From positions 62,001 through 126,000 of the forward strand of contig NZ_LT821227.1 of NCBI RefSeq assembly GCF_900169485.1: DNA of 64,000 bases, written 5' to 3'. Made by a program: the position numbers and the translations under genes. The stretch is from Phoenicibacter congonensis. Its GTDB lineage: Bacteria > Actinomycetota > Coriobacteriia > Coriobacteriales > Eggerthellaceae. This document shows, one piece after another, positions 1 to 64,000 of the stretch; the stretch's first letter is position 1, and every line of letters begins with the position of its first letter. The notes beneath the pieces are model-generated. The model was not told the DNA's origin and searched no databases. It worked only from the letters and a program-made list of their open reading frames with translations.

Positions 1-1
1 A

Positions 2-895
2 GCAAAAGAAATGCCTGCCAAAGAAATTGGACTCAAAGGCAGTGACGATTGTGTTCTGTATTGCCTGCCACATGTTTCTTCATATATTGGTGCAGACATT
101 GTTGCAGGCGCATATGTGTGCGAAATGCACAAATCTAACGATAACGAACTATTTATTGACATTGGCACGAACGGCGAAATAGTTCTAGCTAAATGCGGAA
201 AATTGTTCAGTTGTTCTTGTGCTGCTGGACCAGCTCTGGAAGGAATGAACATTTCTTCAGGAATGCGAGCAGCTGCAGGTGCAATCGAAGACGTTCACAT
301 CTTCACCGACGAAATCAAACTAGACACAATCGGTGACAAAAAACCTGAAGGCATTTGTGGAAGTGGGATTTTGGCTGTAATTCGAGAGCTTGTAGTAAAC
401 GAATTTATTCAAAAGAGTGGTGTTTTTATTAAACCTGACAGACTACCTGATGACGATTGGCGCAAAAAATTCATTAGAATGAATGGCACAAAACGTGAAC
501 TGGTGATGTGTGAAGACCCTGAAATCATTGTTTCTCAAAGCGATGTGCGACAGGTACAAATGGCAAAAGGGGCAATTCTCTCGGGCTTCATGGCGTTATT
601 AAATGAAGCTGGAATTGACATGGAAGACCTTGACAAAGTTTTCATTGCAGGCCAATTTGGGGCGCACTTGTCGGTCGACTCGCTCGTAGGCAGCGGAATT
701 TTGCCTGCTTGCGTGCAAGATAAGCTAGTCTATGTCGGCAACAGTTCAAAAACTGGTGCCTACATGACACTCATGAGCAAGAAAGTCAAAGAGGAAATAG
801 AAACGCTTGCGACTGAAATTGACTATCTGGAACTTTCAAATCTAGAAAACTACGACAGACTTTACTCAGATTGTATGCTGTTCCCTCAGTTTTAG
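2..895 (+). CDS. RACo-type ASKHA ATPase (DUF4445), C-terminal part
   Basis: The frame is open to the left edge of the window, so this is the 3' part of a longer gene. Visible are the glycine-rich ASKHA signatures FIDIGTNGEI and AGPALEGMNISSGM near the start, then GICGSGILAVI and VFIAGQFGAHL further on. These are characteristic of the C-terminal ATPase domain of reductive activators of corrinoid proteins (RACo), which use ATP to drive electrons from an N-terminal 2Fe-2S domain onto a Co(II) corrinoid. The ferredoxin domain and linker would lie upstream of the window. In the family this activity serves methyltransferase systems (O-demethylation or methylamine use). No corrinoid protein or methyltransferase is visible here, so the substrate pathway cannot be told. 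The ATG at position 11 is internal to the domain and is not taken as the start. The family call is secure. Confidence 0.88.
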   Translation, partial: AKEMPAKEIGLKGSDDCVLYCLPHVSSYIGADIVAGAYVCEMHKSNDNELFIDIGTNGEIVLAKCGKLFSCSCAAGPALEGMNISSGMRAAAGAIEDVHIFTDEIKLDTIGDKKPEGICGSGILAVIRELVVNEFIQKSGVFIKPDRLPDDDWRKKFIRMNGTKRELVMCEDPEIIVSQSDVRQVQMAKGAILSGFMALLNEAGIDMEDLDKVFIAGQFGAHLSVDSLVGSGILPACVQDKLVYVGNSSKTGAYMTLMSKKVKEEIETLATEIDYLELSNLENYDRLYSDCMLFPQF

Positions 896-1017
896 CTAAA
901 TTGCTCTCGCGGCTTCAGAAACACACACTAAAAATAGAGAATCAGCACTCAAGTATTAACTAAGATCGTCACGAAAGAGATGTCTTCTTTACTAGGCGCA
1001 ATAGACACAATCAATTA

Positions 1018-1059
1018 GTGCCCGCTAAATTGAAGAACCCCCTTCGCTAAAGCGGGCAC
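1018..1059. repeat. Inverted repeat GTGCCCGCT / AGCGGGCAC
   Basis: A 9-bp perfect inverted repeat (1018-1026 and 1051-1059) encloses about 24 nt that contain a second small stem (GAAG / CTTC). It lies between the convergent RACo and carbonic anhydrase genes. Neither strand has a U-tract behind it, so it is not a classical intrinsic terminator. It may still act as a bidirectional 3'-end hairpin. The role is inferred only from position. Confidence 0.4.
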
Positions 1060-1110
1060 ACTTGCAGTATCGTCAACCGCCTTAAACATGAAGAGAAAGT
1101 GTCTTCATGA

Positions 1111-1662
1111 CTACAGAAACTTCACTTCTCCTGTTTCAACGTCATAAATAGCGCCTGTGACAGTCACACCATCCGAAACGAGCTCTTTAACTTCATCGTT
1201 GGCTAAAAGCTTGTCCACGCTTGCTTTAACGTTTAATTCACAAGCTTTTAAATCATCAGTTTCGCTTCCAATAGCTTCTTCGATAGGAGCAGTTAAAGCG
1301 CACAAACAGCCATGACCAGCATGACCAATCGCAGCTCCTACGGCACCACAATTTGTGTGCCCCAAAACCACAACGAGCTTTGACTTTAAATGTTCAGCCG
1401 CATAAACAACGCTTGCAAGTTGTGTGTCAGTAACTATGTTTCCTGCAACACGAATAACGAACAACTCACCAATCCCGGCCATGAAAATGTGCTCTGGCAC
1501 CACCCTCGAATCGGAGCAGGTGAGAATAACTGCATGTGGGTGTTGCCCATTCTCAAAAGTTTCTTTTCTTTTTTTAAGCGAGATGTTACCATCATTTGAT
1601 TTTGCGGAAAGATAGCGAGCGTTTCCATTTTTTAGGATTTGCAGGGACTCATTAGCATTCAT
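1111..1662 (-). CDS. Beta-class carbonic anhydrase
   Basis: A protein of 183 residues that interconverts CO2 and bicarbonate. The beta-class zinc ligands are clear: Cys49 in TCSDSRVVPE with the Asp51-Arg53 dyad, and His102/Cys105 in LGHTNCGAV. The start is set at the ATG at 1660-1662, preceded by a GAGGGGAGA ribosome site. A longer frame reaches to 1725 but its extra 21 residues (MFLINASCEI and on) do not look like the family and contain the ribosome site. The gene is downstream of, and co-oriented with, the sulfhydrogenase-like operon, after a gap of about 100 nt. Bicarbonate supply for carboxylases or pH homeostasis are the usual roles; nothing here decides between them. Confidence 0.93.
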   Translation of the reverse strand: MNANESLQILKNGNARYLSAKSNDGNISLKKRKETFENGQHPHAVILTCSDSRVVPEHIFMAGIGELFVIRVAGNIVTDTQLASVVYAAEHLKSKLVVVLGHTNCGAVGAAIGHAGHGCLCALTAPIEEAIGSETDDLKACELNVKASVDKLLANDEVKELVSDGVTVTGAIYDVETGEVKFL

Positions 1663-1762
1663 AGATTCTCCCCTCAACGAAATGCAATAGCTAATTATCT
1701 CACAGCTAGCATTTATTAAAAACACTCAAGTAATGTTTCTTAAATGCAAATGTGGGGCTTAG

Positions 1763-3142
1763 TTACAGCAGGTCTCTACAAAAATCTGTGATTCTTTGCA
1801 ACGAATCAACAATTTCCACGGCACGAGCGATACATTCTCTCCTTGAGTCGGTCTCAGGCGGGCGCAACCCGGCTTTCGCCGCGCCAAAACGAGCCTTGTC
1901 GGTGAGATCGTCCCAGTTTTCGAGAACTCTTTTGAGCACAGTCGTTCCTTGTTCGCCAAGAATTGATTTTTCCCAATTGCTTGAACACTCATCAATGAGA
2001 GAAACAGCAAAATCAAGCTCGGAATCAATTTCTTCACTCATGCGTTTGAGCGCCACATCAGAAACGGCTTTACTGAAACCACCGACTTCAACCGTTATCG
2101 GGTGCACTGCTCGCCCACTGATTTCTGACAAAATGTTTGTTAAAGCGTGCCTCAATTCAAGGCATTTCTTAAGAAAATCACTGTCGGCTTCAACGAACTC
2201 CTGGAAGTCAACATAGCCTTTTATTTGGGGAAATTCTGACAACACTAAAGATGTAATGTCATTATGGGCCCTTTCAGCAAGGCGAAGGATTTCACGCAGA
2301 ATCAAATCTCTTGAATCAATTGTTAAATTATTCTTCTTTTCAAACTTTGAAGCTGAATTTAGAGCTAGCTCTTGCGAGATTTCTCCATCAAATCTAGCCT
2401 CAACAAAAAGAGCATCATCTCCGGTAAGCCCTTCGACATTCTTTTCAAGAAAACGATCAATGCTACAAACATCCAAAAAACTCACAAAAGCATCGTTCCC
2501 ATCGACATTTGTAACATTCTCAGCATTATAAAAAGCAGTTTCAAGGCATGCATGTTTAGAAATCCCACTGCAACCCCGGCACTGTTTGTTCAATCTAGTG
2601 CAAAGTCCATCGCAACCACACATTGAAACTAAGCCGGCACAGAGCCTTCCTTGTCCATAGAAGCAACCTTTTTCATTGCTCTTGCATTCTCCACAAAGAC
2701 AAGCACTGGATTCAAACGTGTTTCTACCACCAATTGCCTTTTGCAAAACATTTAAAAATTGATTTGTATCAATGGGACAACAACGGCAACAATAATCAAC
2801 GTCGATAAAATCTGTTAAAGCGCGAAAGTGAACACTCTCGCCTAGGGCATCTTTATTGAGGCCACAAGCGCAAGCTCCAATCGCGACTATAACTTTAGAA
2901 TTTTCCCGAAGTTGCTTGACAAATTCTTCCTGCTCTGGCGTCTTTACAGCACCCTCCACGACAGCAATGTCCACTGCAGCAGGCGATTTTCTATCTGAAA
3001 GTTTTGGCCAATAAACAACATTGACCTGATTAAAAACGTTAAAAAGCTTTTCATCGGCATTAAGAATTTGCTGCTCACAACCATGACAACTCTCAAGCTC
3101 GAAAAAGCCTAAAGTTGGTTTATTTGCATTGGAACAAATCAT
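1763..3142 (-). CDS. NiFe-hydrogenase-like small subunit fused to a Ni-ligand-less large-subunit remnant
   Basis: The first 205 residues match the small (delta) subunit of group 3 cytoplasmic NiFe hydrogenases/sulfhydrogenases. Proximal-cluster cysteines are Cys19/Cys22 (ESCHGCEQQ), Cys91/93 (GACACG) and Cys118-122 (CCRCCP), followed by a cysteine-rich block at 148-191 (CxCxxC, CxxxxxGRLC, CxCxxLC, CRGC) for two further 4Fe-4S clusters. Residues about 245-459 resemble the large (alpha) subunit: RLAERAHN, GRAVHPITVEVGGF. However, neither the N-terminal RxCGxC nor the C-terminal DPCxxC nickel motif is present, and this half is about half the normal length. The stop follows directly after a helix like the one preceding the C-terminal motif in real large subunits. 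So electron-transfer cofactors are kept while the NiFe site is absent. It begins where the flavoprotein gene ends (no gap), forming one operon with it. Hydrogenase activity is not expected; electron transfer between NAD(P)H and another carrier is an inference. Confidence 0.8.
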   Translation of the reverse strand: MICSNANKPTLGFFELESCHGCEQQILNADEKLFNVFNQVNVVYWPKLSDRKSPAAVDIAVVEGAVKTPEQEEFVKQLRENSKVIVAIGACACGLNKDALGESVHFRALTDFIDVDYCCRCCPIDTNQFLNVLQKAIGGRNTFESSACLCGECKSNEKGCFYGQGRLCAGLVSMCGCDGLCTRLNKQCRGCSGISKHACLETAFYNAENVTNVDGNDAFVSFLDVCSIDRFLEKNVEGLTGDDALFVEARFDGEISQELALNSASKFEKKNNLTIDSRDLILREILRLAERAHNDITSLVLSEFPQIKGYVDFQEFVEADSDFLKKCLELRHALTNILSEISGRAVHPITVEVGGFSKAVSDVALKRMSEEIDSELDFAVSLIDECSSNWEKSILGEQGTTVLKRVLENWDDLTDKARFGAAKAGLRPPETDSRRECIARAVEIVDSLQRITDFCRDLL

Positions 3143-4018
3143 CTAGATTGACCCCTGCATGTTTTGTGCATCCCAATAATTAAAAACAGGTCCATCCTGG
3201 CAACAATACTGATGACCCACCTGGCAGTGACCACATTTGCCCATTCCGCACTTCATGTGCCGCTCAAAGCTCATATAAATGCGATCGTACTCAATACCTT
3301 TTTTCCGCATCTCTTCAATGACACTTGCATACATAACAGGAGGACCGCAAATTGCTCCATAGGTGTTTTCAGGATTAACTTCGACATATTTAAACATGTC
3401 GCCTGCATATCCAACTTCGCCAGTCCAATCGTCGTCAGGTTGCGATAAAGGAAGATATAGTTCGAAATCTTTGCGATGGCGCCACATCTCAAACTGATCA
3501 CGGAACATGATTGTGCTTGCAGTTCGAGAACCATAAATAATAACTACCTTGCCAAATTGGTCACGCTCGTCGTGAATGTTGTTGATGAGTGAACGAAGTG
3601 GAGCTATTCCAGTTCCTCCAGCAACAAGCAGAATGTCATTTCCCTTCATTTCTTCATAGGGGAAAGGATGACCATATGGGCCACGAATTCCCACTATGTC
3701 ACCACACTGCATAGAATCGAGTTTCGACGTCACTGCACCGGCTTTTCTGATTGTAAGTTCAAAAAAACCAACTTTGGCAGGGCTCGAACAAATCGCTATT
3801 GGTGCCTCACCAACCCCAAGAACAGAAACCATGACAAATTGTCCCGGCTTGTGTCTAAACGCCTGACGAACACGCTCGTCAATCAAGCGCAGTTCATATA
3901 ACTTCTCAGTCGCTGTGAGGGGCGTAATGCTTGTGATTCTTGCCTCCCAAGGACGGTATGGATCGGCCTTAAGCAGTGCCTGACCTTGTAGCGTCGTTTC
4001 TGATTCTGTAAATGCCAC
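3143..4018 (-). CDS. Sulfhydrogenase gamma-like FAD/NAD(P)-binding and 2Fe-2S subunit
   Basis: A 291-residue flavoprotein of the ferredoxin-NADP reductase fold. The FAD segment is PGQFVMVS (about 58-65), the nucleotide-binding loop is GGTGIAPLRS (about 134-143), and the C-terminus carries four closely spaced cysteines (KCGMGKCGHC then YCC) for a 2Fe-2S cluster, as in HydG and dihydroorotate dehydrogenase electron-transfer subunits. The start is placed at GTG 4016-4018. It has an AAGGAG site 9-10 nt upstream and begins one nt after the previous gene's stop. A longer frame begins at a TTG at 4042 but would overlap the previous gene by 23 nt. It would shuttle electrons between NAD(P)H and the Fe-S proteins on either side. 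Family confidence is high; whether NAD or NADP is used cannot be read. Confidence 0.88.
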   Translation of the reverse strand: MAFTESETTLQGQALLKADPYRPWEARITSITPLTATEKLYELRLIDERVRQAFRHKPGQFVMVSVLGVGEAPIAICSSPAKVGFFELTIRKAGAVTSKLDSMQCGDIVGIRGPYGHPFPYEEMKGNDILLVAGGTGIAPLRSLINNIHDERDQFGKVVIIYGSRTASTIMFRDQFEMWRHRKDFELYLPLSQPDDDWTGEVGYAGDMFKYVEVNPENTYGAICGPPVMYASVIEEMRKKGIEYDRIYMSFERHMKCGMGKCGHCQVGHQYCCQDGPVFNYWDAQNMQGSI

Positions 4019-4019
4019 G

Positions 4020-5045
4020 CTACTCAAACTCCTTATTAGCAAAGAATTTCAACACTTCAGATGGAGAGATGCCAGCTTTGCAAGCACGCGCGCACCTGCC
4101 ACAGCCAACACAAAGATATCTGTCATATTTTGAATAGAATCCATTTAGCTTGTGATACATGCGGTGTCTGACGCGAGAAACATTGCTGTCGCGGAAATTA
4201 AAGCCACCTGTTACCTGCGCAAATTCCGGATTGGTGCAGCAGTCAGGAATGCGCTCCCTTTTCCCGCCCTTGCCATTCGCATTCAAGGTGTCAATTATGT
4301 TAAAGCAATAACACGTTGGACACACCTGCGCACAAGCCGTGCAAGACAGGCACTTCTTTCCCATTTCTTCCCAAAACGGGTCATCGTGAAATGCGTCCAT
4401 GAGCATTGGTATCTCTTGTATTTCTGGAATTTCTTTCGAAAAGGCTTCTTGGCGTAGTCGAGTTCTTTCCAAAAATAGCTTTCTGTCTTCATCTGTGGTG
4501 TCACGAGGCGAACAAGATGATTCCAAAACATCGGCGCCCTCAACACTTCCAATTGAAACAAAATATCTGTCACCTAGGTCCTGAAGGAACAGGTCATAGC
4601 CACCTTTTGCTTCCTGCACCCCAAGGTTGTGGCAAAAGCAAGTTTTTGTCGGCATACAGGAAATGCCCACAATCATTGTTTTTGATTTTCTCTTCTTGTA
4701 GTAGGGGTCAGGCCGCTCTTGATCTTCAAACACAAGGTTTAGGTTGTTAATCGCGTTGATATCACAGGCGTGAGCACCAAACAAAACGCGCGACCTTGGA
4801 TAAATCTCACAATCGTGAATTTCATTATTTTCATCGAACTCAAATAACGTTTCGTGTTTCGGGATAAAGAACTTTTTTAAAGAAGTGAGCGTTGTGTGAT
4901 AGTCAAGCTCAACCTCGTCAAAAGAATGAACTTCTGAAAATGAATAGCTCTTCTTCATCTTTATAGGTGCAATGACAGTTGCATTGCCCAAAAACGTGTT
5001 AAACAGCAACTCTAGGTCTGGCTTATCAATAACTTTATATAGCAA
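4020..5045 (-). CDS. Sulfhydrogenase beta-like (HydB/AsrA) 4Fe-4S dicluster subunit
   Basis: The 341 residues match the beta subunit of cytoplasmic sulfhydrogenases and anaerobic sulfite reductase subunit A. The N-terminal 220 residues form the non-cluster domain (VLFGAHACDINAI, VGISCMPTKTCFCHN). Two ferredoxin-type motifs follow: CLSCTACAQVCPTC at about 232 and CVGCGRCARACKAGI at about 314. The start is a TTG at 5043-5045 with a GGAG site 8-9 nt upstream; no better start exists. It is the first Fe-S gene of the operon, after the TPR gene (21-nt gap) and before the flavoprotein. It would relay electrons between the flavin and a partner. Because AsrA-type proteins share this fold, the real partner substrate (polysulfide, sulfite, ferredoxin) is open. 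Confidence 0.88.
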   Translation of the reverse strand: MLYKVIDKPDLELLFNTFLGNATVIAPIKMKKSYSFSEVHSFDEVELDYHTTLTSLKKFFIPKHETLFEFDENNEIHDCEIYPRSRVLFGAHACDINAINNLNLVFEDQERPDPYYKKRKSKTMIVGISCMPTKTCFCHNLGVQEAKGGYDLFLQDLGDRYFVSIGSVEGADVLESSCSPRDTTDEDRKLFLERTRLRQEAFSKEIPEIQEIPMLMDAFHDDPFWEEMGKKCLSCTACAQVCPTCYCFNIIDTLNANGKGGKRERIPDCCTNPEFAQVTGGFNFRDSNVSRVRHRMYHKLNGFYSKYDRYLCVGCGRCARACKAGISPSEVLKFFANKEFE

Positions 5046-5066
5046 TTAAAGCTCCGGCGAATTCAC

Positions 5067-6398
5067 CTAACTGTTTTGCGACGCAAAATAGAGCTCAGCA
5101 TTTGAGACTTTCCAACCAACAAGATCACGTTTCATCGTGATGACATAGGTTATTTCGCCCCCTTGCTCGGTTTTTGCCTTCGAATAAACCTTGCTCTCAT
5201 TCATGCCGCGAGTTACACCCTCTATTTCTACATTGTCATCCTTCACGATGGAATTAACAATTTGAGAGCGCGAAGATTCGCTTACCGTTGATGAAAATGC
5301 GCTGTTCGTGGTCGATGGGTTGCTGAACAGCTCAGTAGTTGTCATTTGCTGAGTTGGATAGCCATAACCAAGAATGTAACCAGCCGCACCGGCACCTACA
5401 ATCAAAACAATAAGAATAATAAACACAAGCAAGATTTTTAGGCCAACACCTTTGCGCTTGCGCTCTTTTTTCGCCTGCTGTTTGTAGATTTCCTTTAGTT
5501 CATCTTCTGTGGCGGTGAAAAACTTATCGTCATCACCCTCATAGGCATCAATATACCCAGGAACTTTGTCTAGAACCTCGGTTCCGTCATCGTAGAAATA
5601 GGGGTCGCTGCTGTTAGTCAAATCGTCAGCGGTTGACACATCGAGGCCACTCATGTCAACAGCTGTCGCTTCTGCCGCTGCCAACTTGTTAAGCTCACTA
5701 ATGCAACGCGAATAGTCAACAGACGCAGAATCAGAGAGCTGATATGTTCCATCAGCTGTTACTTCTTTAAAACACTCTACAGCAGCCTCAGGTTCGTTGT
5801 TGGCAGCATGTGCTTGTCCCATGCTTGCCAAAAGGCGATTGCGCGTGTCATTTGACATGTTAAACTGCTTCGCGCTTTCATATGAAGCGATAGCATCACC
5901 TGGTCGCCCAAGACTCATGAAACAAACTCCCAAGTTGAGCAAGGACTTTGCTGGGTCTGGGTTGTTTGGGTCTAGTGCAGCTTCTCGGAAATTTCTTCCA
6001 GCATCTGCCGAATCACCCATTTTCATTTGGATGTTGCCAAGGCTCATTAATGCCTTGTATCGACTGGTATAAGTTTCGTCATTAATAGCAATTTGCAACT
6101 CATCAATAGCCTTGTCATATTCTTTTAATGAGCTGTATGCCTTGCCTAGATTCGTGTGAAGCGACGCGCCCGCTGTGTATGCACTGTCTTCTTCCGCTTG
6201 CAGATACGCACGAATTGCCTCAGAAGAATTCTTCATCTTCATTAAACAATTTCCAATGTGATGATAAAGAGCTCCATACTCTCCAGGTTGAAGAGGATTT
6301 TGCTCGTCTCTCAAACAATCAGTGTATTTTCGAAGTGCACCACGGTAGTCTCCTGCCTTATAGAGTCCGTTCGCTCTTGAAAAGGTTGTTTCGTTCAC
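5067..6398 (-). CDS. TPR-repeat protein with single transmembrane anchor
   Basis: A 443-residue protein. Residues 1-235 hold about six tetratricopeptide repeats (for example ALYHHIGNCLMKMKNSSEAI, SLLNLGVCFMSLGRPGDAI). An acidic linker with many Asp/Glu (about 245-305) and a basic patch KKERKRK lead into one membrane helix (about 318-344, ILLVFIILIVLIVGAGAAG). About 95 outside residues end in a small domain rich in charged strands (GGEITYVITMKRDLVGWKV). The TPR face would be cytoplasmic. The start is GTG with AAGGA upstream. It is co-oriented with the HydB/HydG-like genes and separated from them by only 21 nt, so it may be co-transcribed. TPR domains mediate protein contacts; the partner is unknown. 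No enzymatic motif is seen. Confidence 0.75.
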   Translation of the reverse strand: MNETTFSRANGLYKAGDYRGALRKYTDCLRDEQNPLQPGEYGALYHHIGNCLMKMKNSSEAIRAYLQAEEDSAYTAGASLHTNLGKAYSSLKEYDKAIDELQIAINDETYTSRYKALMSLGNIQMKMGDSADAGRNFREAALDPNNPDPAKSLLNLGVCFMSLGRPGDAIASYESAKQFNMSNDTRNRLLASMGQAHAANNEPEAAVECFKEVTADGTYQLSDSASVDYSRCISELNKLAAAEATAVDMSGLDVSTADDLTNSSDPYFYDDGTEVLDKVPGYIDAYEGDDDKFFTATEDELKEIYKQQAKKERKRKGVGLKILLVFIILIVLIVGAGAAGYILGYGYPTQQMTTTELFSNPSTTNSAFSSTVSESSRSQIVNSIVKDDNVEIEGVTRGMNESKVYSKAKTEQGGEITYVITMKRDLVGWKVSNAELYFASQNS

Positions 6399-6483
6399 GC
6401 TGCGTATCCTTTTTTAGTTTTTTATAACCCTTTAATTATATACGAGTTCTAAAATCGGTAAATTTTTACCAGCAAGAGGGCTA

Positions 6484-7017
6484 TTACTTGTTTTCAATAG
6501 TGATGCTTTCGATGTCGTCGCCAACACGAAGTTCGCCAATCACATCAAGGCCTTCGATGGTCTGGCCAAACACAGTGTAGTTTGGATCCAAGAAACTTTG
6601 TGGCCCAAGGCAAAAATAAAATTGAGAACCTGCAGAATTTGGCATTTGGCTTCTTGCCATAGCAAGCGTTCCGTCTAAATGCTTATTATTTGGATTAGTC
6701 GTGTATTCCTCTTTAATGCAATATCCAGGACCGCCAGTTCCAAAACCACCAATGCCAGTTTGTGCGCCGAGGATAACCTCGTCAGCGCTCTTGCCACGAG
6801 TGTTTGGACATCCACCTTGTATTACAAAATTCGGAACATAACGATGGAACTTTAATCCGTCATAAAAGCCCTTGTTGGCAAGTTCGATAAAATTTCCAAC
6901 GTGAATTGGAGCGTCTTTTCCTGCAAGTTGCACTTTGATAGTTCCCTTGTTAGTCTTAATTACTGCAATCTCCTCACCAGTTGGCTGATATTCAGGAGTG
7001 TAGAGTTTCTCAAACAT
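6484..7017 (-). CDS. Peptidyl-prolyl cis-trans isomerase, cyclophilin type
   Basis: A 177-residue single-domain cyclophilin that speeds proline isomerisation during folding. Family motifs are visible: FHRYVPNFVIQGG, GTGGPGYCIKEE, GTLAMARSQMPNSAGSQFYF and YTVFGQTIEGLDV. The catalytic arginine (FHR) and the QFYF substrate pocket are intact. There is no signal peptide, so it should be cytoplasmic. The ATG has an AGGAAT site at normal distance. It stands alone between the TPR operon and tRNA-Arg. Confidence 0.95.
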   Translation of the reverse strand: MFEKLYTPEYQPTGEEIAVIKTNKGTIKVQLAGKDAPIHVGNFIELANKGFYDGLKFHRYVPNFVIQGGCPNTRGKSADEVILGAQTGIGGFGTGGPGYCIKEEYTTNPNNKHLDGTLAMARSQMPNSAGSQFYFCLGPQSFLDPNYTVFGQTIEGLDVIGELRVGDDIESITIENK

Positions 7018-7062
7018 TTAAATTATTCCTTTCTTGAATTATTAACAGAGAAAAGTAAAATA

Positions 7063-7138
7063 TGGTGCCCTCGACAGGAGTCGAACCTGCGACACCCTGC
7101 TCCGGAGGCAGGTGCTCTGTCCACTGAGCTACGAGGGC
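7063..7138 (-). tRNA. tRNA-Arg (anticodon CCG)
   Basis: Read on the minus strand, acceptor GCCCTCG pairs with CGAGGGC. The D arm is GCTC/GAGC, the anticodon stem CCTGC/GCAGG holds loop CTCCGGA (anticodon CCG, reading CGG), and the T arm is GCAGG TTCGACT CCTGT. Discriminator A and CCA are encoded. Confidence 0.95.
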
Positions 7139-7162
7139 AAGCCCATCAGAGCCGATTAGTTA

Positions 7163-7381
7163 CTATAAACTTTTAATGTGATTGATAACATCGCCAACAG
7201 TGTTGATGTCTTGTGGGTTTCCAAAGTCAATCTCTAACTCGTCCTCTAGATTGCAAATGAGTTCTGCAACATCGATAGAGTCAAGATTTAAGGATTCGAG
7301 CGTAGCATCATCAGTAACGTCATCTGGATCAACTCCAGCGTTCTCTTTTAGAAGTTTGCGAATGACATCGATTGTTTCCAT
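7163..7381 (-). CDS. acpP: Acyl carrier protein
   Basis: A 72-residue acidic protein with the phosphopantetheine attachment motif LNLDSIDVAEL (Ser at about 35) and the usual four-helix ACP pattern. It would carry acyl chains in fatty acid synthesis. The gene is isolated from other fab genes here; it sits just downstream of the GltD-like gene in the same direction (88-nt gap). An AAGAGGTG site precedes the ATG. A specialised carrier for another pathway cannot be excluded, but length and motif fit AcpP. Confidence 0.9.
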   Translation of the reverse strand: METIDVIRKLLKENAGVDPDDVTDDATLESLNLDSIDVAELICNLEDELEIDFGNPQDINTVGDVINHIKSL

Positions 7382-7469
7382 GAAACACCTCTTCGATAAA
7401 ATGGTTTTATAACCAAATCATTTTATCACGGTAAAAACAATCGATGCCATCGCTAGCTACTCAAATAAA

Positions 7470-9326
7470 TTAGTCAACAGAAGTTGAAGTCTTCTCATCT
7501 TCTGAAAGTGGGACTTGGTAAAGTGTGTCCCATCCACAAAGATCACAGTGCAGGCAACGACCGCACTCACGACGTCCTGCCATTGGTTCAATGTCGAGTT
7601 CAATGTAGTCAAAATCGTGTTTGCGCTCTTCTGCAGGTCTCTCGTGAATTTCTTCACGTGGAGCATATTGAGGATATTGATGGTAGCTTTCTTTTGCCTT
7701 TACACCAGGGTCAATTGTGTGGTTGTAACCAAGGGCATTATCAATGTTGTATGCAGCAACTTTGCCAGCTCCGATTGCCATAATTGCAGATGCAGGGCTT
7801 GTTTGGCAGTCGCCACCAACCCAAACTCCAGGCATGTCTTCTGCCTCGAGGAATTCATTCGCTTTAAACGCATGCCATTGGGTCTTCATTCCAGCATCTT
7901 CGAATGGTCCACAAACAATGTCCTGACCAACAGCCAAAAGAAGAATGTCGATTGGCGTTACAAGTTCCTCTTTTTCTGTATCAGGCTCTGGCTTTGGACG
8001 ACCACCAGGAACCTCAATCAAACGCTGAGGCTGTGTTCTCATTGCAGTTAAATGGCCATTATCATCAACATTTAGACCAACTGGAGATTGCAAAGCAAGG
8101 AACTGAACTCCCTCTTCCATAGCTCCATGAATCTCAACTTTGTCAGCAGGCATATCCTCGACACGTCTGCGATAGAAACAATATACATTTTTTGCATTGC
8201 AACGAACACTTGTGCGCACACAGTCCATTGCAACGTTGCCGCCACCAACAACACCAATGTTTAGACCCTCAAAATCAGGATAATCATCATCGCCGACCGC
8301 ACGCAAAATCTCAACGGCGCTCATGACGCCTTTTGCATCAACATTTTCAATGCGAAGGCCTTTTCCAGTGTGAGCACCAATTGCAACGAATGTTGCATCA
8401 TGCGAGGCTTTGATTTCATTGAACTTATCTGCATCAACATAGCAGTTCATTTGAACATTAATTCCGCCAACGCCAAGAATTGCATTAACATCCTCATCAA
8501 GTCTCTCGCGTGGGAAACGATATTTTGGAATACCATAGCGAAGCATTCCACCCATCTTAGAGCGAGACTCATAAACATCAACATCATGCCCCATAATTGC
8601 AAGATAATAGGCGCAAGAAAGACCACAAGGGCCAGCTCCAATAACAGCAATTTTCTTTCCAGTTGGCTCTTGACGAGGTGGTGTTGAAACAACATCGGCA
8701 TGGCAGTTGTCAATCGCAAGTTTTTTGACACCACGAATGTTAACAGCTGAATCAATCCCACGACGACGGCAATAGTCCTCGCATGGATGCATGCAAACAA
8801 GAGCACAAGCCGTTACAAATGGGTTGTCTTTTCTCACCATTTTAACTGCACCATCAAAGTCGCCCTCTGAGGCAAGTCCAATGTAGGCAGATGCATTAAC
8901 ATGAGCAGGGCACCCAGCCTTGCAAGGTGATTTCATGTTTTTATCACAAGCGCAAGAATGTGCTTCAACATGCGCATAGTAATCAAGTTGGAAAAGTTCA
9001 ATTCCCTCCAGAAGCTCTTTGCAAGCCTTCTTTGTAGTTTCGCAAGTTTCAGTGCTTTCAACTAATTCTTTTGCACCCTTTGCAAATTGATCAAATTGCT
9101 TTTGATTACTAAGGAAAAGATGAATCTTTTTGAGCGTATCAAGTAACTTTGTGAGTTTTTGGAAGTTTTCAGATTCATTGTCGACCTGATGTCTGACTTC
9201 ATGATAAAACTTTTCGAAGCGTGCGAGTTGAATAGAGATTTGGCAAGTTCCTGTTTTAGCTACTTTAACAGCTTCAGCTAAAGTGTCAGCAACCAAACAC
9301 TTCTCCACGTCGGCTTTTACAATCAT
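7470..9326 (-). CDS. GltD/NfnL-like FAD-NAD(P) oxidoreductase with N-terminal helical domain
   Basis: A 618-residue protein. Residues about 1-120 are predicted helical, rich in Lys/Glu/Gln and unlike standard GltD. From about 122 comes the Fe-S binding helical domain of glutamate synthase small subunits (CACD, CKAGCPAHVNASAYI, CMHPCEDYCRRR). The FAD-binding GAGPCGLSCAYYLA (about 233) and second Rossmann loop GVVGGGNVAMDCVR follow, then GGDCQTSPASAIMAIGAG. The C-terminus adds a cysteine cluster CGRCLHCDLCGW. No glutamate synthase large subunit is nearby, so it more likely serves as an NAD(P)H:acceptor electron carrier, as in many anaerobes, than in glutamate synthesis. Strong AAGGAG site before ATG. 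Family call is secure; the physiological acceptor is unknown. Confidence 0.85.
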   Translation of the reverse strand: MIVKADVEKCLVADTLAEAVKVAKTGTCQISIQLARFEKFYHEVRHQVDNESENFQKLTKLLDTLKKIHLFLSNQKQFDQFAKGAKELVESTETCETTKKACKELLEGIELFQLDYYAHVEAHSCACDKNMKSPCKAGCPAHVNASAYIGLASEGDFDGAVKMVRKDNPFVTACALVCMHPCEDYCRRRGIDSAVNIRGVKKLAIDNCHADVVSTPPRQEPTGKKIAVIGAGPCGLSCAYYLAIMGHDVDVYESRSKMGGMLRYGIPKYRFPRERLDEDVNAILGVGGINVQMNCYVDADKFNEIKASHDATFVAIGAHTGKGLRIENVDAKGVMSAVEILRAVGDDDYPDFEGLNIGVVGGGNVAMDCVRTSVRCNAKNVYCFYRRRVEDMPADKVEIHGAMEEGVQFLALQSPVGLNVDDNGHLTAMRTQPQRLIEVPGGRPKPEPDTEKEELVTPIDILLLAVGQDIVCGPFEDAGMKTQWHAFKANEFLEAEDMPGVWVGGDCQTSPASAIMAIGAGKVAAYNIDNALGYNHTIDPGVKAKESYHQYPQYAPREEIHERPAEERKHDFDYIELDIEPMAGRRECGRCLHCDLCGWDTLYQVPLSEDEKTSTSVD

Positions 9327-9419
9327 GATTACTCCTTAGATTCCTACCCCAAGATAACGGGTTAATTTTAACGCTTTTTGTTTGTCTAATTCATGTCTTT
9401 TAGGCTAAAGAAGAATTAA

Positions 9420-9445
9420 AAAAGTCCCCAGTGCTGGGGACTTTT
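9420..9445 (-). terminator. Intrinsic terminator downstream of the secreted hydrolase gene
   Basis: A 12-bp stem, AAAAGTCCCCAG paired with CTGGGGACTTTT around a tiny loop, flanked by A/T runs on both sides. It lies 20 nt past the stop of the hydrolase gene at 9465 and upstream of the next minus-strand gene. The A-run/T-run symmetry would let it work in either direction. Confidence 0.85.
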
Positions 9446-9464
9446 AAACATGTTTTTTGATTAT

Positions 9465-10559
9465 TTAGGCCCATCCCCACTTAACTGTGTAGGTCGTTCC
9501 AAACGTTGCTATCCATGAATCGAGATCGGTCGTGACAATAGCTCCTATATTGTGCATAACCTTTCCATCCCCAATGTAAATGCCAACATGTCCATATATT
9601 TGAGCCCAATTGTCACCGTTGGTGTGTGAAGGAACGGCAATTATCATTCCAGGCTCCAATTGTGACCTGTCGCTTGATGTGCAATAGGCCCAATACATGT
9701 CTTTTGCATCGCCACTAGGATATCCACAACCGGCATTTTGATAAACACGGCTAACCCACATCGCACAATAGCCAGCACCAGGTGACCCTGTTGAAAAACA
9801 TGCATTCACAATAGCTTGACCTTTGGCAGAATTAGCATGGGGAATTGATCCGCCACCGCTGTATGTCTGACCGCTTCCTCCTGAATAATTTGAAGAAGAA
9901 ATCTGGTTGTTGCCAGCTGCAGCGGCAGCTGCGGCTGCCACTAGTTCAGCATCACGCTGTTCCATGAGGTCTTTGACATCACTGCTCAAGCTGTTTACCA
10001 AATCAGTCGTTTCTTGTTGCTTTGCAGCCACTGAATCAATTTGAGATTTTTGCGCAGCTTGCAATTGCTCAAGTTCAGCTTTTTTGTCGCTGAGTTTTTG
10101 CTTTTCCGCTTTTACCTCATTGATCAGCTCATTGTCTGATTCCATGATTTTAGAAGCTAGAAACCAATTGTTAGCAAAATCAGAAAAGTCGGTTGAACTC
10201 AAGAATAAATCAAGCATTCCAGCATCGCCACCACGATATTTTGAAGCAATCCTTTTGCCCAATTCATCTTGTTTTTTGCTCAAAACTTCTTGCTGCTCAG
10301 CAATTTGATCGTTCACGTCATCAACTTCACGAGAAGTTGCAGCAAGCTTTTCGTTTAAGTCATTAAATTCTGACTGAATTTGTTCGAGCTGTGAATTAAC
10401 TTCATCGAGTTGGGCCTGCGCGCTATCTAACTTTTCCTGAGTTGTCTCACCAAATGCTCTCAAAGGCGGAACAGTGAAACTTAAAGAGAAGGCGAAAGCG
10501 ACAGCCAGAAAAAAAATGAAGATTCGTTTTGTAATAGATATAGTCTTATCCTTAATCAA
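9465..10559 (-). CDS. Secreted peptidoglycan hydrolase, coiled coil plus NlpC/P60-like domain
   Basis: A 364-residue exported protein. Residues 1-36 form a signal peptide (KRIFIFFLAVAFAFSLSFTV, cleavage near AFGETT). Residues 38-205 are a long coiled coil of the PcsB/CwlO type, then an alanine run and a Ser/Gly-rich linker. The C-terminal 120 residues are a cysteine-peptidase fold: GAGYCAMWVSRVYQ (nucleophile Cys), YGHVGIYIGDGKVMHN (His). Proteins with this architecture cleave wall peptides and are usually held inactive by their coiled coil until contacted by FtsEX; no FtsEX is seen here. The start is TTG with a GGAG site 8-9 nt upstream. NlpC/P60 and CHAP folds are hard to separate by eye; the C-terminal motifs favour NlpC/P60. 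Confidence 0.85.
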   Translation of the reverse strand: MIKDKTISITKRIFIFFLAVAFAFSLSFTVPPLRAFGETTQEKLDSAQAQLDEVNSQLEQIQSEFNDLNEKLAATSREVDDVNDQIAEQQEVLSKKQDELGKRIASKYRGGDAGMLDLFLSSTDFSDFANNWFLASKIMESDNELINEVKAEKQKLSDKKAELEQLQAAQKSQIDSVAAKQQETTDLVNSLSSDVKDLMEQRDAELVAAAAAAAAGNNQISSSNYSGGSGQTYSGGGSIPHANSAKGQAIVNACFSTGSPGAGYCAMWVSRVYQNAGCGYPSGDAKDMYWAYCTSSDRSQLEPGMIIAVPSHTNGDNWAQIYGHVGIYIGDGKVMHNIGAIVTTDLDSWIATFGTTYTVKWGWA

Positions 10560-10640
10560 AACAGTTGCTCCTTGTGTGTTTAGTGTACTTTTCGCAACGA
10601 ATTTATTATTTTATCACGAAAGAAAATTGCGTTCAAAGCG

Positions 10641-11492
10641 CTAGTTGTTGCCTTGCTTTTCTCGCCGAGTGGAAATTAAATAGGAAATCAGCACCGAGAG
10701 GAACAATATTCCGCCGATTATAAAAATCGATAAGAAAGTCGAAATGTGAATTCCAAAAGCGGAAACGAGCATTTTTATTCCCGTAAACACGAGAATAAAA
10801 GCAACTCCATATTTCACATATTCAAACTTCGATTCAAGATGTTCAATTACAAAAAACAGCTGTCTTAAACAAAGAATTGCAAAGATGTTCGAAGTGTAAA
10901 CAACAAACAAATCTGTAGAAATTGAGAGTACAGCAGGAACAGAGTCAACAGCAAAAATAATATCAGAACCTTCAATGAGGATGAGAATTGCCAAAAGAGG
11001 CGTCATCATGCGTTTCCCATTTTCGACAACCATAAACCTGTCGCCATGAAGTTCCTTTGTGACAGGGAAAACCTTAGAAACCGTCTTGAAAATGAACGAA
11101 TCATGAGGATCAGATTCCTTTTCAGGTAGCCACATCTTAATTCCCTGAATGATTAGGAATGCGCCAAAAATCCAAACTACCCACTCAAAAGTTGTGATGA
11201 GTGCAATTCCAAAGAAAATAAAAAGGAACCTCAGCACTACTGCTCCAATGATTCCCCAAGCAAGGCATCGGTGCTGAGCATGCTCCGTCACGCCAAAGCT
11301 TCGAAATATCATGAGAAAAACAAAGACGTTGTCAATCGACAGCGAAAGCTCAGTTAGATAGCCTGCCAAAAATTCCTGAGCTCGGACTTCTCCTTCTACC
11401 ACCCAAACGCCTATGTTAAAAAGGATGGCTACTCCGATCCATATGAGTAGCCATTTAATTTGCCCGATTAAATGAGCACGTTTCTTATCCAA
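10641..11492 (-). CDS. TerC/Alx-family integral membrane protein
   Basis: 283 residues with about eight hydrophobic helices. The two acidic membrane motifs of TerC/Alx proteins are present: LSLSIDNVFVFLMIF and EGSDIIFAVDSVPAV. Members of this family export Mn2+ or load secreted metalloenzymes. The start is TTG at 11490-11492, which leaves 25 nt after ftsH. The short gap leaves no room for the yybP-ykoY manganese riboswitch that often precedes terC genes. Co-transcription with ftsH is likely. Confidence 0.9.
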   Translation of the reverse strand: MDKKRAHLIGQIKWLLIWIGVAILFNIGVWVVEGEVRAQEFLAGYLTELSLSIDNVFVFLMIFRSFGVTEHAQHRCLAWGIIGAVVLRFLFIFFGIALITTFEWVVWIFGAFLIIQGIKMWLPEKESDPHDSFIFKTVSKVFPVTKELHGDRFMVVENGKRMMTPLLAILILIEGSDIIFAVDSVPAVLSISTDLFVVYTSNIFAILCLRQLFFVIEHLESKFEYVKYGVAFILVFTGIKMLVSAFGIHISTFLSIFIIGGILFLSVLISYLISTRREKQGNN

Positions 11493-11517
11493 TTAGTCCA
11501 CCACAATTTTTAAACTA

Positions 11518-13797
11518 CTAGTGTTTATCGTCAAAATCGCCAAAATCGAATCTTGCCCCATATTTATCAAAATAGGGGTCAGTTGGAAGCTCCTCCTGCT
11601 TTTCAGGATCAAGGAGTTCAGGATGCTCAAGTTCGTCTTTTTTGCGAGCTTCCTCTTCTTCAGCATCTCTTTTTGCAATGATATCTTTCTCACGTGAAAG
11701 ATAATCGTCCCACTTGTTTTCAAGCAATGCTTGGCAAGCTTCACCTTCAACAGTTTCACGGTCAATCAAAACACTTGCCATCAAATCCATGTGTTCTTTG
11801 TTGGCGTTCAGAATTTCAAATGCGCAATCATGTGCTTCTTTCATGAGTCTTGACACTTCTTCATCAATCTTGCGCGCTGTTTCATCAGAGTAGTCCTGAG
11901 TATTGCCATAATCTCTGCCCAAGAAGACTTCGTGATTTGGCTGGCCAAAAACTTGGTTGCCAAGAGGGCTCATGCCATACTGCGTAACAATAGCGCGTGC
12001 AATCTTTGAAGCACGTTCCAAGTCATTAGACGCTCCAGTAGTCACATCGCCAATGAAAATCTCTTCAGCAACACGACCACCCATCAAAACTGCAAGTTGT
12101 GCTTTCATCTCCGACAAAGAATTTAAAACTTTATCTTCCTCAGGAATGCTTAATGTGTAGCCAAGAGCACGTCCGCGGCTAATAATTGAAATCTTATGCA
12201 CTGGATCAGCATGCTCAAGACTAAATCCAACGAGCGCATGGCCACTTTCGTGATAGGCAATAGTCTTTTTGGTTTGTTCGGTGACGACTCTTCCTTTGCG
12301 CTCTGGACCAGCGATAACCCTCTCGAGCGATTCTGAAACTTCACGCTGGGTGATAATTTTTTTGTTTCTTCTCGCAGTCAAAAGCGCAGATTCGTTGAGT
12401 AAGTTCATAAGATCAGCGCCAGTGAAACCAGGCGTAATTTTTGCAATAGCATCCAAATCTACGTCGCTACCAAGAGGTTTATCTTTCGCATGAACATCAA
12501 GAATCGCACGACGACCTTTTACGTCAGGAGTGTCAACCACAATCTGTCGATCAAAACGACCTGGACGAAGAAGAGCTGGGTCCAAAACGTCAGCACGGTT
12601 TGTTGCAGCAATGAGCACAACGGAGTCTTTCTCATCGAATCCATCCATTTCGACAAGAATCTGGTTTAATGTTTGTTCACGCTCGTCATGGCCTCCGCCA
12701 AGTCCAGCGCCTCTTTGACGTCCAACAGCATCAATCTCATCGATAAAAATAATTGATGGAGCGCTTTCCCGTGCCTGTTTAAACAAATCGCGAACGCGAG
12801 AAGCACCAACACCAACAAACATTTCAACAAAATCAGAACCTGAAATGCTGTAGAAAGGAACACTTGCCTCCCCAGCCACTGCCTTTGCAAGCAAAGTTTT
12901 GCCTGTTCCCGGAGGGCCCACAAGCAAGCAGCCTCTTGGGATTTTTGCTCCTATCTTGTGATATTTTCGAGGATCAGCCAAAAAGTCTTTAATCTCTCGC
13001 ATCTCCTCAACTGCCTCATCAACACCAGCTACATCATCAAATGTAACTCTTGGTCGCTCTTCTGTGTATTTCTTAGCTTTTGAATTACCAAAGCCCATTT
13101 GAGAATTCTGTTGCTTGGTGATTTGATTTAAGAAAAGGAACATAATCGCACCAATCAAAATGATTGGAAGAAGTGATTGCAAGATGTTCCAGAAACCGCT
13201 AGGTAAAGTAATGGAATAGCTGATTTCAGGGTGTTGCTTCATCAACTCACCAAGAGAATCGCTTCCAACATAAACACTTTTGTACTTCTTTGGCTCATCT
13301 GCCTTATCAGAAGTAAGAGTTTTTGTTTGAATTCCAGCATTACCAGAAGCATCCACAACACCCGACTCTTCTAATTGCAAATTTATTGCTTCAATCGATT
13401 TGTTTAGTGAAGACAATATCTCGCTACCAGGATTAGTTGTAGGGTAATATTCACCTGCGACAGTATATTCACTTGCAGAGTATGTAACGCTTTTTACCCT
13501 GCCTTGCTCTACAGCTTGCACAAACTGAGACGTATCAAGTTCGTCAACATCGTTGCTTTTGAAAGGATTCACTAGCGAAGACATAATAAAAACTAGCGCC
13601 AAGAAGCACAATAGTGTCACTATCACCGTCCGGCGCGATTTCATCTTCGGAGGAATTGAATTTCTGTTTGGAGAAGGCGAGCCAAGAAACTCTTTATTAT
13701 GGCTATCCTCATTTGATTTATTTTGATTATTTCTAGAGTCTTTTACCTCGTCAGAGTCTTTGTTCTGATCATTGTCTTCAGCAAGCATTACTCTCAT
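11518..13797 (-). CDS. ftsH: ATP-dependent zinc metalloprotease FtsH
   Basis: A 759-residue membrane AAA+ protease that degrades membrane and regulatory proteins. After an acidic, Asn-rich cytoplasmic leader of about 50 residues comes a membrane helix (about 56-76), an outside domain, and a second helix (about 205-224). Walker A GPPGTGKT is at 294-301, Walker B is [11 protein letters not shown], and the second region of homology is [20 protein letters not shown]. The zinc site HESGH is near 520. A charged tail rich in Glu/Asp/Lys follows. The first ATG is used; another ATG three codons later is equally possible because neither has a strong ribosome site. All catalytic parts are intact. Confidence 0.97.
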
Positions 13798-13889
13798 TTA
13801 ACGGTTCTTTACTTTCTTTCGTTTTTTGTGCAATTTAACAAGAAATTTTAACACAGCCACAAATTACCATTTGACCCTCCACAAGCGTC

Positions 13890-14141
13890 CTAAGCACATT
13901 TGATACATTTGAAGTAGTCATCAAGAAAATTCTTAAAAGCGATTAAGAAATCTCCTATTTCAAACGAAATTGAAGCGTAGTTAGCATCAAGATTTTGATC
14001 AGCAGAAACATTAAAACTGACCTCCGAACTATCAACAGACTCTTCTTTGATGTCGTCAATGTCTTCAAAATGGTGAAGACAGTTGTAACAAACATCCATA
14101 TCATCAAACAATCTACTGTTGCACACTGGACATTTCTTCAC
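13890..14141 (-). CDS. Small zinc-ribbon protein
   Basis: 83 residues beginning MKKCPVCNSRLFDD, with a second pair CYNC at about 18-21 forming one zinc ribbon, and CIKC near the end. The middle is acidic. The start is set at GTG 14139-14141 with a near-perfect AGAGGAGG site 6 nt away; the longer frame to 14171 has no such site. It overlaps the end of the DUF192 gene by 29 nt, so it is the last gene of the pilus operon by position. No function can be assigned. Confidence 0.65.
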   Translation of the reverse strand: MKKCPVCNSRLFDDMDVCYNCLHHFEDIDDIKEESVDSSEVSFNVSADQNLDANYASISFEIGDFLIAFKNFLDDYFKCIKCA

Positions 14142-14523
14142 GATCAGCCTCCTCTGCAAAATATTTATCAAACAGCAAGGTTTCTCCAGGCTCTACCCAT
14201 GGCTCAGCACTTGAAAATCGTTCCAGAACAGCTTCAGCATCTTTGTGTGTCAAGAGTGAACCAGGTTGCACATCATGATAAACTGCTAAAACAAAAGCAA
14301 AAGCATCAACAAAAGCTATGTCAATTGGTTCTTTCATGCCAACCGTGTGAACACTGTTGCACATCATAAAAACTCTCGTAATGTTGTCTTTCTCTGTGAA
14401 CTCGAGCCCTTTGAGTCTTTCATAGAACGACCAGTAGCTCTCAAATGGAAAATAGCCATTGTTTCCTCTAACAACTTCTGGCCAATCATATTTTTTATAA
14501 CGCGGTCTTTTCTTCTTCTTCAT
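14113..14523 (-). CDS. DUF192 family protein
   Basis: A 136-residue protein with the DUF192 core: a Met-rich strand followed by MKEPIDIAFVDAFAFVLAVYHDVQPG, where other members have an N-T-x-x-PLDIxFLD segment. DUF192 proteins are small beta-rich proteins without a settled function. Members linked to Tad/Flp pilus loci are known. The N-terminus is very basic (MKKKKRPRYKK) with no signal peptide. It overlaps the TadG-like gene by 4 nt (ATGA) and has GGAG at 8 nt, so it is translationally coupled to the pilus operon. Confidence 0.7.
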   Translation of the reverse strand: MKKKKRPRYKKYDWPEVVRGNNGYFPFESYWSFYERLKGLEFTEKDNITRVFMMCNSVHTVGMKEPIDIAFVDAFAFVLAVYHDVQPGSLLTHKDAEAVLERFSSAEPWVEPGETLLFDKYFAEEADREEMSSVQQ

Positions 14524-16589
14524 TTCCAGCTCCTAATATCGTTTTTTCCAAACTGAACATCTTGCAATTCACAAATCACACCCTTTACCCTGGCTCTACC
14601 CTCTTCCCCGAGCAGTTTTTCAAAATCAACCTCAACTTTCACTTCTCCAATTACTGGCAAGTCAGCAACAGCAACATCAAACTTTGCTTTCTTTATCTCT
14701 TCGTCAAACTCTGAATTTAAAAGACTTGAAACAGCGGCCATGAAATTAGTAGAAGGTGAAGAAGACTTCCTAGCAAGCGACTGTGCGCTTTCAAACGCAG
14801 AGGCAAAATCATCCTTTGACCCCTTAATCACCTTTTCCGTGTTTCTTATTACGGGTTTTTTAGCAACCCAATCAGAAGGAGACAATCCTAATCCATCAAG
14901 AGTGTCGTATAGCAAGTTTTTAGCATGACCAGCAAGTTCTGAAGATAGCTCACCTGAACAAGATTCGACATTAAGCAAGTTGCCCGAAAGTTCCTTTTCT
15001 TCTCCAAACTGATTAAGGATGTTTCTCCAAACTCGTGCAACAACGCTGTTGTCATCGGTCTTAGGCTCCAACCTTTTCATGAGCATTGAAATTCCGCTTT
15101 CTGCTTTATCAGTTTCAAGCTTTGCTCCCGAAACTGCAAAAGTAAACCCAGGCTCATCATTTTCTCTAACAAACAAGTTATCAACAGAACTCTTGCTTTT
15201 CCCATTCTTTGAAACAGTGAGAGAAATTGCACCGTCTCTGCCAGGAGGCGACACTTTAATCCTCGCCTTTTTCGCCTCGTTTAAAAAACTAGACAAGGCA
15301 TCATTTGCCTCATTAAGCGTATCTTTCATCTTTCCAGATGCTTCATCAAAGGCTTTCTTCGCCTCGTCAAATGAATCCTTTAATGCACGAATCTGGTGAT
15401 AGTAATGTTCAAAACCACTGACAGTGTTTGTTGTCGCAGAAGCAACACTGCCAACATTCGAGGTGCTAAACTCACAAACATCGCACTCAGAAAATTCTTC
15501 AGAATCAAACTGCGAACAAGACCCGAGAGAGACAAAACCAGCTGCACAAGGCATGCCGGGATTAGAATGCATTGTTCTAGTTCCAGAACTTTCAGTTATG
15601 GGATAAATGTTCTCGTTGTATCTGTCTGAATCCCTAAAACTATTTGCCTCAGAATAAAGCTCTGGCAAAACATATTGCCCCGAATCTCCTAAATTTCCAA
15701 GACTATCCTCAAATTCGCTCACGCACCATTCGTAATAATCCTTACGAAGATATGATCTTGAACGCTCCCTCAAATCATCCAAAGCCTGAGGGGACTCAGT
15801 TTCTTTTCTCGATTGGAAGTAGGCAAAAGAGCGACGAAAAGCAACATTAAAATCCCATGCATCAGGAGAGGAATAATGTGGATTATCAGTTGAAGAAATG
15901 TTTGATAGCGATGATGCTCTTTCATAAAGACAATAGGCAGGGTCTGCGCCACAATCTAAGACCCACGCTTCGCGATTAATTTTGTCCATTTCTTCTTTTA
16001 GTTTTTGTAATTCTTCTGCCTCTTTTTGAACTTCATCAACCTGGGAGCTTGCTTTACTTTCCGCTTCTTCAAGAGCAGAAGTGTCAAGTTTTATTTCCTT
16101 GACCTTCATTGGAACAAGCACAGCAATCCCCAAAGAATTGCCAGAATCTAGTTCATTTTCTTGAACAACATTTAGTGCGCTAACCGCTGATAGCAAAGGT
16201 AGTGCCTCTTGATAAACAGAGAGCCCCTCTTTCGCTGTTGCCGAAAAAGACGAACGAGCCTCACCGATGTCATTTGCCTTGGCAATTAAATCAGCGCTAG
16301 TAGCAACATTGCCTGCGCATGCGAACACTATAGCTGTGCCCCAAAGAACATATTGAGCCGCATTCATAACGACAATGGCAGTGTCACATGTGTTCGCAAC
16401 GTTATAGAACTTAGCCACTTGCGCCTCCGCTGCCAGAACCGACGCATCCGATGTCTCTTGGATAGAAGCAGCCTCAGTTTCGATTTGATACAGCCGAACC
16501 CCAGTAAACATTAAAGCAAGCGCTACAAGGATTGAAATTCCACCACCAATCGAAGCGCTGGCCTTGCTCGATTTAAGCTTGCTAATCAT
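14520..16589 (-). CDS. TadG-like large pilus-associated protein
   Basis: 689 residues with one N-terminal membrane helix (about 15-33, GGISILVALALMFTGVRLY). A long outside region is rich in Ser, Ala, Glu and Lys with coiled-coil stretches at about 190-220 and 395-450. Between them is a cysteine-rich piece (GSCSQ, CDVCEF). It lies after the TadE-like genes in the order typical of Tad loci, where a large TadG-type protein anchors or tips the pilus. Overlap of 4 nt with the previous gene suggests coupling. Sequence similarity to classical TadG (with its von Willebrand domain) is not evident, so the call rests on position and topology. Confidence 0.6.
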   Translation of the reverse strand: MISKLKSSKASASIGGGISILVALALMFTGVRLYQIETEAASIQETSDASVLAAEAQVAKFYNVANTCDTAIVVMNAAQYVLWGTAIVFACAGNVATSADLIAKANDIGEARSSFSATAKEGLSVYQEALPLLSAVSALNVVQENELDSGNSLGIAVLVPMKVKEIKLDTSALEEAESKASSQVDEVQKEAEELQKLKEEMDKINREAWVLDCGADPAYCLYERASSLSNISSTDNPHYSSPDAWDFNVAFRRSFAYFQSRKETESPQALDDLRERSRSYLRKDYYEWCVSEFEDSLGNLGDSGQYVLPELYSEANSFRDSDRYNENIYPITESSGTRTMHSNPGMPCAAGFVSLGSCSQFDSEEFSECDVCEFSTSNVGSVASATTNTVSGFEHYYHQIRALKDSFDEAKKAFDEASGKMKDTLNEANDALSSFLNEAKKARIKVSPPGRDGAISLTVSKNGKSKSSVDNLFVRENDEPGFTFAVSGAKLETDKAESGISMLMKRLEPKTDDNSVVARVWRNILNQFGEEKELSGNLLNVESCSGELSSELAGHAKNLLYDTLDGLGLSPSDWVAKKPVIRNTEKVIKGSKDDFASAFESAQSLARKSSSPSTNFMAAVSSLLNSEFDEEIKKAKFDVAVADLPVIGEVKVEVDFEKLLGEEGRARVKGVICELQDVQFGKNDIRSWK

Positions 16590-17203
16590 AAAACATCACC
16601 TGCTCGGTAGGGATTTACACTCAATGCGCATTTATGCGACAACTGAAACAATTGCACACCAAACACGCTAGTTTTCATTCCAATTCCAAACAATGTTGGA
16701 GACCACATCAGCTCGCACTCATAGCGCGTGGTAAACAAAGAACTCTTACTCACTGAAACACTTATGCTTTCATTTGACGCAGAAAAGCTTGACTGCAACG
16801 CCGATTCAATCCTAGATGCAGGTCCGAAATAGCCCTCATTAATAGCAGGCGTTGACGCCTCGCACCTGATAGCATTTCTCGCTTCTCTATCAAAACGTGC
16901 ACATTCACTTGCAAAAGAAAGTGCATTAACTAAGACAACTGCAACAATAATCATGATGGGAAAAACAATGCTCAACTCGACAGCCATCTGCCCGCTCTTA
17001 TCATCAATTTTTTCGCATGTCTCCCCAAATGAGCAATGCTTTTTCAGATTGAAAAGTCGCAGAAAAGAGTAGGGTCTCACCTTTTTATTTTTTATCAAGC
17101 ACTTTGAAAAAGGTTGCGAAATTGCAATTGCTCCTTTAAACTGTCTGCGCAACTGTTGAGAATCAACAAAAAGAGTTTTGGAGTTTTTCAATAATTCCAT
17201 CAT
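16586..17203 (-). CDS. TadE-like minor pilin
   Basis: 205 residues. The pilin-like segment is GQMAVELSIVFPIMIIVAVV (about 71-90), with the Glu at position +5 that minor pilins share, followed by a 110-residue outside domain with two cysteines. The cytoplasmic leader of about 70 residues is unusually long and basic. The start ATGATG overlaps the previous stop codon (ATGA), with GGTGGG upstream. TadE proteins are processed by the prepilin peptidase and needed for pilus assembly. Confidence 0.75.
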   Translation of the reverse strand: MMELLKNSKTLFVDSQQLRRQFKGAIAISQPFSKCLIKNKKVRPYSFLRLFNLKKHCSFGETCEKIDDKSGQMAVELSIVFPIMIIVAVVLVNALSFASECARFDREARNAIRCEASTPAINEGYFGPASRIESALQSSFSASNESISVSVSKSSLFTTRYECELMWSPTLFGIGMKTSVFGVQLFQLSHKCALSVNPYRAGDVL

Positions 17204-17673
17204 TTTTTACCCACCCAGTCAGGCTGCACAACTTGTTTAGAAGTTGCAGAAATCTCGATTACCCCATTTCTAGTAGCACCACCAAAAGCCCGGAGCGCAA
17301 CATCAATTAGAGGAACCGCCTTTAATTTGTTCGATATGCTCACTTCAACCTTTGATGATCCTCTGCCAGAAATATTGATTTGCCAAGTGCAACCTCCTTC
17401 ATGAATGTGAAACAAGTCTGCTTGAGGCACAGCCGAAAGTCTTCTTCTGATTAAATACTCAATATCGGCATTTTTTTGCGACCCTGGTTCAGAAGCCAGC
17501 CTGCATGCTTCAGAAGAAGCTGAATTCATAACGATCAGGTCGTAAAAAATGATTGCAGGTTGCACTAAAAGCAAAATCAAAGTTAAAAGTACAGGAATCA
17601 TAAAGGCCGCTTCCAAAGTTGCCTGCCCGCTTGCTCCCTTAATCTTCAAGGCAATGTCAGAACGAAAACGCAT
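17200..17673 (-). CDS. TadE-like minor pilin
   Basis: 157 residues. A short basic leader, then GQATLEAAFMIPVLLTLILL (about 16-35), the standard G-x-x-x-x-E TadE motif and membrane helix, then an outside domain with one disulfide-capable pair (EACRL, GGCTW). The start is ATG 17671-17673 with GGAG 6 nt upstream; the longer frame to 17703 has no ribosome site. It overlaps the end of the preceding small pilin-like gene by 17 nt. Confidence 0.8.
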   Translation of the reverse strand: MRFRSDIALKIKGASGQATLEAAFMIPVLLTLILLLVQPAIIFYDLIVMNSASSEACRLASEPGSQKNADIEYLIRRRLSAVPQADLFHIHEGGCTWQINISGRGSSKVEVSISNKLKAVPLIDVALRAFGGATRNGVIEISATSKQVVQPDWVGKK

Positions 17674-17926
17674 CGATAACTCCAGCAATTGAATGTGTGA
17701 CATTGTGAGAGGATGAAGTCATAGCATGAGCAAGAAAGGTTCCATCATTTAACTTGTTAAACAGCACAATTAAGGCAACAATCACCGACAATACAACGAA
17801 AGCAACAATCGCAAATTCAACAACAGATTGACCCTTTTGAGATTTGAATTTTCTTTCAAGAGCTACAAGATCAAAAACAGTTCTCTTCCTTAAAGCGAGT
17901 TCATTCCATCCGAGATTGCATCCCAA
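17657..17926 (-). CDS. Short TadE/pilin-like protein, start codon unclear
   Basis: The distinctive part is KGQSVVEFAIVAFVVLSVIV followed by about 35 outside residues ending at TGA 17657. The frame is open upstream through the whole flp gene, but the only possible initiation codons close to the pilin motif are poor. Downstream of the flp stop there is no ATG, GTG or TTG before the motif. The nearest in-frame candidate is TTG 17924-17926, inside flp and without a ribosome site, which is used here. An AAGGAAGAGA stretch sits right after the flp stop, as if a start was intended there. The pilin character is clear; the N-terminus is not. Confidence 0.55.
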   Translation of the reverse strand: MGCNLGWNELALRKRTVFDLVALERKFKSQKGQSVVEFAIVAFVVLSVIVALIVLFNKLNDGTFLAHAMTSSSHNVTHSIAGVIDAFSF

Positions 17927-18126
17927 AGTTCTTGGAGCTTCGGCTTGAACACTGCTATTGCCAAAATTGCAATCACAACCAACACTCCGACAAGAATTGC
18001 ATACTCGGTGGTCCCCTGCCCTTTTTTGCACACAAGCTTTGACTGCAAGTTGCAAAATGCACAACTCAACCTCTGTACAGCGATTCTTGAATGCTTGCGA
18101 ACAGCTTTCCAAATTGATAAATCCAT
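17890..18126 (-). CDS. flp: Flp/Fap-type major pilin
   Basis: A 78-residue prepilin. A basic leader of about 36 residues ends in the cleavage motif KKGQGTTEYAILVGVLVVIA, where cleavage would follow the first Gly and the conserved Glu and Tyr are at +5 and +6. The hydrophobic helix then leads to a short tail (KPKLQELWDAISDGMNSL). It would form the Tad pilus shaft. The leader is long for Flp and rich in Cys. GGAGG lies 7 nt before the ATG. It sits between tadC and the TadE-like genes. No prepilin peptidase gene is in the window. Confidence 0.92.
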   Translation of the reverse strand: MDLSIWKAVRKHSRIAVQRLSCAFCNLQSKLVCKKGQGTTEYAILVGVLVVIAILAIAVFKPKLQELWDAISDGMNSL

Positions 18127-18165
18127 AGCTAACCTCCAACTTTCTATTCGATAAACTCATAATTC

Positions 18166-19098
18166 CTAAACACCTCCCCCGATCAGCTCCAATAAAACCG
18201 GGCCCAGGATCATGAGGAGCATTGCGGGCAAAATCAAGGCGCCTGTCGGAATCATCATTTTGATAGGTGCCTTTCTAACCTGTTCTTCTCGCTTTGCTTT
18301 ATAAACAGAACGAGCTTCTGTGGCTGTAGACATTAAAGATTCACTAACTGAACTTCCAAGCTTCAAGGTTCTAATCAATCCCTCGATGGTTCTGGAAAAC
18401 ATTAGTGAGTCATATCCTTTTGAAACATCGCGAAGGGCATTCTCTCGTGACAAAATCCCGCTCTGCCAAAGTTGTTGTGCAGAAGCAATTTCTCTGCTTA
18501 TTATGGTTTTGAAATTTGCTGTGTAAATCTCACACGCACGATCAAAGGAAAGGCCACTTCTCATACCAATGCTTAATATTTCGAGCATTTCAGGCAAGTG
18601 CTGCTCAAGCTCTAAAGAACGTTTCTCTTTCATTTTTTTTAGAACGTTTCTTGGGTAGGAAAACCCTAAAAATAATCCAAACAAGAAACCGAGAATTAGT
18701 AGCTCTTGTGAAAAAACTAAACCAATGAAACCAAAAATGACGGCTGTTAATAGACCAATTTTTAATTGAGCAGCAACGACAACGCTCGGCGAAACTCTGC
18801 CCGATAGCCCAGCAAAAACAATTTCACTTAGCAAAGCTGGTGAGCTTGAAAAGAAATTTGTAACCCTATTAAGAAAATTAGACTTAAACTCTTTCGAACC
18901 ACCCAACTCCAAGTAGCTAATTAGGCGGTCCTCAATCGACAACCGTTGCTCCTTTGCTAAAGGAGATTCAGAATATAGGCAGTTTTTAACCCTCGCAACA
19001 CGTTTGTTGCTCTCCAATTCCAAAGAGAAACTAAAAGCAGCAAGAAACGCCATAATCGCAGTGGTAAGAAGCAACAATATTTCAGATGATGCACACAT
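18166..19098 (-). CDS. tadC: Tad pilus inner membrane protein TadC
   Basis: 310 residues of the type II secretion F (GspF/TadC) fold. There is an N-terminal helix, two central helices (about 112-150), then the cytoplasmic signature LPEMLEILSIGMRSGLSFDRA and a C-terminal helix (PTGALILPAMLLMILGP). It forms the platform on which TadA acts. The start is ATG 19096-19098, 8 nt after AGGAG; a GTG three codons earlier abuts the ribosome site and is less likely. Adjacent to tadB as in all Tad loci. Confidence 0.9.
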   Translation of the reverse strand: MCASSEILLLLTTAIMAFLAAFSFSLELESNKRVARVKNCLYSESPLAKEQRLSIEDRLISYLELGGSKEFKSNFLNRVTNFFSSSPALLSEIVFAGLSGRVSPSVVVAAQLKIGLLTAVIFGFIGLVFSQELLILGFLFGLFLGFSYPRNVLKKMKEKRSLELEQHLPEMLEILSIGMRSGLSFDRACEIYTANFKTIISREIASAQQLWQSGILSRENALRDVSKGYDSLMFSRTIEGLIRTLKLGSSVSESLMSTATEARSVYKAKREEQVRKAPIKMMIPTGALILPAMLLMILGPVLLELIGGGV

Positions 19099-19103
19099 AT
19101 GTT

Positions 19104-20075
19104 TCACTCCTCACATTTCGCAAGTGTCTTTCTGACAAGCATTACACCTGTAAGTTGCATGGATAATGCAAGCACTAGAATCGAAATTCCAACAAAACTA
19201 GAGAAAAAAGGATTCAAGAAACCGGGACTCATAAACGAAAACAGCGCCAATAGAACAAACGGCAATATAGTCACAATTGAGGCTGACATTTTGGCCTGAG
19301 CAGTTTGAATGCGAAGGGTTCTTGCAAGCTCAAGCTCACTCAAAACCGACTCACGTGCACAATCAAGAACGTCTGCAATTGGGCCCCCTGTCACGTGATG
19401 AACGCTAAAAGCTACTGCAATGAATTTGAGTTCGGGAATTTCCCTGACGCTTTCAAAAACTTCCAATGATTCAGAAACTGAAGAACCCATGTTTAACCGA
19501 TTGTGAGCCAAGAGAAAAACTTGCCCAAGCGCCCCTTTGCATTCATGCGAAGCCTGCTCAAATGTCTGCATTAATGAAAGTCCGCACCTAACACAAGTTG
19601 ACAAACAACGAATTGCATCTGGCACTTGTTCGCGAAGCCCACTCAATTCCTTAGCGAGCAAATTAGTAAAAAACGCCGTCAATGCAAAAAAGATGCAAAA
19701 TGCTACGCATAATGCGCAAATTAAAGAAATGGTAAAAATGAAAGTAAGACAAGCAGAAACAAACGAAAAGAGAATCAAGCACGATACTGCTGTTTTAGCT
19801 TCTACTATTACGCCTTTTAGTGAAAGATAGGTAACAACGCTGCAAGCATTACTATCAATAAACTTCAATTTTAGGATTAATGAACTCAAACTTCCAAACA
19901 CTCTGTTAGACACACCAAAGATGAGTTGAGTAAAGCTTCCATCTTTCGTTTCGCCCATGCTCCACAAAATTTTTTGCTTCTGACAGCTTTCAATAATTAC
20001 CAAGAGCGCGAAAAAAATGCTAATCCCTAAGAAACAAAAAGCGCAGACGAAGAGTGTGAAATATCTTAGTTCCAC
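19104..20075 (-). CDS. tadB: Tad pilus inner membrane protein TadB
   Basis: 323 residues, GspF-type: N-terminal helix, paired central helices (about 95-140), cytoplasmic domain with QVPDAIRCLSTCVRCGLSLM, and a C-terminal helix pair. It partners TadC. The start is GTG with AAGGAGG 8 nt upstream, inside the last codons of tadA (10-nt overlap). Confidence 0.9.
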   Translation of the reverse strand: MELRYFTLFVCAFCFLGISIFFALLVIIESCQKQKILWSMGETKDGSFTQLIFGVSNRVFGSLSSLILKLKFIDSNACSVVTYLSLKGVIVEAKTAVSCLILFSFVSACLTFIFTISLICALCVAFCIFFALTAFFTNLLAKELSGLREQVPDAIRCLSTCVRCGLSLMQTFEQASHECKGALGQVFLLAHNRLNMGSSVSESLEVFESVREIPELKFIAVAFSVHHVTGGPIADVLDCARESVLSELELARTLRIQTAQAKMSASIVTILPFVLLALFSFMSPGFLNPFFSSFVGISILVLALSMQLTGVMLVRKTLAKCEE

Positions 20076-21388
20076 TCCAAAACCTCCTTAGCCTCCGCAA
20101 ACCCAAAGGAAAGAGCCAAGTTTGGAACCCCAGCATCAGAAAACCAATTTCCACCTTCGTAAAATTGCTCTCGAGAATAAAGGGGTTCTATAGAAATTTG
20201 CCTTGCAAGTCTATCAAAATGAACTGAAGATATTTCATTCAGGTATCTGTTACCTCTACGGTCTCTTTTTACTTGAATAATGTAATCAAACGCGCTTCCA
20301 AGCTGGCTCATGATCGCATCAATAGGAAGATCAACAGCATATCTAACCAGGGCAGTCATTCTTTCGACGACATCTTCACTAGAGTTTGCATGAATTGTCG
20401 TCATGGAACCGTCATGTCCAGTGTTCATGGCTTGGAGCATGTCTAGGGCCTCTCCACCTCGACACTCCCCAACAATAATTCGATCAGGTCGCATCCTCAG
20501 TGAGTTCTTCACAAGATCTCGAATTGTAACTTCACCGACTCCTTCAGTGTTTTGTGGGCGAGCTTCCAGCCGCACTACATGCAAATCAGAAGAGAACTTT
20601 AGCTCCAAAGAGTCCTCAATAGTAATTACTCTTTCACCTTTAGGAATAAAACAACTAGCTGCATTAAGCATCGTGGTTTTACCGCTTCCGGTCCCACCAG
20701 AAACCACAATGTTTTTCCTAAGAAGAACTATCCATTTTAAAAATTGATAAACTTTTTGCTCTATAGATCCAGATTCAAGCATTATTTCCGGCGAAAGTAC
20801 GTCTCTTCTAAATGCGCGAATAGTCACCATTGGGCCATCTGGAGAAATCGGAGGAATAATAGCATTCACCCTGTGACCGCGCATTAAACGAGCATTCACC
20901 ATCGGACTTGCCTCGTCTATGCGTCTTCCAAGAGGAGCTAAAATTTTGTCGATGAGCACACGAACTTGCTCGTCATCCTCGAATTGCAAGTCAGTCTTTT
21001 CCAGAGTTCCACGTTTTTCTATATATATTTCGCTTGCACCATTGATGATTATTTCTGTGACGTCCTCATCGACGATAAAATCTTCAATTGGCCCCATTCC
21101 AAACACAACATCCATCAATGCAGAAGTCAATTCCGCTTCTCTGCTTTTAGAATTAGCAAATTGCTCATTGTTAAGAAACACCTGTTTGCATGCACCTGTA
21201 AGTTCCGAGCGCGCGCGTCGCGGATCATCTAACAGCATAGAGGCTATGTCATCGAGGGAAACATATCGTTGCACCTCTTCTTTGAGGTCTCTCACTGAAA
21301 CTTCACTTTGAGTTTCACTCAGAATCTTCACTCCAAGAGCATCTGCTCTCGTGAATTCAGCTGATTTCACCATCTCTTGTAAGCTCAT
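20066..21388 (-). CDS. tadA: Tad pilus assembly ATPase TadA/CpaF
   Basis: A 440-residue secretion ATPase that powers pilus extension. N-terminal domain, then [15 protein letters not shown] and the Walker [14 protein letters not shown], the Asp box [11 protein letters not shown], Walker B-like [16 protein letters not shown] and the His box [13 protein letters not shown]. All motifs are intact. It overlaps tadZ by 4 nt and tadB by 10 nt, consistent with one operon. Confidence 0.96.
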
Positions 21389-22605
21389 GACAGGCCTTCT
21401 TCCAATGCGCCTTTAGACAATTTCCTGTCTTTAGAAGAAAGGGGGCAAACGTCTTTCAAAAAATTGAAGATGGAAACAGCAAGTGCGTTCTTCTGCGAAA
21501 CTAAATCATTGACTCGCGCACAACACATTTTCTCTTCAACCTCCAAGGAGCCATCTTTAAACTCCCAAACATCAGCACAACGAAGGGTTGCCTTGACATC
21601 AGAAGATGAAATTAATTGTTTCCTAGAGCATCTGTTCAGTGCAAATTTAAATGAAGCGCTTGAAACATTTAGACGCTCGGCAAGGTCAAGAGCATGCGCA
21701 CACGCTCGCACCGAAGACACTCTCTGATCGATTAAAAACAGACACGCCGATGAAAACTTCAATAGATGCGCATGTGCATCACTCCAGTTAGATCCAGTGT
21801 TGATAATTATGCAATCAAAACAAGCGGAGAGATAATCTAGCAATGCTGGGAGAACATCACAAGCAGTTTCACTCGCTTCCAAACGTTTCGGAGCTGCCAG
21901 AATGATAAGCTCTCCTTCAATTGAACTTGAACTAACGTTGAAAGAATTCTTAGCTGCATCAGACAAACGGCCATTACTCACCACATCCTCATAATTCACA
22001 ACATTCGAGTCTCTGAAAGCGGCTGCAAGATCTCCAAACTGAAAATCTGAATCAATTAAAAGTGTTTTAAAACCCAAGGAGGCCATCAAGCTTGCCGAAA
22101 CTGCAGCAACGCAAGATTTTCCTGCACCCCCTGACCCAGAAAAGACCGTCATCGTCCAGCACGACTGCTTGGAATCTACAATTTCCTTTTCCGGCACTTC
22201 GAGAGCGCAATTTTCATCTATTTCATAATCATCAATCCCTAAAATCTGATCTTTCAGATCGTTATCTCTCCTAAAGAAGCTCTCTAATTCATCAACAACG
22301 ATTAGTTCGTCAATTCGACAAGCATCTTTTCTAGATCGAAGAGAACCACTAATTTCCCTTACAACCAGAGCAACGAAGAGATTAAGATGGTCGTGTTTAA
22401 TTGCTGCTGCCAGATTTATGGAGTCAACATCGTCAGACGAAATGACCAAAACTCTAGCACCTTCATCAAGCAATCTAGCGGCATTTCTAGCCTTTAAACC
22501 ATCGCTCACGAAGAGGCAATCTTCTCTCGCCAGAAGACTAACAGGTAGCCCAAACTCAGTAGGAGATTTTAGACACATTGAATCGATACAAATAAGATTT
22601 TTCAT
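21385..22605 (-). CDS. tadZ: TadZ/CpaE-like localisation ATPase
   Basis: 406 residues. An N-terminal receiver-like domain (about 1-105) lacks an obvious phospho-acceptor site. It is followed by a MinD/ParA-type ATPase with deviant Walker A SGSGGAGKSCVAA (about 155-167) and LIDSDFQFGDLAAAF. TadZ positions the pilus apparatus at the pole. No strong ribosome site is visible before the ATG. It is between the Cys-rich gene and tadA. An unusually high cysteine content is seen in the C-terminal third. Confidence 0.85.
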   Translation of the reverse strand: MKNLICIDSMCLKSPTEFGLPVSLLAREDCLFVSDGLKARNAARLLDEGARVLVISSDDVDSINLAAAIKHDHLNLFVALVVREISGSLRSRKDACRIDELIVVDELESFFRRDNDLKDQILGIDDYEIDENCALEVPEKEIVDSKQSCWTMTVFSGSGGAGKSCVAAVSASLMASLGFKTLLIDSDFQFGDLAAAFRDSNVVNYEDVVSNGRLSDAAKNSFNVSSSSIEGELIILAAPKRLEASETACDVLPALLDYLSACFDCIIINTGSNWSDAHAHLLKFSSACLFLIDQRVSSVRACAHALDLAERLNVSSASFKFALNRCSRKQLISSSDVKATLRCADVWEFKDGSLEVEEKMCCARVNDLVSQKNALAVSIFNFLKDVCPLSSKDRKLSKGALEEGLS

Positions 22606-22649
22606 AATTTAAAAACCCATAAAGAAACTGAAAAGAAAATTAAAAATAA

Positions 22650-22994
22650 TCAATTCACGAAATTGACAAGCTCATTTAGCGGAAGGAAAAAAGTAACAGA
22701 ATCGCTCGCTTCGCTTCCCTCAACCATGGCCGCAGAAAATAAAGCATCAAAATTTTCAAAACAAATAGCACAACTTGTTTCTTTGAATGCGCAATTCGAG
22801 CATACATTTTTTAAACAGCCAGGTTTGCAATCTTTAGGTTGTATGTGCACATTTTTCTCGCGTCCAAATCTAACGAAAAGTTTTTTCTTTAGGTCCGCTA
22901 AAGCAGGACAAAAACTCTGCCTTTCGTAGTGTTCTATCAAAACTCCAAGAGTGAGTTTCATTTTTTGAAAAACTTGATTAAGCGAACTAAGCAT
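22650..22994 (-). CDS. Cysteine-rich protein of unknown function in the Tad operon
   Basis: 114 residues. No family was recognised. Eight cysteines: one near residue 29, then a cluster C-x3-C-x4-C-x2-C-x5-C-x2-C (positions about 56-79) that could bind zinc or an Fe-S cluster. No signal peptide or membrane helix. It starts right after the cpaB stop, with its GGAGGA site inside the end of cpaB, so it is translated from the same message. Position suggests a role tied to pilus synthesis or regulation, which is inference. Confidence 0.6.
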   Translation of the reverse strand: MLSSLNQVFQKMKLTLGVLIEHYERQSFCPALADLKKKLFVRFGREKNVHIQPKDCKPGCLKNVCSNCAFKETSCAICFENFDALFSAAMVEGSEASDSVTFFLPLNELVNFVN

Positions 22995-22995
22995 T

Positions 22996-23679
22996 TCATT
23001 CCTCCATCAAATCGCCAACTTGTGGCATTTCCCTGTCGGAAGGAAGCACAACATATAAGCTCAATTTCTGCGCAGCACTCACAACCTCTTGAGCTTTTTC
23101 CTTGTCGACAGCAACTGTAATCCATTTAGTTTCTGAATTAACAGTCTTGTCAGAATTTGAAGTTTCGAGAATTTGAACATTTGAGCAGATTTTCGTAGTA
23201 GACGTTGATCCAGTCGCATAAACGTCAACTTTCTGATTAACCCGAAGTGTACCTCCAACCGATGACGTGTCATTCAACGGAAGCGAAACGGCAACTTTGC
23301 CAGTTGGCGCGTTGATTTTTGCGTCTCCTGATTGAAATCGTGCAGAAGAGATAACTTCACCTTTAAGAATGCTTGAGCCTAACTGCTTGCCCTCACACTC
23401 AGAAACATCCCTAACCGCATCAACTGGAAGAAGAGAGTTAACCCACGGCTTGACTTCAATGTCACTTTCTCTAATGGTTTCACCGCCAGCAATGTCTCTA
23501 TTGGCAACGCACACCTCAACGTTAACGCCTCCAAAATCACTGGCAACCTCTTGCTCTTTTGCAGCCGCATCACTTTTAACACTAACCAAAAACGCGCCTG
23601 CACAACCAGCAGCAATAAGCCCTGAACAAAGTGCAACTTTTATGTTTCTGCTCAGCCCGGGCAAAACTTTTAGCCTCAC
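22996..23679 (-). CDS. cpaB: Flp pilus assembly protein CpaB/RcpC
   Basis: 227 residues: membrane helix near the N-terminus (about 12-30), a SAF domain (VEVCVANRDIAGGETIRESD) and an RcpC/CpaB domain (GKVAVSLPLNDTSSVGGTL, NQKVDVYAT). CpaB usually works with a secretin in Gram-negatives; in Gram-positives it is thought to help pilus assembly at the membrane. The start is set to GTG 23677-23679, 5 nt after a strong AAAGGGGG site, rather than the longer frame to 23727. It is the first gene of the Tad operon. Confidence 0.88.
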   Translation of the reverse strand: MRLKVLPGLSRNIKVALCSGLIAAGCAGAFLVSVKSDAAAKEQEVASDFGGVNVEVCVANRDIAGGETIRESDIEVKPWVNSLLPVDAVRDVSECEGKQLGSSILKGEVISSARFQSGDAKINAPTGKVAVSLPLNDTSSVGGTLRVNQKVDVYATGSTSTTKICSNVQILETSNSDKTVNSETKWITVAVDKEKAQEVVSAAQKLSLYVVLPSDREMPQVGDLMEE

Positions 23680-24256
23680 AATAACCCCCTTTAAGATCAA
23701 ACTTGCGTTTCGCTTCGTCGACGACAAATTTAAGTTTCAAAATAAAAGTGAAAAAACATGTGAAACTTTTACCCACAAAATGCATATTGAAAACTTGGAT
23801 TGAAATGAAAAGAAAGTGAGAGATTTAGTGTTGAACTAGTGAAGACACAAATGAACAAATTGTGACGATGCTAATGAAGAAAAACTGTTGAATTTTTCAC
23901 GTTAAAGATGAATCTTCACTGAAGAAGATAATGAATATATAAAACTAATTAGCAACTGATTATAAAAACGAGTTAATTAAGAAGAATAATGTGAGTGATT
24001 TGTGAATGTCGAATTTCAAGCAAAATAGTTCCTCTTACTAAAGTTAGGGCTGCGGAAAACTTTTGTCCCTAAAATCATGAATAGCATCGCAGGAAAAGAG
24101 CATCTAACCTCTAGAATTCTGCGCTTGGATTTCAGAGTGAGGAAGAACAATAAAGATTTACTTTTAAGATTTAGCCTAAGGCTGACAAACTAGAAACAGT
24201 CAACTAATCCAAAGCTAGAATCAATAACGCTATGAAAAAATTGGATTTAGAAAAGA
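23680..24256. other. Long A/T-rich intergenic region upstream of the Tad operon
   Basis: About 577 nt with no convincing gene on either strand. It holds an inverted repeat AAGTTTCA (23732-23739) / TGAAACTT (23761-23768) and another TTAGGG (24044-24049) / CCCTAA (24067-24072). The region must contain the Tad operon promoter, but no clear -35/-10 pair could be picked out. The length suggests regulated transcription of the pilus genes. Confidence 0.5.
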
Positions 24257-24331
24257 TGGTGGTCGAGGAGGGATTTGAACCCCCGACCGTTTGCTTGTAA
24301 GGCAACTGCGCTCCCGCTGCGCCACTCGACC
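24257..24331 (-). tRNA. tRNA-Val (anticodon TAC)
   Basis: On the minus strand, GGTCGAG pairs with CTCGACC. The D arm is GCGC/GCGC, the anticodon loop CTTACAA (anticodon TAC), and the T loop TTCAAAT. Discriminator A and CCA are encoded. The last pair of the anticodon stem is G-A. Confidence 0.92.
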
Positions 24332-24466
24332 ATCTAACAAGAAAAGTCGCACAATATGAACCGTGCGACTTGAAATTATAACAGACTAATTACTACAGTT
24401 TAAGAAAAGAACTAATTTAGCTACTTAATAAATCTTTTTATTCCCACTAGTTCAATGAAAATAGAT

Positions 24467-25387
24467 TTATTTCATGTTTACGCAATGAATCTTTTCGTCA
24501 CGCTCAAGATAGGCCATAACTTCTTCAGCTGCCATTTTTGCACAGTTGTCTTCAGCCTCAGCCGTTGAAGCCCCAAGGTGAGGAATGACAATTGTGTTAG
24601 TCATTTTTACAACTGCAGGGTTTGCGAAATCGGTTACATATTTAGCAACTTTTCCACTTTCAAGAGCTTGAGCCATGTCTTTGTCGTTGACAAGCTTATC
24701 GCGAGAGAAGTTCAAAAATACAACTCCGTCTTTCATATTGCTAATCGCGTCGGCATTTATCATTCCTGAAGTTTCTGCCGTTGCAGGAACATGGATTGTC
24801 ACAAAGTCTGACTTGCTTAAAAGCTCGTTCAAATCTTCAGTAAACAAAAGTTTCTCGCTAATTTCCTTTGCTTTTTCCTGATTTAGAAACGGGTCATATC
24901 CAACACAATTCATGCCGAGCGCCTCTGCTGACTCGACAACAAGGCGGCCGATTGCTCCAAGACCAACCACGCCAAGCGTTTTTCCTAAAATCTCGCCGCC
25001 AGCAAAAGCCTTCTTAGCTTTCTCAGCACTCTTGCCAACATTCTCATCTTCAGCATTATCGCGAACCCAGTTGCATCCACCAATAATGTCGCGACAGCTG
25101 AGAAGCAAACCTGCCAATACAAGCTCCTTTACTGCATTTGCATTTGCGCCAGGCGTGTTAAAAACGGGGATGCCCTTTTCTGCAAGAGCTTCAAGTGGAA
25201 TGTTGTTAACGCCAGCACCAGCGCGTGCAACACATTTAACCGAATCAGGAAGCTCCATATCGTGCATGTTTGCACTTCTAACAAGAATCACGTTAGCTTC
25301 ATCGATAGAATCGACAATTTCATAATCATTTGTGAAACAATCGAGGCCTTTTTTTGAAATGTTATTTAAGCAATGAACTTTATACAT
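24467..25387 (-). CDS. serA: D-3-phosphoglycerate dehydrogenase, short form
   Basis: 306 residues, first enzyme of serine synthesis (3-phosphoglycerate to 3-phosphohydroxypyruvate). The NAD loop is LGVVGLGAIGRLV (about 137-149). Substrate and catalytic regions are ARAGAGVNNIPLEALAEKGI, NFSRDKLVND (in place of the usual N-x-x-RG) and PHLGASTAEAEDN with the catalytic His. It ends without an ACT domain, so classical serine feedback is not expected. Gly in the typical NxARG motif is replaced (FSRDKLV), as in the serA variant of some anaerobes. It follows nagA with an 18-nt gap. Confidence 0.88.
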   Translation of the reverse strand: MYKVHCLNNISKKGLDCFTNDYEIVDSIDEANVILVRSANMHDMELPDSVKCVARAGAGVNNIPLEALAEKGIPVFNTPGANANAVKELVLAGLLLSCRDIIGGCNWVRDNAEDENVGKSAEKAKKAFAGGEILGKTLGVVGLGAIGRLVVESAEALGMNCVGYDPFLNQEKAKEISEKLLFTEDLNELLSKSDFVTIHVPATAETSGMINADAISNMKDGVVFLNFSRDKLVNDKDMAQALESGKVAKYVTDFANPAVVKMTNTIVIPHLGASTAEAEDNCAKMAAEEVMAYLERDEKIHCVNMK

Positions 25388-25405
25388 GAAAACCCTTTCT
25401 GCTTT

Positions 25406-26563
25406 CTAGCTGGCAATCTTCTCACCACGAAGAATAACACTGTTTAATGTGAGGTCTTCGTTCAAAATTAAAATATCGGCCGAGGCTCCTTCACAAATTG
25501 TGCCCACTTTTCCACCCATTCCAAGAGCGCGAGCGGGATTTTCGGTTGCGCATTTCACTGCACTTTCAAGCGGAATGCCAGCGGTTTTTACAGCATAGCG
25601 CAAACAATCGGGCAAACATGTAACACTTCCGGCAATCGAACCGTCAGCAATAGTTGCAAGAGAACCATGAACGGTAACGTCCTGCCCCCCAAGATCATAT
25701 GTTCCATCTTCAAGGCCGCAAGCCCGCATGGTGTCAGAAATCAATATGATTCTGTCATCTCCAAACAGCTTGAAAGCCATTCGAATGACAGCTGGATGAG
25801 AATGAATCCCATCGCAAATTAATTCGGCCATTACTCTGTCATCATCAAACGCCGCAACTACTGGACCTGGCTTCCTGTGATGAATAGGATTCATAGCATT
25901 AAACAAATGAGTCATCTGACGAGCACCCGCTTCAAAAGCACTGTTCGCCTCATCAAAAGTAGCGCAGGTGTGAGCAATCGAGACACGAACGCCCTCATCG
26001 GTCGCTTGTTTGATGAAGTCAAGATTCCCAATGACCTCTGGTGCGACATCTACTAGCTTAATCATTTTTCCACTGGCATCATTTAGTCGATTGAACTCTG
26101 CAATGTCGCCGGCATGGACATATGCAGGATTTTGTGCCCCCACTTTGTCAGGAGAAATGTAGGGGCCTTCCATGTTAATGCCAGCAAAAGTTGAACAATC
26201 GCTTGGGGTTTCACCTCTCTTTTGCGCTTCAACAAATTGAGAGACGCTATCCATTATTGGCGTCAAAATCTCTTCGGAATAGGTCATTGTAGCTGGGCAA
26301 ATTGAAGTTGTTCCGACACTTGCCTGAAATTTCGCAATTTTTACAATAGATTCAACTTTTCCATCACAGAGGTCTGCACCCACGCAACCATGAAAATGCA
26401 AGTCAACGAGACCAGGAATTACATAGCAACCACGTGCATCAACAGTTTCTCCTGAATCTGTTGCACCTTTAGAAACAGCAGTGATTTTCCCATTTTCAAA
26501 CGTTACGTTTTTGCCTTCTACAAAAGCGCCATCTACGAAAACCTTTCCATTAATTACAGCCAT
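25406..26563 (-). CDS. nagA: N-acetylglucosamine-6-phosphate deacetylase
   Basis: 385 residues. Converts GlcNAc-6-P to GlcN-6-P. Metal and catalytic residues of the amidohydrolase fold are visible: GLVDLHFHGCVGAD (about 52-65), GINMEGPYIS, VSIAHTCATFDEA, THLFNAMNPIHHR and ILISDTMRACG with the catalytic Asp. Good AAGGAG site. It forms a recycling/catabolic pair with nagB, from which it is separated by a repeat-filled 349-nt gap. Confidence 0.96.
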   Translation of the reverse strand: MAVINGKVFVDGAFVEGKNVTFENGKITAVSKGATDSGETVDARGCYVIPGLVDLHFHGCVGADLCDGKVESIVKIAKFQASVGTTSICPATMTYSEEILTPIMDSVSQFVEAQKRGETPSDCSTFAGINMEGPYISPDKVGAQNPAYVHAGDIAEFNRLNDASGKMIKLVDVAPEVIGNLDFIKQATDEGVRVSIAHTCATFDEANSAFEAGARQMTHLFNAMNPIHHRKPGPVVAAFDDDRVMAELICDGIHSHPAVIRMAFKLFGDDRIILISDTMRACGLEDGTYDLGGQDVTVHGSLATIADGSIAGSVTCLPDCLRYAVKTAGIPLESAVKCATENPARALGMGGKVGTICEGASADILILNEDLTLNSVILRGEKIAS

Positions 26564-26581
26564 TTGTGCTCCTTAACAATG

Positions 26582-26854
26582 AAGTCTGACATGTTTTTAA
26601 AATAAAAAATTTTGCATTCACTTGCAAGTCTGACCTGATATTAAAATTTTAAATTTATGTCAGACTTAAAAATTAAACACCTCAAAATCAAAGCCTGACA
26701 TGCTTTTCAAATCTCATAAACCGCTGCCGACCTCACGATTCTCTAATCAACAAACGAAGTCTGACACCAAAAATGAAATTTAAAATTTATGTCAGACTTA
26801 AAAATTCAAGAATTATGTTCAATTTAACATTGAAGTCTGACATGCATTTTAAAT
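26582..26854. repeat. Cluster of dispersed repeat copies between nagB and nagA
   Basis: This fills most of the 349-nt nagB-nagA gap, which has no gene. Five units start at 26582, 26626, 26691, 26757 and 26833. Three are single copies of AAGTCTGACATG followed by an A/T tail (the 26691 copy has AAGCCTGAC). Two (26626-26667 and 26757-26799) are inverted pairs, each a near-palindrome of 42-43 nt bounded by AAGTCTGAC and GTCAGACTT. The 26626 palindrome pairs at 17 of 21 positions. In the nagB-nagA transcript the palindromes would form long A/U stems. Confidence 0.85.
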
Positions 26855-26912
26855 AGCAGGGAATAAAAAAACCAGATAAGTTTTATTTCTGGCTTTAAAA
26901 ACTAACAATCGA

Positions 26913-27638
26913 TTAAAGCTGGCTTGCGGCCTCTTTGTCGAGGATGATTGTGCAATCAGGATGACTTTGCAAAATCGAAGCCGGAACTTGTGGTGTAACT
27001 TCTCCCTTGAAAGCCTTCTTAACAATTTCTGCCTTACCTTCACCTGTTGCAAGGAGCAAGACTTTTTTTGCTTTCATGATTGTGCCAATTCCCATTGTGT
27101 AGGCAGCCGTCGGAACCTCATCGATTGAGTTGAACAAGCGAGAATTTGCCTCAATCGTCGACCGAGTTAGCTCAACATAATGCGTAGCAACTGGGAATTC
27201 ATCGCATGGCTCATTAAAACCAATGTGTCCATTGTGGCCAAGCCCGAGAAGTTGTAAATCCACGCCGCCAGCTTCCTCAATTGCTTTTTCATAGTCTTCG
27301 CACATTTTCTCTGGATCATCGCTGTTACCAGATGGAACATGAGTGCGCACCTTGTCAATGTCGACGTTATCGAACAGATGATGATTCATGAACCAGCGAT
27401 AGCTCTGGTCGTGATCTCCATCGAGTCCTGCATACTCATCCAAATTAAAAGTCGTTATGTCTTCGAAAGATACCTCACCGCGCTTAAACTTCGCAACAAG
27501 CTCTTCATAGGTTCCAATTGGAGTAGATCCAGTGGCAAGGCCCAACACGGCAGCGGGCTTCGACTGAATTTGCTCGGCAATAATGTCGGCCGCAGCACGT
27601 GAAACGTCTTCGTAGGTTTCTTCAATAATGAACTGCAT
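26913..27638 (-). CDS. nagB: Glucosamine-6-phosphate deaminase
   Basis: 241 residues. Converts GlcN-6-P to fructose-6-P and ammonia. Motifs: GLATGSTPIGTYEEL (phosphate loop), FNLDEYAGLDGDHDQSYRWF with the catalytic Asp, and LLGLGHNGHIGFNEP. The length matches the short (NagB-II/Gram-positive) form that lacks the C-terminal allosteric segment of E. coli NagB. Ribosome site AAGGAGA. It precedes nagA in the same direction. Confidence 0.96.
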   Translation of the reverse strand: MQFIIEETYEDVSRAAADIIAEQIQSKPAAVLGLATGSTPIGTYEELVAKFKRGEVSFEDITTFNLDEYAGLDGDHDQSYRWFMNHHLFDNVDIDKVRTHVPSGNSDDPEKMCEDYEKAIEEAGGVDLQLLGLGHNGHIGFNEPCDEFPVATHYVELTRSTIEANSRLFNSIDEVPTAAYTMGIGTIMKAKKVLLLATGEGKAEIVKKAFKGEVTPQVPASILQSHPDCTIILDKEAASQL

Positions 27639-27656
27639 ACAATCTCCTTCATACTT

Positions 27657-29927
27657 TTAGGTCCAGAACAAAAATGCCTGCTTGAATCCCTCGTAACTCC
27701 ACGCATAAACATCGGAATACCATCCTGTTTCAGGAACAAAACAAAGGAGCAGACTGTATATCACACTCACTGTGACCGTGAGTATTATAACCTTGTACAA
27801 AAGATTAGAACTCAAGTGCAAAGGCACAATTGAAATGTCTTTTCCGCGCGAGAGACTTTCCTCTTCCGCCTCATCCAAAGACGAAGAGAGAAGAGCATTT
27901 TCGTTAAGAATAAACGCAATGAGAACGGCCGCCGCAAGAAACATAAATGAGAAATCAGCGTAATAGCGTTGCAAAATTCCTGCAACTTCCGCATCAAGAA
28001 TTGCAACAATAACACCACTAACAATGAGAGCCAGAACAACTCCGCTAACTGTTTTAGTTTTTCGTTGTGCATTACGAATTTTCAAGACAGGGAAAGCAAT
28101 AATTATTAGCCAAAGAATTGGAAGACAAGCAAATATTCCGCCAAAAGTTGCCTCACGAATGGTTTGTCCAAAATAGGTCGACTCAAAAGCAGTTTCTTGA
28201 ATGAACGGAAAAACACCAGTTGTAGCCGGAGTCTGGAAAAAATACATGAAAAGCGCTGGGGCAATTCGACCAGCGTTGATACCTCGTTTTGTCATGTCGT
28301 TCACAGTGAGATTGTAATTGGCGCCAAAATCCAGCGGCGAGCCAAAGCGCGCGTAGTTATAGACAAACAGACAACAAACAACAATCACATATGGCGCAAT
28401 CAAGCAAATGAATTCTTGCAATCCATCCCTGGTGGTAATCCTTTTCTCACTAATGTATGCTCGCCAAAACAAAGGAAACGCAAGGAATGAAAGAATTGCA
28501 AGTTGTGGACGACATCCAACAACAAGCGCCATGCACAAAGAACCAGCGAAGAAAACCAGCTTCTTGTGGGTTCTGTGCCTTCCCATCATCCAGAAATAAA
28601 GTCCCCAAACGGTAAATGCTATCGCACATGCAATTGGCAACGAATAAAAAGTCGGGAACTTTAAAAGATAAAGAGTGCCCGAACACACAACAATTGCAAC
28701 TTGAAGTATGAGAAAAATGCCGAGGTTAACGCGCTTAAAGTGATATTTCGCAAAACGATGAAGCAACGCTGTTATTCCCGCAAAGAAAAATATCGTCGCA
28801 ATCAAAACACCAATTGCGGTAGGGAAATCGGATCCAGTCAATAAATAAAACGGCAAATAAAACAACAGGACAGGAACAACACCAAAATAAACATAATAAT
28901 GGCCATCACGATAGGCAACATCAAATAGGTAGTCTTCCCCGCTTTCTTTTTCCGCTTCATCACGTGAAACTTTATCGTAGGGGTTGTCCATTTCTTGTAA
29001 CCATTGCGGTGGTTCTTCCAGAAGCGAAACCTGCCCTTGCGCAAAAGCGCGGGCTAGTAGTGCATATTGTTGCGAATTCTTTCCGCCGACTTGATAGGAA
29101 TTCACTATGGAGTGACCATCCCAATCGCCATAGTTATAGCTTGAAGTTGCGATACCGACTAAATTAGAGCCAAAAAACATAAAAGTCGATGCCAAGCAAA
29201 TCTCGACGAAAGTGGCACCAACAATCAAAGTTTTCGATGCGAAATCGTTTTCTCGAATCATGATCCGATAGATTGCAGACTTCGGTCTGAAGGCATAAAT
29301 AACAAGCATTGCAAACAGGACAAAACCAAAGCGCACAAAATTGAAATCAAAAGGCCTGTTCGGGTTTATCTCGATAGTGTTGAGATAAATCGGATATTCC
29401 AAATCGTGTGTGCCGTCAGAAACAACCTCAATTTTAATATTGTGCAACTGCCCAGAGCAATTGATTCGAATGTAATGTGTGTTTTCAATTGCGGTAGATA
29501 GCGAAGACAGCGGAATGCCTTCTGTATATTCAGTTGAATCAAAGTAACTCACATGAGCATCGTCGGTAAACTGGATCTTTACCCTCAAAGCTTGAGCCTT
29601 CTGAGAGTCGTCAAAATCAAGAAACAACGAGTTGACCTTCGTGTCTACGTTTTTAAACTCAATTGTGTGATTTGCACTCGTGAGAACGAATGGCGAAATT
29701 CCATCTTCGTTAGTCTTGTTGGTCCTTGTTGCAGTAATTTGGCTCGCCATGTCAATGGGCTCATTTTTTAGCGTAATAAAGTAATTGAAATTGAACACAA
29801 ACGTCTCCAACAACACTGCCGCAGGCAACAAAAGTAGCAAATTTCTGCCCAAGCACTGGAGTTTTTTCTTCCTGGGCTCGCCCCAATTTTGCCAAATATA
29901 ACGGGTGTTTTCGTGGATTGAACGCAT
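27657..29927 (-). CDS. Large multi-pass membrane protein, possible GT-C-type glycosyltransferase
   Basis: 756 residues. One N-terminal helix (about 28-50), then an outside beta-rich domain (about 60-205), then about ten further membrane helices. No certain family motif. A helical core with long outside loops and Asp/His between the early helices (SYNYGDWDGHSI) recalls polyprenyl-phosphate sugar transferases and other wall-glycan membrane proteins of Actinomycetota. It is directly upstream of nagB (18-nt gap), but that may be chance. The specific function is unknown. Confidence 0.65.
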   Translation of the reverse strand: MRSIHENTRYIWQNWGEPRKKKLQCLGRNLLLLLPAAVLLETFVFNFNYFITLKNEPIDMASQITATRTNKTNEDGISPFVLTSANHTIEFKNVDTKVNSLFLDFDDSQKAQALRVKIQFTDDAHVSYFDSTEYTEGIPLSSLSTAIENTHYIRINCSGQLHNIKIEVVSDGTHDLEYPIYLNTIEINPNRPFDFNFVRFGFVLFAMLVIYAFRPKSAIYRIMIRENDFASKTLIVGATFVEICLASTFMFFGSNLVGIATSSYNYGDWDGHSIVNSYQVGGKNSQQYALLARAFAQGQVSLLEEPPQWLQEMDNPYDKVSRDEAEKESGEDYLFDVAYRDGHYYVYFGVVPVLLFYLPFYLLTGSDFPTAIGVLIATIFFFAGITALLHRFAKYHFKRVNLGIFLILQVAIVVCSGTLYLLKFPTFYSLPIACAIAFTVWGLYFWMMGRHRTHKKLVFFAGSLCMALVVGCRPQLAILSFLAFPLFWRAYISEKRITTRDGLQEFICLIAPYVIVVCCLFVYNYARFGSPLDFGANYNLTVNDMTKRGINAGRIAPALFMYFFQTPATTGVFPFIQETAFESTYFGQTIREATFGGIFACLPILWLIIIAFPVLKIRNAQRKTKTVSGVVLALIVSGVIVAILDAEVAGILQRYYADFSFMFLAAAVLIAFILNENALLSSSLDEAEEESLSRGKDISIVPLHLSSNLLYKVIILTVTVSVIYSLLLCFVPETGWYSDVYAWSYEGFKQAFLFWT

Positions 29928-29953
29928 TGCAAAATTATAGCATGCAGTATAAT
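29927..29953 (+). promoter_or_regulatory. Promoter of hpf
   Basis: A perfect -10 TATAAT at 29948-29953 with a -35-like TTGCAA at 29927-29932 (15-nt spacing, short). The start would give a leader of about 35 nt before hpf. Confidence 0.5.
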
Positions 29954-29995
29954 GAAGGCGTTCTTAGAGGAAACTAGAGAAAGTGGGGTTATGCC

Positions 29996-30568
29996 ATGAA
30001 GTTTTCAGTTTCAGGGCGTAAAATGCCAGTCACAGATGCTCTTCAGAAGTATGCGGAAGAGAAAATCAAAGACTCCGTCGAACAACTTGGATTAGACATC
30101 ATCAACTGCGACGTAGTTTTGTACTGTGAGAAAAATCCTGCAAATCCAACGCCGGCAACCTGCGAAGTTACAGTGACATTAAAGGGACAAATTGCCCGCG
30201 TCGAAATTCGTGACATTGATATGTATGCAGCAATCGACATCGCTGCCGCAAAAATCGTTCGCCAGCTTCGCAAATATAAGACTCGCACCTATGAAAAGAG
30301 AAGAAGAGAAGCAGGTGAAGCTCCTTTGGCTGCAGCTGCCACAAGCGGAGATCTTGACATCGAAGCATTAATGAATGAGTTGACCGAAGACGACATTATT
30401 CGTCGTAAAGAGATTACCTACACAGTCTGCACCGAAGAAGAAGCACTTTCAAGAATGGACCTTCTTGGACACGACTTCTATATCTACACCGACCGTGATT
30501 CAAACGATGTTCACCTTCTTTACAGAAGACTCGACGGCGGCTATGGTCTATTGTCACCAAAAAATTAA
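29996..30568 (+). CDS. hpf: Ribosome hibernation-promoting factor, long form
   Basis: 190 residues. The N-terminal S30AE/YfiA domain (about 1-100: KFSVSGRKMPVTDALQKYAEEK) binds the 30S decoding site. After a charged linker, the C-terminal domain (about 132-190: RRKEITYTVCTEEEALSRMD, GHDFYIYTDRDSNDVHLLYR) dimerises and makes 100S ribosomes. The two-domain form is usual in Gram-positives. It stands alone on the plus strand, convergent with folC. Confidence 0.95.
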   Translation: MKFSVSGRKMPVTDALQKYAEEKIKDSVEQLGLDIINCDVVLYCEKNPANPTPATCEVTVTLKGQIARVEIRDIDMYAAIDIAAAKIVRQLRKYKTRTYEKRRREAGEAPLAAAATSGDLDIEALMNELTEDDIIRRKEITYTVCTEEEALSRMDLLGHDFYIYTDRDSNDVHLLYRRLDGGYGLLSPKN

Positions 30569-30585
30569 GGGCTAGAGAAAATAAC

Positions 30586-32253
30586 TTAACTAGCAAATTC
30601 CTTCAAATGGGCTCGAAGCTCACCGACTGAATAAAGACTCCCAAAGCAAACAATGACACTTTGGGTGTCTTTTTTTGTGGCTTCATGCACAGCGCATTTA
30701 AGCGCGGCGTCAAGTGCCCCTCTTGCATTAGAAGTTTCGTGGGTAACGCCATATTCAAAAGTCAAGGCCGACAAATCATCTGCGGGAAGTTTTCTTGGAT
30801 TGTTGGGTTCATAGACATAAAACTCGTCAATCAAATCACCAACATTTTCAAGAATGCCACGTGCGTCTTTATCTTTTAGAACTCCCATTACAGCGATGAT
30901 TTTTACATTTTTCAAACATATGTCAGACTTGTGCGTTTGATCGAAATCTGCTGTGTCGACTTTGAGGTCTGACATGTTTTGAAAATCTACATTATTCAAG
31001 TCTGACATGATTTGCAAATTCTGTTCTTGTTTACAAAAAACACGGTTTTTAAGGGCTTTTGTAACATCAAGAAGCGAATCACGAAGAGCAGCTGCTCCAT
31101 CAGGGTTATGCGCACCGTCAACAAATACAAGGCAAGGAAGCCCGCACGAAAAAAGCTCAAAACGACCTGGCCAAGTTGCATTTTCGATGCCAGCTTGAAT
31201 TTTGCTCTCATCTATGCCCAAAGCGAAGGCTGCTTCAATTGCAACTGCTGCATTTTCTGGCTGATAGGCACCAAGAAGTTGAGTGTAATAGCTTTTGTTT
31301 CTGTATAAAAAACTTCTAGTGGCATTAAACGAACAATGGAAGTAAGAGTTGCATTCACAGGATTTATTTGTTCCAGAAACAAATTGTAAATTGCAATTAT
31401 TTTCTGAGTCACACACATGCGCCAAGTTTGAGAGGCGATCTGCATCGATGCTAGAAAAAGGCTCAACCGAACTAGTTAAATAATTTCTGCGGTGCGAATG
31501 ATCAAAAACAACATCTTCACAATCACATTCAGAAAAGACAGGTTCGTTTTGTCTACAGCACATTAAAAGACCGCCCTGTCGCAAGGAGGCTTTGTCAACA
31601 TAGATTATTTCTGAGTTTGTTTTATTGGCAACTTTTTCAATTGCAAGTCTGGCTTCTTCTGTTTGTTGATCGACAACAACTCGAACACCAGGCTTAATTA
31701 TTCCCGCTTTCTCATATGCAATTTTTTCAAGAGTGTCACCAAGAATTGCTGTGTGATCCAGGCCAATTTTTGTTATTACAGAAAGCAAAGGGGTTATCAC
31801 ATTCGTAGAATCAAGACGTCCCCCAAGACCAACTTCGACCACACAAATGTCGCACATCTGTTGGAAGAAATAGACAAACGCAACTGCCGTCATCAACTCA
31901 AATTCCGTCGGATGCTCTCCAAGTTGATTCTCAACTTGGAGAGCTTTTTCTTTCACCAAAAGAGTAATTTTCGTGAGATTGTTGATATCAATATCTTCAT
32001 TGTTCACGCGGATGCGCTCTTCGAAGTGATCAATGTAGGGTGATGTGAATAAACCTGTTTTTAGGCCACCCTCTCTTAAAATTGCATCAAGATAGGCACA
32101 AACTGAACCCTTGCCATTAGTTCCTGCAACATGAACAAACTTAAGTTGGTTCTGTGGGTTCCCAAGAAGCTCAAGTAATAGTTCAATCCGAGAAAGCCCA
32201 AGCGAAACCTTTTGCCATCTTGGCTCGTTGATGTAGGCTATTGGATCAAACAT
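30586..32253 (-). CDS. folC: Folylpolyglutamate/dihydrofolate synthase with large insertions
   Basis: 555 residues, well above the usual 420-440. Adds glutamate to folate (and possibly makes dihydrofolate). The P-loop HVAGTNGKGSVCAYL (about 41-55), FTSPYIDHFEERIRVN, EVGLGGRLDSTNV and GLDHTAILGDT are intact, as is VFVDGAHNPDGA in the C-terminal domain. Two segments are extra: a Cys/Asn/Ser-rich one at about 215-325, and one at about 400-450 that contains three copies of the dispersed repeat (peptides IMSDL, NMSDL, KSDI). Both are in frame. It overlaps alr by 8 nt, so the two are coupled. The enzyme is probably functional, since all core motifs remain. Confidence 0.9.
   Translation of the reverse strand: MFDPIAYINEPRWQKVSLGLSRIELLLELLGNPQNQLKFVHVAGTNGKGSVCAYLDAILREGGLKTGLFTSPYIDHFEERIRVNNEDIDINNLTKITLLVKEKALQVENQLGEHPTEFELMTAVAFVYFFQQMCDICVVEVGLGGRLDSTNVITPLLSVITKIGLDHTAILGDTLEKIAYEKAGIIKPGVRVVVDQQTEEARLAIEKVANKTNSEIIYVDKASLRQGGLLMCCRQNEPVFSECDCEDVVFDHSHRRNYLTSSVEPFSSIDADRLSNLAHVCDSENNCNLQFVSGTNKSCECNSYFHCSFNATRSFLYRNKSYYTQLLGAYQPENAAVAIEAAFALGIDESKIQAGIENATWPGRFELFSCGLPCLVFVDGAHNPDGAAALRDSLLDVTKALKNRVFCKQEQNLQIMSDLNNVDFQNMSDLKVDTADFDQTHKSDICLKNVKIIAVMGVLKDKDARGILENVGDLIDEFYVYEPNNPRKLPADDLSALTFEYGVTHETSNARGALDAALKCAVHEATKKDTQSVIVCFGSLYSVGELRAHLKEFAS
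30907..31019. repeat. Three dispersed repeat copies inside folC
   Basis: Copies at 30907-30930 (ends GTCAGACTT), 30965-30986 (AGGTCTGACATG) and 30998-31019 (AAGTCTGACATGATTT). The last two have the same orientation and lie 33 nt apart, a multiple of three. In the FolC frame they read QNMSDL and LQIMSDL; the first, in opposite orientation, reads KSDICL. Confidence 0.85.
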
Positions 32254-33430
32254 AGATGCGGTTCAAACGCATTGCTCCAAGGTCGCAAGCCAGTTCGTAA
32301 TTAATAGTGTTGCCAGCTTCAGCCATTTCATCAAGAGACACACAATTATCTCCGTCTTCGCCAATAATCGTAACAACTTCTCCGACCATCGGATCTGATT
32401 GAGGATTAACAGCCAAGCGACGTTGTGAAACTTCAAACATGCACTGGTCCATGCAAATCGAACCAACTTGCGGATGCCTCTCCCCTCTGAAAAGAAAGTC
32501 GATTTTGCCACTTAATGCGCGATGCAAGCCATCGGCATACCCAACAGAAATCGTGCAAACTTTAGCGTAGCCGCGGCTCCTGTAATGAAGACCATAGCTC
32601 ACGCCTTCCCCAATTGGCACGCTGCGAACGTCGGTGATGTGAGCTTTCACACTCATAACGGGATTTAGTTCAATTTTCGGAATTGTTACAGGTGAAGGCT
32701 TTAGGCCATAGAGAATAATTCCAGGTCGGCACATGTCGAAATGAACACCAGGATATTTCAAAGTGGCAGCTGAGTTAGAGCAATGTACAATTCCAGGATT
32801 TACTCCAACTGCACGAATCTCATCAATTGCAGTCTTGAAACGATTTGCCTGTCTCTCGAAATCGAGCGTGTCAATTTCGTCGGCAGTGGCAAAATGCGTA
32901 AAGCATCCCTCCAAGTCTAGAGCTCGATGGAATGAAATGAGACGAGCAAACTCTGCCGCTTCGTTCCAAGACACACCAATTCTGTTCATGCCTGTGTTAA
33001 TGGCAAGATGAAATGGGGCGTGCACGCCTCGTGCGTCTGCTGCTTCGCCATACTGAATTGCGAACTCGGAATCAAAAACTGAAGGCATAATGTTAAAGTC
33101 GAGCAATGCTTCAATTGCATCGAAAGGCGGTTGAGAAAGCATGAGAATTGGTTTTGAGATTCCAGCCCTTCGAAGTTCAATGCCTTCTAGGACGGTTGCG
33201 ACACCAAAATAGTCGGTTCCGCAGCTCTCAAAAACTTTTGCACAGCGCACGGCGCCATGTCCATATGCGTCAGCTTTAACAACGCTCAGCACTTTCGTGC
33301 CAGGCTTTAGCGAGCGTTTAATTGCATAAAAATTGTTGCGCAAACGCCCAAGGTCTATCTCCACCCAGGCCCCGCGCAACGCATTTAAATCATAATCATC
33401 AAGTGATTTTGTGTATTTATTCTCGTCCAT
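32246..33430 (-). CDS. alr: Alanine racemase
   Basis: 394 residues; makes D-alanine for peptidoglycan. The PLP lysine is in VLSVVKADAYGHGAV (about 47-61), the second catalytic residue, Tyr, is in GEGVSYGLHYRS, and SVGYADGLHR and SICMDQCMFEV complete the C-terminal domain. The N-terminus (about 15 residues before the domain) starts at ATG 33428-33430. There is no ribosome site, but a TATAAT lies 6 nt upstream, so the message may be leaderless. Confidence 0.96.
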   Translation of the reverse strand: MDENKYTKSLDDYDLNALRGAWVEIDLGRLRNNFYAIKRSLKPGTKVLSVVKADAYGHGAVRCAKVFESCGTDYFGVATVLEGIELRRAGISKPILMLSQPPFDAIEALLDFNIMPSVFDSEFAIQYGEAADARGVHAPFHLAINTGMNRIGVSWNEAAEFARLISFHRALDLEGCFTHFATADEIDTLDFERQANRFKTAIDEIRAVGVNPGIVHCSNSAATLKYPGVHFDMCRPGIILYGLKPSPVTIPKIELNPVMSVKAHITDVRSVPIGEGVSYGLHYRSRGYAKVCTISVGYADGLHRALSGKIDFLFRGERHPQVGSICMDQCMFEVSQRRLAVNPQSDPMVGEVVTIIGEDGDNCVSLDEMAEAGNTINYELACDLGAMRLNRIYV

Positions 33431-33436
33431 AACCTA

Positions 33437-33442
33437 ATTATA
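33437..33442 (-). promoter_or_regulatory. -10 element for a possible leaderless alr transcript
   Basis: TATAAT on the minus strand ends 6 nt before the alr ATG, so transcription should start at or beside the initiation codon. No consensus -35 lies at 16-18 nt; GTGACA is found at 21 nt. The remaining 33443-33745 holds nothing recognisable on either strand. Confidence 0.45.
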
Positions 33443-33745
33443 ATTTCACTCCGATGGCCCAATTGTCACTAAATACAGTAGCGCGAATTATTCATGAATT
33501 GGTTACAACTAGGTAACAGTTTTTTAATGTCACATAAAAAATTCGATTATTTTTTGCCTTTACGACTTTTCTAAGAATTCTCTGTTTTAACTCGGTGATA
33601 CAGAAATTGAGAAGTGGCGAAACGACGGGGAAAATAGGCATTGCTCTTGTTTTTACATGCGAGTAAATAAATTCAAAAAAAGCCTTTTACCCAAAAAGAA
33701 TAAAGAAACACCCAAACAGTCATAAATTACGTGTTAGACAAAGAG

Positions 33746-33777
33746 AAAAGCACCCGCGCAATATCGAGGGTGCTTTT
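33746..33777 (-). terminator. Intrinsic terminator after glyA
   Basis: A 10-bp stem AAAAGCACCC / GGGTGCTTTT with a 12-nt loop, 38 nt past the glyA stop. On the minus strand the stem is followed by a broken T-run. Confidence 0.8.
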
Positions 33778-33814
33778 ATTTGTCTCTTAAATAAAGAAAC
33801 CAAAAAAGGAATAA

Positions 33815-35071
33815 CTAATAAACCATTCCCTCATAAAGGACGTGATTTTCGAGGATATTTGAAACTTGCTCACGTACGGTTTTAAGAGTTGCTTCGTCGC
33901 TTGCATTAAATGCAACTCTCGAAATCATGTCACCAACATGGTAGAACTCTTCAGAATTTAAACCCGTAGTCGTTGCTGCTGCGGTTCCAACGCGAATTCC
34001 GCTTGTGACAAATGGCGATCGTGTTTCATTTGGAATTGTGTTTTTGTTAACGGTCAGACCAGCAACTCCGAGAGCAGCCTCTGCCTCTTTACCAGTAACA
34101 CCTGCAGCGGTGAGGTCGACAAGACACAGGTGATTGTCTGTGCCACCACTGACAAGACGAAGACCTCCGTCTGCGATTCCCTTAGCCATGCTCTGGCAAT
34201 TTTCAAGAACATGCCCAATATAATCTTTAAATTCTGGCTTTAGAGCCTCGCCGAAAGCAACTGCTTTGCCTGCGATTACATGCATCAAAGGACCACCTTG
34301 CGTGCCAGGAAAAACAGCACTGTCTATTTTTTTTGCAAGCTCCTCGTTGTTTGTGAGAATAAAGCCGCCGCGAGGTCCGCGCAGGGTTTTGTGCGTGGTT
34401 GAGGTAACAACATCAGCGTAGTCAACTGGATTTTGATGACACCTAGCTGCAACAAGCCCAGCGATGTGTGCCATGTCAACCATCAAATAGGCCCCGACCT
34501 CGTGAGCTATTTCTGCAAAACGCTTGAAATCAATCTTTCGAGGATAGGCTGACGCTCCTGCCACGATTAAAGCAGGTCTCTCTTCTTTTGCTCTTTTTTC
34601 AACGGCATCGTAGTCGATAGTTTCAGTTTCAGGATCAACACCATATGCGCAAATGTCATAGAGTTTGCCCGAGAAATTCACTGGACTTCCATGAGTTAAA
34701 TGTCCACCATGGTCAAGGCTCATTCCCATAATTTTGTCACCAGGTTTGATTAGCGCAAAATAGGCAGCCAAGTTTGCATTAGCGCCTGAATGAGGCTGAA
34801 CGTTTGAGAAGTTAGCGTTAAACAACTTGCATGCACGCTCACGCGCAATGTTTTCAATCACATCGACGTTCACACAACCGCCGTAATATCTCTTGGCTGG
34901 ATACCCCTCGGCATATTTGTTCGTACAAACGCTTCCCATTGCCTCCATTACAGCGCGAGAAGTGAAGTTTTCTGAAGCAATCAACTCAATGGAGTTGCGC
35001 TGGCGCCCAAGTTCAGCTCGCACTGCCTCATAAACTTCAGCATCAGTATCTCTTAAATTTTGAACTGGCAT
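33815..35071 (-). CDS. glyA: Serine hydroxymethyltransferase
   Basis: 418 residues. Interconverts serine and glycine, giving 5,10-methylene-THF. The PLP lysine lies in [16 protein letters not shown] (about 225-240), with [17 protein letters not shown] near the N-terminus, and [12 protein letters not shown] and [12 protein letters not shown] in place. An AGGGA site precedes the ATG. With serA upstream in the window and folC nearby it supports one-carbon metabolism, although they are in separate transcripts. Confidence 0.97.
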
Positions 35072-35273
35072 GATTCCCTCTAGTCTTTAAACTGATTATG
35101 TTAACTGCTTAATTATACGATTAAGCCCCGCAACTTGCGACCCGACTGGGTTAATGACAAAAACGACAACGAGAAGCCGTTCAAAAGAGTATAAGTAGCG
35201 ATAGCTCATTTGAATCTTCTACATTAGGACGTGTCTGCAACCCGTGTTTAGCAAACACTGCGCCTAAAGAATT

Positions 35274-36440
35274 CTATGCTTGCGGAAATAAACGAATAGG
35301 AGCAAATTCATTGTGCTTCAATATTTCTGCTGCTGTTAACTTTCCACTGCTCACATGAAGTGTTTCTTTAAGTATCAAGTCTGCCGCTTCTGAAAGTGAC
35401 ATTTTTCCTTCTGTTATTGCACTAACATCAACATCAATGTTTTCTGAAGAATCAAGACATGCCTGAGCATTTCCGCAAATTTTAACGGTTGGGCAAAGAG
35501 GGTTGCCAACGTTGTTTCCTTTTCCTGTTGTAAATAGGCTAACCTGTGCACCACCTGCGCAAAAGGCAGTCAAAATTTCGGCAGCGGCTGACGATGTGTT
35601 CATAAAATATAAACCGCGAGAGCCACCATTTGGAATTTCGCAGGTGTCTAATATTCCCACAATTTTTGATGTGCCAAGTTTCTGTATGTTTCCTAATGCT
35701 TTTTCCTCAATAGTGGTGATCCCGCCAGCAATGTTTCCCTCGTTTGGTTGAGACCCAAGCAGGTCAACACCTTTTGACATAACAAAGTCGAAGTATTCTT
35801 GCCAGATTTTCAGAAATTCATCTTGTAATTCTTTAGTTGCAAAACGACTCGCAACAACATTCTCGGCTCCTGTTAGCTCTGGAGTCTCGCCAAAAAACAT
35901 GTTACTGCCAGCTGCTGCAAGCCTGTCGGCGACAACTCCCACCGCAGGGTTACTCGCAATTCCAGACGTTGTGTCAGACTCCCCGCACTTAAGCCCAACC
36001 GTTAATTCCGAAATCGATGCCTCTTCGCGTTTTAAGGAAGTAGCCCACTTTACAAACTGAACTGCCTTCCTAGACGCGGCTTCGATAGTCTTTAATTCTC
36101 CATTTCCTGAAGTTGAAAATTTCGCGACAGGCTTGCCAGCAGATGAAATGCCCTCTGCAATTTTTGAAGTCCATTCGTCTTCAATGCCAAGGACAATTAC
36201 AGCTGCAACGTTTGGATTCTTCCCACAGCCGATTAGCGTTCTGAAGTGTAGGTCAAGATCGGCGCCAAACTGCATTCTGCCATAGGGATGATAAAAAGTT
36301 GAAGTGCCGCTAACAATTGAATTTACGGCTCTGCAAACGCTGTATGACACTGCATCTAATGGAAGAATGAGAACATGGTTCCTAATTCCAACAGTGCCAT
36401 TTTCGCGTCTGTATCCACTAAAACAAGTTGAATCAGACAT
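35274..36440 (-). CDS. UxaA/GarD/SuyB-family lyase, large subunit
   Basis: 388 residues, C-terminal catalytic domain of the altronate/galactarate dehydratase and sulfolactate sulfo-lyase family. The start is GYRRENGTVGIRNHVLILP, then CxxS-type GLKCGESDTTSGIASNPAVG, GGITTIEEKALG and FTTGKGNNVGNPLCPTVKI. The gene has no SAF domain; that is encoded separately by the gene just before. This split arrangement is found in SuyAB and in some altronate dehydratases. The start is ATG 36438-36440, with AGAGGTGG upstream and 2 nt after the preceding stop. Substrate: a hydroxy acid or 3-sulfolactate. It cannot be chosen from sequence alone, but the SsuABC-type transporter of the same operon makes a sulfonate worth testing. 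Confidence 0.8.
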   Translation of the reverse strand: MSDSTCFSGYRRENGTVGIRNHVLILPLDAVSYSVCRAVNSIVSGTSTFYHPYGRMQFGADLDLHFRTLIGCGKNPNVAAVIVLGIEDEWTSKIAEGISSAGKPVAKFSTSGNGELKTIEAASRKAVQFVKWATSLKREEASISELTVGLKCGESDTTSGIASNPAVGVVADRLAAAGSNMFFGETPELTGAENVVASRFATKELQDEFLKIWQEYFDFVMSKGVDLLGSQPNEGNIAGGITTIEEKALGNIQKLGTSKIVGILDTCEIPNGGSRGLYFMNTSSAAAEILTAFCAGGAQVSLFTTGKGNNVGNPLCPTVKICGNAQACLDSSENIDVDVSAITEGKMSLSEAADLILKETLHVSSGKLTAAEILKHNEFAPIRLFPQA

Positions 36441-36442
36441 CA

Positions 36443-36724
36443 CTACCACCTCTTAGTCTTCAAATTGTGAATGTGGACAAGTTCACCTTTGTGAATCATC
36501 GCGGTTGCAACGCCAATCGTTTCGCTATACTCAATTAAATCTTGATCTTTGGCAACTTCAGATAGTGCAACCTTGTGAAATCGGGGGATGTCATTACATG
36601 CAAAAAAGGAATCACCACTGCATTCAGTTGAGGCGCTGATTACAAGCTCGTCTCCAACTACAACATCTTGCAACACGACCCCAACAGTATCGCCAAATTC
36701 ATGAACAAAAACAGTTTTTGCCAT
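36443..36724 (-). CDS. SAF-domain small subunit of UxaA/SuyA-type lyase
   Basis: 93 residues with the SAF fold found at the N-terminus of UxaA and as SuyA: VGVVLQDVVVGDELV, then NDIPRFHKVALSEVAKDQDL and YSETIGVATAMIHKGELVHI with the family's HN motif. It pairs with the large subunit that follows 2 nt later. Preceded by the enolase-superfamily gene (11-nt gap) and an AGAAAGG site. Confidence 0.82.
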   Translation of the reverse strand: MAKTVFVHEFGDTVGVVLQDVVVGDELVISASTECSGDSFFACNDIPRFHKVALSEVAKDQDLIEYSETIGVATAMIHKGELVHIHNLKTKRW

Positions 36725-36735
36725 AAAACGCCTTT

Positions 36736-37944
36736 CTACATTGAATATCGCAAAGTCGAAGAAACAGTGTGAACTATAGAGTTTTCAATTGCCTCCTTCG
36801 TAGGTTCCTGCCCAATTCCTGGCAAATCGGGAACTTTATATCTACCATGAACAGGCTGATAGTCATAAATGCAACTCTCGCGACTCTCTTTCCCGAGGGC
36901 ACGTTGGTGATGTTCGTGGATCAAGAAGTTAGGAATAGCTGCCTCTAACTGCAAAGCTGCTGCCTTTGAAATTGGACTTCCACAAACATGTGCCTGAACA
37001 TTACAATCATAAACTTGGCCCATTTCTGCTATCTTTTTAGCTTCTGAAATTCCACCGCATGTGCAAAGATCAGGCTGTAAAACTTTGAGAGAGTGATTCT
37101 CGAAGAAATTGCGGTATCCAAAACGAGTATAAATTCGCTCCCCTGAAGCAAGCGGAATAGAAGTGTTTTCTGCAACGATCTGCATCATGTCTGAATTCAA
37201 AGGATGCACAGGTTCTTCCATATAGAAAATCCGAAGAGGCTCGAGAGCATGTGCAAGTTGAATTGCAGAAGTTGTGTCGGTGTTTGAATGAAGCTCAATG
37301 ATGATATCAATGTCATCACCGCCAGCCTCTCTCATTGCAGCAACACGATTGACCACCTCATTTAGAACCTGATTTGTGAGAGGCCCCCTGCGATTCCATT
37401 CAATGCCTGTCTTTGGGACTGCGAAAGGATCAACCTTTAAAGCATCGTAGCCATCCTCTATAATCGCGGTCGTGACTTCAGCATATTGCTTGACGTCAGA
37501 AAGTCGACCCACAGGATATTTATCACCCCAGCCATATTGCAACTGTGAGGCATAAACCCTCAAATCGTCATTTTGTTTCCCGCCCAATAACTCATAGACA
37601 GGAACGTTCAAGGCTTTACCTTTTATGTCATAAAGAGCAACATCAATGGCGCTCATTGCTGCGCTTACGACGGTTCCACCGCCCATTCCCCAAAAAGTCT
37701 CGCGAAATAACTTGTTCCAAATCATGTCAGACTTAAAAGGATCGAGCCCAATAACCACTTCTGCAAAATCGCAAACCATTCCAAATCCGCCGCGCCAACC
37801 TTTTCCATAGGCTAGACCAACTTCGCCATAACCAGAAATGCCTTCATCTGTGTTAACCCGAACAATGACAGGACTCCAGGCTCCACGAGTTGCACCAGCA
37901 TTCCCGCTTTTAATTTGCATCACATCTACACTTGTAATTTTCAT
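36736..37944 (-). CDS. Enolase-superfamily (mandelate racemase/galactonate dehydratase-like) enzyme
   Basis: 402 residues. The N-terminal capping domain, then a TIM barrel with metal ligands at IIIELHSNTD, FYMEEPV and SGERIYTR, and a His in QAHVCGSPIS. These are features of the sugar-acid dehydratase subgroup (galactonate, gluconate, mannonate types), which turn an aldonate into a 2-keto-3-deoxy acid. The start is ATG 37942-37944 with GGAGG upstream, not the longer frame to 37995. Residues about 93-99 (KSDMIWN) are encoded by a stretch identical over 16 nt to the dispersed repeat. Substrate unknown; operon context suggests an imported acid. Confidence 0.85.
   Translation of the reverse strand: MKITSVDVMQIKSGNAGATRGAWSPVIVRVNTDEGISGYGEVGLAYGKGWRGGFGMVCDFAEVVIGLDPFKSDMIWNKLFRETFWGMGGGTVVSAAMSAIDVALYDIKGKALNVPVYELLGGKQNDDLRVYASQLQYGWGDKYPVGRLSDVKQYAEVTTAIIEDGYDALKVDPFAVPKTGIEWNRRGPLTNQVLNEVVNRVAAMREAGGDDIDIIIELHSNTDTTSAIQLAHALEPLRIFYMEEPVHPLNSDMMQIVAENTSIPLASGERIYTRFGYRNFFENHSLKVLQPDLCTCGGISEAKKIAEMGQVYDCNVQAHVCGSPISKAAALQLEAAIPNFLIHEHHQRALGKESRESCIYDYQPVHGRYKVPDLPGIGQEPTKEAIENSIVHTVSSTLRYSM
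37714..37734. repeat. Match to the dispersed repeat inside the enolase-superfamily gene
   Basis: Sixteen nt, AAATCATGTCAGACTT, are identical to the repeat core; the flanking tail differs. In gene direction it reads AAG TCT GAC ATG ATT (KSDMI), the only open frame of that orientation. The protein has normal length here, so this is not an obvious insertion. Confidence 0.5.
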
Positions 37945-38019
37945 AAAAGTTAAAGCCTCCAAATGAAAGTTAAATACAAAAACAGAGGGCCGCATTTGCG
38001 ACCCTCGTTTAAAAAACCA

Positions 38020-38784
38020 TTAATCAATGGTCCAACGCAGCATTCGCTTCTTAATAGTTTCAAAGATTTGCATAACGACAATCAAAACAACCACCATGAA
38101 AATAAAACCAGCCCATGTGTTAGCAAAGATTCCAAGGTCAGCATATTTCTTTACGAAGTAGCCCATGCCTTCGCCCGCGCCGTACATTTCTGCAAAAACG
38201 AGCATCAGAAATGAACTTCTGAGGGAGTTTACGAAACCAGCTAAAATTGCAGGACTTGCAGCAGGAAGAATTACCTTAAAAAACCGCTTTACTCCCCTAA
38301 TTTCAAGAGTTCGGGCTTTGTCTAAATAGCGCTTGTCAATCGTCATAATTCCAGTAATTGTTGCAAAGAGAGTTGCCCAAACAATGTTGTAGACAATCAA
38401 AATGACTGACGCTACAAAAATTGAAGGGGCGAGCATAAGAACAAAAGGGGAAAGCAAAATCGCTGGAATGACAGAAAATGCATAAATTACAGGATGAAGA
38501 ATCTCACGAATGCGCTCGTTGAGACCCATAATTGCACCGAGAACAAGAGCAATTAACAAAGCAAAGAAAATTGAAGGCACGAGCAGTTTGAAACTTGCAA
38601 ACATATTGGGGATAAACTGGTCTTTATTATCCATGAACGCTTTCCAAACCATATCGCTCGATGGGAAAAGATAGGCGTTAACCAGTTTGTTGTTAGCCAA
38701 TACACAATATAAAACAACCAACCCAACAAAAATTAAGGCGGTTGGCCAATACTTTTTGCATAGGCCACTAAATTTCTTCATCAT
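38020..38784 (-). CDS. ABC transporter permease, SsuC/TauC type
   Basis: 254 residues with six membrane helices and the BPD_transp_1 EAA loop (LDKARTLEIRGVKRFFKVILPAASPAI, about 154-180). This subfamily serves nitrate, sulfonate, taurine or riboflavin/pyrimidine precursor uptake. GGAGCA before the ATG. It lies between the binding protein and the enolase-superfamily gene. Confidence 0.88.
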   Translation of the reverse strand: MMKKFSGLCKKYWPTALIFVGLVVLYCVLANNKLVNAYLFPSSDMVWKAFMDNKDQFIPNMFASFKLLVPSIFFALLIALVLGAIMGLNERIREILHPVIYAFSVIPAILLSPFVLMLAPSIFVASVILIVYNIVWATLFATITGIMTIDKRYLDKARTLEIRGVKRFFKVILPAASPAILAGFVNSLRSSFLMLVFAEMYGAGEGMGYFVKKYADLGIFANTWAGFIFMVVVLIVVMQIFETIKKRMLRWTID

Positions 38785-38822
38785 TGCTCCTTGAAATTAA
38801 TAATTAAAGTGCGTAATTAAAA

Positions 38823-39920
38823 TTAAGCGTTGTGTTTTTGATAGAACTCTTCCATCTTCTTGTAGAAGGCCTCATCATCTTTGCCATATTTTGACTTGCA
38901 GTCATCAAGAGCACTCTTGTAAAGTTCGCAGTTGATGTGGTCGTCAATGTTGATTCCGTTGCCTTCTTTAAGATAGCCAGTTTTTCCGAGAATATCCCAA
39001 GCTCGTTCAACACCGTCTTTAAGAGGATCCACATTAACGCGGTAATGTTCGTCGAGCATATATGCTGCAACATAGTCTTCATCGGCTCCGATTGCCTTCG
39101 CAAGGAGTTTAACTGACTCATCTTTGTTCGCTTCATACCACTGTTGAGCGCGAATAAGAGCTCGGTTGATAGCTTTGATAGTGTTTGGATTGTCTTTGAC
39201 CCATTGTGAATTAGCAACCATGCGGCAACATGAATAATCAGCCATGATGTCACTTTGATAGGCAACAATGTCAATCTCGCCATCAGCAGCCATTTTCTTT
39301 GCTGTCTGAGTTTGTCCAGTACCAAGAAGTGCATATGCCACATCACCACGCACAACAGCAGCTAGAGCATCATTGTAGTCTTTAAAGATTTGCCAATCGC
39401 AAACTTCAAGTGGCTTGTCATATCCCTTTTCCATCAATGCGCCAGTAAATGCGAAGTAGCTTGGGTTAACCGCAACCTTCTTGCCAACAAAAGACTCAAT
39501 GCCGTTCCACTCAGCTCCTTTTTGCCCTACAACTGGCATGCAACCAGTCAGCATGTGACCACCAAAAACGGTAATGTCCACACCATTTGAAATTTGCTGC
39601 AATGGATTTGAGGTGCCAGCGTTAGACACTACATCTGTCTTGCCAGAAGAAAGAAGACCCATAGCATCGAGAACAGCGGTAGCTTCAACTTTCTCGATGG
39701 TGATTCCTTCTTCTTTAAAATAACCTTTGTCTTCTGCGATAACCACAAGCACATTGCCGCTTGTGCCATAATTCCAGCGTACGGTAGATTGCTCTACAGC
39801 TCCGCTTGAGTCAGATGATTTCGAAGAATCGCCACTCGAACATCCAACCATGCCTGTTGTTGCGACCGCCAAACCAGCGGCACCAACAATCTTGAAGAAA
39901 TCCCTTCTCGAATAAACCAT
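38823..39920 (-). CDS. ABC transporter substrate-binding lipoprotein, SsuA/NMT1-like
   Basis: 365 residues. Tat-type signal RRDFFKIVGAAGLAVATTG runs into the lipobox VGC (Cys at about 27), followed by a Ser/Asp linker. The mature part is a periplasmic-binding fold of the NMT1/sulfonate class (VRWNYGTSGNVLVVIAEDKG, GKTDVVSNAGTSNPLQQI, VDITVFGGHM). RR plus a lipobox suggests Tat export and lipid anchoring. The ligand is an organic anion by family; identity unknown. Good GGAAGGGAG ribosome site. Confidence 0.85.
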   Translation of the reverse strand: MVYSRRDFFKIVGAAGLAVATTGMVGCSSGDSSKSSDSSGAVEQSTVRWNYGTSGNVLVVIAEDKGYFKEEGITIEKVEATAVLDAMGLLSSGKTDVVSNAGTSNPLQQISNGVDITVFGGHMLTGCMPVVGQKGAEWNGIESFVGKKVAVNPSYFAFTGALMEKGYDKPLEVCDWQIFKDYNDALAAVVRGDVAYALLGTGQTQTAKKMAADGEIDIVAYQSDIMADYSCCRMVANSQWVKDNPNTIKAINRALIRAQQWYEANKDESVKLLAKAIGADEDYVAAYMLDEHYRVNVDPLKDGVERAWDILGKTGYLKEGNGINIDDHINCELYKSALDDCKSKYGKDDEAFYKKMEEFYQKHNA

Positions 39921-39947
39921 TAATCTCCCTTCCTTTCCTATAAAAGA

Positions 39948-40745
39948 TTAACTATCGACCCTATCAACAACGTCTTTGTTGATTTGTCTAATGAGTTCTC
40001 CACGAAGTGTTGCAACTTCAGGATTGTCATATTGATGCTCACGCGAAACGCAGAAGTCATCAGCAACTTTCACATCGAAAATAATGCTCGATGGGCGTTG
40101 GCCCAAAACGATAATCCTGTTAGCCAAAAGCAAAGCTTCATCAACATCATGCGTAACAAAGAAAACAGTTTTTCTTGGTTCTTGGCCTCTCCAGAGTTGC
40201 AGTACAAGATCTTGGAGTTTCGCTCTTGTAACAGCATCAAGGGCACCAAAAGGCTCGTCCATCAAAAAGATTGGTGGGTCAATCGCAAATGCCTGCGCGA
40301 TGGCACATCTCTGTTTCATTCCTCCAGAAAGTTCCTTTGGAAGTTTCTTAAACACATCAGCATCAAGACCAACATTTTTGAGCATTTCATAGGCAAGCTT
40401 TTCACGATCTTCCTTGCTCATTTCTGGGAAACGTTGCTTGATTGCAAGCGTGATGTTCTCGCCTGCTGTAATCCAGGGGAACAAACCATAATCCTGAAAA
40501 ACAACACCTCTATCAAGCGAAGCATCTTTTACAATCTCTCCATCAATGCTAATCTCGCCCGAAGTTGCATTCTCAAGGCCAGCCAGCAATCGAAGCAGAG
40601 TCGATTTACCACAACCAGACTGACCCAAAATGCAGACAAACTCGCCAGGCTCAAATGAAGCATTAATGTTCTCTAGAATTAACCTGTCAGTTCCTGGATA
40701 AGAAAATACGAGGTCTTTAATTACAATCTTGTCGTTGTCTGCCAT
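39948..40745 (-). CDS. ABC transporter ATPase, SsuB/TauB type
   Basis: 265 residues. Walker A LGQSGCGKSTLLRLL (about 36-50), Q-loop VFQDYGLFPW, signature LSGGMKQRCAIAQA, Walker B IFLMDEPFGALDAVTR and switch FVTHDVDEAL. All intact. Forms the importer with the permease and binding protein that follow. It is 4 nt after the broken aminotransferase gene. Confidence 0.93.
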   Translation of the reverse strand: MADNDKIVIKDLVFSYPGTDRLILENINASFEPGEFVCILGQSGCGKSTLLRLLAGLENATSGEISIDGEIVKDASLDRGVVFQDYGLFPWITAGENITLAIKQRFPEMSKEDREKLAYEMLKNVGLDADVFKKLPKELSGGMKQRCAIAQAFAIDPPIFLMDEPFGALDAVTRAKLQDLVLQLWRGQEPRKTVFFVTHDVDEALLLANRIIVLGQRPSSIIFDVKVADDFCVSREHQYDNPEVATLRGELIRQINKDVVDRVDS

Positions 40746-40749
40746 TTAC

Positions 40750-41925
40750 CTAACCTTTCCTAATTAAAGCATCAGCAATGCGCTGCCCAGCGAGTTTAAT
40801 ATTTTCGCTGCTGGTAGCAAGATTTATTCGAATAAATGTATTAGAGTTTTGCCCGCCAAACCAAGAACCAAAGTCAGGGGCGATTTCGCAGTCATTAATC
40901 ACAAAATCAACAAGTTCTTCAGAAGAAACATATGCACCTAAATCAAGCCATGTCAAATAGGTCCCCTGCAAATCAGCAAACCAAACTTTCGGGCACCTAG
41001 ACTGAATGGTCTCTTTCAAAAGCTTGTAATTGTCTTGGATGATGTCGTTAACTTCACTCAACCAATTCTCACCGCCATTAAAAGCAGCTGTGCATGCAAT
41101 GTATCCAAAAGGGTTACCTGTATTGATGCGCAGCTCTTTTGTGTGTGCCAAATAACGCTCTCTTTAATTTTCGTCTGGAATCACAATGAAAGAATTTTGA
41201 CAGCCTGCAACGTTGAATGTTTTGGATGGAGCTGAAATGGTAACTAAAATATCGTTAAAATCACCCACAGTTGCAGCGGGAACGTGGACATAATCCTTCG
41301 CTAGTATGTCTTGATGAATCTCATCCGACAAAACAATGACACCGTGCTTTTTGCAAATATTTAACAGCTTCGTTATTTCATCTTTTGTCCAAACTCGACC
41401 GCAAGGGTTGTGAGGAGAACAGAAAATAAAGCCCTTCACATTGTTGTCAATTACCTTTTGTTCAAAATCGTTGAGATCAATTCTGTAGCTTGTGTCTGTG
41501 CGAACTAATTCACTTTCCACTAGTGTGCGCGCATTATTTACAACAGCTTCGCTAAACGGATAATAAACTGGAGTTTGAATGATTACAGCATCGCCAGGCG
41601 CAGTAAAAGACTGCAACAGCCAATTGAAACCCGCAACTACACCAGGCGAAAAGCATATCCACTCGCGCTCGATGTTATAACCATGATGCTCTTTTTCCCA
41701 CTTTATGATTGCATCGAAATAGTCATCTGGAACAGAGTAGTACCCATAAACACCCTGCGCACAATATTCACCAAGAGCATCGATGACACACTGTGGAGCT
41801 TGAAAATCCATATCTGCAATCCAAAGAGGCAAAGGCTCATTGTCAAACGAAAATCGCTCTCGCAAATTGTCCCACTTGCGCGAATTCGTTCCCTTCCTTG
41901 GAACATACACAATCTCAGATGGCAT
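40750..41925 (-). pseudogene. MalY/PatB-type C-S lyase (class I aminotransferase fold) with in-frame stop
   Basis: Two open frames in the same phase make up one protein of about 390 residues. The first (41164-41925) holds MPSEIVYVPRKGTNSRKWD, LWIADMDFQAPQCVIDAL, CSPHNPCGRVW, LSDEIHQDIL and the PLP lysine in SAPSKTFNVAG. It ends IVIPDEN-TAA. The codons that follow (RERYL) run straight on into HTKELRINTGNPFGYIACTA, the normal continuation. Relatives usually have a hydrophobic residue at the stop position, so a TTA-to-TAA change is the simplest explanation. The start is ATG 41923-41925 with GGGGGA upstream. MalY/PatB enzymes release a thiol, pyruvate and ammonia from cystathionine-like substrates. 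A sequencing error or readthrough cannot be excluded. Confidence 0.82.
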
Positions 41926-42149
41926 TAAAATGCATCCCCCAACCCAAAAAAATAGATGATTTAAAACGCAGATAAACACGCGAAAAGCACAGAACAACTT
42001 AAATTGCAGAACCACAATATATCACTTAAACTGACTACTTTCAAATAATCTCGTTATTGTTATTGAGATTTAAAAAACAAGACGAAAGCAAAGAATGAGA
42101 AGTCAAGCAATTAAGAAACATAACTAGCGAATTTAAGCTATGAGAAAAT

Positions 42150-43427
42150 ATGAATATGGACAGGATGATTCTTCACATAGACCTAAATTGTTGCTACGGG
42201 CAAATTGAATGTGAAGAACACCCAGAACTTCGCGATAAACCTGTGGTTGTCGCCGGCAAAGAAGAACTTCGCCATGGAATCGTTATGGCCAAAAACCAAG
42301 TAGCGAAAGAACGAGGAATCAAAACTGCCTGCACGCTTCGCGAAGCAAGACAAATTTGTCCTGATGTGGTTGTTGTTCCACCGAACTTTGATTTATATAA
42401 ACGCGTCAGTCGAGACACTAGAAAAATCTATTACAGCTATTCTGACCAGGTTGAACCCTTTGGAATTGATGAGTGCTGGGTCGATGTAACCCACACACAC
42501 GAATGTTTAGGAATGACGCCTGAAGAAATCGCCTATGACGTAAACCGACGCGTAAAAGAAGAAATAGGTCTAACCACTTCTGTGGGGCTTTCGTGGAACA
42601 AAATTTTCGCAAAATTCGGAAGCGATTACAAAAAGCCAGATGCTGTGACCATAATCACACGTGACAACTACAAAGACATAGTTTGGAGGTCGAAAGTTCG
42701 CGATTTGCTCTATGTTGGTGCAGCCACCGAACGCAGGTTAAATAATGCTGGCATTTTTACAATCGAGCAGCTCGTTCATGCCTCCGACAAATTCCTAGCG
42801 AGCGAACTCGGGAAAATGGGGTTTGTCCTTCGAGATTTTGCGAACGGTAACGACACTTCTCCAGTAAAAACATTTAACCCCGACCATTGCGACGTTGACC
42901 GCGAGATTAAAAGTTATGGAAACGGAATAACATTTCCCCGCGATATCGATGATTTTTTGACAGCAAAAGCTGTGACGCACATGCTCGCTGAAAGCGTGGC
43001 GCAGCGGATGCGCGAAGATTGTGTGCGTGCAAAAACCGTGAGCGTCGCAATTAGGAGCAGTGAAGACCTAGGTTTCATTTCAAGACAAAAAAAGCTTGAC
43101 ATAGGAACAAACATAACAATCGAAATTTGCGACATTGCCTGGGAACTTATGCGCACCAACTGGTTTTTTCCGCAAATGCCAGCGCGTGGGCTTTATGTAA
43201 CGTGCTCAAACCTAGAATCAGATGATCTGCCTATTCAGCTGACGATTGATGACCAATACAAAAATCGCGAGAAACTAGGGCACCTCGACAAGAAAATTGA
43301 CAAACTTCGAAGCATGTATGGCAACAACTCAATAATGTGGGGCGCAAAAGCAAGCGATGTCGATACTTCAAATATGGACATAAAAGACGATAATACCGTG
43401 CATCCAATTTCATTTTTCCACGACTAA
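42150..43427 (+). CDS. Y-family DNA polymerase (DinB/Pol IV-like)
   Basis: 425 residues. Catalytic carboxylates lie in ILHIDLNCCYGQIE (about 7-20) and FGIDECWVDVT (about 103-113). VVVAGKEELRHGIVMAKN and TTSVGLSWNKIFAKFGSDYKKPDA are the nucleotide-binding and helix-hairpin regions. A little-finger domain follows. The replacement of usual FFAS by NCCYGQ in the first motif is unusual. No beta-clamp binding peptide was evident at the C-terminus. It would bypass lesions. It is a single gene with no LexA-like box noticed. Three possible ATGs lie within 6 codons; the first is given. Confidence 0.9.
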   Translation: MNMDRMILHIDLNCCYGQIECEEHPELRDKPVVVAGKEELRHGIVMAKNQVAKERGIKTACTLREARQICPDVVVVPPNFDLYKRVSRDTRKIYYSYSDQVEPFGIDECWVDVTHTHECLGMTPEEIAYDVNRRVKEEIGLTTSVGLSWNKIFAKFGSDYKKPDAVTIITRDNYKDIVWRSKVRDLLYVGAATERRLNNAGIFTIEQLVHASDKFLASELGKMGFVLRDFANGNDTSPVKTFNPDHCDVDREIKSYGNGITFPRDIDDFLTAKAVTHMLAESVAQRMREDCVRAKTVSVAIRSSEDLGFISRQKKLDIGTNITIEICDIAWELMRTNWFFPQMPARGLYVTCSNLESDDLPIQLTIDDQYKNREKLGHLDKKIDKLRSMYGNNSIMWGAKASDVDTSNMDIKDDNTVHPISFFHD

Positions 43428-43530
43428 CAAGAGTCCTAATCAAGCGATAAAGACGTAAACTTCTTTATAAATGGGAAGCTTGCTTAAAGTTTTTAAATAA
43501 ATTACTAAATGCTATTTAAATAGGTGGGGT

Positions 43531-45327
43531 ATGGTCAAGAAACAGTCATTAACTACAAGAAGTCTTTATTTTTATTGGCAAGCAACGAAAAAGCACATGG
43601 GATATTTTGTGCTTCTAATCGCTTCTACTGCAATATTTGTCGGTTGCCTCACCTATGGAAATCCCTACATCATGGGCAAGATTGTGGACCGTGTTTCACT
43701 TGGATATGTGCCACAAGATCAACTGTTTGATGTCTATGCACCCTATTTAATATCTCTCGTGCTCATAAATTTGCTTGGCCAAGCGGGATCAAAACTGCAA
43801 GATTATGCAACCTACAAGCTAAACATTTTGGTGACCTATGACCTGTCAATCACTTGTTTTGATTGCCTCTGCAACCAATCGGTCGCTTTCCATTCATCAA
43901 ACTATGGTGGCGCACTCGTATCGGCAACATCGAAATTTTTAAACGCCTATCAAGAGCTGATTCGAAACATAAATTATCCGTTCATGCCAATTTTAATGAG
44001 TGTAATTTGTACTTGCGCATTGCTAGCGCCACTAATCCCGCAATATGTCGCTATCTTGTTAGTGATTCTCTGCCTGTATGCCTTCACTTCCTACAAAATG
44101 TACAAGAGAATTCTGCATCTAAATGAAAAAGCATCGGTTGCACAAAACTCTCTGTCAGGAGAACTTAGTGATGCAGTAACAAACATATTGGCAGTCAAAA
44201 CCTGCGGAAGAGAAGATTACGAGAAGAAAATTTTTGATGAAGCTGCAGTAAACGTTCGCAATCGCGACTCGATTCGAATGAAATCGTCTCTCATTCGCGG
44301 GATAATCACCGCTGCAATTGCACTCGTGATGATGACTGTAGTTGGAATATTCATTTGTGTAGGAAACACAATGTTTAGCATTCGCCCAGGCACGCTAATA
44401 ATTATGTTTACCTACACCTATTCACTAACGCAGCAATTCAACCACCTTGCAAATGCGCTTGAACGCCAAAATAAGGCGTTCGGTGACGCATATGCGATGA
44501 CGGCAGTTCTTGACGAACCACGCCTTGTTGACGACGCGCACGATGCAAAAGACATGCACGTCAATAACGGAGAAATTGAGTTTAAAAACATTGGCTTTTC
44601 ATACACCGACGGAGGCTCAAAAACGACTGTCTTCAACAACTTTAATCTCAAAATCAATGCCGGAGAGAAAGTTGGGCTAGTTGGGGTTTCGGGCTCAGGA
44701 AAAACAACATTAACGAAACTTTTGCTGAGGCTCTCTGACATCCAAGTAGGCCAAATTCTAGTCGATGGCCAAAATGTTGCTGATGTGACACAGCAATCGT
44801 TGCGACGACAAATCGTATATGTTCCACAAGAACCACTGCTGTTCCACAGGACAATTGCCGAAAACATTTCATATGGACGTCCAAGTGCGACTGTTGAAGA
44901 AATCGAGCAAGCCGCACAAAATGCAAATGCATATGATTTCATCAAAAGCCTACCACAAGGTTTTAATACTCTAACTGGAGAGCGCGGCGTCAAACTGTCA
45001 GGAGGCCAGCGTCAACGCATCGCGATTGCTCGCGCTATGCTCATAAACGCGCCAATTCTGGTTCTAGACGAGGCCACGAGCGCGCTTGATTCCGAGAGCG
45101 AAGCGACGGTGCAAGACGCTCTCGCAAAGCTCATGAAAGGAAGAACCACAATTGTGGTAGCGCACAGGCTTTCAACAGTTGCTAACCTCGACAGAATCGT
45201 TGTCCTCAAACAAGGCGAAATAATTGAAGATGGCTCACATTCCGGCCTAATCAGGTTAAATGGAGAATATGCGCGACTTTGGAATCGTCAAACTCAAGTC
45301 AACGAAGAACTAAAACGCACAGCCTAA
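43531..45327 (+). CDS. ABC exporter, fused membrane and ATPase domains
   Basis: 598 residues. Six membrane helices (about 20-320) and an ATPase: Walker A LVGVSGSGKTTLTKL, Q-loop VPQEPLLFH, signature KLSGGQRQRIAIA, Walker B PILVLDEATSALDSES and H-loop VVAHRLSTVAN. A half-transporter of the multidrug/lipid (MsbA/ATM) class, working as a dimer. GGTGGGG before the ATG. Its last 51 nt are duplicated after the stop. Substrate unknown. Confidence 0.92.
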   Translation: MVKKQSLTTRSLYFYWQATKKHMGYFVLLIASTAIFVGCLTYGNPYIMGKIVDRVSLGYVPQDQLFDVYAPYLISLVLINLLGQAGSKLQDYATYKLNILVTYDLSITCFDCLCNQSVAFHSSNYGGALVSATSKFLNAYQELIRNINYPFMPILMSVICTCALLAPLIPQYVAILLVILCLYAFTSYKMYKRILHLNEKASVAQNSLSGELSDAVTNILAVKTCGREDYEKKIFDEAAVNVRNRDSIRMKSSLIRGIITAAIALVMMTVVGIFICVGNTMFSIRPGTLIIMFTYTYSLTQQFNHLANALERQNKAFGDAYAMTAVLDEPRLVDDAHDAKDMHVNNGEIEFKNIGFSYTDGGSKTTVFNNFNLKINAGEKVGLVGVSGSGKTTLTKLLLRLSDIQVGQILVDGQNVADVTQQSLRRQIVYVPQEPLLFHRTIAENISYGRPSATVEEIEQAAQNANAYDFIKSLPQGFNTLTGERGVKLSGGQRQRIAIARAMLINAPILVLDEATSALDSESEATVQDALAKLMKGRTTIVVAHRLSTVANLDRIVVLKQGEIIEDGSHSGLIRLNGEYARLWNRQTQVNEELKRTA

Positions 45328-45391
45328 AACTATGAGTAACTTTGGAATCGTAAAAACTCGAATCTATGAAAAGCTAATGCGCACCGCCTAA
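45277..45391 (+). repeat. Imperfect duplication of the 3' end of the ABC exporter gene
   Basis: The last 51 nt of the exporter gene (45277-45327, CTTTGGAATCGT to GCCTAA) recur 12 nt later (45340-45391, same beginning, ending CGCACCGCCTAA) with several changes in the middle. The second copy is not part of a longer reading frame. It is a decayed tandem duplication. Confidence 0.7.
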
Positions 45392-45445
45392 CAAAGCAAA
45401 CTAAAAGCTACTCTCGCATGCGTTTGTTCAGTTTAAATGCTATTG

Positions 45446-46450
45446 CTAGCAGATTGCGGAGTTCACGATGACAGCAGCTGTTCCACCGTCTAAACAAATT
45501 AAAATCGGCTCTTCTGTTGAGACGTTTGAGAGTCCAAGAGAAGGATGTTCAGAAATCTTCGCATCGTCAGACTCCCATTTCAAGCCTCGAATAAACAAAC
45601 CTTCAACGGTCGGTTCTACTTGCATTAGTGAGATTGTCGTGCCTGGCGCAACAAAATAGCCATCTTTTGTAATTTCAAGTGCTGTTTTATTTCCAGCAGA
45701 AAACTCGGCGTCAGGAGCATCAGAGACCTGTTCTCCCGTTTTTTCTGCATTGTCAGAGTTTTCTCCCTCAACGTCGTCTGCATTAACATCAGAAGATGCC
45801 ACAGTTTCTGATGTTTTTGATAACGAAGCAATCATTGCATTAACTGCGAATCCGTGTTTAGCAACAATAAAATCGGGGTCATCATCAAGCTCTGCAATGC
45901 CTGTTTTGAAAGTTCCGACGATTTCAGTTTCAGACGAAGCTTCAGAATTGTCACCTGCGTTTTCGACACTGTCGCTTGTTAATCCATCTTCGCCAATGAC
46001 AGACGAAAAGTCCTCCATGACGTCTGCCTCCCATGCTTTTCCGCCCTTTAGCATGAACACAGTCTCATCCATTCCTACGAAAATGACCTGCAAACCACGC
46101 CTGGCTGCGCTTCCGCCAATGCGAATGTTGGAAAGTGTGTGATCAAGACGACGCCCAAGTGCACCGAAAATGAAAACTCGATCATAGGAATAGGACAAAA
46201 GTCTTGTTATTGTGAGTTGGAGATCAGAGTCGTCCTTGTCTACTGGAAATTTGCAGCTGTGAATGCCTTTTGGTTCCCATCCAAGTGAATCAAAGTCTCC
46301 CAGAACAATGTCGGCACGACGGTCCATGTCAAGCAGATATTGATAGCCACCATCAACCGCCATAACATAGTCAAACATTCCCTTATCATCAAGCGCACGG
46401 AACGCCTTTTCGTTAAAATCACTTGAACAAACAATTACCGCAGTATTCAA
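45446..46450 (-). CDS. thiN: Thiamine pyrophosphokinase with large acidic insertion
   Basis: 334 residues; normal enzymes have about 210. Core motifs: VMAVDGGYQYLL (about 29-40), IVLGDFDSLGW, KDDSDLQLTI and FIFGALGRRLDHTLSNI (substrate and Mg2+ sites), and at the C-terminus GLSNVSTEEPILICLDGG (thiamine-binding lid). In between, residues about 142-255 are an added stretch rich in Ser, Glu, Asp and Ala. It converts thiamine to TPP. The start is TTG at 46448-46450 with GGAG 6 nt away. Downstream of the 91-residue gene, same direction. Confidence 0.88.
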   Translation of the reverse strand: MNTAVIVCSSDFNEKAFRALDDKGMFDYVMAVDGGYQYLLDMDRRADIVLGDFDSLGWEPKGIHSCKFPVDKDDSDLQLTITRLLSYSYDRVFIFGALGRRLDHTLSNIRIGGSAARRGLQVIFVGMDETVFMLKGGKAWEADVMEDFSSVIGEDGLTSDSVENAGDNSEASSETEIVGTFKTGIAELDDDPDFIVAKHGFAVNAMIASLSKTSETVASSDVNADDVEGENSDNAEKTGEQVSDAPDAEFSAGNKTALEITKDGYFVAPGTTISLMQVEPTVEGLFIRGLKWESDDAKISEHPSLGLSNVSTEEPILICLDGGTAAVIVNSAIC

Positions 46451-46459
46451 AATCTTCTC

Positions 46460-46735
46460 CTATAAAGCCTCTAGCCGGGAGTTGTTCCCCATTTGCACAT
46501 AGAACGCTTTCTCATCCTGCCACAAAAAATGAGGTTTACCCGAAATCATCACAGTGTAGCGATAGCCATAACCGCCGCATTTGAGCGAGGGAGCATAGCG
46601 TCTTTCAGTCACGCGATCTATGCGGAACCTTCGCCCCGAATCAAGAATTATCTCGAGTGGCGTAATCGTGCCCTCATCGCTGAAATGAGCGATGACTTCT
46701 ACATAGCATTTTCCGTTTTGATCAACTTCTCCCAT
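46460..46735 (-). CDS. Small hypothetical protein
   Basis: 91 residues, beta-rich, no membrane segment. Features are IAHFSDEGTITPLEIILDSG and YRYTVMISGKPHFLWQDEKA. The spacing of Arg/Trp/Tyr resembles small proteins of unknown function found in Gram-positives; no family is named. It starts inside the end of the TatD-like gene (37-nt overlap) and precedes thiN by 9 nt, so it is part of that operon. Confidence 0.6.
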   Translation of the reverse strand: MGEVDQNGKCYVEVIAHFSDEGTITPLEIILDSGRRFRIDRVTERRYAPSLKCGGYGYRYTVMISGKPHFLWQDEKAFYVQMGNNSRLEAL

Positions 46736-47865
46736 AACTGAATTATAGCCTCTAACTCGTCAGCGACTGCGAGCGTCTCGCCCTCTTTTCGTGGGAGATC
46801 AGTCTCAAACAGAAGATGTTCAGAGCCAATTTGGCGCGCAATTTCTGCCCCATTTTTTGTAGCGAGCATGCGGGGGTTCACAGAAAACAAACAGCCGTCT
46901 TTTTTGCATCGCTTTAAAGTTTCAAAATCGTCATTAAACCAGTGATAAATTACAATGCAATTTTCTAGACAGCCCGAACTTTTTAGAATTTCATGCGTCA
47001 ATCCGTTCGTTTTGCAAGAATGCACAGAGATGATTCGTAAATTGTTGCAAAACGCTAACGCTGAATTTACTGAGTTAGCATCTGATAACAAAACGTCTGT
47101 TGACTGGCAGGGAAGGTTTTGGGTAGTTGCACTTTGAATAGGCGATTTATGGACTGTTTCATTCTGTGGATGTGCTTTGTTAGGAGTTGCGCTCTCAAAA
47201 TTTGCTCCGTGAGCGTCTAAGTTTTGATTATGCGTGTTTTCAAAAGGTGCGCTTGCGACAGCAGAACAAACAGTTTTAAACACCTCAATCTGGCTTTCCT
47301 TCTCCCTTTCAGAAAAACGTTTAGAAAAATCAAGTCCAATTTCTCCAACAAACTGAGTTTCTTCCAAGCATTTACAAAACAAGTCAGACTTAAAATTTTG
47401 CGAGTACCACGGGTGAGCGCCAACACCAATTTTTACTTTGCTAAAACTTTTAAAATTTAAGTCTGACATGATTTTTAAATCATCTTTTGCCTGTTCAGGA
47501 GCACTGTCTTTTAAATCCAAGTCAGACTTACTTTGTAAATTTTTCCTTTGGCTCTCATGTTGCAACCAGCCACCACACAAAGCTTCACCACGGAAGTCTG
47601 ACATGATTTTTAAATTTGGTGTCTCGCAAGCAAAAGCGAAATTGTTATACAAATCGTTAAGCTCGCATTCAATGGAAGCTAATCGTTCTTTTAAAAACAA
47701 AAACTCTTCGGGAGAAATTGTGTTTGCAAAAACGTGCAGATTTGATTGTTGGAGCTCTTTAAGATAGTCGGCAAGATTAGGCACCCAAGCTAGATGCATA
47801 TGTGCATCGAAGCAATTTACACTTACACCTATGCCGTTTAGTACTATTTCTTTATTTTTGTGCAA
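46699..47865 (-). CDS. TatD-family metal-dependent hydrolase carrying repeat insertions
   Basis: 388 residues; typical TatD proteins have about 260. Metal ligands and motifs: CFDAHMHLAW (about 18-27), GVGAHPWYS, FVGEIGLDFS, ISVHS, YHWF and LLFETDLP. TatD enzymes act as DNases or deoxyribonuclease-like hydrolases. Residues about 84-166 contain four copies of the dispersed repeat, giving NLKIMSDF, SKSDLDLK, DLKIMSDL and FKSDLF. A second addition (about 195-258) is rich in Asn, Gln, His and Thr. Start is TTG with AGG 4 nt upstream. It overlaps tcdA by 14 nt. The core looks intact. Confidence 0.8.
   Translation of the reverse strand: MHKNKEIVLNGIGVSVNCFDAHMHLAWVPNLADYLKELQQSNLHVFANTISPEEFLFLKERLASIECELNDLYNNFAFACETPNLKIMSDFRGEALCGGWLQHESQRKNLQSKSDLDLKDSAPEQAKDDLKIMSDLNFKSFSKVKIGVGAHPWYSQNFKSDLFCKCLEETQFVGEIGLDFSKRFSEREKESQIEVFKTVCSAVASAPFENTHNQNLDAHGANFESATPNKAHPQNETVHKSPIQSATTQNLPCQSTDVLLSDANSVNSALAFCNNLRIISVHSCKTNGLTHEILKSSGCLENCIVIYHWFNDDFETLKRCKKDGCLFSVNPRMLATKNGAEIARQIGSEHLLFETDLPRKEGETLAVADELEAIIQLWEKLIKTENAM
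47370..47615. repeat. Four dispersed repeat copies inside the TatD-like gene
   Basis: Copies at 47370-47391, 47459-47480, 47508-47529 and 47594-47615. The second and fourth are identical over 22 nt (AAGTCTGACATGATTT plus tail) and lie 135 nt apart; the first and third are in the other orientation and 138 nt apart. Both distances are multiples of three. Confidence 0.9.
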
Positions 47866-48751
47866 TTGACCTAATCACATGTGCTGCTATTGTTATCCCC
47901 ATTATTGAAGGTATAAACGAAACGGATCCAAGAATCTTTTTCTCGACGTCGCGCGTGATTACCTGTTCAGGCTGAATCACTGTTTGCTCATCTGAATAAC
48001 AAACAGTGAAATCGGGAATGTTTCGTTTTCGTGCTTCTTTGCGCATTATTCTACACAGGCCATCGTTGCATGTCTTTGACAAACTCGAAATTTGGATGCG
48101 AGAAGGGTCGAGCTTGTTAGCAGCTCCCATCGCAGATATATATCCAAGTCTACGCACTTGTACTGTGTTTTTCCCCGATTTCTCTGTCAGAGAAACGCAA
48201 GATTTTTCATCTATGTTTTCTTTACTAGAGACATTTTCTTTACTAACTTCTAATGGCTTGGAGAGCTGATTTCCATCAGTGCTAAAGCATTGGCACCAGA
48301 CTTTGTCTCTGTCGCGAACAAAGTGTTCAGCAAGCAATAACTTGATTGAAATTGCATCAATCGCATCAATTATCCATTCTGGCTGAAAACTCTCTATAAC
48401 GTCGACCGTCGCTCCAATGTTTCCTGACAAGATTAACTCGTCGAAGGTTTTAACTGTGCATTGTGGGTTCACTTCCGCAACACAGGCCTTTGCGACATCT
48501 ACTTTTCTTTCCCCAATAGTTGAAAGAAATGCAAACTCCTGTCTGTTTATGTTAGTGACATCATATGCATCCCCATCGATAATTAGAACATTCCCAACGC
48601 CTGCGCGAACAAGCGACGACAAACAATAGGACCCAACTCCCCCAAGACCAAGCAAGCACACCTTGGAATTCTGAATTTTCGTGAATGCCTCTTCGCCAAA
48701 AACTCTGCGCGTCCGATCATGTGCGTCGCCACCTGTCTCAAATCCAGTCAA
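47852..48751 (-). CDS. tcdA: tRNA threonylcarbamoyladenosine dehydratase (ThiF/TcdA family)
   Basis: 299 residues. E1-like adenylating domain: VCLLGLGGVGSYCLSSLVRAG (ATP loop, about 31-51), IIDGDAYDVTNINRQ, and IDAIDAISIKLLL. It cyclises t6A on tRNA. The zinc-type cysteines of ThiF are absent, as in TcdA. An added segment (about 165-200, ENVSSKENIDEKSCVSLTEK) makes it longer than the usual 250. Four repeat-free in-frame residues around MGAANKLDPSRI are conserved. It overlaps the TatD-like gene. Confidence 0.85.
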   Translation of the reverse strand: MTGFETGGDAHDRTRRVFGEEAFTKIQNSKVCLLGLGGVGSYCLSSLVRAGVGNVLIIDGDAYDVTNINRQEFAFLSTIGERKVDVAKACVAEVNPQCTVKTFDELILSGNIGATVDVIESFQPEWIIDAIDAISIKLLLAEHFVRDRDKVWCQCFSTDGNQLSKPLEVSKENVSSKENIDEKSCVSLTEKSGKNTVQVRRLGYISAMGAANKLDPSRIQISSLSKTCNDGLCRIMRKEARKRNIPDFTVCYSDEQTVIQPEQVITRDVEKKILGSVSFIPSIMGITIAAHVIRSIAQK

Positions 48752-48867
48752 CTTGCCTCCAAACTTGCTGCCTGCTGTCCCAAACCGATTTGCTTCACTA
48801 CCATTCTCATCTTCAGCACAGAATGCAGATCATCAGGCTTTTTTGTTGTTTATCGATTTCCACTTTT

Positions 48868-48960
48868 ATGTCTGACATGATTTTTAAATATTTTACAAAG
48901 TAAGTCTGACTTGTTTTGTAAATATATATTCAAATGAAGTCTGACACTAGTTTTTAAAAC
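48868..48960. repeat. Three dispersed repeat copies upstream of tcdA
   Basis: Copies at 48868-48889 (ATGTCTGACATGATTT plus tail), 48902-48923 (AAGTCTGACTTG) and 48937-48960 (AAGTCTGAC). Spacings of 34 and 35 nt are not multiples of three. They fill most of the gap between yigZ and tcdA and are all in one orientation. Confidence 0.85.
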
Positions 48961-48963
48961 CGT

Positions 48964-49536
48964 TTAGACCTGACTCTTTGGAATCTTATAGTTAATTATC
49001 ACTTCACTGCCATATTCAACTTTAAGAATAACGCCACTAAGTTGCGAGATTTTATGCTTTAGCGATTCGAAATCAGAATAAGAGCATGTCTCACAAAGCT
49101 CATCATATTCAATAATCTCGACTAAATTGCCGTCTTCTTTTGCATTCTCAATTGCTGTCTTGACTGCTCCGGAATAGGCACGCACAAGTCCACCTGTGCC
49201 AAGCAACGTTCCTCCAAAATATCTCGTTACAACGCACGCCACGTTTTCCAAGTTCGCATGCTGTAAAGTTTCAAGCGTCGGTTTTCCTGCGGTTTGTGAT
49301 GGTTCTCCATCATCAGTGAAACGAATGCGCAAGTTTGTCCCGTCTTCAGTGCCAGAAACTATGTAGGCATAAACATTATGACGCGCTTGAGCGTGCTCCT
49401 TTTTTACAGCAGCGATGAAACCAAGCGCCTCGTTTTCGCTTTCGACATGTTTAATTTGAGCGATAAAACGAGACTTTTTGTCGACCAGCTCGCCTTTCGC
49501 TAAACCGTCAATTGTAAATTTTTTGATTGAAGCCAT
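48964..49536 (-). CDS. YigZ/IMPACT family protein
   Basis: 190 residues with the UPF0029 core: KKSRFIAQIKHVESENEA, HNVYAYIVSG, DDGEPSQTAGKP and VTRYFGGTLLGTGGLVRAYS. Function in bacteria is not settled; the eukaryotic homologue inhibits GCN2. It is directly upstream of the tcdA repeat region. Confidence 0.9.
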   Translation of the reverse strand: MASIKKFTIDGLAKGELVDKKSRFIAQIKHVESENEALGFIAAVKKEHAQARHNVYAYIVSGTEDGTNLRIRFTDDGEPSQTAGKPTLETLQHANLENVACVVTRYFGGTLLGTGGLVRAYSGAVKTAIENAKEDGNLVEIIEYDELCETCSYSDFESLKHKISQLSGVILKVEYGSEVIINYKIPKSQV

Positions 49537-49886
49537 TTTTAAGTAAAACCAGTTTCGTTTTTAACCTTTTTGAGCGCCACACAACGCTCATGGCAGTTCA
49601 TTTGCTATCTAAGAAATTATTATCAACCGAAATAACATGAAAAATAAATCAAAATACAAAAACCAGGAAAAGGTATTCTTGTAATACATTCATATCCTTG
49701 TAATACATTCACAGTCGATAAAACTGGTAAAAATCAAAAAAGAAAATCAGCTAATGCTGCAGAGAACAGCTTTAAATAACAAAACAACAAAACACTAAAT
49801 GTGTGCGAAAATCACACTGCAAAAAAGCAGGAAAACTCAAAGCAAGAAAAACTAATCAAGAAAAAACAGATGGAGTTAATGAGAAT
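49537..49886. other. Intergenic region with a 15-bp direct repeat
   Basis: About 350 nt between pth and yigZ, without a convincing gene. CTTGTAATACATTCA occurs at 49678-49692 and again at 49697-49711, a 19-nt period. It is A/T-rich and should contain the yigZ promoter. The repeat could be a binding site for a regulator. Confidence 0.5.
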
Positions 49887-50474
49887 CTAGTTAAATTTGT
49901 TTTGGACGTTTGGGACTGTTTCATGCGTGAGAGCAAGGCAGGCATCTTTTGCCTTGTGAATCGCAAACTCGATGTCTTCTGCGTTAGCCTTCAATGGTTT
50001 AGACAAAACCCAATCAATAACAGTTTTTCGCCCTGGAGGATGCCCAATTCCGACCTTAACATGAATGAAATTTGTGTCTCCACATTTGTTGATAATAGAT
50101 TTCAAGCCATTGTGTCCGCCGGCTGAGCCGCCTTGCTTAATGCGGATTCTTCCAGGTTCGAGATCAAGGTCATCGTGAACAACAATCAAGTTTTTAACGC
50201 TGAGTTTATATTCCTTCAGAAGAGATGAAACTGGTCCGCCAGATGTGTTCATAAAAGACTGTGGTTTCGCAAGAACCACATTTGCACCTTCAGGGGTTTG
50301 TGCCTCTGCATAAAGCGCTCCGCATCCATCCTTCCAATAGTTAACACGCAAAACTTCTGCCAATGCATCGACAGTGTCAAAACCCATGTTGTGCAGAGTG
50401 TGCTCATATTCAGGGCCCGGATTCCCGAGCCCCACGATTAGCCAATCAACATTTTTCTTAAAACCAAATCCCAT
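49887..50474 (-). CDS. pth: Peptidyl-tRNA hydrolase
   Basis: 195 residues. Recycles peptidyl-tRNA. IVGLGNPGPEYEHTLHNMGF with the catalytic His, AKPQSFMNTSGGPV, VHDDLDLEPGRIRIKQGGSAGGHNG and HVKVGIGHPPG are all present. No clear ribosome site precedes the ATG. Confidence 0.96.
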   Translation of the reverse strand: MGFGFKKNVDWLIVGLGNPGPEYEHTLHNMGFDTVDALAEVLRVNYWKDGCGALYAEAQTPEGANVVLAKPQSFMNTSGGPVSSLLKEYKLSVKNLIVVHDDLDLEPGRIRIKQGGSAGGHNGLKSIINKCGDTNFIHVKVGIGHPPGRKTVIDWVLSKPLKANAEDIEFAIHKAKDACLALTHETVPNVQNKFN

Positions 50475-50653
50475 TTAGAAGTTTCACAAATTAAGCCTAA
50501 AATCACTAATTCGATGTCTTAAATAACACCCGTTTGGAACAAAGACATTTTAAAAACGCTAAACGCATTAAAAAACACTCGCAATCCAAAATGCAAAACC
50601 TGCTAGTGCAGCGCGTCACAAACGAATCTGATAAACACCTGAAATCGTCATAT

Positions 50654-51625
50654 CTAAAGTGCAAAATCAGGATCAAACAATGTTGACACGCTGCCGTTGT
50701 TGTAAACATTGTTGATTGCGCGCGCAAACAAAGGAGCAACAGAAACAAGCTTTATTTTGCCAGTCTGCTTCTCGGGTGGCACAGGAATAGTGTTGCAACA
50801 TACAACTTCTTTAACTGGAGCATTTTCAAGACGCTCGAATGCAGGACCCGATAACACCGGATGGGTGCAGCAAATGTAAATTTCTTTTGCGCCTTTTGCC
50901 TTCAAAGTCTCTGCTGCAGCAACGATAGTGCCCGCGGTGTCAATCATGTCATCGTTGATGATGCAGATTTTATCTTTAACATCACCAATGAGTGCCGTGA
51001 TTTCTGCCTTATTGTGACCAGGGCGACCCTTGTGCATAATAGCCAAATCAGCATCCATCATGTCGCAGAATTTCTTCGCCGCTTTAGCACGTCCAACATC
51101 AGGAGAAACAATGCAAACGTCTTCTTTATCCAAACCTTTTGCCTTGAAATAATCGACAAGAATTGGAAGGCCTGTCAAGTGATCAACAGGGAAATTGAAG
51201 AAGCCCTGAATTTGATTTTGGTGAAGATCGATTGTCATAACGCGTTGAATTCCAGCCGCAGTCATGAGGTCGGCAACTAGTTTTGCAGTAATTGGTTCAC
51301 GAGCAGCAGCTTTTCGATCTTGACGAGCATACCCATAATGTGTCACAACAGCGGTGACAGTCCTTGCCGAAGCACGCTTTGCGGCATCAGCCATAATCAA
51401 TAGCTCCATGAGCGCGTCGTTAATGTGCGCACCTGCAACCGATTGAATCAGGAACACGTCGCAACCACGAATGCTCTCAAGATAACGAGCATAAATTTCG
51501 CCATTAGCAAATTTTTCAAGTTTGATGTTTCCGAGCTCACACCCAACATTTTTAGCAATTTCTTCCGCTAGCGCTGGATAAACCGAACCAGAGAAAAGTG
51601 CCATTGTTTTTTGCATCTCAGTCAT
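50654..51625 (-). CDS. prs: Ribose-phosphate pyrophosphokinase
   Basis: 323 residues. Makes PRPP from ribose-5-phosphate and ATP. YARQDRKAAAREPITAKL (ATP-binding), IDLHQNQIQGFF, VSPDVGRAKAAKKFC and INDDMIDTAGTIVAAAETL (PRPP loop) are present. Two consecutive Asp in the PRPP loop are typical. Strong AGGAGA site; 10 nt after glmU. Confidence 0.97.
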   Translation of the reverse strand: MTEMQKTMALFSGSVYPALAEEIAKNVGCELGNIKLEKFANGEIYARYLESIRGCDVFLIQSVAGAHINDALMELLIMADAAKRASARTVTAVVTHYGYARQDRKAAAREPITAKLVADLMTAAGIQRVMTIDLHQNQIQGFFNFPVDHLTGLPILVDYFKAKGLDKEDVCIVSPDVGRAKAAKKFCDMMDADLAIMHKGRPGHNKAEITALIGDVKDKICIINDDMIDTAGTIVAAAETLKAKGAKEIYICCTHPVLSGPAFERLENAPVKEVVCCNTIPVPPEKQTGKIKLVSVAPLFARAINNVYNNGSVSTLFDPDFAL

Positions 51626-51635
51626 TGTGAGTCTC

Positions 51636-52988
51636 CTAATCCTTGAATCTGTCTGTTTTATTTACTTGTCTTGCACGGCCAAATGCCAAAGTGTCATCCG
51701 GAACTTCTTCCGTGATAACTGAACCAGCAGCGATAACCACATTGCTTCCTACCTTAACAGGAGCAACAAGCATCGTCGATGAACCCACAAATGCGTCATT
51801 GCCAATTTCGGTTTTGTGCTTGTTCTTCCCGTCATAATTGCAGGTAATTGTGCCCGCTCCCAAGTTAACGCCAGTTCCGATTGTGGTGTCGCCAATGTAT
51901 GAAAGGTGAGGAACCTTGCTACCCTCGCCAACAGTTGATTTCTTAATCTCGACGCAAGTGCCCGCCTTAGAGTTCTTACATAAATGCGCACCAGGTCGCA
52001 AGTAACAACGCGGCCCAGTGTTCGCGCCGTCATCGACAAAAGAATCAATTGCGATTGTCTCGTCCGCACGACACCCTTTTCCAACTTCGACATTTGTGAG
52101 TCGTGTGTTTGGACCAACCACTGAATCTTCTCCAATTTTTGTGTTTCCAAGAAGCATTGTGTTTGGCCAGATTTCAACATCGTTTGAAATTTCGACATCA
52201 GGACCAATGATTGTAGTCTCAGCATCCCACATAGTAACGCCTGCAAGCATGTGCTTTTTGTTAATGCGACGCTGCATAATTTTTGTTGCTTCAGAGAGCT
52301 GATAGCGTGAATTTACGCCGAGAAGTTCAGTTGTGTCCTCGGCGTGAACAGAAGTCACTTTCTTGCCCATTCTACACAAAATCTCAAGAGTGTCAGTCAA
52401 ATAAAACTCACCTTGAGCGTTGTCGTTATTAACCTTTGAGAGTGCATCAAAAAGCAGTTCAACATCGAAGCAATAAAACCCAGTGTTACACTCTTTGATT
52501 TTGCGTTGCTCGTCTGTGCAGTCTTTATCTTCGACATTGCAGATAATGTCACCTTGTTCATCGCGAACAATTCGTCCATAGCCGGTCGGGTCATCGAGCT
52601 CCATAGTCAAAACCGACACAGCGGAATCTCTGACTTCCCTCGCTTCCACCAGTTTTCCCAAAGTCTCAGGAGTAATCAAAGGACAATCTGCATACGTCAC
52701 AATGACAGAACCTTTAACACCCTTAAACATTTCACGGGCGGAATTAACAGCATCGCCGGTTCCAAGCCTGTTTTCTTGCACGGCAATCTCACAACCAACG
52801 CAGAGCGGCTCGATTTGCTCTCTCTCAAATCCCACGACACAAACTGTGCGATTTGCACCGGCCTGCTTAACGGAATCGATTGCATAATTAACCATCGGTT
52901 TTCCAAAAATTTCGTGAGCTACCTTGGGTTTCTTAGATTTCATTCTGGTGCCAGCGCCGGCTGCCAGAATAATTGCTGATAGAGACAT
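51636..52988 (-). CDS. glmU: Bifunctional GlmU (GlcNAc-1-P uridyltransferase/GlcN-1-P acetyltransferase)
   Basis: 450 residues. N-terminal pyrophosphorylase LAAGAGTRMKSKKPKVAHE and YADCPLITPETL; C-terminal left-handed beta helix with hexapeptides (GPDVEISNDVEIWPNTML, VGPNTRLTNVEVGKG) and the acetyltransferase His region HLSYIGDTTIGTGVNLGAG. It makes UDP-GlcNAc. The start is ATG 52986-52988, 5 nt after GAGG; the GTG two codons earlier lies in the ribosome site. In an operon with prs. Confidence 0.96.
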   Translation of the reverse strand: MSLSAIILAAGAGTRMKSKKPKVAHEIFGKPMVNYAIDSVKQAGANRTVCVVGFEREQIEPLCVGCEIAVQENRLGTGDAVNSAREMFKGVKGSVIVTYADCPLITPETLGKLVEAREVRDSAVSVLTMELDDPTGYGRIVRDEQGDIICNVEDKDCTDEQRKIKECNTGFYCFDVELLFDALSKVNNDNAQGEFYLTDTLEILCRMGKKVTSVHAEDTTELLGVNSRYQLSEATKIMQRRINKKHMLAGVTMWDAETTIIGPDVEISNDVEIWPNTMLLGNTKIGEDSVVGPNTRLTNVEVGKGCRADETIAIDSFVDDGANTGPRCYLRPGAHLCKNSKAGTCVEIKKSTVGEGSKVPHLSYIGDTTIGTGVNLGAGTITCNYDGKNKHKTEIGNDAFVGSSTMLVAPVKVGSNVVIAAGSVITEEVPDDTLAFGRARQVNKTDRFKD

Positions 52989-53017
52989 GTACACCTCTTA
53001 TTTCGATTTTCTTTAAA

Positions 53018-53046
53018 TGCGCAAATGCGCACTACAAATTATTATA
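53018..53046 (-). promoter_or_regulatory. glmU promoter region with TGCGCA repeat
   Basis: A TATAAT on the minus strand at 53041-53046, without a clear -35. Ten nt downstream is TGCGCAAATGCGCA (53018-53031), two copies of the self-complementary TGCGCA, placed where a repressor could block early transcription. Confidence 0.4.
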
Positions 53047-53087
53047 GTTTAAGCGCTGAGACAATTTAGAGTTAGCCATCGACAACC

Positions 53088-53110
53088 TGAGTTGTGCTAA
53101 AATCAACTCA
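53088..53110 (+). promoter_or_regulatory. Inverted repeat TGAGTTG-N9-CAACTCA, candidate operator of the DtxR-family gene
   Basis: A perfect 7-bp inverted repeat (53088-53094 and 53104-53110) with a 9-nt spacer TGCTAAAAT, 22 nt before the regulator's start codon. Its size (23 bp) and place are those of metal-regulator boxes that autoregulate. A TAAAAT in the spacer could be the -10. Confidence 0.5.
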
Positions 53111-53132
53111 AGTTTCAGGGAGTGGAGAAATT

Positions 53133-53507
53133 ATGGGCTTACAAGAATCTGGCGAAATGTATCTCGAAACAATCCTTCGTTTACAAGAGGAGATGCGAAT
53201 TGTTCGAGCAATTGACGTTGCAGAAAAAATGGATTACAGCAAGGCAAGTGTTAGCCGTGCGGTAAAAATCCTCAAAAACGATGGCTACATTGAAGTCGAG
53301 CGCACAGGAAACCTTCTTCTCACAAAAGAAGGAGAGAAGTTAGCGAAAAAAATTTATGACCGTCACACTACGCTCACTTCCTACCTGGAAAACATCGGCA
53401 TTGACCCACAAACCGCGGAAGAAGATGCATGCCGCATCGAACATGTCATCAGTGACAAGTCATTTAACGTCATTAAAAAGATTGTAAAAAGCAACCAGGC
53501 AAAATAG
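53133..53507 (+). CDS. DtxR/MntR-family metal-dependent regulator
   Basis: 124 residues. Winged helix (about 1-62: GLQESGEMYLETILRLQEE, VAEKMDYSKASVSRAVKIL) then the metal-binding dimerisation domain (DRHTTLTSYLENIGIDPQTAEEDACRIEH) carrying Asp/His/Glu/Cys/His ligands. It ends before the SH3-like third domain, as in MntR and short IdeR-like proteins. The Cys in DACRIEH fits a DtxR-type or mixed Fe/Mn site. Start ATG 53133, after GGAGTGGAG; the upstream frame from 53094 is the operator region. Confidence 0.92.
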   Translation: MGLQESGEMYLETILRLQEEMRIVRAIDVAEKMDYSKASVSRAVKILKNDGYIEVERTGNLLLTKEGEKLAKKIYDRHTTLTSYLENIGIDPQTAEEDACRIEHVISDKSFNVIKKIVKSNQAK

Positions 53508-53709
53508 ACAAGCCGCGACCTTATAAAAAAGCTAAAGTCGCCGAGCCGAACTTTAAAACAACAACTCATAATTAACTAATCACAACTTTGAAAAGCTGAT
53601 TCGAAGTTCATTTACATAGTGCAAAATCTAAATTCATCTTGACTCTCATTTGAGTTTTTGCCAGAGTTTTCCAAAAATTGGACAAGCAACAACGAGTAGT
53701 CTATAGCGA

Positions 53710-54429
53710 TTAGGTTGGCTTTAGTGGAGATTTCTGTGCAAGGCTCACACGGCGCGGAAGTTTGATTCTACACTTGCCCGTTTTCTTAAAAGAATAAATC
53801 ACGCGTTGCGTAACACCATCGCTTAGTTCCAACTCTCGCTTGTTCACGAGCTCTAATCCAAGCATGTCTAAAAGAGACATGCCCCACTCTTCCTCTTCCG
53901 CATCAATTATTGACTTCAGCGCTATAAAAGTGCCACCTTTTGCAAGCAAAGGAGCAGCAAGTTCAAGAAGAGATGGAAGAGACGACAGGGCACGCGCGGT
54001 CACTACTGCATATTGTCCTCTATGCTTTGCCGAGAAATCCTCGATTCGTTCCGCATAACCTTTGAAAGTCGCGAAGTCATCTATACGCGATTTTTGAATC
54101 GCCTCAGATACAACCCGAATTTTCTTAGCACGAGAATCGACAAGATGGGTTTCACGCCCACTTGCAGCACCGAGAACAACTCCTGGGAATCCGCCGCCGC
54201 AGCCAATGTCGCAATAATTGCCCTCTGCTGCCGCTTTCATGTCGGGCAGCGCCACAAGGGAGTCTTCCAAATGAAGCAAGCACGCTTTTTGAAAATCGCT
54301 TATTGACGTCAGGTTAATGTGCTCATTTATCAATAAAATCTCGTTTAGATAGGAAACGAGCGACTGCGCACATTTCTCGCTTGTATATCGGCACAATTCT
54401 TGAAAGTTGTTTGCAATAATTTCATCCAT
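53710..54429 (-). CDS. rsmG: 16S rRNA (guanine-527-N7) methyltransferase
   Basis: 239 residues. SAM-binding GNYCDIGCGGGFPGVVLG (about 75-92), with HLEDSLVAL before it and ARALSSLPSLLELAAPLL after. Start ATG 54427-54429. No ribosome site, but TATAAT (54437-54442 on the minus strand) lies 7 nt upstream, so a leaderless message is likely. Divergent from the Ppx/GppA gene. A 30-residue tail is basic. Confidence 0.94.
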   Translation of the reverse strand: MDEIIANNFQELCRYTSEKCAQSLVSYLNEILLINEHINLTSISDFQKACLLHLEDSLVALPDMKAAAEGNYCDIGCGGGFPGVVLGAASGRETHLVDSRAKKIRVVSEAIQKSRIDDFATFKGYAERIEDFSAKHRGQYAVVTARALSSLPSLLELAAPLLAKGGTFIALKSIIDAEEEEWGMSLLDMLGLELVNKRELELSDGVTQRVIYSFKKTGKCRIKLPRRVSLAQKSPLKPT

Positions 54430-54436
54430 AAATAAA

Positions 54437-54442
54437 ATTATA
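54437..54442 (-). promoter_or_regulatory. -10 element for a possible leaderless rsmG transcript
   Basis: TATAAT ends 7 nt before the rsmG ATG and no Shine-Dalgarno is possible in the space left. Confidence 0.45.
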
Positions 54443-54475
54443 TTCACTATTAAATCTCACTTTGAAAAGGCCTTG

Positions 54476-55402
54476 ATGAAAACTTTCGCCAATATTAAAT
54501 CCCGTCCGCGTCGCATCGCGGTCATAGACACCGGCTCAAACACGATTCGATTGGCGGTCTTCAACTGCGGAGCTACGAACAGCCGTGATTTTCAAGAGTT
54601 AATTGATGTAAAGAGCGTAGCTGGCCTTTCAAACTATGTTCACGACGGTTTCTTTTCGCAATCCGGAATTGAAAAGGCATCGCGAACGCTCAATCGTCAC
54701 ATAGAGCGCGCAGAAAATCTGGGCTGCGACACAATTTTCATTTTTGCAACAGCAGTTTTGAGAAATGCAAAGAACTCAGAAGCTGCTGTTAGGGCAATTG
54801 AGAAGCGGATTAATCACAAAATCGATTTGCTGAGCGGTTTTGATGAAGCTCGACTTGGAATGAAAGGTGCATTTCTTCAAATCCCAACCGAGGACGGAAC
54901 GCTAATTGACCTAGGTGGTGGGTCTTGTGAAATCACGCGGTATGCTGAAACCACAGTTTGTTCAGAGAGTCTAAAAATTGGATGCGTTTCCACATATTCC
55001 GAATTCGTGTCAGGTCTTTTCCCCACAGCAGAAGAAATTGAAAAAATCCAAGAATCGGCAAGCTCTGCTATAAAAAAATGCCACTGCAACATTTCAAACT
55101 CAAACAACCTCTATGGCATCGGCGGAAGTGTTCGTGCGATTGCGCGTCTAACGCGAGATATGAAAAATCTGGAGAAAACTCCAAAACACATTTGGGCAAC
55201 CGACGTGCAAGATGTCATAGAATTTCTGCTAAAAGATGCCAATGCATTTGCACATGTAGCGGTGCGAGCTGTGCCTGATCGTCTTCACTCTGTAGTTCCT
55301 GGGTGCCTGATTATTGGAGAGTTGATTAAGGCGGCTGGAGTTGACGAACTCGACATTCGCAAAGGAGGCCTGCGCGAAGGCTATCTTTTAAGCAAAATCT
55401 AG
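54476..55402 (+). CDS. Ppx/GppA-family phosphatase
   Basis: 308 residues, single ASKHA domain pair: RRIAVIDTGSNTIRLAVFN (about 13-31), FATAVLRNA, LSGFDEARLGMKGA, GTLIDLGGGSCEITRY and GIGGSVRAIARL. Lacks the C-terminal HD region of full PPX. Hydrolyses polyphosphate or pppGpp. Start ATG 54476 after AAAAGG; an upstream frame overlaps rsmG and is not used. Confidence 0.9.
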   Translation: MKTFANIKSRPRRIAVIDTGSNTIRLAVFNCGATNSRDFQELIDVKSVAGLSNYVHDGFFSQSGIEKASRTLNRHIERAENLGCDTIFIFATAVLRNAKNSEAAVRAIEKRINHKIDLLSGFDEARLGMKGAFLQIPTEDGTLIDLGGGSCEITRYAETTVCSESLKIGCVSTYSEFVSGLFPTAEEIEKIQESASSAIKKCHCNISNSNNLYGIGGSVRAIARLTRDMKNLEKTPKHIWATDVQDVIEFLLKDANAFAHVAVRAVPDRLHSVVPGCLIIGELIKAAGVDELDIRKGGLREGYLLSKI

Positions 55403-55504
55403 CACAGACTTAAATCACAGCTTCCAAACCAACATCAGATGCTCATTTCTAGAAACATCTGCTTATCCGAAGCGAAAAAACATAAAAAGATTACCTTCAG
55501 CAAA

Positions 55505-55532
55505 CCGCATTAGATGCATGAGCATCTTGCGG
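55505..55532 (-). terminator. Hairpin after the ABC-2 operon
   Basis: On the minus strand CCGCA-AGATGC pairs with GCATCT-TGCGG around loop TCAT with a 2-nt bulge (AA). The stem begins 5 nt after the last permease stop. The T-run follows only after 14 nt, so it may be a weak or Rho-assisted terminator. Confidence 0.5.
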
Positions 55533-55537
55533 TCCAA

Positions 55538-56767
55538 CTAGGCGACAGCAGTTGCCGCATCATTTCCCCCACCATCGACAGATAGCCGCCTTCTTTTCGC
55601 CACAACCAATGCAATCGAGAAGACAGCGGCTGCAAACAGAAGAAGGATTAAGAACGACTGTCCGACGCCTGCTAGAGCAAAAGAGTCAAGCGAAGTTGTG
55701 TGTGCGAGAGTGTTAATAGCAGTCGAAAGCCAATAACCAGGTGTAAATTGCGCAAACGCTTTCATCGAATCGCTCATCAAATCGAGGCTAATCCATGCAC
55801 CACCAAGGAATGACAAAACAAGTCCTAATATGTTGCCTATTGAGTTTAGCGCACCAGCATTTGCACCGAGCTGACCTAATAAATAACCACAAGCTAGCGG
55901 GAACAGAGCGAAGCAGAAAGAAAGAGCAAAAATTAGCGCACCATTCAGAGGATTAATCGAAGAAAGCGAACTGCCGAATGCAATCAAGCCAACCACAATC
56001 GTGAACAGCCAGCAAATCACCATAACCACAAAACAAGCAAGTGCAACTTGTATATTTGCAGAAATGTTTGATACAGGGCTAGCGAGATTTCTCTGACGCA
56101 AAGAAGTCCTGTTGAATGCACAAAGAACAACACCAATGCAAATCATGATTGAACATGTTAGTGTGTAGACCGACCATTCCAGATAGAATGCAAGTCGATC
56201 GATTGGTGCACCCGATGCGTCACGAACAAGCAGTTCAGTGGTAGTTTTTTCAATGTTGGCTGAATTTACTTGAGAAATTAAAGTGTCAATGTCATCGTCG
56301 GGTTTCAACTGTGCGGCTGCAGCTATCATTTTTACAAAGCTGTCAGCAGCAGAAGAAACAAGGTAGGAAGAATCAGCATCAGCTCTGCCGTCCTTTAGGA
56401 TTTCAGGCGCCACAGTTCCTTCTTTCACAGAACTCAACAAATTCGATTCGAAATTCTGCGGGATAATCATCAAAAGCGTGACCTTCGTTTTTGCGACTGC
56501 GTCCTGCATCGCAAACTTGTCGTCAGCTATGTCTACTCGATTTCCAAATTGAGACAGGTGTTCGATTAAAGCATTAGACAATTCTGAATTGTCGCGGTCA
56601 ATAACAGCATAATTTGACTTTTCGATTTCAAAATCACCAGCAGTCTGCTCTCCAACTGGAAGGTCAAGAGCGATAAAGACTCCCATCACAGCAAAAAGAA
56701 CGCAATAAATTAGAAAGTAAATTTTGTGTTTGGAGACAATCCTGAGTGCCGATTTAAACATATTCAT
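55538..56767 (-). CDS. ABC-2 type permease
   Basis: 409 residues. N-terminal helix (about 13-33), large outside domain (about 40-195), then five or six C-terminal helices (about 200-390), as in YhgE/DrrB-type exporters. Second permease of the efflux operon; overlaps the first by 14 nt. AAGGAAG before ATG. Confidence 0.82.
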   Translation of the reverse strand: MNMFKSALRIVSKHKIYFLIYCVLFAVMGVFIALDLPVGEQTAGDFEIEKSNYAVIDRDNSELSNALIEHLSQFGNRVDIADDKFAMQDAVAKTKVTLLMIIPQNFESNLLSSVKEGTVAPEILKDGRADADSSYLVSSAADSFVKMIAAAAQLKPDDDIDTLISQVNSANIEKTTTELLVRDASGAPIDRLAFYLEWSVYTLTCSIMICIGVVLCAFNRTSLRQRNLASPVSNISANIQVALACFVVMVICWLFTIVVGLIAFGSSLSSINPLNGALIFALSFCFALFPLACGYLLGQLGANAGALNSIGNILGLVLSFLGGAWISLDLMSDSMKAFAQFTPGYWLSTAINTLAHTTSLDSFALAGVGQSFLILLLFAAAVFSIALVVAKRRRLSVDGGGNDAATAVA

Positions 56768-57935
56768 AACGTTGCTTCCTTACAAAAATCAAAGAGATAG
56801 CGACAAACAAAACTGAGAATGCAATGAGAATTAGAACTGTGTTCCAAAATGGCCCTAGAGTGTCATAGTAATAGAGGTTATAAAACATGTCAGTCACTAC
56901 CTTTGCAGGGTTTAGCTTGGCAAGAATTGGGACAGAAGCCGAAATCTCATCGGCAAGACGCATGCTTGGTTCGCCATAAAGACCAGCAAACAACGCCAGT
57001 ATTGAAGTGATGCCTGCGATGATTCCGCCTTTCGAGCCACCAGGTATCCCTGGAATAGCTCCTATAATTGCTCCAGCAGCACATGCCATCAATGACGCCA
57101 CCAAAAGACCAATTGCGCAATAGATGTCTTTACCTGCAAAATCTATTCCTACGACGATACGAATAAAAGAATAGGCGATAAGCATGCACGCAAACTGAAC
57201 AAGCCAACTTGCTAGAAAAATTGCCAGGAACATTTTGCCTCGTGATTGGCTTCCTACAGCACGTCGAGCTGCAACAGCACTTAAATTTGGCTGAATTGAT
57301 ACAACGCTCATGAGCGCAACATTAGCTCCCATGAGAGCAGCCATGCCAAGCAACGCATAATAGAAACGCACAGTCTCCTTAGGCGTGTTCTCAGTCAGAG
57401 AAAAGTCAGAAACATAGCTTGGCTGATCTAAAGCTTCTTCAATTTTGGACGGGTTTGCAAAAACCATTGGGCTGTCCTTCGCAATTTGGGTGACTAGCTC
57501 AGAATTCTGAACATAGGAGTCGCACACTTGAGAAAGAATGCTGGCATAAATTTGATGCATGTTTCCCGAAAGCTTAGAAACAGAAAGCGTTGTTAAATGA
57601 GGCTTGCCATCACTTCCAACAGACAAAAGACCCTCCACCTTTTGGTTTCTAACGAGGTCATCACCAACTTCTTTTGTTTTGACTTCAATGACGTTAATGA
57701 GATGGTCGTCGCCCTCGTCAGACAAAGAATAAACAACGTCAGAAAAGTTGCTCTCAGAATAATTCTCATCTTCAAGAACAGCAACATCAAAGGGATTGAG
57801 CTCAGTCATTTCATCAATTGAAGAAAACATAAACACAAAAAGCGTTGACAGAATTATCGGGAACGCGAGTGTCCAAATCCAAACCTCTGGGTGATAAAAA
57901 AAGCTTTGAACAGTGACTTTGAATGTTTGGAACAT
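56754..57935 (-). CDS. ABC-2 type permease
   Basis: 393 residues with the same layout: an N-terminal helix, outside domain (about 40-170), and six C-terminal helices (ALLGMAALMGANVALMSVVS onward). Pairs with the next gene as a heterodimer. ATG 57933-57935 is chosen (GTG two codons earlier). Confidence 0.82.
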   Translation of the reverse strand: MFQTFKVTVQSFFYHPEVWIWTLAFPIILSTLFVFMFSSIDEMTELNPFDVAVLEDENYSESNFSDVVYSLSDEGDDHLINVIEVKTKEVGDDLVRNQKVEGLLSVGSDGKPHLTTLSVSKLSGNMHQIYASILSQVCDSYVQNSELVTQIAKDSPMVFANPSKIEEALDQPSYVSDFSLTENTPKETVRFYYALLGMAALMGANVALMSVVSIQPNLSAVAARRAVGSQSRGKMFLAIFLASWLVQFACMLIAYSFIRIVVGIDFAGKDIYCAIGLLVASLMACAAGAIIGAIPGIPGGSKGGIIAGITSILALFAGLYGEPSMRLADEISASVPILAKLNPAKVVTDMFYNLYYYDTLGPFWNTVLILIAFSVLFVAISLIFVRKQRYEYV

Positions 57936-57947
57936 AATCACACCCCG

Positions 57948-58883
57948 TTAATCGCGAAGTTCTGTTCCGGTAATTTCGAGGAACACATCGTTTAGGGTTG
58001 GTGGCTCGGCCCAAATGCGCCCAGGCACAACATTCTTTTCACGCAGAATTTCAAGGATATCGGCGACATTGTGGCTTGAATTTTTGCAAGCGATTTGCAA
58101 AACCTGACCGTCGTAATCAACGGTGAGAATGTTGGGTTTCTGTCGTAGTAAATCACACAAACAATCGCCTGCTTCTGCCACCTCTATTCGCACACGCTCT
58201 CCAATTGAAACCATTCGTTTCAGTTCATCATTTGTTCCTTGCGCAAGCACTTTTCCGTGATCCATAATCATGATTCGCGAACAAATTTCCTCAACTTCTT
58301 CCATGTAGTGCGAAGTGTAGATGATTGTTGACCCCAAATGATTTAAATGCATAATCCCCTCAAGTATCGAATTTCTGCTTTGAGGGTCAACAGCCACAGT
58401 TGGCTCATCGAAGAAAATCAGCTCAGGTTTGTGTGCAATTCCGCATGCAATGTTTAATCGCCTCAACAAGCCTCCCGACAACTTCTTTGGACGAAACTTA
58501 ACATAATCATGAAGTCCAACAAACTCGATGGCTTCATCAACAAGCTTCTTTCGCTCTCTTTTAGAATCCACATAAAGACTGCAGAAGTAATCGATGTTTT
58601 CATGAACGTTGAGCTCGTTAAACACTGCAACATTTTGGGGAACAACACCGATTCGTTTCTTAATGTCATAGCGCGAAGGCGTCATTTCTTCGCCGAATAG
58701 TTTGATCTTGCCCTTTGAAAATGTTAAGAGCTGAAGAATGCAGTTTACCGCCGTTGTTTTACCGCTTCCGTTTGGCCCAAGCAAACCAAAAATCTCGCCT
58801 CGCGAAATAGAGAGATTGAAATGGTCTAGCGCCAAAACATCGCCATAGCGTTTGACTAGATTTTCTACTTCTACAACGTTCAC
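57948..58883 (-). CDS. ABC-2 type efflux ATPase
   Basis: 311 residues. Walker A LLGPNGSGKTTAVNC (about 35-49), signature KLSGGLLRRLNIACG, Walker B ELIFFDEPTVAVDPQSR and H-loop IYTSHYMEE. The C-terminal extension is typical of DrrA/NatA-type exporters. Start GTG with GGAGGA. First gene of a three-gene exporter operon. Substrate unknown: antibiotic, lipid or peptide. Confidence 0.93.
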   Translation of the reverse strand: MNVVEVENLVKRYGDVLALDHFNLSISRGEIFGLLGPNGSGKTTAVNCILQLLTFSKGKIKLFGEEMTPSRYDIKKRIGVVPQNVAVFNELNVHENIDYFCSLYVDSKRERKKLVDEAIEFVGLHDYVKFRPKKLSGGLLRRLNIACGIAHKPELIFFDEPTVAVDPQSRNSILEGIMHLNHLGSTIIYTSHYMEEVEEICSRIMIMDHGKVLAQGTNDELKRMVSIGERVRIEVAEAGDCLCDLLRQKPNILTVDYDGQVLQIACKNSSHNVADILEILREKNVVPGRIWAEPPTLNDVFLEITGTELRD

Positions 58884-59151
58884 AATTCCTCCAGACTAAG
58901 ACCCATCATGAAACTATTGTTGCAAAGTGCCACTTTTTTCGCTAGTGACAGAAGTCACGTTTTTTATGTTTAGTGGCTTACAAAAAATCATAAAAGTCTA
59001 CATTAGCAACCCAGCTAAACAACTAATGCTATTAGAAAAAGTGACCGTCTTAAACGAATCGCCTGTTAACGTTTGTGCTTGCACAAAAATAATGCACAAA
59101 CATTCATCTCCTACCAAATGTCCTGTTAAAAAAATGGCAGAAGGAAATGCT

Positions 59152-61029
59152 CTATGCTTGCAAACTTTGCTGCATTATGAAGCGCATAATGTCACTTCTG
59201 TTTATTGTTCCAACAATTTTTCCATCATCGATGACAGGCAACTTCTTCAATTTTTTGTCAGCAAGCAAGTTGCAGGCCTCTTCAAGGGTGGAAGCTAAAT
59301 CAATTGAAATTGCTTTGTTTGTCGCAATTACACCAACCTCAAGACGCAAAAGTTCATTAACCTTTTCTTCCAGTGTTTGGTTGTTAGCCATTTCTAACAG
59401 TGAATAGCTAGAGGTAACTGAAGGCGACTTTTCTGCAATATATCGCATGATGTCGCCATCAGAAACAAAACCCACAACCTCGTGATTGTCATTGACAAGA
59501 GGCAATCCGCCAACTTCTTTTTTGACCATCGTCGACATGGCAGAGCGAACACTTGCATGTTCATTAATGCACCAAGGGGTTGTTTGCATAATTTGTTGTA
59601 GCAGCGAAGTGCTTTCTTCTGCTCCACACACGGGTTCGGACGCAGCACCAGACACTCTCTTCCTGGCAGCTCGTGCATAGAAAAAGCCTACACATGTGCC
59701 AACTAAGGCAAACACTGAAGCAACTGTCATAGCGAGCGAAAAACCTTCTGCAAGTGCCAGATTTGCATTTGTCGCAGCATTCACAGAAGCGTTTTGTCCA
59801 AAAGTCATGAGCCCAGTGTAGAGTGAAGGCCCAATGCATGCAGCAATTTGGACAAAAGTGTTTGTTAGAGCAACACCATATGGATTTTCCTCACGCGTTA
59901 AAGTTTTCAAGCCAGCAGTTTGCGAAGGAGAAAAAATCAAGCCTGTTCCAGCATAAACAACGATTGCGGCAAAGAACACAAGCTGAAGCGAAAGAGTAGA
60001 AGAGAAAAAAGTCAGCAACAAAAAACCTGCAGTCACGCATGCAAAACCTAAAGGAAGCAGAGGCCACTCTCCAAATCTATCGAATAGACGACCCGCAAAT
60101 ATTGTTGCTACACAGTTACTCAGCACTGGAATCAACAAAACAAGACCAGCAATGAACGGAATCAAGCCACACGCACCCTCAAAGTAAATTGGCAATAAAA
60201 CGCTACACGAAAAAGTTCCAATCATAGCTATCGAAGTCATGAGAATTGAAGGCCAGAAGCGAATTGACTTCATTGGGTTTAAATTTATGAGAGGGTTGTC
60301 AATTTTTAGTTGTCGAATAACAAAAAGAATGCCTGTTAAAACAAATAATGCAAGTGCAGGAGCGCCAATAGTCCAATCAACCATGACTTGAGCAAGCCCA
60401 AAACTGAGCGCAAACAGCAGAAGAGCTGCAAGACCCACTGAAGCAACGTCTAGCTTCAGATAGTGATTCTCAAGATTCTTGACGCAAAAAATTGCAATAA
60501 TCGCAAGGATCAAAACAACAATTGTGGGCATAGCGAAAATGTATCTCCACCCGAAAGCAGACACCACTGCGCCACAAACCACAGGAGCAAAAGCGGGGCC
60601 AAAAGTTATCATGCAGCCGCCAATTGAAAAATAGGTTCCAAGTTTGTTTTTCGGTGTCACGATTAGTATTGTGTTCATCATGAGCGGAATGAAAATTCCC
60701 GTCCCAAGGGCTTGAATGAGACGCGCAACCATGAGAACTTCAAAATTTGGCGAAAACAGCCCCAGAGCTGAACCAACAAAACTAAATAGCGCGGCAATGA
60801 AATAGAGTCTTCTCAAAGGGAATCGCTGATATAGAACTGCCATGCTCATTACAACAACAGTTGCGACAATCATGTAGCCTGTTACAAGCCACTGTGCCGT
60901 AATCGAATCTATTGAAAACTCGTTCATAATCGAGAGCAATGCCATGTTCACAAGGTTTTCATTAAACCCAGCAATAAAAGCGCTTCCATATAAAACAACT
61001 AGCATCGCAAGAGGTGCTTTTTTATCCAT
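59152..61029 (-). CDS. MFS drug-efflux-type transporter (DHA2/EmrB) fused to a CBS domain pair
   Basis: 625 residues. About fourteen membrane helices (1-465) of the EmrB/QacA type: motif WLVTGYMIVATVV near helix 2, LIQALGTGIFIPLMM and FGPAFAPVVCGAVVS. Residues about 488-625 are two CBS domains (VGGLPLVNDNHEVVGFVSDG, KLKKLPVIDDGKIVGTINRS). CBS pairs bind adenine nucleotides, so transport may respond to energy state. Start ATG 61027-61029 after AGGA. Confidence 0.87.
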   Translation of the reverse strand: MDKKAPLAMLVVLYGSAFIAGFNENLVNMALLSIMNEFSIDSITAQWLVTGYMIVATVVVMSMAVLYQRFPLRRLYFIAALFSFVGSALGLFSPNFEVLMVARLIQALGTGIFIPLMMNTILIVTPKNKLGTYFSIGGCMITFGPAFAPVVCGAVVSAFGWRYIFAMPTIVVLILAIIAIFCVKNLENHYLKLDVASVGLAALLLFALSFGLAQVMVDWTIGAPALALFVLTGILFVIRQLKIDNPLINLNPMKSIRFWPSILMTSIAMIGTFSCSVLLPIYFEGACGLIPFIAGLVLLIPVLSNCVATIFAGRLFDRFGEWPLLPLGFACVTAGFLLLTFFSSTLSLQLVFFAAIVVYAGTGLIFSPSQTAGLKTLTREENPYGVALTNTFVQIAACIGPSLYTGLMTFGQNASVNAATNANLALAEGFSLAMTVASVFALVGTCVGFFYARAARKRVSGAASEPVCGAEESTSLLQQIMQTTPWCINEHASVRSAMSTMVKKEVGGLPLVNDNHEVVGFVSDGDIMRYIAEKSPSVTSSYSLLEMANNQTLEEKVNELLRLEVGVIATNKAISIDLASTLEEACNLLADKKLKKLPVIDDGKIVGTINRSDIMRFIMQQSLQA

Positions 61030-61212
61030 TTGTTTTTCCTGTTCTTTGTAAACTTTTAAGGCAAACTGGCGCATTTGTGTGGCCTTTTGGCCGATTCATA
61101 AATAGCTTCTTTGCACGCCCACCTTGTGTGACTCAACGCATTATACACAAAATCATTATTTTTTCGTAAGCTTTTATGCAACACTTCAAAGATTGAAGGT
61201 AAAACCGACTTG

Positions 61213-61218
61213 TAAAAT
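61213..61218 (+). promoter_or_regulatory. -10-like TAAAAT just before the histidine kinase ATG
   Basis: TAAAAT ends 6 nt before the ATG; no ribosome site is present, so the kinase may be on a leaderless message. Confidence 0.35.
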
Positions 61219-61224
61219 AAACAC

Positions 61225-62475
61225 ATGAATCACCTGGCAAACAAATTCGCAATTCTGATTTCTTGCTGTTTGCTTTTTGGTGTCTATATCAATGTTCTAG
61301 ATTCTGCCGAATTTGCAACAATACAAGCCCAGCCTGCAACATATGTTGTCATTTCCCTTTTGGTTGCGATCACTGCCACATGTTTTACAGTAATAAATAA
61401 TTCATGGCTCAAGTTTTTGACCGCTTTGGCACTAACCATTGCTTCGCTTTTTCTTTTTCCGCTAAAGTTCAGCATTGCACTTTGCGTCTACATCTATCTT
61501 GAGTGCAAAGAAAACTGGCAGAAGCTAGTTGGAATTTCGCTTTGCATCGCCAGTCTTTATGATCTGAACAGCACAGGAATAGTGTTCAACATTGCACTGA
61601 TGATCCTTGCATCGCTTCTTTATTACAACACTACCTGCTATATAAAAGCAAAATTTAAGATTGCAAACAACCGTGATTTGTTTGAAGAAACAAAACTTCG
61701 ATACGAAAAAGAATCTCTTCATTTAGAACAATTGAGAGACATGCAAGCGCATCGCGCAACTCTCGAAGAGCGTGCACGCATAGCGCGAGACATACACGAC
61801 AATGTGGGACATCTTCTGACTCGTTCAATATATCAAGTTGACGCTTTGGAAGTGATCCATCAAGATGATGTGACCTATATCGAAGATCTAAAAAATGTTG
61901 GACGCACCCTCCATGAGGCCATGGACGACATGAGGAAAAGCATTCATGCATTACACGCCGAGGCTCGTGACCTGCCAAAAGAAATTCAAGACATTACAAA
62001 CAACTACCCAAGAATTACCGTCTCAACAGAATGTTTAATCGATCAAATGCCAGAAAACATTGCCGACACAATGCTCATTCTTGTCAAAGAATGCTTTCAA
62101 AATGTTATCAAGCACAGCAATGCCACTCGCGTTTCAATATCTATCGTCGAAAACCCCGGCTTTTGGCGATTCCGCTTTAAAGATAATGGCGGGTGCAATG
62201 ATGTAAAAACAAAAGCCAACTTTTCAAAAAATGGGGGCTGCACAACAATAGGAAGCCAAAACCTTGAACGTCAAAGCGAAGAGTTCAGTCTTTCGAACAA
62301 CCCAAGAGAGAGCACTTCATTCGAACCTGGTAAAGATACGGAACGTGAGAACGATGGGCTTGGTTTGCGCAGTATGCGAGAGCGCATTGAATCACAGGGC
62401 GGTACATTCAAAACATTTGCAGATGATGGATTTACAGTCTTTGCAACAATTCCAAAAAAGGCAGAACAGATCTAA
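61225..62475 (+). CDS. NarL-type sensor histidine kinase
   Basis: 416 residues. Five or so membrane helices (about 8-140), then a coiled coil, then the HisKA_3 box EERARIARDIHDNVGHLL with His191. The ATPase N-box is KECFQNVIKHSNATRVSI, then FKDNGG and G-box GLGLRSMRERIESQGG. Between the last two is an extra stretch of about 50 residues rich in Asn, Ser and Glu. Signal unknown. Followed by its response regulator. Confidence 0.9.
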   Translation: MNHLANKFAILISCCLLFGVYINVLDSAEFATIQAQPATYVVISLLVAITATCFTVINNSWLKFLTALALTIASLFLFPLKFSIALCVYIYLECKENWQKLVGISLCIASLYDLNSTGIVFNIALMILASLLYYNTTCYIKAKFKIANNRDLFEETKLRYEKESLHLEQLRDMQAHRATLEERARIARDIHDNVGHLLTRSIYQVDALEVIHQDDVTYIEDLKNVGRTLHEAMDDMRKSIHALHAEARDLPKEIQDITNNYPRITVSTECLIDQMPENIADTMLILVKECFQNVIKHSNATRVSISIVENPGFWRFRFKDNGGCNDVKTKANFSKNGGCTTIGSQNLERQSEEFSLSNNPRESTSFEPGKDTERENDGLGLRSMRERIESQGGTFKTFADDGFTVFATIPKKAEQI

Positions 62476-62587
62476 AAATCAGTCATTCGAAAAGTAGTGA
62501 CACAGAAAGCGTGACTAGAAATAAGACGCTAAAAGCAACAAAAATGAAATTAAAAATAACCAGCAACAGATAAGAATCAAGGAAATT

Positions 62588-63310
62588 ATGGGTGACAAAA
62601 TAAAAACAATCGTTGTAGACGACGATAACTTCATAGTGGAAAGTCTCAAGACAATTCTCAATGCGCAACCAGACATCGAATTTGCAGGCGGTGGCACAAG
62701 TGGGTCTGAAATCCTGAATCTATATGAAGAGTTTTCGCCCGATGTTGTGCTGACAGACATTCAAATGCCAGAGACAAATGGGCTTGAGGGAGCCGAACAA
62801 TTGCTAAAAAAGCACCCAAGTGCGAAGGTTCTTTTCCTGTCAACTTTTTCCGATGAAGAATACATTGTTCACGCTCTGAAAATAGGATCATATGGCTATT
62901 TAATCAAACAAGATGTTGTATCAATAGCCCCCGCAATTCGAAGCGTAGCAGCAGGTCAGCGCGTGCTTGGAGATGAAGTTATGGGCTACATTGAGGGTCT
63001 TTTTTCAAATAAACAAGCCACAGCAAAAACTGAGGTTTCACTGGAGACACTTTCATCATGCGAAACTGTTGCTAAAGCTGATTCGCAAAATAAAGCAAAT
63101 AAGTTCAGTGAAGGAAAACTTGAGGGTTTTGATCTCACTCCTCGAGAAAAAAGCATCGTAATTGAAATCGCAAAAGGTTTTGACAATTCAGAAATTGCTA
63201 AACGTCTTTATTTGAGCGAAGGCACGGTGCGCAACAACATCAGCAACATTCTGTCTAAGCTGGGCCTAAAAAACCGAACACAAATCGCCATTTTCTATTA
63301 TCAGAACTAA
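62588..63310 (+). CDS. NarL/LuxR-family response regulator
   Basis: 240 residues. Receiver with VVDDDNF, phospho-acceptor Asp57 in VVLTDIQMPE and Lys in YGYLIKQD. Linker (about 125-175) longer than usual, rich in Ser, Lys and Glu. HTH LTPREKSIVIEIAKGFDNSE and LYLSEGTVRNNISNILSKLG. AAGGAAATT before ATG. The neighbouring efflux genes could be its targets. Confidence 0.94.
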   Translation: MGDKIKTIVVDDDNFIVESLKTILNAQPDIEFAGGGTSGSEILNLYEEFSPDVVLTDIQMPETNGLEGAEQLLKKHPSAKVLFLSTFSDEEYIVHALKIGSYGYLIKQDVVSIAPAIRSVAAGQRVLGDEVMGYIEGLFSNKQATAKTEVSLETLSSCETVAKADSQNKANKFSEGKLEGFDLTPREKSIVIEIAKGFDNSEIAKRLYLSEGTVRNNISNILSKLGLKNRTQIAIFYYQN

Positions 63311-63367
63311 CCGGGCAGCCAGTTCAAAGCACAACCCACTAAAGCAAAAAAAACATTCGGGATTTGA

Positions 63368-63444
<77 letters not shown>

Positions 63445-63526
63445 GCTTTGCGAGAAACACTTCATTTGAAGTGCGATTAGTTATTATACATGAAGTTTAA
63501 AAAAGTCCAAACAAATTGCCAATTTT

Positions 63527-64000
63527 TTAAAACTGTTTTGTTCTGGTTATTGAAACTAAAGGCGTCTCAATTTGAAAACTCTCGAGAAGTTTATCGATTC
63601 TCAACGCTCCAGCCTGCGAAGAACGCAGCGTACAAGTGAGATTCTGCCCCTCAATGGTTGGCATCTCAACAAGGTAATCATCGACATTTAGAACCTTTAA
63701 TTTCTTTTTTCTAACAACCTCAATCGTTTCAGGAACGTCAAAATCGGGAATTTCCCCGTCATAAACACACTCATAGACACTGTTCTCAAAAGCAATAGAT
63801 GCAGCAGGAGCCTTAATGTCGATGTATTTGCAATCGATCACGCGCAAGCCTTCAGAACTCGCTTTCTGCAAGCTTTTAAGCGCATCGTTGACATTCACAT
63901 AATCCTTCAAAATCACGTCTGCAATTTCGCCTGTTCCTCCAACTCCAACAGGCAAAGCGCTGCCAAACGACAGCTTCATGTGCGGAGAAAAACCTTGGCT
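63527..64000 (-). CDS. DUF2344 (radical-SAM-linked) protein, C-terminal part
   Basis: The frame runs off the right edge: the 7 codons up to 64000 read SQGFSPH and continue into MKLSFGSALPVGVGGTGEIA, the family's conserved FSPHPKLSFGSALPVG motif. The ATG at 63977-63979 is therefore internal. The protein usually follows or is fused to a radical-SAM protein of the YgiQ/TIGR03960 type and is found near ribosomal protein genes L21/L27 and RNase G. Those genes would lie beyond the window. The end contains VSITRTKQF. Confidence 0.88.
   Translation of the reverse strand, partial: SQGFSPHMKLSFGSALPVGVGGTGEIADVILKDYVNVNDALKSLQKASSEGLRVIDCKYIDIKAPAASIAFENSVYECVYDGEIPDFDVPETIEVVRKKKLKVLNVDDYLVEMPTIEGQNLTCTLRSSQAGALRIDKLLESFQIETPLVSITRTKQF

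Follow-up and report, generated by a model that had tools for sequence, protein, structure and literature searches.

A 22-nt repeat in four clusters

Phoenicibacter congonensis is a small bacterium of the gut. The window analysed here is a stretch of 64,000 nt from its genome (GCF_900169485.1, contig NZ_LT821227.1, forward strand positions 62,001–126,000), and it contains copies of a 22-nt repeat with the consensus AAGTCTGACATGATTTTTAAAT, both between genes and within them. Its features are listed in window coordinates with scores from a 22-nt weight matrix; copies termed length-neutral leave the gene as long as its counterpart in a same-genus genome.

26582–26854: cluster 1, in the nagA–nagB gap, six copies, scores 23.3–29.4
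26582–26603 (+), 26626–26647 (+), 26646–26667 (−), 26691–26712 (+), 26778–26799 (−), 26833–26854 (+): copies of cluster 1
26626–26667 (42 nt) and 26757–26799 (43 nt): REPIN-like palindromes of cluster 1
30586–32253 (−): folC, folylpolyglutamate/dihydrofolate synthase family (TIGR01499, 347.7 bits, cut-off 162.65), host of cluster 2
30909–30930 (−), 30965–30986 (+), 30998–31019 (+): cluster 2, inside folC, scores 23.4, 25.8 and 29.8
30916–31056 (−): added segment, folC residues 400–446; the same-genus HMMER matches adjoin and skip it, with an edge that could move by a few residues
31634–31655 (−): weak folC copy, length-neutral, matching the same-genus gene at 9 of 22 bases; its score of 18.7 places it outside the counts (threshold 20)
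36736–37995: galactonate-dehydratase-like gene
37713–37734 (−): lone copy in this gene, score 26.8, length-neutral
46699–47865: TatD-like gene (TatD_DNase, 78.9 bits), host of cluster 3
47370–47391 (−), 47459–47480 (+), 47519–47540 (+), 47594–47615 (+): cluster 3, inside the TatD-like gene, scores 30.3, 31.3, 26.8 and 31.3
48868–48960: cluster 4, between genes
48868–48889 (+), 48902–48923 (+): copies of cluster 4, scores 30.1 and 30.3
48937 (+): third, altered copy of cluster 4, three mismatches against the 16-mer

The 16-mer AAGTCTGACATGATTT, with up to three mismatches allowed, matches the window 19 times against 1.33 expected (maximum of 100 shuffles, 5). Seventeen of these matches fall in the four clusters or at 37719–37734, and the other two (23753 and 24804) are both weak, with three mismatches. 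The weight matrix finds 16 copies at a score of at least 20, eight of them within ORFs (folC, the galactonate-dehydratase-like gene and the TatD-like gene), a location that the sequence-only reading had not noticed. The sequence-only reading, which had counted about fifteen copies in four clusters and an extra match near 37714–37734, is thus confirmed; so are its two copies identical across 22 nt (47459–47480 and 47594–47615) and its two near-palindromes of 42–43 nt, both of which fold.

Copy counts refer to matches scoring at least 20, with overlapping matches merged. Without merging, the counts (202 copies for a score of 15; 75 in ORFs) were too high, inflated because the core of the repeat is near-palindromic, and were replaced by the merged ones. 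ORFs were called with a hexamer script, not a standard gene finder.

Nine pairs of copies are inverted and overlap by 1–3 nt, and four palindromes fold (z −3.8 to −5.2); the inverted arrangement, fixed spacing and folding expected of REPINs are all present. Shuffled sequences folded equally well in 0 of 200 cases for 26626–26667 and in 2 of 200 for 26757–26799. The latter palindrome is not among the nine pairs; its left partner (26757) scores below 13 and was spotted by eye.

Distribution in the genome and in relatives

Across 364 kb comprising the window and its surroundings, we found 116 non-overlapping copies, 16 of them in the window. At the same score, codon-shuffled genes (mean of 5) and 233 kb of relatives' loci contained none. 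Genome-wide, the 16-mer with up to two mismatches gave 89 matches and the reversed control pattern gave 0. All except two of the 89 lie at 88–404 kb, and the repeat is restricted to roughly one fifth of the chromosome. A near-identical pattern had 0–4 matches in each of 40 relatives (control pattern 0–7); the repeat is almost limited to one species among those searched.

The sequence-only reading named two results that would have spoken against it, a genome-wide count within base-composition expectation and presence in all relatives as ordinary coding sequence, and neither was obtained. Empty sites, which it had suggested looking for in close relatives, exist in a same-genus genome. The nagA–nagB gap, 349 nt with six copies here, measures 50 nt in the same-genus genome, and all three copies of cluster 2 lie in folC sequence that is absent there. 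Measured over the seven copy-bearing intergenic gaps, length differs from that in the same-genus genome by a median of 1 nt; clear insertion is therefore seen in some intergenic gaps only, which counts against an element.

RAYT homologues

A RAYT homologue lies outside the window, at genome position 349804–350154, amid the densest copies: 85 of the 116 are located within 25 kb of it, and copy density peaks there. Its reading frame is broken, and its activity therefore cannot be demonstrated, which counts against its involvement. The repeats beside it (349459, 349512 and 349566) are all on the plus strand and all upstream. Downstream there is no copy as far as 351500 at a score of 13, and an inverted arrangement flanking the gene on both sides is not found here, which also counts against its involvement; copies downstream of the broken gene may have been lost.

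PF01797 (IS200-like Y1_Tnp) matches this genome at eight places, and each match exceeds the 23-bit cut-off. Five of the homologues were tested against NCBIfam, and their sole match was the REP-associated tyrosine transposase (NF047646), with 29.6–70.7 bits (40.1 for the 349804 homologue), all below the curated cut-off of 80, which counts against the assignment. For one homologue the best PDB match is TnpArep 4er8 (E 0.0011). The motif N-H-[IV]-H is present in all eight aligned homologues. The frames at 349804 and 595058 stop before or at the A-Y-x-F-N-N-P region of the others, whose tyrosine we take to be the catalytic one.

Different versions of the same core motif dominate the surroundings of the seven other homologues. 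The sequence AAGTCTGRCAT occurs 86 times at 62–426 kb and is absent from 201 kb of sequence taken elsewhere. In part, the motif versions are common to several RAYT neighbourhoods, which counts against the association. The RAYTs of the same-genus genome likewise have local repeat arrays.

Copies inside genes

Rather than being mostly extragenic, as is expected of REPs, the 116 copies are divided into 49 in ORFs, 64 between genes and 3 on an ORF edge. The host genes include folC, ksgA, murE and metG. Thirty-two of the 49 could be compared with a same-genus counterpart, and the other 17 are in genes for which the comparison had none; for the TatD-like gene of cluster 3 we found no clear same-genus orthologue, the single match being a weak one to a different TatD gene. 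Eight of the comparable copies lie in sequence that is absent from the same-genus gene, an in-frame insertion of the type known from Rickettsia palindromic elements.

In 14 of the 32, the length is unchanged. Protein identity at these copies is 44% within the repeat and 73% beside it, and nucleotide identity falls from 0.69 in the flanks to 0.59 inside, a modest drop and not a sharp one. Third-base identity at conserved codons (19/37 inside, 126/295 in the flanks) is uninformative, and the agreement of these copies with the consensus shows no clear edge pattern. The copy at 37713–37734, which shares 17 of 22 bases with the same-genus gene, is not an insertion, because the gene aligns there without a gap.

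The same-genus sequence at the 14 sites shares a mean of 12.9 of 22 bases with the repeat, compared with 5.6 at random places, and for 11 of them the random P is below 0.02. Within the gene for the M16C peptidase, two sites have scores of 15.5 and 19.1 already in the other species. Since most of the sites are repeat-like there, stepwise change may account for them. Such change is what one would expect if the repeat were bound, in one region only, by a protein that regulates genes or organises the chromosome: point mutations would have created each site separately, and selection would have preserved it; the confinement to a fifth of the chromosome and the unchanged gene lengths also agree with it. 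However, we regard this explanation as improbable, since it does not account for added arrays with empty counterparts, for tandem and inverted arrays with nine pairs at fixed overlap, or for different motif versions around other RAYTs. In addition, at three length-neutral sites the other species agrees in just 7–9 of 22 bases, and 13–15 changes would therefore be needed.

Relation to known repeats

REPs near RAYTs and REPs within genes are already known. The available text of PMC2817692 describes accumulation of REPs close to RAYTs in three marine gammaproteobacteria and Thauera. With the REPs and REPINs of RAYT (TnpA-REP) transposases, the repeat shares the short unit, the arrays, the folding inverted doublets and the link to a RAYT homologue. 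It differs from them in that the single 22-nt unit forms no hairpin (z 0.88), that the GTAG tag of one REP super-family is missing from the consensus, and that so many copies are in ORFs; in P. fluorescens SBW25, 14 of 1,067 16-mers overlap genes (PMC3116915, available text). The missing hairpin and the missing tag count against a REP-like element. The TIRYT class consists of RAYT-like genes whose repeats are not related to GTAG REPs; some of these repeats share GGGGWSAS (PMC3733652, available text). One version of the repeat in this genome, GTCTGACCCC, resembles these, as it reads GGGGTCAG on the opposite strand, whereas GGGGWSAS is missing from the version studied here.

The available portion of PMC3733652 also reports repeat clusters that encode 43–82 residues, CGTC REPs without a dedicated transposase, and Rickettsia palindromic elements, to which it links no RAYT, unlike the repeat here. 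In their placement, in frame within housekeeping genes, intragenic REPs and the Rickettsia elements are similar to our copies. A coding repeat of the Rickettsia kind, with a RAYT homologue nearby by chance, would fit these additions and the broken state of the homologue. It is nonetheless very unlikely, because copy density is highest at that homologue and the other homologues are surrounded by other versions of the same core motif. DNA-uptake signals are also present in coding frames and arise through point changes, but they are spread genome-wide, and we give almost no weight to such a signal, enriched by transformation, for a regional repeat, or to chance in AT-rich DNA, which the shuffles and the relatives rule out.

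With a probability of roughly 0.8, we consider the repeat to be REP-like and non-autonomous and to belong to a RAYT/TIRYT-type (IS200-like, HUH) transposase. A spreading element, as the sequence-only reading had it, is favoured because the repeat is nearly species-specific and regional, filled here and empty in the same-genus genome, and concentrated at a RAYT homologue. Unlike a transposon, it carries no gene of its own, and the many copies in coding frames and those without length change are not accounted for by simple insertion. The arrangement suggests that a RAYT moved the repeat: it would have processed single-stranded repeat DNA and driven its spread close to its own gene. Copies in genes would persist where the frame remains open and the protein tolerates added or changed residues.

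Length-neutral copies and possible overwriting

The length-neutral copies could be short repeat DNA that was incorporated and displaced partly similar sequence, in the manner of short-patch recombination. The repeat would then spread partly by overwriting, with short single-stranded copies replacing partly similar 22-nt patches at unchanged length and entering essential genes without a frameshift. We offer this tentatively and with the odds somewhat against it; it is rated lower because, in the other species, most of the sites resemble the repeat already. Substitution of short patches by heterologous DNA, reportedly described by Harms et al. in PNAS in 2016, is said to replace chromosomal sequence with short segments in patches, and the proposal resembles it in the patchwise replacement. 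To our knowledge, neither a repeat nor a transposase supplies the DNA for this process; its link to the RAYT repeat is our inference. In the open-access literature searched we found no description of length-neutral overwriting by REPs, and the available portion of PMC3733652 describes no length-neutral copies for intragenic REPs or Rickettsia elements.

How REPs disseminate is poorly understood, according to the available text of PMC8266576. With several RAYTs, motif versions that differ between neighbourhoods and a same-genus genome as empty control, this genome offers a natural setting in which to study the question. If overwriting occurs, the repeat would have a way of spreading other than insertion, and essential genes could take up mobile DNA with their frame intact. 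Overwriting would also bear on the origin of new peptide segments in conserved proteins, and replaced patches may pass for rapid point evolution.

An old insertion that later decayed in the other species was considered as the source of the length-neutral sites and, for ksgA 365326 and M16C 359080, rejected, as outgroup lengths are equal and no lineage shows an insertion. At ksgA 365664 and 365528 the outgroup lengths vary and favour neither view (the same-genus comparison of ksgA comes from alignments separate from the outgroup one). Near residue 232 of GluQRS and residue 800 of the M16C peptidase, both members of the genus carry residues that most outgroups lack, and an old insertion is possible there.

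A regional repeat family around a broken transposase gene

The window contains 19 matches to the 16-mer core at up to three mismatches, against 1.33 expected. From seed copies we derived a weight matrix, which defines a 22-nt unit with the consensus AAGTCTGACATGATTTTTAAAT and a conserved A/T tail. Counting non-overlapping hits at a score of at least 20, we found 116 copies in 364 kb of chromosome (62001-426000, of which 62001-126000 is the window), 16 of them in the window. No copy reached this score in codon-shuffled versions of the 285 called genes (mean of five shuffles), in 233 kb from other relatives (67 loci) or in 82 kb of the same-genus genome, where three sub-threshold places scored 15.1, 15.5 and 19.1. 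Two contigs of that same-genus genome agree at all sampled 60-mers (34 of 34 and 20 of 20) with records named Phoenicibacter congonensis; given that the two genomes are stated to belong to one genus, this puts the window in Phoenicibacter or a nearby genus of the Eggerthellaceae. Across the whole 1.448-Mb genome the 16-mer matched 89 times at up to two mismatches, with 87 matches between 88,582 and 404,415; a reversed control pattern did not match at all. A slightly wider pattern gave 101 matches, compared with 0–4 in each of 40 relatives, in which the control pattern gave 0–7. The dispersed element proposed from the sequence alone is thus borne out in the window, genome-wide and against relatives.

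Most copies (85 of 116) are no more than 25 kb away from 349.98 kb, in a stretch that makes up 13.7% of the DNA searched. The densest repeat area includes the following gene:

349804-350154, homologue of REP-associated tyrosine transposases (RAYTs), PF01797 match

It is one of eight matches to PF01797 (IS200 transposase family) in the genome, all over the family cut-off. For the five homologues tested from P. congonensis, REP-associated tyrosine transposase was the only NCBIfam match, at 29.6–70.7 bits, where the curated cut-off is 80. When one intact homologue was compared with PDB sequences, it matched TnpArep 4er8 best (E 0.0011). The 349804 frame stops at 116 aa, whereas intact paralogues have 256–273 aa, so this RAYT is broken after the HUH motif. 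The RAYT at 595058 is likewise short (118 aa), and the end of the contig truncates the one at 1447327.

RAYTs are usually single-copy. Here, near-identical genes form a group of three (988947, 1422365, 1447327) and a group of two (1350733, 1398998), with similar flanks within each, a pattern that whole-element duplication would give.

Among neighbouring copies up to 200 bp apart, tandem arrangements predominate (30 ++, 17 --, 14 +-, 11 -+). Nine +- pairs overlap by 1–3 nt to form near-palindromes of 41–43 nt, which recall REPINs, whose unit is an inverted doublet (PMC3116915). Four near-palindromes, one of which (26757-26799) is not among the nine, fold (z -3.8 to -5.2); the single 22-nt unit does not.

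Motif versions at other RAYTs

In the stretches of genome read, different motif versions occupy different regions. AAGTCTGRCAT has 86 copies, all within 62–426 kb and none in 201 kb of other stretches. Close to the RAYT at 595 kb, the 590–620 kb region has 24 of the 25 copies of ATGGCTGKCACC. TGCCTGKCAC or GCCCTGKCAC occurs 22 times at 1.000–1.020 Mb, adjoining the RAYT at 1.0125 Mb, with a further 11 copies at 600–620 kb and 7 elsewhere. GTCTGRCCCC is found 47 times at 1.34–1.43 Mb and once elsewhere. ATGTCTGKCAC- and GTCTGRCACC-type versions are common to 0.98–0.996 and 1.34–1.448 Mb, and the RAYTs of these two regions are also related to each other. Stretches lacking a RAYT (800–820 and 1121–1141 kb) contained no copy of any version. 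The same-genus genome has local arrays at both of its RAYTs, with sequences that are different again (a 29-nt repeat in 13 copies and a 48-nt repeat in 6, with the core TCTGACACCAATG in one of the arrays):

L089 (same-genus locus), 5021-7008, repeat array around a RAYT gene
L090 (same-genus locus), 5627-5970, repeat array around a RAYT gene

Copies within genes

Of the 116 copies, 49 lie fully within called ORFs (17 genes), 3 on an ORF edge and 64 between genes. Since ORFs occupy about 88% of the region, genes are still avoided. The in-ORF share is high for a REP: in P. fluorescens SBW25, 14 of 1,067 16-mers are reported to overlap genes (PMC3116915). The other motif versions in P. congonensis have a more ordinary share (26 of 301, counted as motif matches rather than weight-matrix hits), and 12 of those 26 fall in one 20-kb stretch encoding a 2145-aa protein. 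This ORF (1381082-1387519 of the genome) carries nine in-frame motif copies, which belong to the GTCTGACCCC and GTCTGRCACC versions.

The six reading frames are used unevenly. Among 75 in-ORF copies before merging, the frames reading ..MSDL and KSD.. account for 25 and 21, the HVRL-type frame for 16 and the remaining three together for 13.

Filled and empty sites

The same-genus comparison covers 32 of the 49 in-ORF copies, the other 17 being in genes that have no counterpart in the compared set. Eight of the 32 lie in sequence absent from the same-genus gene, 14 align gap-free, 6 adjoin a gap and 4 are outside the alignment. Three added segments are absent in the same-genus counterpart:

ksgA, residues 122-171
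GluQRS, residues 242-291
folC, residues 400-446

All 22 aligned outgroup rows lack the ksgA segment, although one carries its own insertion there; at the folC place, too, one outgroup row carries its own long insertion. Three of the four unaligned copies fall in a 76-residue stretch of a radical-SAM activase that has about 20 residues in the other species.

Between genes, the nagA-nagB gap measures 349 nt with 6 copies, against 50 nt in the same-genus genome, and another gap 546 nt with 10 copies, against 80 nt; a close relative thus has empty sites of the kind that the sequence-only reading proposed looking for. The median length difference over 7 copy-bearing gaps is merely 1 nt, because some gaps are long in the other species too.

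A second added stretch in folC, about 86 residues (226-311; window 31321-31578), is also absent in the same-genus genome. It has no copy of the repeat at a score of at least 13, and several outgroups have other insertions at this place. Nearby, a 756-aa ORF (27657-29927, minus strand) is 78% identical to a same-genus gene; at E 0.001 it matched nothing in NCBIfam or Pfam.

Length-neutral copies

Copies aligning gap-free to the same-genus gene (murE, metG and M16C named from the sequence alone)
galactonate-dehydratase-like gene (in the window), 1
murE, 1
GluQRS, 2
M16C-type peptidase gene, 4
metG, 2
ksgA, 4

Compared with the other species, 41/94 amino acids are identical inside the repeat and 308/420 in the flanks, taken as 15 codons per side (Fisher p 8e-8); at the nucleotide level, identity is 0.59 within the repeat and 0.69 next to it. 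In the other species, two of the M16C sites already reach scores of 15.5 and 19.1, and ksgA 365326 and M16C 359080 show no length change among outgroups. The sites share 7–19 of 22 bases with the other species (mean 12.9, against 5.6 at random places), with a random P below 0.02 at 11 of the 14.

These observations show a spread that is regional and RAYT-centred, with both added and length-neutral copies. A RAYT of this type probably released single-stranded repeat copies, which were then used again in the vicinity. The added segments resemble arrays that entered tolerant loops, and the length-neutral copies resemble short patches replacing partly similar sequence. Stepwise point mutation would fit many of the 14 length-neutral sites as well; however, it fits poorly at 137003 (murE), 358379 (M16C) and 362750 (metG), where 7, 9 and 9 shared bases are not clearly different from random. 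If patches were indeed pasted in, selection would keep those that leave key residues intact, because, by eye, the residues that are conserved (Q, P-D, C, R) tend to match those encoded by the repeat. That the RAYT is broken points either to a burst that has ended or to the action of another enzyme.

Relation to known systems

We found no description of length-neutral overwriting in the open-access literature searched. REP accumulation near a RAYT is reported for three marine gammaproteobacteria and Thauera (PMC2817692), and intragenic REPs for several species, with some clusters encoding 43–82 residues (PMC3733652). The latter source also describes TIRYTs, which have other repeats; their GGGGWSAS motif is matched, on the other strand, by the GTCTGACCCC version of P. 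congonensis. With RAYT-proximal REPs, intragenic REPs and TIRYTs all in print, the P. congonensis system belongs with the known kinds, as a variant.

Follow-up and report, generated by a model that had tools for sequence, protein, structure and literature searches.

The window analyzed here, a 64,000-nucleotide stretch of the genome of the gut bacterium Phoenicibacter congonensis (G000:C1:62001-126000; contig of 1,447,956 bp, 1.45-Mb genome), carries on its minus strand a folC gene (NCBIfam folC TIGR01499 match for the ORF at 30586-32253, E=1e-103) whose nearest named relatives in an alignment-based search belong to the Eggerthellaceae, and inside this gene are three copies of a 22-bp motif, referred to here as family A. 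An initial annotation made from the sequence alone had placed three repeat copies in FolC residues about 412-449, encoding QIMSDL, QNMSDL and KSDI; we find them at 30909-31019, where they encode LQIMSDLN, FQNMSDLK and HKSDIC, and the spacing of 33 nt that it gave for the two direct copies (starting at 30965 and 30998) is exact. The relevant features are as follows, in window coordinates; positions given in kb further below are those of the contig.

30586-32253, minus strand: folC (bifunctional dihydrofolate/folylpolyglutamate synthase), the host gene, 555 aa
30907-31023, minus strand: extra FolC segment, residues 411-449 (39 aa), holding all three copies
30909-30930, minus strand: family-A copy in folC, 18/22 against the consensus, encoding KSDICLK
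30965-30986, plus strand (antisense to folC): family-A copy in folC, 20/22, encoding FQNMSDLK
30998-31019, plus strand (antisense to folC): family-A copy in folC, 21/22, encoding LQIMSDLN
26582-26854: intergenic family-A array, copies at 26582 (+), 26626 (+), 26646 (-), 26691 (+), 26778 (-) and 26833 (+)
37713-37734, minus strand: family-A copy in a galactonate-dehydratase-like gene, 19/22, core 12/12, aligning without indel to its 83%-identical same-genus ortholog
47370-47615: five family-A copies in a TatD/QatD-like ORF, at 47370 (-), 47459 (+), 47508 (-), 47519 (+) and 47594 (+), up to 22/22
48868-48958: intergenic family-A copies, at 48868 (+), 48891 (-), 48902 (+) and 48937 (+)

The 39-residue segment at 411-449 is missing in alignment from the same-genus FolC and from the other aligned orthologs of the family, with the exception of L094, whose FolC bears an unrelated expansion of its own in the same loop. 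Conserved FolC motifs flank the segment on both sides, as the initial annotation had stated for motifs of the catalytic core. An AlphaFold2 model (alignment of 10 sequences, mean pLDDT 76) agrees in structure comparison with solved FolC folds, and its pLDDT falls below 50 at residues 235-308, 405-414 and 416-447; because of these low values in the segment and the fit of the model to solved FolC, structure prediction, which had been proposed as the check, supports the guess of an unstructured loop. A second and longer FolC expansion (residues ~225-312, window 31318-31581) is likewise disordered and is rich in Cys, Asn and Ser. A search of residues ~235-308 for the family-A repeat found none, the best score of 13/22 being at the level of chance, and since this second expansion has no repeat, loop expansion by itself is non-diagnostic.

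The family-A consensus, built from 76 sites in the genome stretches read (about 40% of the genome, the remainder being covered by pattern search), reads AAGTCTGACATGwTTTkTAAAT and has an AT-rich upstream flank; single copies form no stable hairpin and show no stronger folding than shuffled sequences. At a score of at least 17/22 the consensus has 118 matches in 306 kb, of which 31 fall in 0-206 kb and the other 87 in 310-410 kb, and none in four other 20-kb blocks; the reversed consensus gives 0 matches and shuffled consensuses give 0-3. Within the window, GTCTGACATG with at most one mismatch occurs 18 times against 3.6 expected, a count reached by 0 of 100 shuffles, and its exact form occurs 57 times genome-wide (control 0), nearly always at 88-180 and 330-375 kb; family A overall is almost confined to 85-180 and 330-375 kb. 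A chance origin of the copies is ruled out by the shuffles, the reversed and shuffled consensuses and the control motifs. Among 59 relatives, including the same genus, none holds more than two copies of exact AGTCTGACATG. Roughly half of all scored copies are inside ORFs, preferentially in the frames that give LQNMSDL or FKSDMFCK, with seven in KsgA/RsmA, six in TatD, five each in the TatD/QatD-like protein and GluQRS, four each in an M16C peptidase and an M28-like peptidase, three each in FolC and a radical-SAM protein, and one in MurE. The TatD-family ORF of the window (46699-47865, minus strand, 388 aa; nearest NCBIfam model QatD, below its cut-off) contains long low-complexity insertions and is possibly decaying.

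The 330-375 kb family-A cluster has a frameshifted RAYT-like gene, at 349.8 kb, at its center. Repeats that belong to RAYTs would be expected around the other RAYTs too, and this holds: every RAYT that we found, intact or broken, lies within or beside a local motif cloud, and the eight RAYT genes or remnants besides that at 349.8 kb are in or at the edge of clouds of related, mostly paralog-specific motifs. Pfam Y1_Tnp has eight genomic matches above its gathering score, and a ninth, broken copy at 1378.5-1379.3 kb was recovered by tblastn after its GTCTGACCCC cloud had been found. NCBIfam NF047646 (REP_Tyr_transpos) is the best family for all those tested, yet the intact ones reach only 64-70 bits, under the cut-off of 80, so that RAYT-like is the safe name. 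By eye, the intact paralogs hold an HUH motif (NHIHA) and a Y---NP motif (YIFNNP), and they have a C-terminal extension of ~100 aa, in which a Pfam search relaxed to E<=10 recovers neither DnaA_C nor an HTH domain. From their length, this extension and the GGGG-type motif, rather than from a tree, we judge these RAYTs to be group 1.

The RAYT at 595.5 kb has a TTTATGGYTGGCACCATTG cloud at 579-613 kb; GGYTGGCACC is present there in 82 copies in 40 kb, and the 13-mer TATGGYTGGCACC has 52 of its 53 exact genome-wide occurrences at 579.1-613.1 kb, at most 18 kb from the RAYT (control 0). This gene (L183, G000:C1:595058-595825) has a single in-frame stop, located where its paralogs have the catalytic tyrosine, and no other cloud counted is as large as its own (~99 copies). 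The RAYTs at 989 and 1422 kb (96% identical) have TGACTGGCACC/GTCTGGCACC clouds and those at 1351 and 1399 kb (97% identical) GTCTGGCACC clouds, the motifs of the two pairs overlapping; the RAYT at 1012.9 kb has a CCTGGCACC cloud, and the pseudogene at 1378.9 kb is the one with the GTCTGACCCC cloud. For the RAYT clipped by the contig end (1447.7 kb), only a few motifs are present in the adjoining 11 kb read; since the contig stops inside this gene (G000:C1:1447732-1447956), the circular genome was probably broken at a repeated RAYT gene. Paralog motifs are absent from blocks remote from RAYTs. Three cloud-bearing RAYTs are broken by frameshift or stop (349.8, 595.5 and 1378.9 kb), so an intact protein cannot be what their clouds depend on today. 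In the 85-180 kb cloud, to which the folC copies belong, tblastn finds no RAYT remnant, and this cloud may therefore have lost its RAYT or been displaced by an origin-centered rearrangement. This cloud, at 85-182 kb, roughly mirrors that at 330-375 kb about dnaA (259 kb), as would fit an origin-centered inversion.

In a same-genus sister species (G001; assembly 84% complete, with 5% contamination), comparison at syntenic places shows that RAYT and cloud appear and disappear together at a locus in this one species pair. The place of the 349.8-kb RAYT is there a 98-bp intergenic gap with no RAYT, and family-A matches over the syntenic stretch number 22 in P. congonensis versus 2 in G001, with 18, 17, 9 and 5 versus 0 at four other syntenic stretches; around a RAYT of the sister species' own, ACCTCCGTCCC occurs 28 times versus 0 at the syntenic place in P. 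congonensis. The sister species has two RAYTs, one ringed by ~30 copies of ACCTCCGTCCCC in 13.9 kb, often 33 bp apart, and the other with nine copies of CTCTGACACC around it. A 3743-aa ORF adjoining a RAYT (L222, G001:C141) contains in-frame VISDTSEN repeats that correspond to the motif of that RAYT, CTCTGACACC, several of them 33 bp apart. Among more distant relatives, clouds are found at some RAYTs (G040, G035 and, more weakly, G004), and some RAYT loci have no obvious cloud. The RAYT neighborhood in G040 (L231) holds nested palindromic TGTCTCATT/GTCTGAC pairs, and that in G035 (L238) 21-bp tandem arrays of GGGGACATACATG. A genome from another family of the order (G055), with one RAYT, has 63 exact GTCTGRCMCC sites, nearly all of them GTCTGACCCC, dispersed genome-wide in contrast to the local clouds of P. 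congonensis.

With dnaA at 259.4 kb and the GC skew switching near 1015 kb, six clouds located on both replichores are oriented opposite to the fork in all or most of their copies (42/42 at 989 kb, 35/35 at 1351 kb, 24/24 at 1399 kb, 34/37 at 1422 kb, 25/28 at 1012.9 kb and 71/99 at 595.5 kb), where copies of one array are not independent counts. The same bias was sought in family A (27/69 and 11/18) and in the 1378.9-kb family (11/21), and none was found. Transcription is not the cause of the orientation at 1399 kb, because 18 of the 24 copies there are sense to the nearest gene, and fork and RAYT orientation are inseparable, because all RAYT genes run with the fork. Together, confinement to 10-25 kb and fork-opposed orientation point to a cis-acting, replication-linked process.

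Codon alignments of orthologs from P. congonensis and the sister species, with 56.6 kb of gap-free aligned coding DNA, bear on how the copies entered genes. Multi-copy segments are net additions in FolC, the radical-SAM protein, GluQRS and part of KsgA, and genes with at least two copies differ in length from their orthologs by +119, +145, +56, +7, 0 and +51 aa, versus a median difference of 0 for copy-free orthologs (n=41). Single copies are mostly present without insertion, and the motif lies free of indels on native sequence in RsmA/KsgA, the galactonate-dehydratase-like protein, MurE and the M16C peptidase. In KsgA, TATTTACAAAACATGTCAGACTTAAAT (22/22) occupies the site of the relative's TATCTTCAAATCATGCCTGCGCTTGAA, with no length variation among 25 aligned sequences; the M16C peptidase carries four copies with no gap (969 vs 969 aa), and for one of these copies the relative already has near-motif sequence. 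GluQRS also carries gap-free copies. The gap-free alignment as a whole yields 19 gains versus 1 loss, whereas 13 control motifs show 0 gains; conservation around a few of these gains (TatD, M28-like) is poor, which makes the lack of gaps weak evidence there. Identity between the species within gap-free copies is 12.75 of 22, versus 15.5 of 22 in the flanks, a weakly significant difference (P=0.02). Many coding copies thus appear, as judged from the alignments, to have replaced pre-existing gene sequence in place and not to be insertions. The earlier view of an insertion tolerated in a loop stands for the FolC segment but fails as a general rule, given the indel-free copies elsewhere. Pure insertion as the origin of the gap-free copies is ruled out by the indel-free alignments (KsgA, M16C and the 56.6-kb set).

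The association of motif clouds with RAYTs is strong. Lagging-strand single-stranded DNA is the known substrate of IS200/IS605-type Y1 HUH transposases, and in E. coli the REPs are cut by the RAYT. As the simplest explanation, and a reasonably probable one, we propose that the RAYTs, as HUH nucleases, spread their own motif locally via lagging-strand ssDNA. Under such a mechanism, each RAYT would recognize its own ~20-bp motif, and copies would multiply in cis, ~10-25 kb around the RAYT gene, on the single-stranded lagging-strand template; we infer catalysis by the RAYT, the cis limit and the ssDNA route. Copies might be established by two routes: in the first, a copy and spacer DNA would be added into unconstrained sequence (intergenic arrays, or disordered loops such as FolC 411-449), and in the second, a copy would be written in place with length unchanged, often onto motif-like sequence. 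Purifying selection would then leave only those coding copies that lie in a frame and position tolerated by the protein. Less probably, RAYT-like HUH nucleases may write their motif into nearby DNA in this second way only, by short templated replacement of near-cognate lagging-template ssDNA without insertion, each RAYT thereby building a domain-sized cloud across genes and intergenic DNA. A REPIN that is copied into a gene is usually assumed to destroy it (PMC8049555); if copies are truly written in place, a short sequence can spread through essential genes without insertion. The dense clouds at every RAYT found make the function of these domesticated transposases directly testable.

Among other explanations, the one that survives best, though we think it unlikely, is that the motifs are functional binding sites made by selection and point mutation around a RAYT or a DNA-organizing host protein, with no copying involved, a mode of accumulation paralleled by matS sites and DNA uptake sequences. 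It would accommodate the presence of copies in and between genes and on both strands, a core that is seen in the sequence to be nearly palindromic (AAGTC-T-GACTT), and gap-free gains, some of them from near-cognate sequence, as 5 of 20 G001 windows scoring 15/22 became motif in P. congonensis. The MurE copy, however, stands in place of 22 nt that in the relative score only 7/22, most clouds are strictly one-way, the multi-copy segments are net additions with spacers (39 aa in FolC), and an extra reason would be needed for confinement within 18 kb of a RAYT. Point-mutation selection accounts for gap-free copies, then, but not for added segments or strict orientation.

We regard as improbable that family A is a plain insertion element like the Rickettsia palindromic elements, a mobile repeat kept in frame and tolerated in loops. 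Such an element would explain the gain of a copy-holding segment by each of FolC (where it is predicted to be disordered), the radical-SAM protein, GluQRS and KsgA, but it is at odds with the indel-free copies in KsgA, MurE, the galactonate-dehydratase-like protein, GluQRS and M16C, and with a strictly regional unit of ~22 bp that lacks a stable hairpin. No better are the prospects of the RAYTs as passengers, their genes landing or persisting in regions already rich in motif: the motif-dense 85-180 kb region without a RAYT favors this reading, but neither RAYT nor motif is present at the syntenic locus of the sister species, and distinct paralogs have distinct motifs. A genome-wide signal of the DNA-uptake or Chi-like type, in spite of a short non-palindromic repeat with an AT-rich tract that is placed in coding sequence in preferred frames, is barely credible when family A is absent from the sampled 805, 1075 and 1290 kb blocks and from 0-80 kb. 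A DNA uptake sequence is ruled out by the regional, non-genome-wide distribution.

Local spread of a RAYT's own motif, the reading that we prefer, has partial parallels in several known systems. Rickettsia palindromic elements similarly extend housekeeping proteins in frame where this is tolerated, and the FolC, radical-SAM, GluQRS and KsgA segments are lengthenings of that type, whereas the gap-free copies are not; those elements are long palindromes with a CGTC tag, whereas here we see RAYT-linked copies of ~22 bp and gap-free overlays. The DNA uptake sequences of Neisseria and Haemophilus are, like family A, short in-gene motifs present in place and in preferred frames, but are genome-wide, whereas the motifs here are regional around RAYTs and differ per region. 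With the REP/REPIN-RAYT systems of E. coli and Pseudomonas the likeness extends to short non-autonomous repeats, a family of their own for each Y1 transposase, and direct and inverted pairs; here, however, the consensus has no GTAG/GGAG foot and no stable hairpin, and in contrast to dispersed, extragenic REPs the clouds lie within 10-25 kb and include many coding copies, some of them indel-free. REPs inside genes are known and have been interpreted as loop insertions (PMC3733652, PMC6006769). In the literature that we searched, mostly without subscription papers, neither local paralog-specific clouds nor gap-free coding copies were found, and searching for the motif letters returned no relevant paper.

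Like the proteins described here, those of TIRYT/RAYT group 1/TnpA-Y1 subclass 2.1 are Y1 HUH proteins, ~256 aa long and extended at the C-terminus. According to the TIRYT paper, GGGGWSAS occurs in terminal inverted repeats, repeat families are moderate and most REPs are genome-wide (PMC3733652). The published consensus GGGGWSAS is matched by GGGGTCAGAC at 1378.9 kb and in part by GGTGCCAGAC, but not by CATGTCAGAC of family A. In contrast to terminal inverted repeats, the copies have the same orientation on both sides of the RAYT at 989, 1351, 1399 and 1422 kb, and the repeats here are local, come in tens per gene and vary from paralog to paralog. A survey of Y1 proteins did not find REP-like sequences near subclass 2.1 (PMC6006769); group-1 RAYTs lack identified REP-like repeats in that survey, and the RAYTs found here, judged to be of that group, sit in or beside dense local clouds.
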